Source: a virus
Reading direction: 5' to 3' (one strand)
Virus record (IMG/VR): IMGVR_UViG_3300049783_000650
Location: 1 to 29,890 of that record
Length of the DNA stretch: 29,890 nucleotides
In this document: piece after piece, positions 1-29,890 of the stretch
Layout of the letters: every line of letters begins with the position of its first letter
How positions within the stretch are numbered: position 1 is the first letter of the stretch
The notes under the pieces: model-generated
Seen by the model: the letters and a program-made list of their open reading frames with translations, nothing else
What the model was told of the DNA's origin: nothing
Databases searched by the model: none
Translations under genes and position numbers: made by a program

Positions 1-2
1 GT

Positions 3-95
3 CATTGTGAAGTAATTGGTGCAGTTAGTGTTAGAAACTTTGTAGAAGGTAAGAAGGTATCATCCTTCAAAATTTGGAGACCAAAAAATGGCTAA
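3..95 (+). CDS. C-terminal end of an unidentified upstream gene
   Basis: The window opens inside an open frame that reads about 30 codons and ends in TAA at 93-95. The visible tail finishes KIWRPKNG. The next start codon (ATG at 88) overlaps its stop by eight bases, the same tight coupling used elsewhere in this genome, which supports it being real coding sequence. I do not recognise the protein from this short piece. By position, just upstream of nucleotide-metabolism and replication genes, it may belong to the early or replication group, but that is inference. Confidence 0.5.
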   Translation, partial: HCEVIGAVSVRNFVEGKKVSSFKIWRPKNG

Positions 96-168
96 AACTG
101 GTGGAACAAACGTGGCACTACCCAAACAAGAGACAGCAATGGTTGGGAAACAGCATGAGTATGCGTGA
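88..168 (+). CDS. 26-codon small ORF, possibly a truncated gene
   Basis: It starts at ATG 88 with GGAG at 74-77 as a reasonable ribosome-binding site and begins MAKTGGTNVALPKQE. It stops at TGA 166-168 and overlaps the next gene start (155) by 14 bases. The last residues (HEYA) come from a 16-base segment, AAACAGCATGAGTATG, that recurs at the mazG-like start (841-856). This looks like a longer gene cut short when the downstream paralog cassette arrived, but a genuine 26-residue peptide cannot be excluded. The function is unknown. Confidence 0.35.
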   Translation: MAKTGGTNVALPKQETAMVGKQHEYA

Positions 169-472
169 TAAGATCGCAAAGATTATTTGGGACCATGGAC
201 TTCACGACGCCCATCAAGCAGCAGCCCAATCCATCATCGCCGCCCTGCCCTCAATGATTGCGCCGCTGGTTTGGGATCGAACTGCAAACAATCATTGGGA
301 AAGTGGTCACTACTCAATCAACGAAAAGCGTGGTGTCTTCCGCGTTAGCTTTTGGGCTGGCGGGTCAATCGGGCTTGTTAAGGTTTGCAATCGCAACGAG
401 TTTGATAGTTCAGTTTTGAGAGCCAACACCCACCACCGCGCCACTATCATGACAGCATTTACAGGAGAGTGA
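155..472 (+). CDS. hypothetical protein, first of two tandem paralogs
   Basis: A 105-residue protein. I start it at ATG 155, not at the upstream TTG in the same frame at 74, because the protein then begins MSMRDKIAKII and aligns with its neighbour's MSIRDQIAEII. Both paralogs share the N-terminal helix, an ALPxMIxPLVW block and the C-terminal block ANTHHRAxIMxAFTGE, while the central 50 or so residues differ. I associate proteins with this PLVW and ANxHH layout with Rhodobacterales and their phages, where they are unannotated. No catalytic motif or membrane segment is visible. The function is unknown. Base use (CCACCACCGCGCC and similar) looks richer in GC than the following genes. Confidence 0.8.
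   Translation: MSMRDKIAKIIWDHGLHDAHQAAAQSIIAALPSMIAPLVWDRTANNHWESGHYSINEKRGVFRVSFWAGGSIGLVKVCNRNEFDSSVLRANTHHRATIMTAFTGE
421..469 (+). repeat. 3' conserved block of the paralog pair, copy 1
   Basis: This 49-base block encodes the shared C terminus and contains the AGGAG used by the following gene. It matches 791-839 at 46 of 49 positions, while the middles of the two genes are clearly diverged. The pattern suggests recent duplication with replacement of the centre, or homogenisation of the ends. Confidence 0.75.
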
Positions 473-476
473 CACC

Positions 477-851
477 ATGAGTATTCGTGACCAGATTGCA
501 GAGATTATCTACTCAAACTCACCAGCAAACGGGACAACCCTAAACAATAAAGCAGCCGACGCTATCCTAGAAGCCCTGCCTGGCATGATTGTGCCGCTGG
601 TTTGGGAGGGCGTAGAGGACGACTGCTTTGTCCATTCGGAGGCCGATGGATACACTTACGAATTAAGCGTATGTGACAAGCTAGAAAGGTCTTGCGATTA
701 TGTTTGGAGGTCTGACGTAAGGTATATGGGCAAAACAGAGGTTAGCATTGCAACCAAATCAACCGCATCTTTTGAACAAGCCCAAACCGCAGCCAACACC
801 CACCACCGCGCCGCTATTATGGCAGCATTTACAGGAGAGAAAACAGCATGA
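477..851 (+). CDS. hypothetical protein, second of two tandem paralogs
   Basis: A 124-residue protein starting at ATG 477, preceded by AGGAGAG. It shares the N-terminal MSIRDQIAEII segment, the ALPGMIVPLVW block and the C-terminal ANTHHRAAIMAAFTGE block with the gene just upstream. The central part (roughly residues 45-105) is different and longer, and includes EGVEDDCFVHSEADGYTYEL. Conserved ends with an unrelated-looking centre suggest a scaffold that presents a variable middle. It is translationally close to the mazG-like gene, which starts four bases before its stop codon ends. No enzyme motif or membrane segment is visible and the function is unknown. Confidence 0.85.
   Translation: MSIRDQIAEIIYSNSPANGTTLNNKAADAILEALPGMIVPLVWEGVEDDCFVHSEADGYTYELSVCDKLERSCDYVWRSDVRYMGKTEVSIATKSTASFEQAQTAANTHHRAAIMAAFTGEKTA
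791..839 (+). repeat. 3' conserved block of the paralog pair, copy 2
   Basis: This is the second copy of the block at 421-469, with three substitutions in 49 bases. It also provides the AGGAG ribosome-binding site for the mazG-like gene at 848. Confidence 0.75.
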
Positions 852-1135
852 GTATGAACCTAGAAGTATACAACAAGATCGCCTTAGACTTCCTAGAAGA
901 AGGTACAACAGACGAGCATTTGTTTGTTGGCTTTGCTAGTGAAGCTGGGGAGGTTATGAAAGAGCGGATGCTAGAGGTTCGTAAAGGTGAAAATTGTACT
1001 GTTCCTATTGTGCAAGAACTTAGTGACGTACTCTGGTATATTACAGTAATTGCCCACAAGAGAGGTTACACTCTGTCAGAACTTATGACTTACAACATAA
1101 ACAATCTTAGCGACCGTGAGCTTAACCCAAAGTGA
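848..1135 (+). CDS. MazG-like nucleotide pyrophosphohydrolase
   Basis: A 95-residue all-alpha NTP pyrophosphohydrolase of the MazG/dUTPase-like family, which hydrolyses (d)NTPs to monophosphates and PPi. The family metal-binding signature is present: E32-A-G-E35 followed 22 residues later by E57-L-S-D60, then VLWYITVIAHKRGYTLSE as in typical MazG helices. The length suits a single-domain phage MazG. Start ATG 848 has AGGAG 833-837 upstream; ATG 854 is an alternative. In marine phages such proteins are linked to nucleotide recycling or to lowering the ppGpp alarm signal; which applies here is not shown. It overlaps the next ORF at ATGA. Confidence 0.85.
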   Translation: MSMNLEVYNKIALDFLEEGTTDEHLFVGFASEAGEVMKERMLEVRKGENCTVPIVQELSDVLWYITVIAHKRGYTLSELMTYNINNLSDRELNPK

Positions 1136-1284
1136 TGATTTTAGTAAGGAAGGGTTCCCTTGTAGAGATATGGTATGGACCACCTAATGACTTGGAAAGT
1201 GATTTTATCGGCTCCTTTCATTACACTCTTTGTAAAGAAACTATTGCAGCAATTAAAAAATTTGAGCAATCAGAAGGAAGATAA
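1135..1284 (+). CDS. 49-residue hypothetical protein
   Basis: A short ORF starting at the ATG that overlaps the mazG-like stop codon (ATGA, 1134-1137 region) and ending at TAA 1282-1284, three bases before the next start. The product begins MILVRKGSLVEIWYGPPND and ends KKFEQSEGR. The tight coupling on both sides and absence of any other gene in the 150-base gap support it. It is not recognisable, and no membrane or metal-binding pattern is visible. Confidence 0.55.
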   Translation: MILVRKGSLVEIWYGPPNDLESDFIGSFHYTLCKETIAAIKKFEQSEGR

Positions 1285-1286
1285 CT

Positions 1287-1490
1287 ATGGTACCTATGAG
1301 TAAAGAAATTAAAAATTGGATTGACAATGCTTCTTATGAGCAGCTATTGTGGCAGTGGCGCTTTGCAGATATTGGTAACGATCTTTTTAACAGTGAGCAT
1401 GAAAGCTCAGGTTACTTTGTAAAGATTATGAAAGAAAAGCGCTTTTCAGATGGAGCGCATGCCATTGCATCTAAAGCTGTTGGCTGGTAA
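1287..1490 (+). CDS. conserved phage hypothetical protein
   Basis: A 67-residue protein starting at ATG 1287 behind GAAGGAAG; an internal ATG at 1296 (MSKEIKN) is an alternative start. It contains WIDNASYEQLLWQWRF and a GYFVKIMKEKR segment ending in SKAVGW. I recall this pattern from unannotated small proteins of many tailed phages. It is probably soluble and mostly helical. It is the last gene before the first copy of the promoter-like repeat. The function is unknown. Confidence 0.75.
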   Translation: MVPMSKEIKNWIDNASYEQLLWQWRFADIGNDLFNSEHESSGYFVKIMKEKRFSDGAHAIASKAVGW

Positions 1491-1512
1491 CTACAAGTAA
1501 ACTAAGGACAAA

Positions 1513-1531
1513 AAATACTGCCGACTAATGA
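1513..1531 (+). promoter_or_regulatory. putative phage RNA polymerase promoter, copy 1
   Basis: AAATACTGCCGACTAATGA, identical at 9553-9571 and 21130-21148. Aligned to the T7 class III promoter it keeps AATAC at -16 to -12, C at -9, ACTA at -6 to -3 and G at +1 (here 1530), with the same spacing. The differing central bases are those read by the T7 polymerase specificity loop, so a divergent phage polymerase is the natural reader. It stands upstream of the exonuclease, primase-helicase and RNR genes. Confidence 0.75.
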
Positions 1532-1554
1532 CCAAGACTTAACAGGGGAGACCC

Positions 1555-1794
1555 ATGAACCACAATGATTTGTCGAGGTGGGAAACACTTGGAGGCAACC
1601 TCAATCGTCCACCAATTCCCAAACCTACTAAACCTACTAAATCCAAGGAGAAGCACATGAATTCTGAAAAATGGTATGATAATGCTGTTTCTGAGCTAGA
1701 AACAGAATATGACAACGGAGAGCTATCACCAGAAGAATTTAAATTTGCTATGAAATATTTGAATGATGAGTATGAAGAGGCCAACTATAAATGA
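1555..1794 (+). CDS. hypothetical protein, possible two-start gene
   Basis: The first gene after promoter copy 1. Two starts have good ribosome-binding sites: ATG 1555 (GGGGAG) giving 79 residues, and ATG 1657 (AAGGAG) giving 45 residues. The longer form adds a proline-rich leader (PPIPKPTKPTK, encoded by two and a half copies of AAACCTACT) before the helical acidic part NSEKWYDNAVSELETEYD. The conserved-looking unit is the C-terminal helix, so both forms may be made. The stop overlaps the exonuclease start (ATGA). The function is unknown. Confidence 0.7.
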   Translation: MNHNDLSRWETLGGNLNRPPIPKPTKPTKSKEKHMNSEKWYDNAVSELETEYDNGELSPEEFKFAMKYLNDEYEEANYK

Positions 1795-2648
1795 TTGCAT
1801 TAATTGATGGAGACCCTCTAGTTTACCAAGCTTATTGGCATGTTAAACGAACTTATGAAGCATATCTAAAAAAGCTTAAGAAGCGTTTCACTGATGGTGA
1901 GATTGATGAAGAACACTATGATAGACAGCTTGTCTTAGCTGAGAAATCTTTTGATAAAAATGGTTTTGCTAAAGCTAAGATTAACATGGACATGCTGTTA
2001 GAAAACATTCTAAATGAGTTGTTTGTTGATGAGTATGCTATTGCTGTTGGTGGTGTTGGTAATTACCGACTTGATATTCACCCTGAGTATAAGGCTTCAA
2101 AGACACGGGCGGCTGTTCGAAGTAGTAAACCTGTATGGTTTGATGATCTAAAGGATTACCTTGCAGCCAAAGAGGAGTCTATCTCAACAGATGGTTATGA
2201 AGCAGATGATTTGCTACGAATTTGGTCTAATGACTGTAAACGCACTGACACTGACTACATCATTTGTTCAATTGACAAAGACCTAGATTGTATTGATGGA
2301 AAACACTACATCAACATTCACCCAACAAAACCTAAACACCAGTATGAGATTGCAGCAGAGTACGCTGAGTGGTTCTATTGGTATCAAGTACTTATGGGGG
2401 ATAATGTTGACGCAATACCGGGTCTTAAAGGCTGCGGACCAAAAACAGCAGCTAAAATCCTAGAAGACTACTCAACACGCGAAGGCTACATAGAGGCTAC
2501 TTGCAAAGCTTACTTTAAGGTTTATGGGCTAGAAGAGGGCTACGAGCACCTTCTTTTTAACGGTAAACTAATACATATCCTACCCGCTTTTGGCGAGCAC
2601 TTTTCTATTAAAAGGAGTGTGTACGATGAATTTGTCTTATCTGTATGA
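1791..2648 (+). CDS. 5'-3' exonuclease / flap endonuclease (T7 gp6-like, FEN family)
   Basis: A 285-residue PIN/FEN-family nuclease that removes RNA primers or degrades DNA ends for recombination and precursor recycling. Acidic metal-binding residues appear in the expected order: D6 and D8 (LIDGDPL), the E137-A-D-D140 cluster (GYEADD), D162 and D164 (SIDKD), and D204/D207 in the helix-3-turn-helix DNA-binding segment LMGDNVDAIPGLKGCGPKT (202-220). The length is close to T7 gp6 (about 300). Its start overlaps the previous stop. Its 3' end overlaps the homing endonuclease start by 23 bases. It is the first recognisable replication gene of this unit. Confidence 0.93.
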   Translation: MIALIDGDPLVYQAYWHVKRTYEAYLKKLKKRFTDGEIDEEHYDRQLVLAEKSFDKNGFAKAKINMDMLLENILNELFVDEYAIAVGGVGNYRLDIHPEYKASKTRAAVRSSKPVWFDDLKDYLAAKEESISTDGYEADDLLRIWSNDCKRTDTDYIICSIDKDLDCIDGKHYINIHPTKPKHQYEIAAEYAEWFYWYQVLMGDNVDAIPGLKGCGPKTAAKILEDYSTREGYIEATCKAYFKVYGLEEGYEHLLFNGKLIHILPAFGEHFSIKRSVYDEFVLSV

Positions 2649-3390
2649 AGTCATGGCTAACACCGAGACCTCAGACAGTTTAGGCCATTGGCAAGTACCT
2701 CCTGCTCTATCTCATATTAAACCAAAACAAACACACGGATTTGTTTACTGTATTGAAAGCTTGAAAACAGGACATCTGTACCTTGGAAGAAAGCAAACTG
2801 TTCACGGGGGAAAGAAGTCTAGTAAGCTGTATGGAAAAGAAACCCCTTGGCGAACTTATAGAGGTAGCAGTAAAAACTTAAAAGCACTTATGATTAAGGA
2901 AGGTGCCGAATCTTTCTTATTTCACATACTCGAATATTTTTATACGCGTGGCGGACTAAACGCAGCAGAAATTGAGTGGCAAGTTAAGTGTGACTGTTTG
3001 ACCGCTAAAATGGAGGGAACAGAAGATCGCCTCTTTCTTAACGGACAAATAGCAGCAATGAGGTGGGTGCCAAAAGAGTTTCACACAGATGAGACAAGGC
3101 GTAAAATGAGAGAGTCCCACGCTAAAAATATTGACCATGGAAACTGGCATGTTGGGAAGCCAGCGAGAAACCCTAAAAACAGGGATAATTTAGTTCCCGG
3201 AGGTCTTGACCCAAAATACTGGGGACCCAACAAAAAAGCCGTTATAGTAACGAAAGGTGAAGAACAACACATTTTTAATGATTCAAAATCAGCAGCTAGG
3301 TTCATAGGTTGTGCACATGACTCTGTAGCAAGAGTTTGTAGAGGAGAAAAGAAAACGATTTATGGCTGGAGGGCTACATGGCACGAATAG
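2626..3390 (+). CDS. GIY-YIG-like free-standing homing endonuclease
   Basis: A 254-residue protein of the Seg-like phage homing endonuclease type. The N-terminal nuclease region has GFVYCIES (38-45) and LYLGRKQ (51-57) as a diverged GIY-YIG pair, then WRTYRGSSKNLKALM, and E115-I-E-W, where the family has a catalytic Glu. A basic middle part (HTDETRRKMRESHAK) resembles NUMOD3-type repeats, and the end (SKSAARFIGCAHDSVARVCRG) fits a NUMOD1/IENR1 DNA-binding helix-turn-helix. I chose ATG 2626 because AAGGAG lies nine bases upstream; an upstream in-frame start at 2590 has no such site. It overlaps both neighbours, which is unusual for a mobile gene and implies precise insertion. Confidence 0.82.
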   Translation: MNLSYLYEVMANTETSDSLGHWQVPPALSHIKPKQTHGFVYCIESLKTGHLYLGRKQTVHGGKKSSKLYGKETPWRTYRGSSKNLKALMIKEGAESFLFHILEYFYTRGGLNAAEIEWQVKCDCLTAKMEGTEDRLFLNGQIAAMRWVPKEFHTDETRRKMRESHAKNIDHGNWHVGKPARNPKNRDNLVPGGLDPKYWGPNKKAVIVTKGEEQHIFNDSKSAARFIGCAHDSVARVCRGEKKTIYGWRATWHE

Positions 3391-5084
3391 TAGGACACGA
3401 GCCGTGTTCTTTTTGTGGAAGTAACGACAACAGAGCGATTTATGAAGACGGTGGTTCTTACTGCTTTTCTCCGGGTTGCTCTAAACCTTATGGGAAAGGA
3501 GAATCTATGGATGAAGACGAAGACCTAGACGCCTTGTTTGCAGACACAGGGTCAAGTGGCCGACAGACAAGTAACAATACAAAGGGTAGTAATCGTACTT
3601 GGCTAGTGGATGAAGTAACAAATGATTTTGTTTCTGCAGCAGACCCTAAACGTAAAATACCTAAAGAAATTTACGATTTTTACGGGGTAAAGGTTGGATA
3701 CAACAGTTCTGGTGAAGTTACTGAAAAGTACTATCCCTATGATATTGTTGATAACAAGCCTCAAGGATACAAGATTAGGGTCCTACCGAAGGACTTCAAA
3801 TCAAGGGGTTCTATTGGCAAGGTATCGACTTTGTTTGGCCTAGACAAATTTAACGGGGGTCGTAAGCTAGTTATCACAGAGGGTGAAGAAGATGCCTGTG
3901 CTGTTCAAGCTGCAAGCTATGCCCACTACAAGTGTTTCTATCCAGTTATCTCTCTTCGTTCAGCCACGGGACTAAATGACCTAATTGAGGCTCGTGATAA
4001 GATCCGTGAGTATGATGAAGTAATCCTTTGGATGGATAATGATAAGGCTGGTGATATTGCTATGCCTGAGGCCGCTCGTATAATCGGGTTTGACAAAGTT
4101 AAGATTGTGAAGAGTAGTGAGAAAGATGCTTCAGACCTTTTTGTAAAAAACAAGAAGGCTGTTATGGAAGCTATATGGCGTTCTGTGGATTATACTCCTG
4201 CGGGTATCTTGACTAAGGAAGGCCTTTGGGAGCAGTTAAAAGCTTACAACAACTTGGAGTCTATCCCTTACCCACCCTTTATGGCAGGTCTAAATGAAAA
4301 ACTTAAAGGTATGCGATTTGGCGAGATTACCTTGTGGACTTCGGGTACTGGCTCTGGTAAGTCAACACTACTACGAGAAATTGTTATGCACCTCCTTGAA
4401 ACCACAGAAGATAAAATTGGTATCCTTAGCCTTGAAGAGTCGCCAGCGGAAACAACAAGAAAACTAGTTGGAATGTCGCTGTTCAAAAACCCTGCTGAAG
4501 AAGAACTTACCGATGAAGAACTAGAAAAAGGATTTGAAAATGTCTTTGGTAGTGACCGAATTATGTTGCTTGACCACCATGGTACAGCAGCAAACAGTTC
4601 TGTTGTCGATCACTTAGAGTTTATGGCTTTGAAAGGTGTTAAGTACCTATTTTTAGACCACATTACTCTGCTAGTTGCTGAAGGTGCAGACGGTTTAACT
4701 GGGAATGAAGCAACAGACAAAGTCATGGGTGACCTACTGCGTGTTGTCAAGAAGCATGACATTTGGTTAGGTCTTATTTCACACTTGCGAAAGACACCTG
4801 ATAGTAAGGGTAAGTCTTTTGAGGAAGGTAAGCTGCCAACTTTAGATGACATTCGTGGCTCAGGTTCTATTAAACAAATTAGTATGGATGTTATTGCTTT
4901 TGCAAGGGATGGTGGTTCACCTGATGAAGAAGTTAGAAACACCATTATAACAAAAGTGCTTAAGTGTCGTTATACAGGTTTGACTGGCCCTTCTGGGAGT
5001 CTTAGCTACGATTACAAGACAGGTCGGATGACTTCGATACACAAAGACAATGATTTTGATGAAGATGAAAAGGTAGATTTTTAA
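3378..5084 (+). CDS. T7 gp4-type primase-helicase
   Basis: A 568-residue bifunctional replication protein. It has an N-terminal zinc-binding domain (C10, C13, C29, C34), a TOPRIM primase core (ITEGEEDA 166-173, then WMDNDKAG 218-225) and a RecA-like helicase with Walker A SGTGSGKST (322-330) and Walker B YLFLDH (423-428). The length matches T7 gp4 (566). The acidic tail DNDFDEDEKVDF ends in phenylalanine, as does the T7 gp4 tail that docks on DNA polymerase. It unwinds DNA and primes lagging-strand synthesis. The start overlaps the homing endonuclease. The cognate polymerase is not in the window. Confidence 0.96.
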   Translation: MARIVGHEPCSFCGSNDNRAIYEDGGSYCFSPGCSKPYGKGESMDEDEDLDALFADTGSSGRQTSNNTKGSNRTWLVDEVTNDFVSAADPKRKIPKEIYDFYGVKVGYNSSGEVTEKYYPYDIVDNKPQGYKIRVLPKDFKSRGSIGKVSTLFGLDKFNGGRKLVITEGEEDACAVQAASYAHYKCFYPVISLRSATGLNDLIEARDKIREYDEVILWMDNDKAGDIAMPEAARIIGFDKVKIVKSSEKDASDLFVKNKKAVMEAIWRSVDYTPAGILTKEGLWEQLKAYNNLESIPYPPFMAGLNEKLKGMRFGEITLWTSGTGSGKSTLLREIVMHLLETTEDKIGILSLEESPAETTRKLVGMSLFKNPAEEELTDEELEKGFENVFGSDRIMLLDHHGTAANSSVVDHLEFMALKGVKYLFLDHITLLVAEGADGLTGNEATDKVMGDLLRVVKKHDIWLGLISHLRKTPDSKGKSFEEGKLPTLDDIRGSGSIKQISMDVIAFARDGGSPDEEVRNTIITKVLKCRYTGLTGPSGSLSYDYKTGRMTSIHKDNDFDEDEKVDF

Positions 5085-5294
5085 ATGAACAACGAGAAAT
5101 TTCTAATTGCAATGACGACTTCAATTCTCTCTAAGATTGTTATGGGACTCCCTCTGTCAGACTACGACAAGAATTTCATGGCTGGTATCAAGGAAGGTTT
5201 TGAGTCTATGGAAGAAAAAGAACAGAAAAGCCTAGTGATGTTTTCGGACATTCACCAAGCAGAACTCGAAAAGAAAAAAGGACGGGTTAATTAA
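5085..5294 (+). CDS. hypothetical protein downstream of the helicase
   Basis: A 69-residue protein starting directly after the helicase stop codon (TAAATG) and ending in a TAATGG overlap with the next gene, so all three are probably translationally coupled. The first half is moderately hydrophobic (FLIAMTTSILSKIVMGL), the second half is charged and helical, ending ELEKKKGRVN. The hydrophobic part is too broken to call a membrane segment. No known family is recognised. Its position suggests a replisome accessory role, which is inference only. Confidence 0.75.
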   Translation: MNNEKFLIAMTTSILSKIVMGLPLSDYDKNFMAGIKEGFESMEEKEQKSLVMFSDIHQAELEKKKGRVN

Positions 5295-5599
5295 TGGAAT
5301 ATACTGAACTCACACCTGAGGAAATGCGCCTCTGGAACTATGCAAATAACCTCCTGTATGCCAACTTTAAGGCAGACAATGAAGCGGGTGTTACTCGGTT
5401 CTTGAACGATCCAACAATCAAAGCAAAGTTCAATGATGATCAGCGAACTACCCTGATGCAGTTTTGGTTGCTAATTACGGGTCTTGATGATGAGGCTTAT
5501 GCTGGCGAAACGGGGCCAGAAAAATTTGACGCGGCTGAAGACTACGAGGATGACGAAGAAGAAGATAAAAATTCCCACGACTCCATAAAAGCACTTTAA
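5294..5599 (+). CDS. hypothetical protein with acidic C-terminal region
   Basis: A 101-residue protein. Residues 1-70 look like a compact helical domain (TPEEMRLWNYANNLLYANFKA). Residues 78-95 are strongly acidic (EDYEDDEEEDK) before a short SIKAL end. Acidic tails of this sort occur on replication proteins that compete for DNA-binding surfaces, but here the final residue is Leu, not the Phe of the T7 type. It lies between the helicase and the ribonucleotide reductase. The function is unknown. Confidence 0.75.
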   Translation: MEYTELTPEEMRLWNYANNLLYANFKADNEAGVTRFLNDPTIKAKFNDDQRTTLMQFWLLITGLDDEAYAGETGPEKFDAAEDYEDDEEEDKNSHDSIKAL

Positions 5600-5629
5600 A
5601 AACAATAAAAACAAGGAACCACAACCATT

Positions 5630-7663
5630 ATGGATAGCTATCAAAAATTTATTCACTTAAGCCGCTACTCTCGATTTTTAGACACCGAAGGTCGTCGAGA
5701 GACTTGGCCCGAAACAGTTAGCCGCGTTATGGCTTTCTGGCGAAAACAAATCGGTAACAACGTTCTAACAGATACAGAATTCCAGCAAATGGAAGACTCT
5801 ATCTACAACCTCAAAGTAATGCCCTCAATGCGATCCATGTGGTCTGCGGGGGATGCTCTTGCTTTGAACCACTTCCGAGGCTACAACTGTGCTTTTGCTG
5901 CAGTAGATCACATTCGAGTATTCGATGAGATTCTTTTTATTCTTACGTCAGGGACAGGTTTTGGCTTTTCTATTGAGTCAAAGTACGTAAGCAAACTACC
6001 AATTATCAACGACAACTTTGTCAAGACTGATCGTATTATCACTATCGGTGATTCCGCGGAAGGCTGGTCTAAAGCACTTCGTAAGCTAATTGCTGATCTA
6101 TATTTAGGAAACGAACATGAATGGGATTATTCTGAAATTAGGCCCGAAGGCGCTCGACTTAAGACTATGGGTGGAAGAGCTTCTGGTCCGAAACCACTTA
6201 TGGATCTTTTTGCTTACATAACCTCTGTATTCAAAGGGGCTGCTGGCCGTAAACTTACTACCCAAGAAGTCCATGATATCGTATGTAAAGAGGCTGAAAT
6301 TGTAGTTGTTGGTGGTGTACGACGCTCTGCCCTGATTTCTTTGTCTGATTTGGGTGATGTAATTGTTCGTGACTGTAAGAGTGTCTTCAAAGTAGATGAG
6401 TATGTTCTTGTCAACGAAACTGATACTCACTGGGAATACGCCCTTACGATGAAGAAGAACCAACCTACAAAGCCGACTTACATGGTTAGCTTTGAGAAAG
6501 GTACTTGGGAAGAGTCAGCTAAGTTCGATCTTGAAAACAACAAAATTATCTATTGGAACTTCCTAGAAAAACAACGGGCTTTGTCTAACAACTCTGCTGT
6601 TTATGAGTCTAAGCCTTCTATGGCGGTGTTTATGGATGAGTGGGCTGCCTTGATGAAGTCAGGCTCCGGCGAACGTGGTATCTTTAACCGTGCTGGTGCC
6701 AAAGCCTTTACTCCAACACGCCGAGATAGCACTGCCCTTGTTGGCACAAACCCTTGCGCTGAAATCCAGCTACGAAATGGACAGCTATGTAACCTTACTG
6801 AAGTTGTGGGCCGTGCTGGTGACTCTGTAGAGGATCTTAAAGCAAAAATTCGTATTGCAGCTATTATTGGAACCCTTCAGTCTTCCTTGACTGACTTTAA
6901 ATACGTACGTAAGATCTGGATTAAGAACTGTGAAGAAGAACGCCTACTTGGTGTATCCTTGACTGGTATCCAAGACTGTGAACTTCTTCAGAACCCTACA
7001 GCGGAACTTTTGAAAGAACTTAAGCAGGTTGCTGTAGACACAAACATTGAGTTTGCTAAGCGTTTGGGTATTAACCCTTCAACAGCAGTAACCACTGTAA
7101 AACCTTCTGGAACGGTATCCCAACTAGTTGACTCTGCTTCTGGTATTCATGGTCGTTTTGCTAAGTTCTACATTCGGTCTGTCCGTCAGGCTAATAGTGA
7201 TCCTCTTACTCAGATGTTGAAGGATCAAGGTGTACCAAACGAGCCTGATGCAATGAACCCTGAAATGACAACTGTGTTCTACTTCCCGATTAAGGCTCCA
7301 AAAGATGCGGTCTTTGCAGATGAGCAGGGTGCAATCCAACAGCTTGAGAACTGGAAAATGTACCAAGAGCACTGGTCAGAACACTCTGTATCGGTCACTG
7401 TCTATGTCAAGGAACACGAGTGGCTGACCGTTGGTGACTGGGTCTACCAAAACTTTGACTACATCACTGGTGTGTCATTTTTGCCATACTCTGACCATAA
7501 GTATCTTCAAGCTCCTTATACTGCGTGTACTGAGAAAGAATACTTGACAGCTGTTGATAACATGCCTGATGTTGACTTTTCTCAGCTTGTTAACTATGAG
7601 TCTGAAGATAACACTGAAGGTGCTGCAACTTTGGCTTGCGGCGGCGGCGGGTGTGACATCTGA
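5630..7663 (+). CDS. nrdJ: class II (adenosylcobalamin-dependent) ribonucleotide reductase, monomeric type
   Basis: A 677-residue enzyme that reduces ribonucleoside triphosphates to deoxy forms in the cytoplasm. Compared with Lactobacillus leichmannii RTPR, the active-site set is intact: NPCAE at 374-378 gives N374, thiyl cysteine C376 and E378; C387 lies exactly 11 residues later and, with C87, forms the substrate-reducing pair. The C terminus LACGGGGCDI carries the regenerating C670/C675 pair with the CX4C spacing. No small-subunit gene is present, as expected for class II. About 75 residues separate SLSDL (237-241) from RALSNNSAVY (316-325), noticeably more than I expect, suggesting an insertion. 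AAGGA precedes ATG 5630. Confidence 0.94.
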   Translation: MDSYQKFIHLSRYSRFLDTEGRRETWPETVSRVMAFWRKQIGNNVLTDTEFQQMEDSIYNLKVMPSMRSMWSAGDALALNHFRGYNCAFAAVDHIRVFDEILFILTSGTGFGFSIESKYVSKLPIINDNFVKTDRIITIGDSAEGWSKALRKLIADLYLGNEHEWDYSEIRPEGARLKTMGGRASGPKPLMDLFAYITSVFKGAAGRKLTTQEVHDIVCKEAEIVVVGGVRRSALISLSDLGDVIVRDCKSVFKVDEYVLVNETDTHWEYALTMKKNQPTKPTYMVSFEKGTWEESAKFDLENNKIIYWNFLEKQRALSNNSAVYESKPSMAVFMDEWAALMKSGSGERGIFNRAGAKAFTPTRRDSTALVGTNPCAEIQLRNGQLCNLTEVVGRAGDSVEDLKAKIRIAAIIGTLQSSLTDFKYVRKIWIKNCEEERLLGVSLTGIQDCELLQNPTAELLKELKQVAVDTNIEFAKRLGINPSTAVTTVKPSGTVSQLVDSASGIHGRFAKFYIRSVRQANSDPLTQMLKDQGVPNEPDAMNPEMTTVFYFPIKAPKDAVFADEQGAIQQLENWKMYQEHWSEHSVSVTVYVKEHEWLTVGDWVYQNFDYITGVSFLPYSDHKYLQAPYTACTEKEYLTAVDNMPDVDFSQLVNYESEDNTEGAATLACGGGGCDI

Positions 7664-7863
7664 TGGTTAAAATGGTTAAAAATATGCTACTTACTGTAGT
7701 ACTAAATGAGGAACAAGAAGTTTTCGGAGTTTACTCATCTGAGGCCCTAGCAAATGAAATGCTTATGAAGCACATGCTTAGTACCGAAGGTTTAGAGGGT
7801 GAAGACGCCAAAATGGAGATTGGTGTATTGTTTCACATTGATACCGTAATCCTAGATGATTGA
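7663..7863 (+). CDS. 66-residue hypothetical protein
   Basis: It starts at ATG 7663, overlapping the RNR stop (TGATGG), so it is likely coupled to RNR translation; ATG 7672 is a second in-frame possibility. The fold appears alpha/beta, with LLTVVLNEEQEVFGVYSSEALANEML reading as two strands and a helix, and an acidic end VILDD. I do not recognise a family. The position between RNR and glutaredoxin hints at a nucleotide-metabolism link without showing one. Confidence 0.7.
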   Translation: MVKMVKNMLLTVVLNEEQEVFGVYSSEALANEMLMKHMLSTEGLEGEDAKMEIGVLFHIDTVILDD

Positions 7864-8008
7864 AAAAGCAGTAAACGACAACTATTACCTCGCTCTAAAG
7901 GCTGTTCTAAAGGCCAATGACAAAATAAATAACAAAACAGAAAACAAGGAAGAAATCACATGGAAAACCAAGATCAAAACACTGACTCTGTCGCTATTGA
8001 AGCTGTAG
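7856..8008 (+). CDS. possible 50-residue overlapping ORF
   Basis: It starts at ATG 7856 inside the end of the previous gene and runs to TAG 8006-8008, overlapping the next gene by 49 bases in another frame. The first 33 residues (MIEKAVNDNYYLALKAVLKA, then a Lys- and Asn-rich stretch) read like real protein; the rest is forced by the overlap. It fills an otherwise empty 96-base gap. No strong ribosome-binding site is seen. It could be a decayed gene or a short leader peptide for the following genes. Confidence 0.35.
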   Translation: MIEKAVNDNYYLALKAVLKANDKINNKTENKEEITWKTKIKTLTLSLLKL

Positions 8009-8202
8009 AGGGCAACTCTGCCTTGGAAGCTGTCATTGATGAAAACGGCCAAACCGTTGTTTTGTCTGTAAAAGATAAACAGCTTCAGATGTTCTCTAAG
8101 AACGTCACTTTGGAGGAAGTCATTATCATGCTTACAGTCTCTATGGAAACCGCCCAATGCCAACTGAGTTCGGAAGCTGTAGAAGACGCAGAGGAAGTTT
8201 AA
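7960..8202 (+). CDS. acidic hypothetical protein
   Basis: An 80-residue acidic protein with AAGGAAG nine bases before ATG 7960. It contains a short predicted beta hairpin (NGQTVVLSVKDKQLQMF) and a helix (TLEEVIIMLTVSMETAQ), and ends in acidic VEDAEEV. The stop overlaps the glutaredoxin start (TAATG). It has no catalytic signature and does not match a family I know. Confidence 0.75.
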   Translation: MENQDQNTDSVAIEAVEGNSALEAVIDENGQTVVLSVKDKQLQMFSKNVTLEEVIIMLTVSMETAQCQLSSEAVEDAEEV

Positions 8203-8438
8203 TGTACCTAGTACTTGGACGTGATAACTGCTCTTACTGTGATGCTGCAGTTAGCGAACTTGAATCATCAGGAGAGGAATTCCAATACTTTGATGTTATG
8301 GATGCTCAAAACTGGAGGCTACGAGACTTGCTAGTTCAAGATCTTAAGGTAACTCAAGTACCTCAAATTTTTGAACTTGTTGGAGGGTATGATAGTCTAG
8401 CGCAAAAACTAGGGGATGAGGGAAAATATGACAACTGA
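8202..8438 (+). CDS. grx: glutaredoxin
   Basis: A 78-residue thioredoxin-fold protein with the dithiol motif C10-S-Y-C13 at the end of the first strand and the cis-proline segment TQVPQIF, then GGYDSL, as in glutaredoxins. It starts at ATG 8202, overlapping the previous stop, with GAGGAAG upstream; the frame is open further upstream but the family N terminus begins here. Phage glutaredoxins commonly reduce the phage ribonucleotide reductase, which is encoded three genes upstream and carries the CX4C disulfide that would need this. It overlaps the next start by 11 bases. Confidence 0.9.
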   Translation: MYLVLGRDNCSYCDAAVSELESSGEEFQYFDVMDAQNWRLRDLLVQDLKVTQVPQIFELVGGYDSLAQKLGDEGKYDN

Positions 8439-8886
8439 TACAACACCAAAAAAGAAAGGGCGAGGTCGGCCACGTAAGGTTGTCCTCGTCCCTAAGAAGG
8501 ACCGTGACAAAAAGCCTGAGCCAGAAACTTTTGGCCCAGTACAAGCGGCTAACCTGTTTATCAGTAATCTGGGTGATACAGATGTTGTTTGTGTATTTGG
8601 TATTGACCCTTTTACAGAGGAACTTATTGAGCAGCTTTGGGTAAACCCTCATATTTCTAAGATTGTTTGCTCAGACACTTCACCTGAGAGAATCACTGAT
8701 ATCAACCGCCGAATTTCTGGCCGCAGCTTTTCTATGCACCGTTGGCTAGTTTCCCCTGTGCCAGACTTCCTTCAGATGCCAAGGTCATTAGTTTGTGCAG
8801 TGGCTAAGAAAGATAAGGAAACTGTTGAAACACTAGGACACCCCACCGTAGACTTTGTAGTACTGGAAGAATTTAATGTCGATTGA
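8428..8886 (+). CDS. AT-hook protein with possible Rossmann-like domain
   Basis: A 152-residue protein started at ATG 8428 (GAGGG upstream). A Lys-rich N terminus carries an AT-hook, GRGRPRK (11-17), a minor-groove DNA-binding element. The remainder has alternating strands and helices: DVVCVFGIDPFTEELIEQLW, then KIVCSDTSPERITDINRR, later PTVDFVVLEEF. The GxD-like first strand and the acidic residue at the end of strand two resemble a degenerate methyltransferase-type Rossmann fold, but the glycine-rich loop is not clear. Probably a DNA-associated protein; any enzymatic role is unproven. A second gene in the window (21620) has related AT-hooks. Confidence 0.7.
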   Translation: MTTDTTPKKKGRGRPRKVVLVPKKDRDKKPEPETFGPVQAANLFISNLGDTDVVCVFGIDPFTEELIEQLWVNPHISKIVCSDTSPERITDINRRISGRSFSMHRWLVSPVPDFLQMPRSLVCAVAKKDKETVETLGHPTVDFVVLEEFNVD

Positions 8887-9121
8887 AGAACATTTTGAAG
8901 AACAATTTGAGACCTTTGTCCCTTACAACCAAAATAGTGATTACTACTTTGTTATTTTTAAAGAGTACTTAAGGGACCCTGAAACAAATCAGCTAGACAT
9001 CATAGTTGTCACCTATGGTAACGTTGAGTTTGAACTTCACTGGGACGACTATGACTGTTACTACCGAGGCTCTATCGTTGACTATAACAATGGAAAAACA
9101 ATTCACGGATACGTGGTATGA
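8876..9121 (+). CDS. acidic hypothetical protein
   Basis: An 81-residue acidic, aromatic-rich protein (for example HWDDYDCYYRGSIVDYNNG) that appears to be mostly beta strand. It overlaps the previous gene by 11 bases and the next start by four (ATGA). Strongly negative small phage proteins can be DNA mimics, but nothing in the sequence proves that here. It is not recognised. Confidence 0.7.
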   Translation: MSIEEHFEEQFETFVPYNQNSDYYFVIFKEYLRDPETNQLDIIVVTYGNVEFELHWDDYDCYYRGSIVDYNNGKTIHGYVV

Positions 9122-9318
9122 CAACATTTTCTGTAATTAGCATTTTAATTTTGTTGTGCTGCTTGGTTTACTTTCTAAAACTTGAGAAAGAACGAAGAGA
9201 AAGCAGTAAGAGAATGGAAATTGCAAGGGCTAAGTTTGCAGAGGCCTTGAGAAAGTATTCTGAAGAAATGGAAGTATTGATCGAGAAATTTCGTAAAAGC
9301 AGGAGTAACTACAAATGA
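9118..9318 (+). CDS. small membrane-anchored coiled-coil protein
   Basis: A 66-residue protein with one hydrophobic helix near the N terminus (about residues 4-21, SVISILILLCCLVYF) followed by a long charged helix (KLEKERRESSKRMEIARAKF and onward) ending in basic RKSRSNYK. An inner-membrane anchor with a coiled coil is the shape of an i-spanin, but no holin, endolysin or outer-membrane partner lies nearby, so I do not assign lysis. It overlaps both neighbours by four bases. Confidence 0.7.
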   Translation: MTTFSVISILILLCCLVYFLKLEKERRESSKRMEIARAKFAEALRKYSEEMEVLIEKFRKSRSNYK

Positions 9319-9554
9319 ACCTACCAATGGAATACCCACTACCAATGAAAACCAAGTACGTTGATGAGGAAACCACTGCCACAAACCGTTGGATGATCTT
9401 TGGAGAGTATGGTGACCTCGCCGATAACGTGGATATCAGTGATGGTACCCAAGACATTATCACCCATATCCCTCGGTGGAGGGCAGAGATTATCATTGAG
9501 GCAAGAAATGTCTTTGTTAATATCCTCTTAGAGCTTGGGCAACCATTTACATAA
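9315..9554 (+). CDS. hypothetical protein
   Basis: A 79-residue protein starting at ATG 9315, overlapping the previous stop; AGGAG at 9301-9305 serves it. It contains NRWMIFGEYGDLADNV and IPRWRAEIIIEARNVFVNIL. It is the last gene before promoter copy 2, whose first bases overlap its stop codon. No family is recognised. Confidence 0.7.
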   Translation: MNLPMEYPLPMKTKYVDEETTATNRWMIFGEYGDLADNVDISDGTQDIITHIPRWRAEIIIEARNVFVNILLELGQPFT

Positions 9555-9571
9555 ATACTGCCGACTAATGA
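9553..9571 (+). promoter_or_regulatory. putative phage RNA polymerase promoter, copy 2
   Basis: AAATACTGCCGACTAATGA, identical to copies at 1513 and 21130. Upstream context TTTACAT resembles TTTACAA of copy 3. The predicted +1 G is 9570, giving a 40-base leader before the gene at 9610. It opens the unit carrying the tRNA-like element, RNA-repair genes and NAD genes. Confidence 0.75.
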
Positions 9572-9609
9572 CTAATTAATTTATTTACAAATATGAAAAG
9601 AGAAATAAC

Positions 9610-9840
9610 ATGACAACTAATAACACAACTTCACCATCCACTGGCGGCATCGGCTTCTTCGGCCTACTCACTGTGCTGTTTATCGGACTTAAACTGGGCG
9701 GCGTAATTGCTTGGTCTTGGTGGTGGGTTCTGGCTCCTTTGTGGCTTCCTATCTCAATCTTCCTTGGTATCCTCCTTGTTGGTTTTATTGTGGCTGGCGC
9801 TGTAGTAGGTGTTGCCTCACTATTTAGCAAAAAACTGTAA
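9610..9840 (+). CDS. small integral membrane protein, 'transmembrane Fragile-X-F' type
   Basis: A 76-residue hydrophobic protein with two or three membrane segments: about 14-33 (GFFGLLTVLFIGLKLGG), an aromatic stretch SWWWVLAPLWLPISIF, and about 52-70. The KLGGVIxWSWWWVLAPLW pattern matches small phage and bacterial proteins that databases label transmembrane Fragile-X-F protein; that name carries no proven function. It is the first gene of its unit, immediately after promoter copy 2, so it may be strongly expressed. A role in the host membrane, such as superinfection exclusion, is possible but not shown. Confidence 0.8.
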   Translation: MTTNNTTSPSTGGIGFFGLLTVLFIGLKLGGVIAWSWWWVLAPLWLPISIFLGILLVGFIVAGAVVGVASLFSKKL

Positions 9841-9851
9841 AATAAACACTG

Positions 9852-9924
9852 CTACAAGTAGCTCAAGAACAAAGAGCACTCCACTGATAAAGGAGAGGTT
9901 GCAGGTTAAATCCTGCCTTGTAGC
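9852..9924 (+). tRNA. tRNA-Ile(GAU)-like cloverleaf, atypical D and T loops
   Basis: A full cloverleaf can be drawn. Acceptor CTACAAG (9852-9858) pairs with CTTGTAG (9917-9923), extendable by G9851-C9924. The D stem is GCTC/GAGC (9861-9864 and 9874-9877). The anticodon stem is CTCCA/AGGAG with one A-A mismatch and seven-base loop CTGATAA, anticodon GAT at 9886-9888 with T33 and A37 equivalents. The T stem is GCAGG/CCTGC (9901-9905, 9912-9916). The D loop AAGAACAAA lacks the GG pair, and the T loop TTAAAT has six bases, missing the C that normally pairs with that G. No CCA is encoded. It may be a functional odd tRNA, a decaying one or a tRNA mimic. Confidence 0.6.
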
Positions 9925-9982
9925 TATAATAACGAGAAAATGAGTGCATCTATAATAGAGAAATCTAAACAAAGGAAAGCAA

Positions 9983-10210
9983 ATGGTTGATCGACCAAAC
10001 TGCCACAAATGTAAATGGTCTAAGCAGAGTATTTTTAATTCTGGAACACATCACAGAAGCTGCCACTTAAAAGTAAAAGACACCGAACTACTTCCTGAAA
10101 TTGAGTTTAGCAAACACGGTGTCTGCTCAGGATGGTGCTCTTGGCCTTACGACTTTGATCCAATTTGGATTGATAAGTGTACTGCTTTTGAAGAGGGGGT
10201 AACACCATGA
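9983..10210 (+). CDS. cysteine-rich putative zinc-binding protein
   Basis: A 75-residue protein with cysteines at 7, 10, 27, 48, 52 and 66 and nearby histidines (GTHHRSC), followed by GWCSWPYDFDPIWIDKC. I recall the pattern CxxC, then GxxHxxC, then WPxxFDPxW from a widespread unnamed family of phage proteins. It is probably a zinc-stabilised small domain. AAGGAAAG precedes ATG 9983. The stop overlaps the kinase start (ATGA). Confidence 0.8.
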   Translation: MVDRPNCHKCKWSKQSIFNSGTHHRSCHLKVKDTELLPEIEFSKHGVCSGWCSWPYDFDPIWIDKCTAFEEGVTP

Positions 10211-10635
10211 TTAACGACATAGACAACGCGCCAGTACTTTGCATTGTTCGTGGAATTCCCGGATCAGGTAAATCCACTTTTGTACAAAATACTAAGCTTG
10301 AATGCATGCACCTTGAGGCTGACATGCTTTGTGTCAAGACTGCTTCTTACCAATGGAAAGGTGAGAACGTCAAGGCAAACCACGAAACTTGTTTTGAGAT
10401 TGCTAAGTTGGTTTTCTCTCGTGGTGCTGACCTGTGTATCTCTAACACTTTTACTCAAAAATGGGAGTTTGCCCACTATGTTTACTTGGCCAAATCCCTT
10501 GGCTACTATGTAGAAGTTTATCGCATGGACAATGACTTTGGTAACACACACAATGTACCGGAAGAAATCGTCCAAAAAATGAAAGCTCGTTTTGAAGATT
10601 ATGAAGGAGAAACTATTGTCAAACTTCAAGAATGA
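10207..10635 (+). CDS. P-loop kinase, polynucleotide-kinase-like
   Basis: A 142-residue ATPase/kinase domain with Walker A GIPGSGKST (16-24) preceded by strand LCIVR, then EADM at the position where AAA_33/N4BP2-type kinases have an acidic residue, CISNTFTQKWEF (the N-T-F segment typical of that family) and a C-terminal VYRMDNDFGNTHNVPEE. The family includes the 5'-kinase domain of T4 polynucleotide kinase and of bacterial Pnkp. Together with the metallophosphoesterase and RNA ligase that follow, it would prepare 5'-OH RNA ends for sealing. Substrate is inferred from context; kinases of this fold can have other targets. It overlaps the next gene. Confidence 0.83.
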   Translation: MINDIDNAPVLCIVRGIPGSGKSTFVQNTKLECMHLEADMLCVKTASYQWKGENVKANHETCFEIAKLVFSRGADLCISNTFTQKWEFAHYVYLAKSLGYYVEVYRMDNDFGNTHNVPEEIVQKMKARFEDYEGETIVKLQE

Positions 10636-11155
10636 CATCTGGTTTATTTCAGATACACACTTTCAACACAACAAGATTTTGGAATATTCATCCTCTCGAA
10701 AGGCTGCTTTCAATAACACAAAGCAGATGGACGAGATACTGATTGAAAACTGGAACAGCTTAATCAAGCCAGAAGATAAAGTTTATCACCTTGGTGATGT
10801 CACCTTTGGTAGCCGTAAGAGCTATGCTGAAGACATACACCCACGGTTAAATGGTAAGAAACGACTTATTGTAGGTAACCATGATGACATCCGTTTCTTT
10901 GAGCAACACAGGCTGTTCCAAAAGATTATGTTGTGGCGTGTGTGGGATGATCCAAACTACCCCTTCCTGTTCACCCACGTACCTGTTGATGTGAGTTGTA
11001 TCAATGAGCGTCTGGTTGTGAACAACGGGATTAACGTTCATGGCCACATTCACGATCAGGAGTCACCAACCGATAAGCACTTCTGTGTATGCGTTGAGCA
11101 GACTAATTTCAGGCCAATGCACATTGAAGAAATAAAACAAAGGACAAACGTATAA
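10616..11155 (+). CDS. calcineurin-like metallophosphoesterase
   Basis: A 179-residue two-metal phosphoesterase. All family motifs are present: D13-T-H15, G60-D61, G87-N88-H89-D90, H121 (FTHVP) and G143-H144-I-H146. I prefer TTG 10616, six bases after AAGGAG, giving MSNFKNDIWFISDTHF; ATG 10601 in the same frame is the alternative, and both lie within the end of the kinase gene. In bacterial Pnkp a domain of this family removes 2',3'-cyclic phosphate and 3'-phosphate from cut RNA, and I infer that job here from the flanking kinase and ligase. Other small phage phosphoesterases act on different esters. Confidence 0.87.
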   Translation: MSNFKNDIWFISDTHFQHNKILEYSSSRKAAFNNTKQMDEILIENWNSLIKPEDKVYHLGDVTFGSRKSYAEDIHPRLNGKKRLIVGNHDDIRFFEQHRLFQKIMLWRVWDDPNYPFLFTHVPVDVSCINERLVVNNGINVHGHIHDQESPTDKHFCVCVEQTNFRPMHIEEIKQRTNV

Positions 11156-11508
11156 TGAACACCAAAGGTATCGTACTTGGAAGTAAAGTAAGAATTATTA
11201 CAAATAAAAGTGGATCCTTAAATGGAAGAAATTTTGTAGGTTTTGTAACAGAAGTTGACACAGATAATACAGTCCGTGTTAGCAAAATTAAGGGTGTTAA
11301 TGAGGAAAAAAGTAACTGGTCAAAATACGAAGAACTAGAACTTGTCAATAACAAAGCAGAAGTTACTTCAATGTCAGATGGATGGAGAGTAGAAGTTAAC
11401 AACAAGTTTTATAGCTGGCACCATAACGAACCTGACTTGGGCATTTCTGCTTTAAAAGATATGCTAATTGAGCTAGGCTTTGAAACAAATGTTATTGAGG
11501 AATATTGA
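11155..11508 (+). CDS. hypothetical protein with KOW/SH3-like N terminus
   Basis: A 117-residue protein between the phosphoesterase and the RNA ligase, overlapping the first at TAATG and ending two bases before the ligase. The N-terminal GIVLGSKVRIITNKSGSLNGRNFVGFVTEV and NTVRVSKI look like an SH3-like barrel of the KOW kind. The C-terminal half (DGWRVEVNNKFYSWHHNEPD then a helix) is a separate small domain. Two other genes (12665, 19107) start with similar VGDxVxx segments. A nucleic-acid-binding helper for RNA repair is possible but unproven. Confidence 0.75.
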   Translation: MNTKGIVLGSKVRIITNKSGSLNGRNFVGFVTEVDTDNTVRVSKIKGVNEEKSNWSKYEELELVNNKAEVTSMSDGWRVEVNNKFYSWHHNEPDLGISALKDMLIELGFETNVIEEY

Positions 11509-11510
11509 TA

Positions 11511-12428
11511 ATGAAATATATTAGTTTTATGTCTCTGGTAAGAGCAAACAAGTCAGAAGTCCAAGGTATTGAGGTAGGCACTTGCTACGTTTTCCCAAAG
11601 CTGGATGGTACAAATGCCTCTATCTTCTGGGATGAAGAAAACCAGACACTCGGTGCAGGTTCTCGTCGCCGGAAGCTCTCAGAGGGTTCTGATAATGCAG
11701 GTTTCTTCAATCACATGAAGGCTCACCCAACAGCTAAAGAACTAGTCATGAGCTTCCCTACTTGGAATATCTATGGTGAGTGGCTTGTCCCTCATTCGTT
11801 GAAAACCTACCGTGAAGAGTCTTGGCGTCAGTTCTATATCTTTGACGTGTGGGATCAAGACAAAAATCGCTACCTGACCTACGATGAATACAAAGGCTCA
11901 CTTCAGCCAATCCTTGATTCTGTACCTTGCTCAGACATGCGTATTATCCCACCGATGGCTATTGTTACAAACGGAGACTACACTCGATTTGAGCGATGCG
12001 CCGAAGAGAACACTTACCAGATTGAAGACGGTAAGGGTTGTGGTGAAGGTGTTGTTATCAAGAACTATGAGTTTGTAAACCAATTTGGGACTACCCCGTT
12101 TGCTAAGCTTGTCACTAACTTGTTCAAGGAAGCCAATGCTGAAGCCTTCGGACCTAAAGAAATCAAGGACGAAATGATTGAGCAGTTGATTGCTGAGAAA
12201 TACACAACAGCAGCTCGTGTAGAGAAGATCAAGCTCAAGATCGAGGAAGAAGTTGGTCCTTGGAATAGTAAGTTGATTCCACGTCTGATTAACACAACCT
12301 TCCATGACATTATCACAGAAGAAATGTGGGAAATCCTGAAAGACAACAAGAAGCCAACTATTAACTTTGGTTTGCTTCATCGCTATGTGATCATCAGTAT
12401 CAAGGCTGTTCAGCCGGAGTTGTTTTAA
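11511..12428 (+). CDS. RNA ligase, Rnl2-type
   Basis: A 305-residue ATP-dependent nucleotidyltransferase that seals 3'-OH and 5'-phosphate RNA ends. Motif I is K30-L-D-G-T-N35 with K30 the AMP-accepting lysine. YGEWL (88-92), FYIFDV (108-113), EGVVIK (179-184) and FAKLV (197-201) correspond to motifs III, IIIa, IV and V. The order and spacing fit T4 Rnl2 relatives, and the length suits catalytic plus C-terminal domain. I start at ATG 11511 with GAGG ten bases upstream; TTG 11505 is possible. With the kinase and phosphoesterase it makes a complete healing and sealing set. Confidence 0.92.
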   Translation: MKYISFMSLVRANKSEVQGIEVGTCYVFPKLDGTNASIFWDEENQTLGAGSRRRKLSEGSDNAGFFNHMKAHPTAKELVMSFPTWNIYGEWLVPHSLKTYREESWRQFYIFDVWDQDKNRYLTYDEYKGSLQPILDSVPCSDMRIIPPMAIVTNGDYTRFERCAEENTYQIEDGKGCGEGVVIKNYEFVNQFGTTPFAKLVTNLFKEANAEAFGPKEIKDEMIEQLIAEKYTTAARVEKIKLKIEEEVGPWNSKLIPRLINTTFHDIITEEMWEILKDNKKPTINFGLLHRYVIISIKAVQPELF

Positions 12429-12628
12429 TGGGAGACTTTAAAGTAGAAGTGTTGGGTTTTAACTCTCATAGAGAAGCAGAGGAATTCTCTGAATGGTATT
12501 CTGGTCAGGGTGAACAAGATTTTGCATTTTGGTTAGAGGAATCGGAAATTGACTTAGATACCGCAGACACAAAACAAATCGAATCAAAAGATTACGGAAT
12601 TAAGATCACAATAGACCCAATTTACTAA
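12428..12628 (+). CDS. hypothetical protein
   Basis: A 66-residue acidic protein whose ATG overlaps the ligase stop (TAATGG). It begins with a beta strand FKVEVLGFNS, then a helix REAEEFSEWYSG, another strand and an IKITIDPIY end: a likely small ferredoxin-like alpha/beta fold. Coupling to the ligase suggests co-expression. No family is recognised. Confidence 0.7.
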   Translation: MGDFKVEVLGFNSHREAEEFSEWYSGQGEQDFAFWLEESEIDLDTADTKQIESKDYGIKITIDPIY

Positions 12629-12664
12629 GGGTTTGAATTTTTTAACTTTTACGGAGTAATTACT

Positions 12665-13312
12665 ATGGAAGATCATAAATTCAAAGTAGGCGACAAGGTT
12701 ATCTTGACAGGTGATTCTTGGGAAAGTTCTAAAAATAGTGTAGGTGATGTGGGTTTTATTACTGAATCCAATATCTCATGCTCAAAGGTTTCAAAGACGA
12801 ATAACCTATCTGAGTCTGGAAACTGGCACCCTAACAAAGATTTTAAGCTGTACACTGAAGAAAAATACTTTACAATTGGCGAACTCAAACTTAATAACGG
12901 AGACGTTGTTGAGCACTCGATTGGTGTTAAATACGTGAAGGATGCTTGGGGCTTGAGGTGTAAAAAGCATGATGTTTATCTCAATAAAGAATACTATGCA
13001 GGGGTAATGAGTTCCCATGTAAAAGACTTCAAGGTAATTTCAAGAGCAACCGTGAAAAAGGAAGAAAAGACAATGACTGATACAAGCAAATTTGTAGAGA
13101 CAGTAACAGTAACTAATAGTTTTGTAAAGGAGGCTATCGATTTCCTAACAGAGGGTCATGCACTTATCAGTATTAAACCCAACAGCACAAATAGTTGTAT
13201 TGAGTTGGTAATTGGAGCGGAATTTAAAGAACGTAGTTGCCCTTTTTTTACAAAGGATAATTTGGGTAAACTCATTGAGGAATTGAAAGCAGTACACTCG
13301 GTAATGGTTTAA
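12665..13312 (+). CDS. two-part hypothetical protein with SH3-like N terminus
   Basis: A 215-residue protein preceded by ACGGAG. The N-terminal part starts FKVGDKVILTGDSWESS, an SH3/KOW-like opening, and includes a second sheet-rich segment up to residue 135. The part beginning at an internal ATG (MTDTSKFVETVTVTN) has its own AAGGAAG upstream and reads as a separate alpha/beta domain (IELVIGAEF, then a helix). The gene may be a fusion of two small phage genes, or may express both forms. The function is unknown. Confidence 0.75.
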   Translation: MEDHKFKVGDKVILTGDSWESSKNSVGDVGFITESNISCSKVSKTNNLSESGNWHPNKDFKLYTEEKYFTIGELKLNNGDVVEHSIGVKYVKDAWGLRCKKHDVYLNKEYYAGVMSSHVKDFKVISRATVKKEEKTMTDTSKFVETVTVTNSFVKEAIDFLTEGHALISIKPNSTNSCIELVIGAEFKERSCPFFTKDNLGKLIEELKAVHSVMV

Positions 13313-13337
13313 CCTAACACCAGAAAGGATCTAAGTA

Positions 13338-13784
13338 ATGCAGCACAACATTGTAATCTTTTCGATTGACAACGGCGAAAACCCAAATACAGCTTTGCTA
13401 TTTGAATCAAGTTTTAACAACCACCCAAAACGTTCTAGTAACTTGATCCATGCAGAGGGTAGTTATGAGGGTACACCAGAGAAGTCCTACATCTGTAACC
13501 GTAAAGACTTTAACGAAATTGTTGTAGACTGGGGTTGGGTAAACAATCAGCACTGTGTCCTTGGGGTAACTTCCTGCAACAAAGCTTATGCCCAACTTGA
13601 GTATGTTAGTGGGGACATTAAGCAGATTGGCTGTATGCACTCTGTAACCAAAGAGGAAGCCTTAAGCTCACTTGAGTATACTTATAGACCTGACCTAGAT
13701 CTTTATTGGGTTGCAAAGGTGGGCAACCCGGATAACTCTTTCCAAGAAAGTAAAGCTCGTGCTGATATGGGCTTCTACATTTAA
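13338..13784 (+). CDS. hypothetical protein
   Basis: A 148-residue soluble protein, AAAGGA upstream of ATG 13338. Segments such as ICNRKDFNEIVVDWGWVNN and YTYRPDLDLYWVAKVGN suggest a mixed alpha/beta fold. There is no metal-binding, P-loop or membrane signature. It is not recognised. It stands alone between short gaps in the accessory unit. Confidence 0.72.
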   Translation: MQHNIVIFSIDNGENPNTALLFESSFNNHPKRSSNLIHAEGSYEGTPEKSYICNRKDFNEIVVDWGWVNNQHCVLGVTSCNKAYAQLEYVSGDIKQIGCMHSVTKEEALSSLEYTYRPDLDLYWVAKVGNPDNSFQESKARADMGFYI

Positions 13785-13807
13785 AATAAAACACACTGGA
13801 GAGTACT

Positions 13808-14209
13808 ATGTCAGTTTTACCTAAGAACCTTGAGAGGCTGTTTCTTAGAATTATTTATCGTGTTGAGCACAAAGAAAGTGGTAAGGGCTTATATCGGTGC
13901 TCAGAGTATGCACAGTGTGAGCTTCATGAAAAAACCAGACATCCTATGCCATATAGTGATAGTCTTCTAAACAATTTTTGGGGGGACCTTGCTGACGACT
14001 TTGAGGAAGAGCACTTTTACTTTGGTTTCACAAGCATTGAGCAGCTCAAGTTTTGGATATACAACGATGCTGACCGTACCGCCATAGATAAAGAGGGCCT
14101 TGTTGTCTCTGTGTTCTGGGCGGAAATGTATGCTGGGGATACCCAGTGTGTTTATTTAAAGAGTTCAAGAGGTGAAACAATTAGTAAACACCGACTAACC
14201 GAAATTTAG
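13808..14209 (+). CDS. hypothetical protein
   Basis: A 133-residue protein with GGAGAG nine bases before ATG 13808. It opens with a predicted strand LFLRIIYRVEHKESGKGLYR, as in small phage proteins that begin with a YRVEH strand, and includes FWGDLADDFEEEHFYFGF, FTSIEQLKFWI and an SVFWAEMYAGDTQCVYLK end. Its pattern is reminiscent of a family of phage proteins of unknown function; I cannot name it further. Confidence 0.72.
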   Translation: MSVLPKNLERLFLRIIYRVEHKESGKGLYRCSEYAQCELHEKTRHPMPYSDSLLNNFWGDLADDFEEEHFYFGFTSIEQLKFWIYNDADRTAIDKEGLVVSVFWAEMYAGDTQCVYLKSSRGETISKHRLTEI

Positions 14210-14249
14210 TAACAAAAATTACAAACACACAAAGAAAGATATAAATAAC

Positions 14250-14495
14250 ATGACAAACTGCATCAAAAACTTCCTAATTTCCTGTGGTATCCTTTCCCCG
14301 AAATCAACTGCTTTTGTTCTTGCCTCTTTTCAGCAAGCTGTAGATGACCTTTATGAGGTGTCTTCCGCTGCAGAAGCTCGTTCTAACATTATTAAGACAC
14401 AGGTTTCTACCTTGGAACTTGAAGCTGAGTCTCTTTCCAAAGAAGTTGATCACTCAAATAACGTTCGCGGTCGCCTTCTCGAATTGCTTTCTTAA
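14250..14495 (+). CDS. helical hypothetical protein
   Basis: An 81-residue, almost entirely helical protein. Residues 25-80 have a heptad-like pattern (QQAVDDLYEVSSAAEARSNI, then LELEAESLSKEV), consistent with a coiled coil. The stop overlaps the next start (TAATG). It is probably oligomeric; the function is unknown. Confidence 0.68.
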   Translation: MTNCIKNFLISCGILSPKSTAFVLASFQQAVDDLYEVSSAAEARSNIIKTQVSTLELEAESLSKEVDHSNNVRGRLLELLS

Positions 14496-14725
14496 TGAAT
14501 ACCGGAATTAAAAACGGTAAGCTTGTAATTGACATGGCTGAAGCAGAAGAACTCTGGAACTCTATGTCAAAAGACCAGCAGTTCGATGCAATGTGTGCAA
14601 TGTTTGACCCACTGCTTGCAAAGGCAACCAAAATGAAAAGAGCATTAGAAGCCATTGTTCTATACTCAGCAGACTATGATTACAATGCTTGTCACGATAT
14701 CTCTAAAAAAGCTCTAGAAGACTAA
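14495..14725 (+). CDS. hypothetical protein
   Basis: A 76-residue helical acidic protein overlapping the previous stop. It includes MAEAEELWNSMSKDQQFDAM and KRALEAIVLYSADYDYNA. It is the last gene before the NAMPT homolog. No family is recognised. Confidence 0.68.
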   Translation: MNTGIKNGKLVIDMAEAEELWNSMSKDQQFDAMCAMFDPLLAKATKMKRALEAIVLYSADYDYNACHDISKKALED

Positions 14726-14753
14726 ATATCAAACCCACATGATTGGAAAAACA

Positions 14754-16097
14754 ATGACTGACTTCAACCTAATGTACGCTGCTGACTTCTATAAAGTGTC
14801 TCACAAGGCACAGTACCCTGATAACGTTACTAAGGTACACTCAGTACTTGTTGCTCGTGGTGCCAACTACAACGACAATATTTCTAAAGAGGAGTTCCAA
14901 TGGTTTGGTTATTCCTTGTTTATTGATAAGCTTCAAACTTGGTCAGGAGAATTTTTTGCGACACCTTACCGCCACATTGTTGATGTGGATCTTAAAGAGT
15001 ATAAGCAGTTTCTTGACACACGTCTTGGTGGGGATAACGATGTATCGCACTGGGCCGCTCTACACTCTGTTGGACACCTCCCAATCACTATCTGTGCTGT
15101 ACCTGAAAAGACTATTGCTAAGTTCCAAACACCCTTGTTAACTATTGAAAACACAGACAATCGTTTTGCTTGGTTGCCAGCCTTCATTGAGACAAGTATG
15201 TTGGCAAACGTCTGGGGTGTAACAACTGCAGCTAACCGTTCTTGGCACATTCGTAAATCTATTGAAGCAAAGATGGTTGGTTACTCTGAGGAAGAACTTG
15301 CTGCTATTGACTTCATGGGACACGACTTCTCTTACCGTGGTTTGATGGGTGATGAAGCTGCAGCTATGGTTGGTTGTGGTCACCTTGCTAACTTCAAAGG
15401 CTCTGACACTATTCCAGCTATCCGTAAGATGGAGCAGGTTTATGGTGAGATTACTGGCTTCTCTGTCCCTGCTACTGAACACTCTGTTATGTGTGCGGGT
15501 GGTCAGAATACCGAAGAAGAAACCTACTCAAGGATCCTTGACATTTATCCCTCTGGTATTGTTTCGATTGTATCAGACACTTGGGATTACTTCAAGGTCC
15601 TTACTGAAACACTCCCTTCCATGAAAGATCGTATCATGGCTCGTGAAGGTAAAGTTGTTATTCGTCCTGACTCAGGTGACCCTGTTGAGATCATTTGTGG
15701 GGTTGCTTATATTCCAAATCACAAGCCAACAGATGCAGAAAAAGGTTCACTCCGTATCCTTGATGAGGTCTTTGGTCACACCCTTGACTCAGCCGGACTC
15801 AAGGTTCTTGACTCACACATCGGTCTGATCTACGGTGATGGTATGAATCAAGAGCGTATTATCACTATGCTTGACACTATGATCGAACGGGGCTACTCAC
15901 CTCTTAACCTTGTCTTTGGTATCGGTGCCTACACCTACCAGCTTACTACCCGTGATGAGTTGGGTTTCGCCTTTAAAGCTACTGCCGTTGAGATTGAGGG
16001 TGAGTGGGTAAACATTCAGAAAGACCCTAAAACAGACCAAAGTAAGAAATCTCTTACCGGACGTTTTGTTGGGGGTGATCTTAAAGAGGTATTTTAA
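14754..16097 (+). CDS. nadV: nicotinamide phosphoribosyltransferase homolog (NAMPT/NadV; possible Namat)
   Basis: A 447-residue type II phosphoribosyltransferase. NAMPT makes NMN from nicotinamide and PRPP; the relative Namat of the phage NARP1 pathway instead makes NAD directly from nicotinamide and ADPR-pyrophosphate. Key human NAMPT residues have counterparts: DFYKVSH (11-17; Y18 region), HDFSYRG (190-196), NFKGSDT with D218 (human D219), the catalytic histidine in SVPATEHS, H243 (human H247), RPDSGDP (304-310; human R311/D313), YGDG (360-363; human D354) and KKSLTGRF near the end. I chose ATG 14754, which aligns with NAMPT N termini; ATG 14739 has no ribosome-binding site. Its Prs-like partner lies 142 bases downstream. 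Confidence 0.93.
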   Translation: MTDFNLMYAADFYKVSHKAQYPDNVTKVHSVLVARGANYNDNISKEEFQWFGYSLFIDKLQTWSGEFFATPYRHIVDVDLKEYKQFLDTRLGGDNDVSHWAALHSVGHLPITICAVPEKTIAKFQTPLLTIENTDNRFAWLPAFIETSMLANVWGVTTAANRSWHIRKSIEAKMVGYSEEELAAIDFMGHDFSYRGLMGDEAAAMVGCGHLANFKGSDTIPAIRKMEQVYGEITGFSVPATEHSVMCAGGQNTEEETYSRILDIYPSGIVSIVSDTWDYFKVLTETLPSMKDRIMAREGKVVIRPDSGDPVEIICGVAYIPNHKPTDAEKGSLRILDEVFGHTLDSAGLKVLDSHIGLIYGDGMNQERIITMLDTMIERGYSPLNLVFGIGAYTYQLTTRDELGFAFKATAVEIEGEWVNIQKDPKTDQSKKSLTGRFVGGDLKEVF

Positions 16098-16100
16098 TAT

Positions 16101-16238
16101 ATGGGTATACTGTGTCCCTACTGCGGTAAAGACCAAGATAGTAAAACCCAAGTGCGTTTTGCAGGGCTACGTTGGCACCTCCAATGTTGGCGACCTTGGC
16201 TAGAATATGAGTTAAATGAAGCAAAGAAGGAAACATGA
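16101..16238 (+). CDS. 45-residue zinc-ribbon-like protein
   Basis: A short gene between the NAMPT homolog and the Prs-like gene, starting three bases after the first stop and ending one base before the second start. It begins MGILCPYCGKDQDSK and has C5, C8, H26 and C29, a plausible C2HC zinc site. The placement strongly suggests co-expression with the NAD pair. It is also similar in form to tiny zinc-finger proteins scattered through phage genomes, so a functional link to NAD metabolism is only a guess. Confidence 0.7.
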   Translation: MGILCPYCGKDQDSKTQVRFAGLRWHLQCWRPWLEYELNEAKKET

Positions 16239-16239
16239 T

Positions 16240-16932
16240 ATGATGAAGACTTTTAATTACTACAAGCGCGGTAAGGGTGAACTTAACACCGAGAACTTCC
16301 TTGATTTGGCCTTTCAACGCGAAATTCACGTTCGCCAACTGGATAGTAAAACCTTTGTGTCACTAATGGCCCTCCAACTATACAAAAGCCAAAGCTCGCG
16401 GTGTGCTGCCCGAAAACAGACAGTCTATGTAGAAGGTTATGTAGACCACATGAGAGGAGATAAGGATAAGTTCCCTGTAAGTACTATTTACTCTTATCTT
16501 CACTCTTTCGATATTGTCTGCCTCTCTATCCAGCATGAGAGCACAGGCTATATCAAATCAGATACCCTTACCAAGAAAGAAATCCTTGGAGACTTGCCTA
16601 CCGTAAATACTGACAGCGTTCTTTTTATTGGAGCAGATAGCTCTGTGCCTAAATTCTTTCCTCAGGTTGATGGGTTTGCAACTAAAGTACGAAAGGATGG
16701 GAAGGTCACTAGTCTTTCCTTTGACACAGATCTTGACCTAGACGTGTATGATATTGTTATTGTTGATGACCTGATTGGTGGTGGTGCCACTGTTCAGATG
16801 CTTGTTGACATCCTTGAGGATAACGGCTTTGGAGGGGATATCTCCCTTTGGGTTCGGTACAACGAGGGTATCCATAAGCCAGAGTTCTTGCGATCTAACT
16901 TTAATGATTGGTACATTGGCGACGAAGTTTAA
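16240..16932 (+). CDS. PRPP-synthetase-like protein (Prs family; possible Adps)
   Basis: A 230-residue protein of the ribose-phosphate pyrophosphokinase superfamily. The PRPP-binding loop is clear: IVIVDDLIGGGATV (172-185), compare VLVDDMIDTGGT in E. coli Prs. Other segments line up in order: FVSLMALQLYKSQSSRCAAR with the LMELVVMVDALRRA helix, EGYVDHMRGDKDKFP with the GYARQDR loop, SIQHES with DLHAEQ, and VLFIGADSSVPKF with VVSPDIGG. It is shorter than Prs (about 315), lacking most of the first strands and the last part. ATG 16240 follows AAGGA. Beside an NAMPT homolog it could supply PRPP, or ADPR-pyrophosphate as Adps does in NARP1. Confidence 0.82.
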   Translation: MMKTFNYYKRGKGELNTENFLDLAFQREIHVRQLDSKTFVSLMALQLYKSQSSRCAARKQTVYVEGYVDHMRGDKDKFPVSTIYSYLHSFDIVCLSIQHESTGYIKSDTLTKKEILGDLPTVNTDSVLFIGADSSVPKFFPQVDGFATKVRKDGKVTSLSFDTDLDLDVYDIVIVDDLIGGGATVQMLVDILEDNGFGGDISLWVRYNEGIHKPEFLRSNFNDWYIGDEV

Positions 16933-16966
16933 GAATCCCTAATAACGAAATAAACTGGAGAACATT

Positions 16967-17068
16967 ATGGAATATATTTTTGTAGCTTTGGCTGGTGCTG
17001 TTCTTGTTGCTCTGGCCTTCAAGGAAGATAACGCTTGGAATGAGTGGGAAGACGATAATGACATTTGA
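16967..17068 (+). CDS. 33-residue single-pass membrane peptide
   Basis: It starts at ATG 16967 with TGGAG upstream and ends at TGA 17066-17068, overlapping the next start (17058) by 11 bases. Residues 3-18 (YIFVALAGAVLVALAF) form one membrane helix, followed by an acidic tail, KEDNAWNEWEDDNDI. Such micro-membrane proteins are common in phage accessory regions. Its function is unknown. Confidence 0.6.
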   Translation: MEYIFVALAGAVLVALAFKEDNAWNEWEDDNDI

Positions 17069-17216
17069 GGAATGGTTTGACAATAACAAAGAAGACATAG
17101 TAAGTAATTGTGAAAATCGTATGGACGAGTACGATGCTAGGGACTGGCTTGAAGCTGCCTTTGCCGCCGGTTGGAATGACTCAAATAAACACTCAGGGAG
17201 AGAAACTGGTGAGTAA
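17058..17216 (+). CDS. 52-residue hypothetical protein
   Basis: It starts at ATG 17058 within the end of the membrane peptide gene; the open frame extends upstream but that part is the shadow of the neighbour. It begins MTFEEWFDNNKEDIV and continues WLEAAFAAGWNDSN. The MTFEEWF start and the A-AGW motif are familiar from tiny unannotated phage proteins. It overlaps the next start (17209). Confidence 0.65.
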   Translation: MTFEEWFDNNKEDIVSNCENRMDEYDARDWLEAAFAAGWNDSNKHSGRETGE

Positions 17217-17529
17217 GTGTGTAGTTGTTTTAGGTGAGGGTGTTAATAAACCCTCACTTGTAATGGCTAGGCTAATAAGGCAAATGGAAGCTAGTGATGT
17301 CGAGGTAGAGTTTATAGAAGTAAGTGACACTATTTACGGCAAGACTTTTGATAGTGTAATCGTTGATGACTTGGAAGGTATAAAAAAAATGAAACAACAG
17401 AAACTTGAGAAACAACTGGCTGATATCAAGAAACTTTGTAAGTTATCAGCTAAGTACTGGCCAAGTATGGACTTCCTTGCTGAAGCAATACTAGAAACCT
17501 ATGAAAATAAAGATAAGGAAACTACATGA
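17209..17529 (+). CDS. hypothetical protein, GTG start
   Basis: A 106-residue protein. I take GTG 17209 as the start because AGGGAG lies just upstream and the protein then begins MSKCVVVLGEGVNKPS; the ATG at 17110 in the same frame lies wholly inside the previous gene. It has an alpha/beta start (VVVLGEGV, VEVEFIEVS, SVIVDDL) and a Lys-rich coiled middle (KKMKQQKLEKQLADIKKL). The function is unknown. It overlaps the next start (ATGA). Confidence 0.65.
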   Translation: MSKCVVVLGEGVNKPSLVMARLIRQMEASDVEVEFIEVSDTIYGKTFDSVIVDDLEGIKKMKQQKLEKQLADIKKLCKLSAKYWPSMDFLAEAILETYENKDKETT

Positions 17530-17873
17530 TTAACCAAAACAGAGCAACTGGGCGTACGCATCGGCTGGCACTAAAGGCTTGCCTCCTTGCAAGTGAGGGT
17601 AAGAAGGTAACCTTTATCTATGGCCCTCATAATGAAATGCATGAGATATTCAGACAGCTCAGCTATATTAGTATTCCAGCAAACGCAATCTATAGCAAAA
17701 TGGCCCAAACTGTTAGATATCCCGGTGGCGGCTTAATTGAACTTGTCCCTGCACACGCTTGCCATAGAGGTAGACATTACTCTATCATTATGATGGATGA
17801 GTTGAAAGGACTAACTTGGCCTCAAATTGAGAGTCTTAATAAACAGCTTGGTAATCCACACATCACAACTTAG
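17526..17873 (+). CDS. possible diverged P-loop protein
   Basis: A 115-residue protein with RATGRTHRLALKAC (6-19), resembling the RxTGRTTRL form of Walker A found in several phage ATPases, though the usual Lys is replaced by Arg. A strand VTFIYGP follows, and SIIMMDELKGL near residue 90 looks like a Walker B with DE. It is much shorter than a full helicase or terminase, so it may be a single-domain relative or a remnant. ATPase activity is uncertain because the catalytic Lys is missing. Confidence 0.7.
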   Translation: MINQNRATGRTHRLALKACLLASEGKKVTFIYGPHNEMHEIFRQLSYISIPANAIYSKMAQTVRYPGGGLIELVPAHACHRGRHYSIIMMDELKGLTWPQIESLNKQLGNPHITT

Positions 17874-17885
17874 AGGAGTTTCTAA

Positions 17886-18422
17886 ATGACTAATAAAAAC
17901 AAAGTAAAGCTGCACGTAGGCTATGTTGGTATCACCCGTAATGGAAAACGTATGGAGATTGATAGTAGTAACTATGACCCAGAATACCCATTTAAGTCAG
18001 GGTTCTACACCTATCGTAGAAATGGAGATTACTGGAGTAGGAGTACTCGTATATCCAACCTTGACATTATGGGTCCTTGGGTAGAAAAGGTAAAAGAAGA
18101 AGAAGAAGAAACTGGTAACTACAATGACGGTAACTGGCACCGCTGGCATGGTGGAGAACGCCCTGTTCATAAAAAAACTGAAGTCGAAACTATTTTGGCC
18201 TTTAACAACCAACCTGTTAAAGGCCTAGCGGAGGTCTTTAGCTGGAATCACGATATGGACCCAATCCTTACCTTCCGTGTGGATAAAGAGTATGTTGAAC
18301 CAGTTAAGCCGCAAGAATTTTGGGTTAGTAATAACGATGGTTATGCACACGATAGCTTAGAAAGTGTGCTAGAAGATCCCTTTACTGAAAAGTATGGCTA
18401 TACACATGTAAGAGAGGTATGA
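17886..18422 (+). CDS. hypothetical protein
   Basis: A 178-residue protein with AGGAG upstream of ATG 17886. The first 70 residues read as beta sheet (LHVGYVGITRNGKRMEI, GFYTYRRNGDYWS), followed by an acidic and His/Trp-rich linker (KEEEEETGNYNDGNWHRWHG) and a C-terminal part with YVEPVKPQEFWVSNNDGYAH. Not recognised. The N-terminal pattern (user-visible sheet with GITRNGK) occurs in other unannotated phage proteins I recall only vaguely. Confidence 0.7.
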   Translation: MTNKNKVKLHVGYVGITRNGKRMEIDSSNYDPEYPFKSGFYTYRRNGDYWSRSTRISNLDIMGPWVEKVKEEEEETGNYNDGNWHRWHGGERPVHKKTEVETILAFNNQPVKGLAEVFSWNHDMDPILTFRVDKEYVEPVKPQEFWVSNNDGYAHDSLESVLEDPFTEKYGYTHVREV

Positions 18423-18426
18423 AAGA

Positions 18427-18597
18427 ATGATCACTCCAAAAGTAAACCGTGTTGAGATTATTGACCACGGAGACCACAACAATTCTGAAACTAATCGTAC
18501 TTACATGAACTATGAATGCTATAACGTATGGGTTGACCTACAAGATGATGGTTACACCTTGAAAATATTCCTAAACACAAAGACACACACAAACTAA
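18427..18597 (+). CDS. 56-residue hypothetical protein
   Basis: A short ORF starting at ATG 18427, four bases after the previous stop, with GAGAGG about ten bases upstream. It begins MITPKVNRVEIIDHGDHN and has a two-strand look (ECYNVWVDLQDDGYTLKIFL). It occupies a gap that would otherwise be about 195 bases. The function is unknown. Confidence 0.55.
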   Translation: MITPKVNRVEIIDHGDHNNSETNRTYMNYECYNVWVDLQDDGYTLKIFLNTKTHTN

Positions 18598-18617
18598 AGC
18601 TCTAGGAGAGTAACATT

Positions 18618-19043
18618 ATGAAATCACTATTTAAAAAATCCTTCCTTGCAATTTTCGCCCTTGTGGGTGTTCTTAGCCTGTCAGCCTGTGTTGATGATGC
18701 TTCAATGGCTTCGGCTAACCTATCAAGAGCCGCTGACATGTTCGAGATTGAACGTAAGATTGTGTTCTACAACGGTATCACTGATGAGTACATTGCTGTT
18801 ATCGAGGGGCGCTGTTCTATTCAACCTATCTCAGGTCGTCTTGAGGTCACTTGTAAGACTGGTGAAAATGAGTTTGAAAAGCACTTCCTTGGTATCTCAG
18901 ATAACGTTACCTACTTTGCTATGCAGACCGAGACAGCTGATGTTAGTGTCTATCACAGCCGTATTATCTGGAAGCCACAGTCAATTATTCCTGATGTAGA
19001 CTTGAATATTAACTTGGAAGAACTCACAACTGATCGTAATTGA
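18618..19043 (+). CDS. beta-sandwich lipoprotein
   Basis: A 141-residue lipoprotein. The basic N terminus MKSLFKK, hydrophobic core and lipobox LSAC with C24 give a clear signal peptidase II site; residue +2 is Val, not Asp, favouring outer-membrane sorting. The mature part (VDDASMASANLSRAADMFEI, KIVFYNGITDEYIAVIEGRC, EKHFLGISDNVTYF) matches a family I recall as 'beta-sandwich lipoprotein' in phages and prophages. TAGGAGAG precedes the start. By analogy with T5 Llp, a phage lipoprotein can block its own receptor and prevent superinfection, but this family has no proven role known to me. Confidence 0.88.
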   Translation: MKSLFKKSFLAIFALVGVLSLSACVDDASMASANLSRAADMFEIERKIVFYNGITDEYIAVIEGRCSIQPISGRLEVTCKTGENEFEKHFLGISDNVTYFAMQTETADVSVYHSRIIWKPQSIIPDVDLNINLEELTTDRN

Positions 19044-19106
19044 TAAATTCTAAACTCTTTGCTACAACAACTTTCTTAACATAACTCATATATGGAGAAT
19101 AAAACA

Positions 19107-19466
19107 ATGCCAAATAAATTTAAAGTAGGCGATGTAGTCGTAGGTAACAAATTACATATTTCCCGTAAACGTCATGGTATGTCAGGAAAAATAGCCTCTG
19201 AAGGAAACGGCGGCTACTTTGTTTTGTGGGCTAGCGAAGTTGAGCCATTACTTGCTTTTGCCAGAGAACTTTATAAGTCTCCAAGATTTAAGGTTGGGGA
19301 AGAGCACGAGGAGCAACTTGACAAGGAGTACAAGGAAGAGTTTGGAGTAACCTACTCACAACACCTAGAGATTGGCAGACTCACTAGGGAGATCAGCACC
19401 TATGTCTCCATAGAAGATAAACGTAAGCGACTATTCTACCTTAGATCACTTCTTAAAAAGGAATAA
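19107..19466 (+). CDS. KOW/SH3-like small protein
   Basis: A 119-residue protein started at ATG 19107 with GGAGA nine bases upstream; ATG 19092 overlaps that site and has none of its own. The N terminus FKVGDVVVGNKLHISRKRHG with GGYFVLWASEVEPL resembles an SH3-like barrel. The C-terminal half is a charged helical hairpin (HEEQLDKEYKEEFG, then a Lys/Arg-rich end RKRLFYLRSLLKKE). Similar openings occur in the genes at 11155 and 12665. The function is unknown. Confidence 0.72.
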   Translation: MPNKFKVGDVVVGNKLHISRKRHGMSGKIASEGNGGYFVLWASEVEPLLAFARELYKSPRFKVGEEHEEQLDKEYKEEFGVTYSQHLEIGRLTREISTYVSIEDKRKRLFYLRSLLKKE

Positions 19467-19470
19467 AACG

Positions 19471-19635
19471 ATGGATGATGAAGATATAAGTTTTTGGCTT
19501 GGCTTTGTTGGTGGTGGTATACTTATGTTTCTCTCTGTGTTAATCACTGACCATAAGTTAGAGTCCGACTGCCAGACAGAAAGTAACGTTGCGGACTGCA
19601 CTTGGGTGCTTGTACCAACTATTGAAAAGGAATAA
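19471..19635 (+). CDS. 54-residue membrane protein with exposed cysteines
   Basis: It starts at ATG 19471, four bases after the previous stop, with AAGGAA upstream. An acidic start (MDDEDIS), one membrane helix (about 8-26, FWLGFVGGGILMFLSVLIT) and a C-terminal tail with C34 and C43 before WVLVP. If the N terminus is inside, the tail faces the periplasm and could form a disulfide. The layout (C, then NV..C.WVLVP) resembles small phage proteins I have seen unannotated. Confidence 0.68.
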   Translation: MDDEDISFWLGFVGGGILMFLSVLITDHKLESDCQTESNVADCTWVLVPTIEKE

Positions 19636-19638
19636 ACA

Positions 19639-20238
19639 ATGTCTAAAGCAACTTATGAAGAACTACTTGAAGGCTCAACCACTTGGAGTTTCAAGGAAGG
19701 TGGTATCCCCTACTCCTTGAGTTACCACGGTTACAAGGAGCCTGACTTTACTGGCCACCCCCTCATTAGTGATGGAAGCCCCGGTACTTGGTGCTACTAT
19801 CTCTATGCTAACAAACTTATGTACCCTGAAAGCTGGTCCCAGTTTGCTAACTTTAGAGGGGAATACGGCTTGAATGTTGGATCAGCTTGGAATCACGTAG
19901 ACTTCTATGGTGGCATCACTTGGAATAGCGATGAAAACTTCTGGGACCGCAAGTCATCAGGTATTATTGAGGCAGTAAAGATTGGGTGTGATTATAACCA
20001 CTCTTGGGATCACGACTCAGGGTTTATTAATGGTTTTCACTCAGTAAAGGCAGATGCTATCAACACCTGTAAACAACTACTTGAGGCTTTCCCTTTGGAA
20101 CGTGTTCGTTGTGGTTATAGTGGTACTTGGGTTAAACCTGAGGACTCTTATGTTGCTGTTAATGGTAGTACTGTTTGGAATAATGCAGAAGTATCTAATA
20201 TTGATGCTATTAACTCTAGCTGGAAGGAAGATAAATAA
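19639..20238 (+). CDS. hypothetical protein
   Basis: A 199-residue protein rich in Trp, Tyr, Gly and His (YSLSYHGYKEPDFTGHP, GTWCYYLYANKLMYPESW, NHVDFYGGITWNSD), suggesting a compact beta-rich globular domain. AAAAGGAA lies upstream of ATG 19639. There is no signal peptide and no known catalytic signature. The H-x-D and D-H-D residues (WNHVDF, SWDHDSGF) could bind metal, but that is speculative. Confidence 0.72.
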   Translation: MSKATYEELLEGSTTWSFKEGGIPYSLSYHGYKEPDFTGHPLISDGSPGTWCYYLYANKLMYPESWSQFANFRGEYGLNVGSAWNHVDFYGGITWNSDENFWDRKSSGIIEAVKIGCDYNHSWDHDSGFINGFHSVKADAINTCKQLLEAFPLERVRCGYSGTWVKPEDSYVAVNGSTVWNNAEVSNIDAINSSWKEDK

Positions 20239-20239
20239 A

Positions 20240-20440
20240 ATGGATCCTATTCAAAAAGCAAAACGAGGCACTGAGCAGTTTGTTAAACAGCTGGCGAATG
20301 TCCAGCCTAAGATGTTAGACGAACCTCAGGCATACAAACGTGCTTGTATCCGTCTTGGCTACGAGGCTGCAATTGCAATCATTACTGCCAAAAGTGTTAG
20401 CCCAGAAGACTTAAACACTATAGATTCAAAGGAACAATAA
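20240..20440 (+). CDS. helical hypothetical protein
   Basis: A 66-residue protein starting at ATG 20240 with AGGAAG upstream and beginning MDPIQKAKRGTEQFVKQL. The same frame is open further upstream, but that part is a shadow of the previous gene. It is mostly helical (YKRACIRLGYEAAIAIITAK). The next gene starts directly after its stop. The function is unknown. Confidence 0.68.
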   Translation: MDPIQKAKRGTEQFVKQLANVQPKMLDEPQAYKRACIRLGYEAAIAIITAKSVSPEDLNTIDSKEQ

Positions 20441-20818
20441 ATGCTTATTTCTGATATGAAACCAATTACTACTCTTGAAGAACTTGCTGTTATCCTTGAT
20501 GGTATGGATAATAAAGACCCTAACTTAGACCTTGGCTTTGACATGGGCTGGAGCGCACCTACCGATGAGACTACAGTAGAATGTGGTTCTGCCTGTTGTA
20601 TTGGTGGTTGGATCAACTCAATCAATAAAACTGACATGTCTTTAGAAGCTGCTGTAATGTCTATTTCTAGCTTAACAGAAAGGACTTCCCTAGATCTTTG
20701 TTTTAATAGTCTTGCTGTTGACTTTGACACGACACCCCAGCAAGGTGCTAAGGCAATTCGTAATGCAATAGAGTTTGGTGATGCTAAGTGGGAAGAGGTT
20801 CTTTCTAATGAAGCTTAA
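20441..20818 (+). CDS. hypothetical protein with CGSACCIGGW motif
   Basis: A 125-residue protein. The segment ECGSACCIGGWINS (about residues 47-60) resembles a CGTxxCIAG motif that recurs in unannotated bacterial and phage proteins; three cysteines in five residues suggest metal or redox chemistry. The C-terminal half is helical (TPQQGAKAIRNAIEFGDAKW). The next gene starts within its end. No firm family name. Confidence 0.72.
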   Translation: MLISDMKPITTLEELAVILDGMDNKDPNLDLGFDMGWSAPTDETTVECGSACCIGGWINSINKTDMSLEAAVMSISSLTERTSLDLCFNSLAVDFDTTPQQGAKAIRNAIEFGDAKWEEVLSNEA

Positions 20819-20975
20819 TCGGGACATACAGAACATACAAAAAGATAAAAAGTACTGTTCAGACTGTGAGGAAGAAATAGATAGTGATGGTGATCCTGTA
20901 GGGGAAAACTGTGACTGCCCTTATGGACCCTCTTGTGATACCTGTAAACGACGCTGGTGTGATCTATCCTGCTAA
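20808..20975 (+). CDS. 55-residue cysteine-rich protein
   Basis: I start it at ATG 20808, after GAGG, giving MKLNRDIQNIQKDKKYC. Eight cysteines at 17, 20, 35, 37, 43, 46, 51 and 55 make up two likely metal sites. The last part (CDTCKRRWCDLSC) is basic. It is the final gene of the middle unit, directly before the terminator-like hairpin. It may be a small zinc protein binding nucleic acid, which is inference. Confidence 0.68.
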   Translation: MKLNRDIQNIQKDKKYCSDCEEEIDSDGDPVGENCDCPYGPSCDTCKRRWCDLSC

Positions 20976-20992
20976 TAAACTAACACATGCAT

Positions 20993-21063
20993 CCAACCAA
21001 CCCTTCCTTAATGCCCTCTGGGGTGTTTTGGTTGGGTTGGTTGGGTGACCATAATTTTTTTTT
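20993..21063 (+). terminator. rho-independent terminator-like hairpin
   Basis: CCAACCAACCC (20993-21003) pairs perfectly with GGGTTGGTTGG (21034-21044). The loop contains a smaller CCC/GGG hairpin (CCCTCTGGGG). Nine T residues follow at 21055-21063, ten bases beyond the stem, a little far for a textbook terminator. Its place after the last gene of the middle unit supports termination. Confidence 0.6.
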
Positions 21064-21129
21064 GCTTTTATTGGGACCTCTGTAAGACACTGAAACAATC
21101 ATACAAATAAGGGTAAAGAATATTTACAA

Positions 21130-21148
21130 AAATACTGCCGACTAATGA
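21130..21148 (+). promoter_or_regulatory. putative phage RNA polymerase promoter, copy 3
   Basis: AAATACTGCCGACTAATGA, identical to copies at 1513 and 9553. TTTACAA precedes it, close to TTTACAT at copy 2. The predicted +1 G is 21147. It opens the packaging and virion unit, just after the terminator-like hairpin. Confidence 0.75.
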
Positions 21149-21169
21149 TAAGAGCTTTACAAAATGTAT

Positions 21170-21196
21170 TGACTCTACCTGCAATGACTCTGCCTG
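21170..21196 (+). repeat. short tandem direct repeat
   Basis: TGACTCTACCTG (21170-21181) recurs as TGACTCTGCCTG (21185-21196) with one mismatch and a 15-base period, about 22 bases after promoter copy 3. It may be a protein-binding site; two copies only, so chance is possible. Confidence 0.45.
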
Positions 21197-21270
21197 AGCC
21201 TCTGCAAGTGATTACTAAACAAACACACTTATGCACTCCCCTACTGACATTTGAAAGGGGAACTGTATGT

Positions 21271-21354
21271 CTACCCCCGATAATGTCCTTGTAAAGTTAG
21301 CTGTCTAAAGGCTCTATTATTGTAATAGTATCTATCCCCTAAAGACGGGGGTAG
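21271..21354 (+). repeat. inverted repeat in the packaging-unit leader
   Basis: CTACCCCC at 21271-21278 and GGGGGTAG at 21347-21354 are perfect complements. A separate CTATTA/TAATAG hairpin (21314-21328) lies inside. CCCC/GGGG pairings at 21336-21350 compete with the long arm, so alternative RNA folds are possible. Confidence 0.45.
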
Positions 21355-21619
21355 CACCACCCAAAGTGTTTGTTTAGTATTCACTTGTTTAGGGCCTCAG
21401 GTGTGAGTATTGTGTGATAGTTATTATTAAAATAATTTTATATATCAATATTACTGTGTTAGATAAGACCAGACCGGAACTACTTTCTTAGGGTTCTTTA
21501 GTTATAACAAACCTTAAGATTCTTGATTGATTTCTTTAAGATAGGTTGTTGTACTGGTATTCTTATGTTAACATTTATAAAAAAATTTCTAATGAAAAAG
21601 ATGTAAGGAAGGTCTTATT

Positions 21620-22090
21620 ATGGAAGGTAAGAAAAATGAAGAAAATTTATCCCAAGAAGAAACCAAGGAAGAAGTAGATGTCCCTACCAAGAAGCGTGGT
21701 CGAGGTCGTCCTAAAGGCTCTTTCAAACTCCCTGAGAGTGTCCGTAATAAGAAACGTGAAGGTGATGGTATTCGTGGTGGTAAGCGTACTGGCTCAGGTC
21801 GTCCCAAAGGATCTAAGAACATCCACTCCCACGAGTCAGTTAATAAACTACAAGAGCTTAACTTTGACCCTATTGAACGTATGGTCTATGAATACGAAGA
21901 GATCTGCCGAGTACTAGACAAGAACCTTGTTAGAGTAGGCTCTGGTGCTTATGCCCAGTTGATTGCTACCAAGGCAACCCTCATCAACAACCTTATGCAG
22001 TATGGTTACAAGAGAATCCCTGAAAGGACCGAAGTAGAAAACTCTACTAAGAGTCCTATCTCTATTACACTAACAACCCGTCCCTCTTAA
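21620..22090 (+). CDS. AT-hook protein, candidate terminase small subunit
   Basis: A 156-residue protein. Two AT-hook-like elements, GRGRPKG (27-33) and GSGRPKG (58-64), sit in a basic N-terminal half, suiting DNA binding. The C-terminal half (NFDPIERMVYEYEEICRVLD, then AYAQLIATKATLINNLMQYGYKRIPE) resembles the oligomerising part of several phage small terminases that have an F-D-P-I-E segment and a Y-G-Y-x-R-x-P end. It is the first gene after promoter copy 3 and lies two genes before the large terminase. A general DNA-binding role remains the alternative. Confidence 0.65.
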   Translation: MEGKKNEENLSQEETKEEVDVPTKKRGRGRPKGSFKLPESVRNKKREGDGIRGGKRTGSGRPKGSKNIHSHESVNKLQELNFDPIERMVYEYEEICRVLDKNLVRVGSGAYAQLIATKATLINNLMQYGYKRIPERTEVENSTKSPISITLTTRPS

Positions 22091-22135
22091 AAGAGTATGA
22101 CGAAACAATAACAATAATAAAAGTGGGGAAACCAT

Positions 22136-22735
22136 ATGGCTATGACACCGGAAGATGAGTACAAAATAATTGCTCAAATGAAAGACAGTAGACGCTTCAA
22201 CATAAAAAGCATACGGGACTGGATGGATCTTTTTATTAAGACAGTCACAGTGTTATCTCTTGCTGGTATGTTGTTTGTTTTTACTGTAAACACTGTAGCA
22301 CCTAACTGGGTAAACGTACCTAGTGATATTAGTAGCCTAGCTACAGAGGTAGGAGCCTTGAGAGTACAAATTGACAGGTTTGCCCCTCAGATTATTGAGT
22401 ACAAAGGTACGGTTATTGTAGCCGACGCCACTGTTAAAAGAGGTGACACTCTTAGCCTTACCGCTGTTATCCGCCGTAATGTTGGTTGTGAAATGGATAC
22501 TAATGTAAGGTTCTTTAACCACGAGTCTAACACCTTTGCACTACCACAGTTTTATGTAATTTCCTCTGTCAATGCTCCTGTATCAAATGACTTTAGTGCT
22601 TTTACTTGGCAAATTACTATTCCAGAAAACCTACCTACAGGCACCTATAGCTACTTCCCAGAGATTATTCCTGTTGAGTGTGGTGTGTATAAGCGTATTG
22701 TAACCCCAATGAGTGACCCCTTCACAGTAATTTAG
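22136..22735 (+). CDS. membrane-anchored protein between the terminase genes
   Basis: A 199-residue protein with GGGG upstream of ATG 22136. A basic amphipathic N terminus (KDSRRFNIKSIRDWMDL) leads to one membrane helix (about 32-52), then a short heptad stretch (DISSLATEVGALRVQIDRF) and a beta-sheet domain (about 88-199) with two cysteines (CEMDTNVRF, VECGVY) that could form a disulfide outside the inner membrane. This layout suits a type II membrane protein with a periplasmic Ig-like domain. A lysis role (holin- or spanin-associated) is possible from its position in a late unit but unproven. Confidence 0.78.
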   Translation: MAMTPEDEYKIIAQMKDSRRFNIKSIRDWMDLFIKTVTVLSLAGMLFVFTVNTVAPNWVNVPSDISSLATEVGALRVQIDRFAPQIIEYKGTVIVADATVKRGDTLSLTAVIRRNVGCEMDTNVRFFNHESNTFALPQFYVISSVNAPVSNDFSAFTWQITIPENLPTGTYSYFPEIIPVECGVYKRIVTPMSDPFTVI

Positions 22736-22746
22736 GAAGTATATTA

Positions 22747-22932
22747 ATGCTTATAACAGAACCAGAAGAAGACATGTGGTCACAAGACGTGCATCGACAC
22801 GCTGAGACTATGTTTGTTGAAGACCCTGATGTGTGGCTTAGCTCAGTACTAGGACCTGATGGTCAGCCCCTTGCCTACGAGGAAGAGAAACAACAAATTG
22901 GTTTTATATTGAGACCCAGTAAGAAAGATTAA
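22747..22932 (+). CDS. 61-residue acidic hypothetical protein
   Basis: A small acidic protein (MLITEPEEDMWSQDVHRHAE, then PDVWLSSVLGPDGQPLAYEE) with AGGAAG upstream of ATG 22747. It ends six bases before the large terminase start, so it is probably co-translated. It could be a packaging accessory or virion protein; the sequence is not diagnostic. Confidence 0.72.
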   Translation: MLITEPEEDMWSQDVHRHAETMFVEDPDVWLSSVLGPDGQPLAYEEEKQQIGFILRPSKKD

Positions 22933-22938
22933 AGAATT

Positions 22939-24276
22939 ATGACAGATATTGTATTGCACGAAGGCCAGTCAGATATCATTAACGACCTATTTGTAGCTAA
23001 GACCTGCCGCTATCTTGTAGCGAACGCTTCTCGTGGCTTTGGTAAGTCTTATGTGGCTGGTACTGCTGCTGCAATAGCTGTTAATGAACTGATAGCCCTA
23101 CCTCCTAGTGTACCTAATAAGAACGTGGCTGTTATTGCCCCTACTTATAGTCAGGCTGTAGACATTTACTTCCCACTAATTGCCTATCAACTTGGTATGG
23201 CAGAACACGCTATTAAGTCCTCAAGAAGTGCTGGTACCTTCTGGTTCCCTAACAATGTAACACTCAAGATCTGGTCCTATGAAGCATCAGAGCGTATGCG
23301 TGGTACTGGCCAATACTTTGTTGTAGCCGATGAGGTAACATCTTGGAAGGGCGCTGGTATGAACCTCAAAGAATCTTGGGAGAGTATTATTCAACCTTGT
23401 GTATCAACACGTTGGTCAAGGAAGAATGCTGCACGTTATGGAGCTAATCCCGGTCGAGCACTGATCATTAGCACACCTAAGGGTTATGACTACTTTTATG
23501 AAATGTATAACCGTAAAGAGGTAGATGATGATTGGAATAGTTACACCTATACTTATCACGATTCACCTTATCTAGACACAGAAGAAATTGACCGTATTAA
23601 GTCTACACTAGACCCGCTCAAATTTGCACGAGAGTATAAGGCCTCCTTTGAAGATTCTGGTAATAGTGTATTCTACACATTTAACCGTAAAGAACACATT
23701 GATCCTACTCTCCAAGACTTTGATGCTGATGAGACAGTACACATCGCTATTGACTTTAACGTTGGTATCATGGCTAGTATTATCTTTGCTATCAGAGGTA
23801 ATCAGATCCAGATACTTGATGAAATGCAGGGACATCCTGATACAGAGTCTTTAGCTAAGGCTATTCGAGCAAAGTATCCGAAACACAAGATCATATCCTA
23901 CCCTGACCCTAGTGGTAGGGCTAGGAAGACATCCGCTGCTGTTGGTATCACGGACTTCAAGATCCTTGAGGGTCCTGCTTACAAGATACAAACACGAGCA
24001 CACAGTAAAGCACCACCTATCATTGACTCGGTAGCTGCTGTCAATAAGAAATTTAAGAACGCACTAGGGCAAATCGATATGTTGATTCACCCTCGCTGTG
24101 TTAATACTATCCGTTCTGTTGAAAGAACCTCTTGGACAGAGAGTAACCCAGACATTGCTACCATCGATAAGAAAGAAGGTGTTGAGCACTGGTCTGATGG
24201 TTTGCGTTATGCTGTAGAATACCTCTTCCCAATCCGCTCTGGTACCAAGGTGACTTCTAAGGGGACCACCTTCTAA
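22939..24276 (+). CDS. terL: terminase large subunit
   Basis: A 445-residue DNA-packaging motor. The ATPase half has Walker A SRGFGKS (31-37), Walker B YFVVADE with D131/E132, and coupling motif STP (178-180). The nuclease half has the three acidic positions of the RNase H-like fold: D272 (AIDFN), D323 (YPDPSG) and D420 (HWSDGLRYAVEYLF). The length is typical of a complete TerL. It cuts concatemers and drives DNA into the procapsid through the portal, which is not in the window. AAAGAA precedes ATG 22939. Confidence 0.95.
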   Translation: MTDIVLHEGQSDIINDLFVAKTCRYLVANASRGFGKSYVAGTAAAIAVNELIALPPSVPNKNVAVIAPTYSQAVDIYFPLIAYQLGMAEHAIKSSRSAGTFWFPNNVTLKIWSYEASERMRGTGQYFVVADEVTSWKGAGMNLKESWESIIQPCVSTRWSRKNAARYGANPGRALIISTPKGYDYFYEMYNRKEVDDDWNSYTYTYHDSPYLDTEEIDRIKSTLDPLKFAREYKASFEDSGNSVFYTFNRKEHIDPTLQDFDADETVHIAIDFNVGIMASIIFAIRGNQIQILDEMQGHPDTESLAKAIRAKYPKHKIISYPDPSGRARKTSAAVGITDFKILEGPAYKIQTRAHSKAPPIIDSVAAVNKKFKNALGQIDMLIHPRCVNTIRSVERTSWTESNPDIATIDKKEGVEHWSDGLRYAVEYLFPIRSGTKVTSKGTTF

Positions 24277-24331
24277 TAACAACAAATAAAATAGTCCATC
24301 TGAGGATCGGCAAGAATAAAGGAAATACTAA

Positions 24332-24781
24332 ATGGCACGTTCCAGAATTAATACACGAGGTGAAGACCTCATTACAGATAGCGGGGCTGTGCTCTTATCT
24401 ATTGTTAAAGGCGAACAAATCCAAATGGGGTTGACCCTTGAATGGTTAACTAACCTCACAGGCTACACTATCACTGCTAAGGTAGTAGAGGCTGATATGA
24501 CACAAAGCCTTGATGAAGACGGATACCCCTCCCTAAACAAGGCGGGAGGTCAGGTAACTACCCTACCCATAATTAACACCGACGTATCAGACAACATTAT
24601 TAAGATTGTGGTACCAGAAACCCTCATTGACAACTGGACAACTCAACCCTCACCAGAAAAACCTACCTATGGTTGGATTGGTCTTGAGGTGCGTGATGTT
24701 GGCGTTGGCGATGCCCAGCTTGTATGGAAACCCTTTCGTGGTCTCGTAGAAGTACTCTATTCACCTTCGGAGGAGGTATAA
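24332..24781 (+). CDS. putative virion structural protein
   Basis: A 149-residue, mainly beta protein (GEQIQMGLTLEWLTNLTGYT, IIKIVVPETLIDNW, YGWIGLEVRDVGVGDAQLVW ending RGLVEVLYSPSEEV). AAGGAA lies upstream of ATG 24332. The pattern, with a LVWKPFRGLVEV end, is that of small proteins found next to fibre genes in marine phages, often annotated as structural or neck proteins. No enzyme motif. It ends two bases before the first fibre gene. Confidence 0.68.
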   Translation: MARSRINTRGEDLITDSGAVLLSIVKGEQIQMGLTLEWLTNLTGYTITAKVVEADMTQSLDEDGYPSLNKAGGQVTTLPIINTDVSDNIIKIVVPETLIDNWTTQPSPEKPTYGWIGLEVRDVGVGDAQLVWKPFRGLVEVLYSPSEEV

Positions 24782-24783
24782 TT

Positions 24784-25899
24784 ATGAATTATTCTATTTC
24801 AGTTAAAAACACAGGAGGCCAAGGCGCTTCCGGTAACAGTGTTTCATCTGCCTATGTCAGTGCTAACAACCATTTGTTTGTTGTCGTTTCTGACGGGGCG
24901 GGGAATGTTGTTGAAGAAATTGATGCAGGAGACGTTAGTGCTAACATCAGTCTTGGAGTTGATGATCTAAGTGATGTTTCGATTAACTTTCTTGGTAATG
25001 ACTATTTCCTAGGTTACAACTCTTCGGCTAACCGTTGGGAAAGCAAGCTTGCGAGCCTGAGTGGCCTTTCAGACACAACTATTAGTGGCGTTGTTGATAA
25101 TGACCTCCTTGTTTGGAACGGAACTACTTCTAAGTTTACTAACCAAACACCTAGTGAGGCTGGTTTTGCTAATGTTGCTACTTCAGGTAATTACTCGGAT
25201 CTGAGTGGCCTACCAAATTTTGATGGCTCTGCACCAAGCAATGCAGCTATTACGCTTGCCTCTGCTGGTACTGGCTTTACAGGGGGCGGTACTTTCTACC
25301 TTAACCAATTAGGGAATGCTACTGTTACTTACTCTTTTGATCAAACTGCTTTGGTTATTACAGAATCCCAGATTGTCAACCTACAAAATTACATCACTGA
25401 CTATACCGTAACCCAGTCTGACGTAACTACCCACCAAGCATCTTTGGCTATTACTGAGGCTCAAATTACAAACCTTCAGGCTTACTTGACTGCAGAGGCA
25501 GACACACTTGCTACTGTTATGGCACGAGGGGCAACCACGTCAGCTGTCATGACTATTACAAATGCCTCTGCATCAAACACAACCGCATCAGGTGCCTTAG
25601 TTGTAACAGGCGGTGTAGGTATTGGCGGGAAATTGAACGTTGGCGGTAATACAATTATCTCTGGTAACCTGACTGTAAACGGTACAACTACCACTGTGAA
25701 CTCAAACGAAGTTAACATCGGTGACGCTGTTATCCTTCTTAATTCAGATGAGGCAGGGATCCCTAGCCAAAACGCTGGCTTTGAGATTGAACGCGGTACC
25801 TCTGCTAATGTAGCTTTTCTTTGGGATGAGTCTGTTGACTCTTGGGACATGGGTGGTTACGAACTTAAAAATGTTGTACTTGATGGTGGTACTTACTAA
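24784..25899 (+). CDS. tail-fibre-like protein
   Basis: A 371-residue repetitive beta-rich protein with an excellent site (AGGAGGT) before ATG 24784; the upstream in-frame ATG at 24724 is inside the previous gene. It holds LSDVSINFLGNDYFLGYNSS (a repeat type seen in marine phage fibres), a helix/coil part (ITEAQITNLQAYLTAEADTL) and a C-terminal GALVVTGGVGIGGKLNVGGN, then a SNEVNIGD segment, typical of cyanophage-type fibre proteins. Probably a trimeric receptor-contact fibre or its shaft. It precedes the much larger fibre gene. Confidence 0.85.
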   Translation: MNYSISVKNTGGQGASGNSVSSAYVSANNHLFVVVSDGAGNVVEEIDAGDVSANISLGVDDLSDVSINFLGNDYFLGYNSSANRWESKLASLSGLSDTTISGVVDNDLLVWNGTTSKFTNQTPSEAGFANVATSGNYSDLSGLPNFDGSAPSNAAITLASAGTGFTGGGTFYLNQLGNATVTYSFDQTALVITESQIVNLQNYITDYTVTQSDVTTHQASLAITEAQITNLQAYLTAEADTLATVMARGATTSAVMTITNASASNTTASGALVVTGGVGIGGKLNVGGNTIISGNLTVNGTTTTVNSNEVNIGDAVILLNSDEAGIPSQNAGFEIERGTSANVAFLWDESVDSWDMGGYELKNVVLDGGTY

Positions 25900-25942
25900 T
25901 ACATAATTATTGTTAAAAAAAAAAATATAAGGAGATTGCCCA

Positions 25943-28900
25943 ATGGCAACAGAAATTATTCCAAAGAAGTCTGTAGTTGCAGATAAGGTTCCTTTGGTTG
26001 GGGACCTCTCTATAGGGGAACTTGCTGTAAACTTAACCGACAAAAAAATCTACTCGAAGAACGGTGCAGGTGTTATTGTAAGCCTGACTCAGAGCGTTGA
26101 CACCAGTACTGTTACTGATGCTGGTGCATTAATGGATTCAGAACTGACATCTATCGTTGACGTAAAGGCGCTTAACCAAAGTTTAATTAGCGGTGCATCG
26201 CCTACCCTTGGTATTGGCAGTATGACAATTGACGATACCAACCTTGTTGTTTCTGACACTACCAACTTGCAGACCTTTGCTGAGGGGGTAGATAAAGCTC
26301 TATTGGCGGCGCGAGGGACGGGTTTTACAAGCACGTATGTGTCTACAGTAACAGTAGGCGGCACGACCTTTGCACAACCAGCAGTCAATGGTGAGATACA
26401 CAGCGACCAAGGATATTTTGCAATTGCATACGCAGGGGCAACAGACATTACGGTTGCAACTTTGAACTCATCCTCAACCTACGTTTACATTGATAACGCT
26501 GGCAACCTACAACAACAAACCAGCATACCGACCCGCCAAGACTGGTCGCGCAAGATCTTTACCATGCGTATCTCGGTTGACACGGTTGCTGGAACTATCC
26601 TTGGCTTTGAGTATTTGGGCAACCCAATTGGGCATTACTCAAACAGTATGAGAGACTTTTTTAGGGCACTCCTAGAGCAAGGAGTTCCATTCAAGGGTGG
26701 TCAGACCATCACGGGCAGGGCATCGGATTTAGGATTTGATGTGGCGGCTGGAACTATCATGGAGTTTGGCGGCACGGGTGACATCAACAACCCAAACCTC
26801 CTAACCCTAGACGCCGCTGCAAATGTTTCCTACAGCTTGCTGTCACAAACGGCGATTGTTGGCGACCAGACAAACCTTGTTAAATCTTGGGACAACGCTG
26901 GAGCTATTACGACCCTTGGTTCTGGAACCTTTGTTGCGCATAGGCTTTACCGATTCAGCAACGGTACCTTTGCCATTCAATACGGGCAGGGCAACTACGC
27001 CAACATCGTACTAGCCCGCGCTGGATTGTTGATAGAAGATTACGTCCTAAACGAACGCCTTAAAAATGCCACATTCTTCGGTTGGTGGATACTTGGCGAG
27101 ACAGCAACCAACACAGGCGGCACGACCCTAACAGAATTCAGGGAGTACACTATTGGCGTGCAGGGCGGAAGCTCAAGCGTCTTGTCTGGGTGTTTGCTTA
27201 AGGGCAACAACCTTTCGGACTTGTTGGACGTTCCTGCGGCTCAAGTTTATTTAGACCTAGAGCCGGGGGTTGACGTCCAATCGTTTTCAACTGTTCTTGC
27301 TAACACAACTGCTAGCTTCACGACTGGAGACGAAACTAAGTTAAACAATATTGAAACCTCAGCAACAGCAGATCAAACTGCAGGTGAGATAGAAACAATT
27401 GTTAGCCACGATAACTTGTTAGGTTTTATTGCCAACGAGCACATTGATTGGACTACTGATCAAGGCGCTACTAACGTCCACTCAGGTAACTATACAGATA
27501 CAAACACCACCTACTCAGTAGGTGATGCTGGTCTAACTGAAATTAACTTTACAACTGCAGATAACACTAAGCTAGACGGAATCGAAGCCCTTGCAGATGT
27601 AACGGACACACTTAATGTGACTGCTGCAGGTGCCTTAATGGATAGTGAGGTAGACGCGGATATTAAGACCTTCGCACTACCAGCCAACACCACGATCAGT
27701 TCCTTCGGGGCGAGTTTGGTTGACGATATCTCTTCCTCTGTAGCGCGGACAACACTAGGCTTGGCTATTGGCACGAACGTGCAAGCCTATGACTCAAACC
27801 TACCTACGTGGCCTTCAACGGTTAACGCGACAGAAGTCGGCTACCTGAACGGCGCTACAGGTGCAATTCAGACACAACTAAACACCAAAGCGGATGCTGT
27901 GACTGGTGGTACAGGCATAACCCTATCTGGAAACGCTTTAGACCTGAGTTTCAATATAGTAGTTACTTCTATTGTGGCTGGTTCGGGTATGTCGCTGGGC
28001 ACGTCGATATCATATGTCGACGGTATGAATTTGCGCACCGAAACAATCAACCACTCGGACACGTCAGCACAGGCGTCGATCAACAACACTGGTCTGACAT
28101 ATATCCAAGACGTAACGCTCGACACCTTTGGCCACATCACCGCTCTTGGTAGTGGTACAATTTCTCTGAGCAGCTTTGGCATTACAGCTACACCAACCCA
28201 GATAAACTACACGGCGGGTGTAACGGGAGCCATCCAAACGCAGTTGGACGCGAAAGCTGGGCTGGCTTCCCCCCCGTTCACAGGAGCACCTACCGTCCCC
28301 ACAGCGGTCGGAGGAACCAACACAACACAGGCGGCAAGCACTGAGTTTGTCAATACCGCCCTTTCTGGTGTGGGTAGTGCTGGCTTCGTCGTGAAGACGA
28401 CCGCCTACACGGCCTCTACTGGCGATAACATTCTCGCCAACACCTCGGGAGGTGTTTGGACTCTGACGTTACCAGCTACTCCTACTGCAGGGGACACAGT
28501 AACAATTGCGGACTATGGCGATAACTGGAACGCAAACAATCTGACCGTTGCTCGAAATGGCGCTACGATTGAAGGGCTCGCTGAGAACTTGGTGATGGAC
28601 ATTGAAGGCTTAAAAGTAAGCCTTGTGTACTCAGGTGCAACTTGGCAAGTTTTTACCCAGACAGGAGCAGGGGCCGATCTCAACAACGTAGGCTACAGGA
28701 ACATTCCCCTCAACGGAGAAAAGACCGCAGGCTACACCCTGTTGACCGGTGACGTTGGCAAGTGTGTCACCTTAGGTACGGGTGGTGGAGTGACAGTTCC
28801 CAACAGCACCTTCACAGGTGGCGACGTGATCAGTGTATACAACAACACTGGTTCAGATGCGACGATCACTCTTTCGACGGCCACATCTTACAAAGCAGGA

Positions 28901-28999
28901 GCGAGTACCAACGAAGCCACTCTGACACTCGCACAGCGAGGGGTGGCGACTATCCTCTTCATCAACGCTACAACTTGTGTAGTGTCAGGGAGCGTATAA
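25943..28999 (+). CDS. large tail-fibre protein, mosaic
   Basis: A 1018-residue fibre, AAGGAG before ATG 25943. The N-terminal 115 residues (IGELAVNLTDKKIYSKNGAG) are a typical virion-attachment domain. Residues of about 120-420 form a distinct module (GYFAIAYAGATDITVATLNS, RQDWSRKIFTMRISVDTVAG). The following shaft has TDTNTTYSVGDAGLTEINFT and two forms of TGAIQTQL-(N/D)-x-KA repeats; VTDAGALMDSE near the start is echoed as VTAAGALMDSE in the middle. The end carries TAYTASTGDNILANTSGG, a domain common near fibre tips. No intramolecular chaperone is evident. Likely host-recognition fibre. Confidence 0.88.
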   Translation: MATEIIPKKSVVADKVPLVGDLSIGELAVNLTDKKIYSKNGAGVIVSLTQSVDTSTVTDAGALMDSELTSIVDVKALNQSLISGASPTLGIGSMTIDDTNLVVSDTTNLQTFAEGVDKALLAARGTGFTSTYVSTVTVGGTTFAQPAVNGEIHSDQGYFAIAYAGATDITVATLNSSSTYVYIDNAGNLQQQTSIPTRQDWSRKIFTMRISVDTVAGTILGFEYLGNPIGHYSNSMRDFFRALLEQGVPFKGGQTITGRASDLGFDVAAGTIMEFGGTGDINNPNLLTLDAAANVSYSLLSQTAIVGDQTNLVKSWDNAGAITTLGSGTFVAHRLYRFSNGTFAIQYGQGNYANIVLARAGLLIEDYVLNERLKNATFFGWWILGETATNTGGTTLTEFREYTIGVQGGSSSVLSGCLLKGNNLSDLLDVPAAQVYLDLEPGVDVQSFSTVLANTTASFTTGDETKLNNIETSATADQTAGEIETIVSHDNLLGFIANEHIDWTTDQGATNVHSGNYTDTNTTYSVGDAGLTEINFTTADNTKLDGIEALADVTDTLNVTAAGALMDSEVDADIKTFALPANTTISSFGASLVDDISSSVARTTLGLAIGTNVQAYDSNLPTWPSTVNATEVGYLNGATGAIQTQLNTKADAVTGGTGITLSGNALDLSFNIVVTSIVAGSGMSLGTSISYVDGMNLRTETINHSDTSAQASINNTGLTYIQDVTLDTFGHITALGSGTISLSSFGITATPTQINYTAGVTGAIQTQLDAKAGLASPPFTGAPTVPTAVGGTNTTQAASTEFVNTALSGVGSAGFVVKTTAYTASTGDNILANTSGGVWTLTLPATPTAGDTVTIADYGDNWNANNLTVARNGATIEGLAENLVMDIEGLKVSLVYSGATWQVFTQTGAGADLNNVGYRNIPLNGEKTAGYTLLTGDVGKCVTLGTGGGVTVPNSTFTGGDVISVYNNTGSDATITLSTATSYKAGASTNEATLTLAQRGVATILFINATTCVVSGSV

Positions 29000-29880
29000 T
29001 GAGTGGTATTCATCAAGCACTCCTAGCTTCAACGTCCATCGTAACAATAAGCGGCGGACAGGCACTGTACTCGACGGCGGGCACCTACTCATGGGTCTGC
29101 CCCGCTGGTGTAACCTCTGTCTGTGTCGTTGCCATAGCGGGCGGCGGTGGTGGTCAACAATACGACTCTGGCTCTACCGAAGACTACGCAATGAATGGCG
29201 GAGCAGGTGGGGAGCTACGCTGGAAAAACAACATCGCCGTAACTCCTGGTGTATCTTATACCGTACTCGTAGGTGAGGGCGGACTTTGGAAACCTTATAA
29301 TGCTAGAGGCGATACAGGGGGCCAGAGCTACTTCCTTGACACGGGTACGGTCCTCGCCAACGGCGGGCAAGGAGGTCTTTTTAATCTTAACGCTACAGGC
29401 GGTAACGGCGGCGTTGGCGATGGCGGCGGTAACGGCGGCGACGTGACGACCCCTCCAGGATCTCTCGATTGGGGCGGCACAGGAGGGGGCGGCACGGGAG
29501 GCTACTCCGGTAAAGGCGGCGACGGCAGCTACTACGAAGAAACTCTGAGTAGCCTTGAAGATGGAGATGGGGGTGGCGGCAGTGGTGGTAATGCCAACAG
29601 CACAGAAGATCAATCCTACGGGGGAGGTGGCACAGGACCTCTGGGAGAAGGTGTAAGCGGCTTAGCTGCGCAAGGCGCGGTAGGAAAAGGCGGCTCTGGT
29701 GGTGATGACGGGAGCAATGCTGCTGATAGGCCAAACGGCGGTTGGCCAGGTGGGGGCGGTGGCGGTTCCTCGCATGGCGATGTCAATGGCAGACTTGCAG
29801 GCATAGGCGCTGATGGTGCTGTAAGAATAATCTGGGGCGCTGGACGAGCCTTCCCAAGCACAAATACAGGAGATACATAA
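28999..29880 (+). CDS. glycine-rich adhesin-like fibre-tip protein
   Basis: A 293-residue protein starting at ATG 28999, overlapping the fibre stop (TAATG); upstream in-frame sequence is a shadow of the fibre gene. The N terminus SGGQALYSTAGTYSWVCPAG leads to VVAIAGGGGG and many Gly-rich blocks (GGNGGVGDGGGNGG, GGTGGGGTGGYSGKGGDG, WPGGGGGGSSHGD) and ends GADGAVRIIWGAGRAFPSTN. The GAGGAVRIIW-type ending and Gly-rich ladders are typical of phage glycine-rich-domain proteins and resemble the polyglycine-helix adhesins (gp38) of T2-type phages. Being directly after the fibre gene, it is a candidate receptor-binding tip. Base composition is strongly GC-rich locally. Confidence 0.82.
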   Translation: MSGIHQALLASTSIVTISGGQALYSTAGTYSWVCPAGVTSVCVVAIAGGGGGQQYDSGSTEDYAMNGGAGGELRWKNNIAVTPGVSYTVLVGEGGLWKPYNARGDTGGQSYFLDTGTVLANGGQGGLFNLNATGGNGGVGDGGGNGGDVTTPPGSLDWGGTGGGGTGGYSGKGGDGSYYEETLSSLEDGDGGGGSGGNANSTEDQSYGGGGTGPLGEGVSGLAAQGAVGKGGSGGDDGSNAADRPNGGWPGGGGGGSSHGDVNGRLAGIGADGAVRIIWGAGRAFPSTNTGDT

Positions 29881-29890
29881 TGGCGACCCT
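29880..29890 (+). CDS. first codons of a further gene
   Basis: ATG 29880 overlaps the previous stop (TAATGG) and has GGAGA seven bases upstream. Only M-A-T is visible before the window ends. Presumably another virion or fibre-associated gene. Confidence 0.5.

Follow-up and report, generated by a model that had tools for sequence, protein, structure and literature searches.

Three identical 19-bp sites in a 29,890-base virus record (the window, by which we mean the whole stretch of DNA analysed) are very probably promoters for a phage-encoded, single-subunit RNA polymerase of the T7 family. The polymerase gene, judging by a syntenic relative, would lie about 12 kb upstream of the first site and outside the fragment. 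Direct computation showed the sites themselves, how they are conserved and placed, the polymerase of that relative, and the covariation between polymerase residues and promoter bases.

T7-type sites at the heads of gene units

The 19-mer AAATACTGCCGACTAATGA occurs exactly three times in the window. In the list below, +1 is the start predicted by alignment with the T7 promoter.

1513..1531, + strand: predicted T7-type promoter 1 (-17 to +2; +1 at 1530), before the replication/nucleotide unit; orthologous sites at G008 14205 and G004 43331
9553..9571, + strand: predicted T7-type promoter 2 (+1 at 9570), before the tRNA/RNA-repair/NAD unit; orthologous sites at G008 21519 and one in L024, variant copy (17/19) in L004
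21130..21148, + strand: predicted T7-type promoter 3 (+1 at 21147), before the terminase/virion unit; orthologous sites in L006, L016, L022 and L023 and at G004 59219

A preliminary description of this DNA had reported three identical + strand copies between genes and no other exact copy. The identity, strand and intergenic position of all three were confirmed, except that the copy at 9553 shares bases with the stop codon of the ORF at 9315-9554. The second statement was borne out, in that neither strand of the window holds a further copy with up to 3 mismatches. The next-best sites in an exhaustive scan of the window match 13 of the 19 bases, and 100 dinucleotide shuffles yielded 0 matches.

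The 19-mer aligns without gaps to the T7 sequence TAATACGACTCACTATAG, taken from promoters phi1.1A/B, and shares with it positions -16 to -12, -9, -6 to -3 and +1. It thereby has the T7-family layout from -17 to +1 (AATA, a variable core, TA at -4/-3 and G at +1). Unlike T7, it has the core TGCCG at -11 to -7, and TAATG where T7 has TATAG. The description had also proposed that T7 bases are kept outside the core and that the central specificity bases differ; the former stands, but C at -9 is common to both sequences, so that one of the five central bases taken to be different is in fact the T7 base.

The gene content after each site broadly agrees with the proposal that the sites precede replication/nucleotide, RNA/NAD and packaging/virion genes. 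Site 1 is followed by genes for a 5'-3' exonuclease, primase/helicase, a ribonucleotide reductase (RNR) of the B12-dependent type and glutaredoxin, site 2 by tRNA-Ile, an AAA_33 kinase, a phosphoesterase, RNA ligase and NAMPT/NAPRTase, and site 3 by the terminase large subunit (TerL) and tail-fibre-like proteins. Two of these genes were used to place the phage:

3378..5084, + strand: primase/helicase (Toprim + DnaB_C) of the first unit
22939..24276, + strand: terminase large subunit, 67% identical in amino acids to those of DSS3_PM1 and DSS3_VP1 (Naomviridae, Noahvirus)

Because of the 67% identity of TerL to its DSS3_PM1 and DSS3_VP1 counterparts we place the phage near Naomviridae. The primase/helicase is 52% identical to that of DSS3_VP1/DSS3_PM1 over 85% of the query. 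Membership of Naomviridae is demarcated by the ICTV, in outline, on core genes and genome-wide similarity to Noahvirus; at the level of single genes, TerL and primase/helicase are similar and the RNR type is different. Near the start of the window, the adjacent ORFs 74-472 and 477-851 (74-851 overall) have short exact repeats in common and resemble each other at the C-terminal end, a pattern that a tandem duplication would leave.

An exact scan of IMG/VR for the 19-mer returned 21 stretches in 19 contigs. When up to 2 mismatches were allowed, each of the 20 records (these 19 and the window) carried 1-4 sites, on one strand per record, and a reversed-pattern control in the same records gave 0. 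Of the 33 distinct sites, 30 fall outside the same-strand ORFs of at least 80 aa, which take up 83% of the DNA; the three inside ORFs are in L005, L023 and G004 (9308). The interior of the motif is invariant by construction, the sites having been collected by pattern, but the 28 distinct flanks are alike only at -19 to -17 and at +5 (A in 26/28), with likeness falling off on both sides. The copies are therefore not parts of longer repeats, and the conserved block is the size of a T7 promoter. In five records (L005, L012, L013, L017 and L021) sites stand in tandem, 120-123 nt apart, the two copies differing at -6 or -17.

The sites of G004 precede the portal gene (9308), follow the polymerase gene by 0.45 kb (34391) or correspond to window sites 1 and 3 (43331 and 59219); an equivalent of window site 2 is missing from G004. 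The portals of G004 and VP1 share 48% identity, and VP1 has T7-like sites of its own at distances of 41 and 130 nt upstream of the portal gene, in the same place as in G004 and with a different sequence. The TGCCG motif was not found in VP1, PM1 or the first 50.0 of 58.1 kb of CRP-7 (best matches 13/19 in VP1 and 14/19 in PM1). Its absence from VP1 and PM1 first argued against a family-wide promoter, and both proved to have their own T7-like repeat.

The polymerase of a syntenic relative

According to the preliminary description, the phage should encode, outside the window, a single-subunit RNA polymerase with a new specificity, and the contig G008 supports this. G008 is syntenic with the window, with blocks of 80-94% nucleotide identity across window positions 1-10535, and carries a polymerase gene at 106-2295, about 12 kb upstream of 14205, the counterpart of site 1. 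With the VP1 polymerase as query, three of the 19 other records with the motif gave T7-family homologues (G008, G004 and, as a partial one, G016); the remaining 16, many of which are short, gave none. A locus search with the G008 polymerase alone returned its own contig only.

Within the window, a PF00940 search of the record gave no match, nor did it in any of 14 control genomes; for this reason a tblastn search with three family polymerases was run with G008 as positive control, which matched, and no RNA polymerase gene was found in the window. The contig L014, one of the 19 from the exact scan and 99.9% identical to window 1-3576, extends 3.4 kb farther upstream and is too short to reach the polymerase. 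We infer that the phage of the window carries the same polymerase as its G008-type relatives.

The G008 polymerase has 730 aa (883 in T7) and a single Pfam match, to PF00940, with 253.4 bits against a cut-off of 22. The equivalents of T7 D537, R627, K631, Y639, H811 and D812, the six catalytic residues checked, are all kept. Its structure was predicted with a pLDDT of 91.4 (37 sequences), and the 50 Foldseek matches listed for the model all belong to T7 or mitochondrial RNA polymerases; that to 1cez, the T7 promoter complex, has a TM score of 0.78. By its PF00940 score, catalytic residues and T7-like predicted fold the protein belongs to the T7 family; its specificity hairpin lies at 603-614 / 617-631 in the model, with the turn at 615-616, and the loop residues track promoter bases, with few phylogenetically independent pairs.

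In T7 numbering (MAFFT alignment) the G008 loop, one residue shorter than that of T7, has E746, S748, R756 and R758. By comparison with other polymerase classes, such a loop would go with G at -7 and with C at both -9 and -8. Among TGCCG-type polymerases position 746 is E or D, for G at -7, and positions 756 and 758 are both R, for C at -9 and -8 respectively; the full-length ones in the tree (L043, L044 and L045) form one clade with an SH-aLRT of 99 in a quick tree.

Covariation of loop residues with promoter bases

Three scans yielded 184 loci with 81 distinct related polymerases, of which 8 had too little adjoining DNA to be used. For the remaining 73 a DNA-only rule, whose fixed bases and distance range were chosen after inspecting earlier results but which did not see the polymerase sequence, looked 120-480 nt downstream of the polymerase gene and called a T7-like site in 43/73, versus 3/73 on the opposite strand. 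A looser repeat search gave 85 clusters on the plus strand versus 37 on the minus strand. The 30 polymerases of 73 left without a call include VP1, the whole sub-clade around L119/L155 and L044, the polymerase of the window's syntenic relative, which has its nearest site 1.4 kb downstream. For L107, L114, L117, L119 and the clade around L155 no promoters were found.

Five tied calls (L055, L056, L059, L070 and L096) were dropped before the covariation analysis, and the 38 untied ones reduce to 28 distinct loop/promoter pairs with 14 promoter cores (-12 to -5): CTGCCGCC, GTGCCGCC, CCTGACGT, CCTGACCT, CTTGACCC, CTTGCAGA, CTTCGCCC, GGGCGGAA, CCCGCAAA, CCCGTGAC, CGACGTAC, GTGATCGC, GAGATCGC and GTGGACGT. 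Five pairs were added by hand: T7, T3 and K11, with cores that agree with annotated promoters (for K11 phi1.05, not the differing phi1.1), L044, with the core of the sites on its own contig, and SP6, with what we take to be its promoter core. Classes read by eye post hoc (L046, L048, L049, L054, L055, L067 and L096) were kept apart, and VP1 was excluded because its sites vary at -10 to -8.

When loop positions 739-763 (T7 numbering) were compared with the eight core positions, the pairs 758/-8 (z 12.4), 746/-7 (12.0) and 747/-5 (11.7) ranked first, second and third and 756/-9 about fourteenth (z 7.9). The first two held their places among all loop-by-promoter pairs in two scan versions, and when each of the 19 promoter classes was given a single row the order became 758/-8, 746/-7, 746/-8, 756/-9. 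The 33 distinct pairs are distributed as follows:

758/-8 (33 pairs): K with A 14, K with C 1, Q with T 5, R with C 6, E/D with G 6, S with A 1
746/-7 (33 pairs): R with C 20, Q with A 4, D/E with G 3, T with G 4, K with G 1, V with T 1
756/-9 (33 pairs): R with C 10, I with G 11, V with G 4, M with G 2, E with A 2, and I with C, N with C, K with G and T with G 1 each
748/-11: D/E with C 16/16

Held-out prediction, from which classes with a residue unique to one class were excluded as unpredictable, gave the right base in 16/17 cases for 758/-8, 15/15 for 746/-7, 14/15 for 756/-9 and 10.7/18 for 748/-11. These scores were reached by 0, 0, 1 and 34 of 2000 shuffles, respectively, in which phylogeny is not removed. 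Residue 746 also predicts -8 (10/15, reached in 5/2000 shuffles), and 748 versus -10 is at chance level (6.7/18, reached in 540/2000). For each rule the tree offers 1-5 phylogenetically independent pairs, too small a sample for any rule to be significant; they are concordant or uninformative, except for a trace of discordance in 748 K/R versus -10. The 758/-8 rule is broken by L094, which has K758 with C at -8, and would also be broken by the annotated K11 promoter phi1.1. The assignment of columns 746 and 748 relative to T7 depends on a one-residue gap, which MAFFT puts in the hairpin turn, in agreement with the predicted turn at 615-616, and phmmer before 746; within this phage group both columns are independent of its placement. 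Taken as comparisons of sequences, these data suggest that promoter DNA letters change in step with polymerase amino acids across related phages.

In T7, R746 contacts -7. According to the portions consulted of two papers, T7 N748 contacts -10/-11, R756 contacts -9 and Q758 contacts -8 (PMC5937735), and template-strand G, A and G at -9 to -7 are read mainly by Q758 and R756, with N748 helping (PMC7948468). On those portions (PMC5937735, PMC7948468) the pairs 758/-8 and 756/-9 are T7 contacts. The pairing of R758 with C at -8 (template G) and of E/D758 with G at -8 (template C) would follow the same hydrogen-bond logic.

If read as a code, residue 758 would set -8 (R-C, E/D-G, Q-T, K-A), 746 would set -7 (R-C, D/E-G, Q-A) and 756 would set -9 (R-C), and D/E at 748 would go with C at -11. 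T7, T3 and K11 phi1.05 fit the code of this phage group, from which it would follow that the promoter core is largely predictable from the loop. We consider it somewhat better than an even bet that this mostly uncultivated phage group has a natural code, open to reading, by which residues of single-subunit RNA polymerases specify promoter bases, with the core largely predictable from the loop and whole genomes repeatedly re-specified at all promoters together with the polymerase.

For the window, the polymerase would dock on the AT-rich region at -19 to -13, and its specificity hairpin would read TGCCG from -11 to -7, with E746 facing G-7, R758 facing C-8, R756 facing C-9 and S748 probably facing -11/-10. 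It would then melt TAAT at -4 to -1 and start at G+1 with GA. Each site would start a co-directional gene block (the first for replication and nucleotides, the second for RNA repair and NAD, the third for packaging and virion); the times at which the blocks are expressed and the individual atomic contacts are likewise predictions.

Other readings, known systems and accessory elements

Could the sites instead serve the host RNA polymerase as promoters read with an unusual sigma factor, or be operators to which a phage transcription factor binds? Their position before gene blocks would fit, and a separate TATAAT-bearing repeat, another conserved upstream element of these phages, looks more host-promoter-like. 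We nonetheless regard this as very improbable, since the 19-mer aligns gap-free with the T7 promoter, its variable bases track the specificity loop across classes, and a scan of 8000-22000 finds sigma-70-like matches about as often as in shuffled sequence (28 versus a mean of 28.7). Still more far-fetched seems a role outside transcription, in replication, recombination or packaging (as origin, nick or pac sites). T7-group promoters can adjoin origins (the T3 record annotates the primary origin 18 nt after phi1.05) and one of the three sites precedes the terminase genes, but the repeats occur several to a genome in the same orientation, each heading a different gene block, and they covary with an RNA polymerase, the sole protein compared in this way.

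Read as promoters of a T7-family polymerase, the sites belong to a system of a known kind, with a specificity that looks new judging from the literature searched; among the matches listed, from openly licensed papers, no description of TGCCG-type promoters was found. Like the T7, T3, K11 and SP6 pairs of Autographiviridae, it combines a PF00940 polymerase (in G008) that keeps the six checked catalytic residues with a gap-free -17 to +1 promoter, the same loop-to-base pairs and promoters heading gene blocks; unlike them, it comes from a relative of Naomviridae. The likeness to Noahvirus (DSS3_VP1, DSS3_PM1) extends from TerL and primase/helicase to the G008 polymerase (45%), and both genomes have an annotated 'RNA polymerase' upstream of the DNA polymerase. 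Unlike the window, which has the TGCCG motif, VP1 has nnATAGGnnnCGTTAAAG in 12 of the 14 sites listed, with variation at -10 to -8. A T7-family polymerase of an uncultivated phage is also known in EM1 RNAP from an elephant-dung metagenome, for which the excerpts seen of PMC9596486 describe a promoter found by T7 likeness and then tested in vitro. Its ORF45 promoter is TCAGAAGTCACACTATAA in those excerpts (PMC9596486) and differs from ours, the comparison being one of promoters.

What this adds is a promoter specificity that looks new and, counting the relatives, about a dozen more natural classes of polymerase-promoter pair from outside Autographiviridae; these offer candidate orthogonal polymerases for use in expression in laboratory strains. 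Two questions can now be tested: whether the contacts of the specificity loop obey a general code from amino acid to base, and by what route a phage shifts its polymerase specificity when all promoters must shift too.

Two further elements adjoin site 3:

20990..21063, + strand: terminator-like hairpin (20990-21047, -40 kcal/mol, z -6.2; T9 run 7 nt after the stem; from folding)
21147..21619, + strand: predicted untranslated leader of the third unit, strongly structured (473 nt, fold z -5.9)

The hairpin is likely to mark the unit boundary before promoter 3, with a spacing that is not that of a textbook terminator; a consensus terminator scan of 8000-22000 was at shuffle level and did not list it. 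Runs of 8-12 T precede the corresponding sites in L006, L007, L016, L022 and L023 by 54-76 nt. Leader-like DNA (84-96% identity) follows 4 of 29 other motif sites tested, and the leader has 154 consensus pairs over 5 sequences, 6 of them with two-sided changes. No Rfam match at gathering level was found for 21147-21619. In a predicted closing helix, the transcript 5' end pairs with the bases immediately preceding the ORF at 21620.

A second conserved element, AAAAAGTGAGAAAAnTnAnGnATCTATAATGA, occurs at window 9927-9958, in loci L043-L229, mostly upstream of the polymerase gene, and in VP1 at 35790 and 36237. Copies that agree at 20 or more of the 28 fixed positions occur in 117 of 184 overlapping loci on the + strand and in none on the - strand; with the threshold at 24 or more there are 78 distinct copies. 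It contains TATAAT without a recognisable -35 box, and upstream of the polymerase gene it is, from its sequence, a candidate early promoter for the host RNA polymerase. The window copy (20/28) lies directly 3' of tRNA-Ile. In some phages a variant with GGGG...CCCC arms was noted by eye.

In VP1 (L113), the polymerase has T756 and W758 and the sites that vary at -10 to -8 read GGGTGCGT, GGGTACGT, GGTTACGT and GGTGACGT; the variation perhaps reflects relaxed reading or promoters of different strength.

Follow-up and report, generated by a model that had tools for sequence, protein, structure and literature searches.

A likely RNA-repair module of separate kinase, metallophosphoesterase and RNA ligase genes in a phage lineage

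We describe three neighbouring genes of a virus of bacteria, coding for a kinase of the polynucleotide-kinase type, a calcineurin-like metallophosphoesterase (MPE) and an ATP-dependent RNA ligase. We think it likely that they make up a distributed RNA healing-and-sealing module, directed against RNA-cutting defences and assembled independently in this phage lineage. This reading is based on the genes present and their intact motifs, on fold relatives and selection, and on recurrent linkage and natural fusions; the activities, the substrate and a role in counter-defence we infer from these. The genes lie in a virus record of 29,890 bases from IMG/VR, the whole of which is called here the window. 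It also encodes a T7-like primase-helicase, an exonuclease, a ribonucleotide reductase, a terminase and tail genes.

The cluster covers positions 10207-12428 of the + strand, in the order kinase, MPE, an ORF of 117 aa (ORF117) and RNA ligase. The kinase and MPE genes overlap by 20-35 nt, the MPE gene overlaps ORF117 by 1 nt, and a gap of 2 nt separates ORF117 from the ligase. An earlier note on this DNA had claimed three separate genes with intact motifs, and all the genes and motifs it named are indeed present on the + strand. Its description of ORF117 (11155..11508, + strand) as SH3-like is unsupported, as this protein finds no match in Pfam, PHROG or NCBIfam. ORF117 is variable and lies outside the conserved core; we rejected it as a fourth component, because relatives have this ORF replaced, shortened or absent. 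Upstream, an ORF of 75 aa (9983..10210, + strand) overlaps the start of the kinase gene by 4 nt and belongs to the same transcription unit. It has no predicted function and no family match in the Pfam and PHROGs scans. A tRNA-Ile (GAT) identified by ARAGORN (9851..9925, + strand) lies just upstream of the cluster and was rejected as a member, since only one scanned contig of the clade has it. We found no excess of promoters or terminators inside the cluster, no near relative in a DNA-level search of phage records, and no meaningful match in a PADLOC scan. An NAMPT gene and a weak PRPP-synthetase-like gene are found 2-4 kb downstream. NARP1 was tested for the pair formed by NAMPT and 16216-16932 and found no support, as the latter has no real similarity to the enzyme of the isolated phage NoPa (E 0.73); the NAMPT of the window is 27% identical to that of NoPa.

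The kinase (10207..10635, + strand) is a 5'-polynucleotide-kinase-like P-loop protein of 142 aa, of the N4BP2/T4-PNK type and without a HAD phosphatase domain. It matches Pfam AAA_33 (1.5e-11) and phrog_2071 (1.9e-26), and its sequence has the P-loop GIPGSGKST at 10252..10278 (+ strand). Among 59 relatives, R15, G16 and G19-K22 are invariant, P18 and T24 nearly so. A search of the PDB with the single sequence gave nothing useful, and matches appeared only with the profile of the 59 phage relatives: T4 PNK came first (1.7e-6), with mammalian PNKP (1.7e-5), the CthPnkp kinase (5.5e-5) and PSTK also matched. The AlphaFold model (pLDDT 86) resembles the CthPnkp kinase (TM 0.77) and mammalian PNKP, and PSTK structures were the top matches of its fold search. 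A lid arginine as in T4 PNK, where we take it to be R126, is not conserved in the family, which has an invariant His nearby instead.

The MPE (10601..11155, + strand) is of the aq_1665/COG4186 type and matches phrog_547 at 5.9e-46. Its frame is open from a TTG at 10592, the better starts being ATG 10601 or TTG 10616; the latter has AAGGAG six bases upstream, a better Shine-Dalgarno spacing than that of ATG 10601. The motifs DTH, GD, GNHD, H and HGHIH are all present. Eight positions are invariant in 59 relatives (D18, H20, D66, N93, H94, H126, H149 and H151), a pattern of D, N and H that fits the metal ligands of the calcineurin-like fold. Motif I, DTH, lies at 10652..10660, GNHD at 10874..10885 and HGHIH at 11039..11053, all on the + strand; in the last two G92 and G148 are also invariant, while D95 and H147 are conserved in at least 90% of the relatives. 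The only strong solved relative in a PDB profile search is 1xm7, Aquifex aq_1665 (6.9e-30), which is also the best fold match of the model (pLDDT 94, TM 0.72).

The ligase (11511..12428, + strand) is an ATP-dependent RNA ligase of 305 aa of the PF09414/phrog_548 family. Its frame opens with a TTG at 11505, and the relatives favour ATG 11511 as the start. The match to PF09414 (6.2e-19) reaches 69.2 bits, above the gathering cut-off of 27, and that to phrog_548 is 4e-42. The nucleotidyltransferase motifs KLDGTN, GEW, EGVVIK and AK are intact, with K30, E90, E179, K184 and K199 invariant in eight relatives. The nearest solved structure in a PDB profile search, that of the Naegleria RNA ligase, is a weak match (6.4e-5).

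Eight other related IMG/VR contigs keep the order kinase, MPE, another gene, ligase, and it is this other gene and the flanks that vary. Identity within this clade goes down to 58% for the kinase, 67% for the MPE and 63% for the ligase. Because dN/dS is low between close relatives (0.19-0.25 for the kinase, 0.12-0.19 for the MPE and 0.05-0.07 for the ligase), all three genes are kept functional under purifying selection.

Outside the clade, we analysed 62 non-redundant kinase loci. An MPE is found within 10 kb of the kinase in 26 of them, within 150 bp in 13 and overlapping it in 12; an ATP-dependent RNA ligase is present in 14, and kinase, MPE and RNA ligase occur together in 12. For comparison, an MPE is found in only two of 72 control loci (Fisher p ~1e-8), which are ligase-anchored loci and not a random sample of genomes, the gap being nonetheless wide. 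The profile for T4-like PNK-HAD proteins was used at one round, since its iteration drifts into all P-loop kinases. Several loci associate these genes even more closely. In one independent cluster (L089) the MPE, ligase and kinase genes follow each other and overlap. Two natural fusions are recognised by both Pfam and PHROGs: one joins MPE and kinase, MPE first, in a protein of 362 aa (L138), the other joins kinase and Rnl1 in a protein of 430 aa encoded directly after an MPE (L180). By inspection, the gene after the first of these fusions reads as an NMN-adenylyltransferase/Nudix-like protein. Isolated phages show such clusters too. In NoPa an MPE is followed by Rnl1, the kinase, a ribose-phosphate pyrophosphokinase and NAMPT, with other genes between the MPE and Rnl1 and before NAMPT, and in the V5-like phage navn Rnl1 is divergent from a kinase-MPE pair. 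These observations support the view that the grouping of kinase, MPE and ligase is a real functional association, recurrent in many phages.

The ties are not equally strong for the three genes. No partner is found within 10 kb in 67 of 80 loci with ligase relatives of about 45% identity. In the 39 longer records with such relatives, two have an MPE and five a match to the kinase profile (E<=0.001), two of these strong; the complete genome of Cellulophaga phage phi19:3 has a ligase relative and neither kinase nor MPE. Similarly, 75 of 96 MPE-anchored loci have neither a scanned RNA-repair partner nor NAMPT nearby. Since most of their loci are partnerless, the MPE and the ligase can each work in the absence of the other two genes, and the kinase alone has a strong tie to the set. 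The partnerless loci also speak against a repair module, as do the solved relatives of the MPE, which have no known RNA substrate, and, for the kinase, the missing conservation of the T4 lid arginine and the equally good fold match to PSTK. The earlier note had named, as evidence against its reading, closest relatives that are metabolic enzymes occurring without an RNA ligase, and part of this is what we find. On chromosomes, the nearest relatives of the kinase (Vibrio, Thalassospira, Methylococcales) have no adjoining RNA ligase or MPE, except on three MAG contigs: the first carries MPE-kinase, the second kinase-MPE-Rnl1, and the third has a weak match to a ligase at a distance of 7 kb. For the MPE, the nearest relatives are phage genes with neither a kinase nor a ligase beside them.

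The earlier note interpreted the cluster as a split bacterial Pnkp, i.e. three genes derived from, or orthologous to, the kinase, phosphatase and ligase domains of that protein and arranged in its order. The set has the same three predicted activities, in the same order throughout the clade, and its kinase is related to that of Pnkp by profile and fold, at the superfamily level only. Nevertheless, this origin now seems extremely improbable. Against one true Pnkp, a protein of 879 aa from a Blastopirellula MAG, only the kinase profile gives a clear match (37.8 bits); the MPE (4.3 bits) and the ligase (-2.0 bits) are not homologues of the corresponding domains at the sequence level. The Pnkp phosphatase is of the DIHG type, against DTH..HGHIH in the MPE, and the PNKP_ligase model PF16542 finds no match within the window. 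The Pnkp domain order holds in the window and its clade but is not conserved elsewhere, where the natural fusion has the MPE first and the 12 triples show five arrangements: MPE-kinase-ligase (five), kinase-MPE-ligase, kinase-ligase-MPE and ligase-MPE-kinase (two each), and MPE-ligase-kinase (one). With the order so scrambled, finding the Pnkp order in the window is what one in six would give. Furthermore, in a tree of MPEs that of the window groups with kinase-free phage MPEs, e.g. that of Zobellviridae phage KZY1, and lies outside the clade of NoPa and navn, a starred clade of 15 in which 14 are kinase-linked. Across the 63 rows of this tree, whose sampling is partly kinase-anchored, nine changes between kinase-linked and unlinked states are needed, of which starred branches force at least four. 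Because its MPE comes from another branch, beside kinase-free phage MPEs, and its ligase from a different family, the set of the window is best read, from these sequence relationships, as a separate assembly, independent both of bacterial Pnkp and of the large group of myovirus-like phages with kinase, MPE and Rnl1. What the linkage and the fusions do uphold is the other part of the proposal, and it is sensible to read the 3'-end enzyme that accompanies a T4-PNK-like kinase and an RNA ligase as calcineurin-like rather than HAD-type.

Other functions can be imagined for these genes. The kinase and the MPE might process NAD-derived or nucleotide metabolites, such as ADP-ribose phosphates, together with phage NAD and nucleotide genes, the ligase being a separate enzyme. 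The genes downstream of the cluster in the window, the neighbours of the NoPa kinase (ribose-phosphate pyrophosphokinase and NAMPT) and the gene after the MPE-kinase fusion all go in this direction, and Iyer 2022 leaves room for an action of calcineurin-like enzymes on ADPr>P (PMC9503650). But RNA ends are indicated by the kinase-Rnl1 fusion and by the overlapping MPE, ligase and kinase genes of L089, the best annotated matches of the kinase profile are polynucleotide kinases, and NAMPT is found near the kinase in a minority of kinase loci (5/79). We thus regard a metabolic role as unlikely. The possibility that the genes are unrelated neighbours by chance, the phosphoesterase and the ATPase being generic and the third an RNA ligase, deserves mention, given that phages often carry these families (1504 of 50,697 records have the MPE, 554 the kinase and 268 the ligase) and that MPE and ligase are mostly found without the others. 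It is harder still to accept in the face of the enrichment in linkage, the overlaps, the recurrence with two ligase families and the two natural fusions. One might finally speculate that a PSTK-like, tRNA-directed kinase is opposed by the MPE as its phosphatase, in a switch of tRNA modification involving no repair. The fold matches of the kinase model and its unconserved lid arginine would fit such a switch, but T4 PNK ranks first by sequence profile, and the recurrent linkage with RNA ligases, including the fusion to Rnl1, is at odds with it, so that we give it hardly any credence.

Under the RNA-repair reading that we prefer, broken RNA would have two ends to heal, one with a 2',3'-cyclic phosphate (or a 3'- or 2'-phosphate) and one with a 5'-OH. 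The MPE would open the cyclic phosphate and remove the phosphate from the 3' end, and the PNK-type kinase, a separate protein, would phosphorylate the 5'-OH. The PF09414 ligase could then seal the 3'-OH to the 5'-phosphate with ATP. The likely purpose of such a pathway would be the rescue of tRNAs or other RNAs after cleavage by the ribonucleases of host abortive infection. It would probably act on tRNA that a defence ribonuclease has cut, and we infer a role against anticodon nucleases.

Wherever phages face RNA-cutting defences (PrrC, RloC, PARIS, Cas13a, retrons), a complete path of repair should be needed, and many phages have a kinase and a ligase with no recognised 3'-phosphatase. One family of small MPEs stands out for this role by its linkage, overlap, fusions and repeated, independent assembly. 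On balance, we favour the more general proposal that MPEs of the phrog_547 type are the 3'-end healing enzymes of many phages whose PNK-type kinase lacks a phosphatase. Kinase, MPE and at least two ligase families would then have been joined repeatedly and independently, sometimes by fusion, in a third architecture of RNA healing beside those of T4 (kinase-HAD) and of bacterial Pnkp. If true, this would give a function to an MPE family of some 1,500 sequenced phage records, and the missing step is directly testable.

Bacterial Pnkp-Hen1 has the kinase, metallophosphoesterase and ligase activities predicted here in the same order, but in one Hen1-dependent polypeptide, whose phosphatase is of the DIHG type and whose ligase is PF16542, whereas the window has three ORFs and a PF09414 ligase; no Hen1-like gene was found among the window proteins scanned. 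The logic of the proposed pathway is identical to that of T4 Pnkp and Rnl1, also a phage PNK-type kinase and an RNA ligase. In T4 Pnkp, however, the kinase is fused to a HAD phosphatase, whereas the kinase of the window is a lone domain, its candidate phosphatase, calcineurin-like, is a protein of its own and the ligase belongs to another family. The closest solved relatives of the MPE, Aquifex aq_1665 and the phosphodiesterase MJ0936 (1s3l), are cellular stand-alone proteins; neither entry gives an activity on RNA ends, and 1xm7 is uncharacterised. In Capnocytophaga gingivalis, the Pnkp1-Rnl-Hen1 system also has its ligase as a separate gene, yet Pnkp1 is a T4-type kinase-HAD fusion and the ligase needs Hen1 (PMC4411300).

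Closer parallels come from phages. The kinase of the Pakpunavirus Adele has no 3'-phosphatase domain, and tRNA repair together with RNA ligases was proposed for it (PMC12846349). Iyer and colleagues proposed that calcineurin-like enzymes take part in the RNA repair of phages (PMC7824862, PMC9503650), and the repair of cleaved tRNA was also proposed for the neighbourhoods described in V5 and V5-like phages (PMC9503650). The clusters of kinase, Rnl1 and phosphoesterase in V5-like navn and Pakpunavirus-like NoPa share with the window a phrog_2071 kinase, an MPE of the broad phrog_547 family and an ATP-dependent RNA ligase, and NoPa also an NAMPT. They differ in having a ligase of the T4-Rnl1 type and an MPE of the kinase-linked clade, whereas the window has the PF09414 ligase and an MPE of the other branch. 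Hence, similar phage clusters have already been proposed in print, and what we add is the MPE as a systematic candidate for the missing 3'-phosphatase step, put forward by the fusions and the repeated assembly.

The NAMPT-type gene of the window (14739-16097; PRK09198, 444 bits; phrog_448) is followed by a PRPP-synthetase/PRTase-like gene identified by a weak match (16216-16932), and the two might form an NAD+ rebuilding pair. We found no similarity between the product of 16216-16932 and the second enzyme of the isolated phage NoPa. Further downstream of the NAMPT gene sit small, fast-changing genes with no family assigned (17110-17529, 17886-18422, 19092-19466 and neighbours), which are reshuffled or absent among close relatives.

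Adjoining the RNA-repair cluster, the gene at 13338-13784 encodes an S-adenosylmethionine-lyase-like protein (PF23780, 3.2e-6, slightly below the curated cut-off) and is possibly an anti-restriction gene. A SegE-type GIY-YIG homing endonuclease gene (2590-3390; PF19835, 8.9e-21) is inserted between the exonuclease and primase-helicase genes; its PHROG label, 'NAD synthetase', looks like a mislabel.

In a member of the window's clade (L104, IMGVR_UViG_3300006920_000045), the metallophosphoesterase (MPE) is broken across two overlapping frames (9980-10566), reflecting either a frameshift or an assembly error. A Bacteriovoracales MAG contig (L304) bears a kinase-MPE-Rnl1 cluster (7458-10037), which may lie in a prophage or on phage DNA that binning placed with this MAG. 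On a 230-kb contig, jumbo-phage-sized (L138), MPE and kinase are fused (9353-10441), and the next gene reads as an NMN-adenylyltransferase/Nudix fusion (10477-11583).
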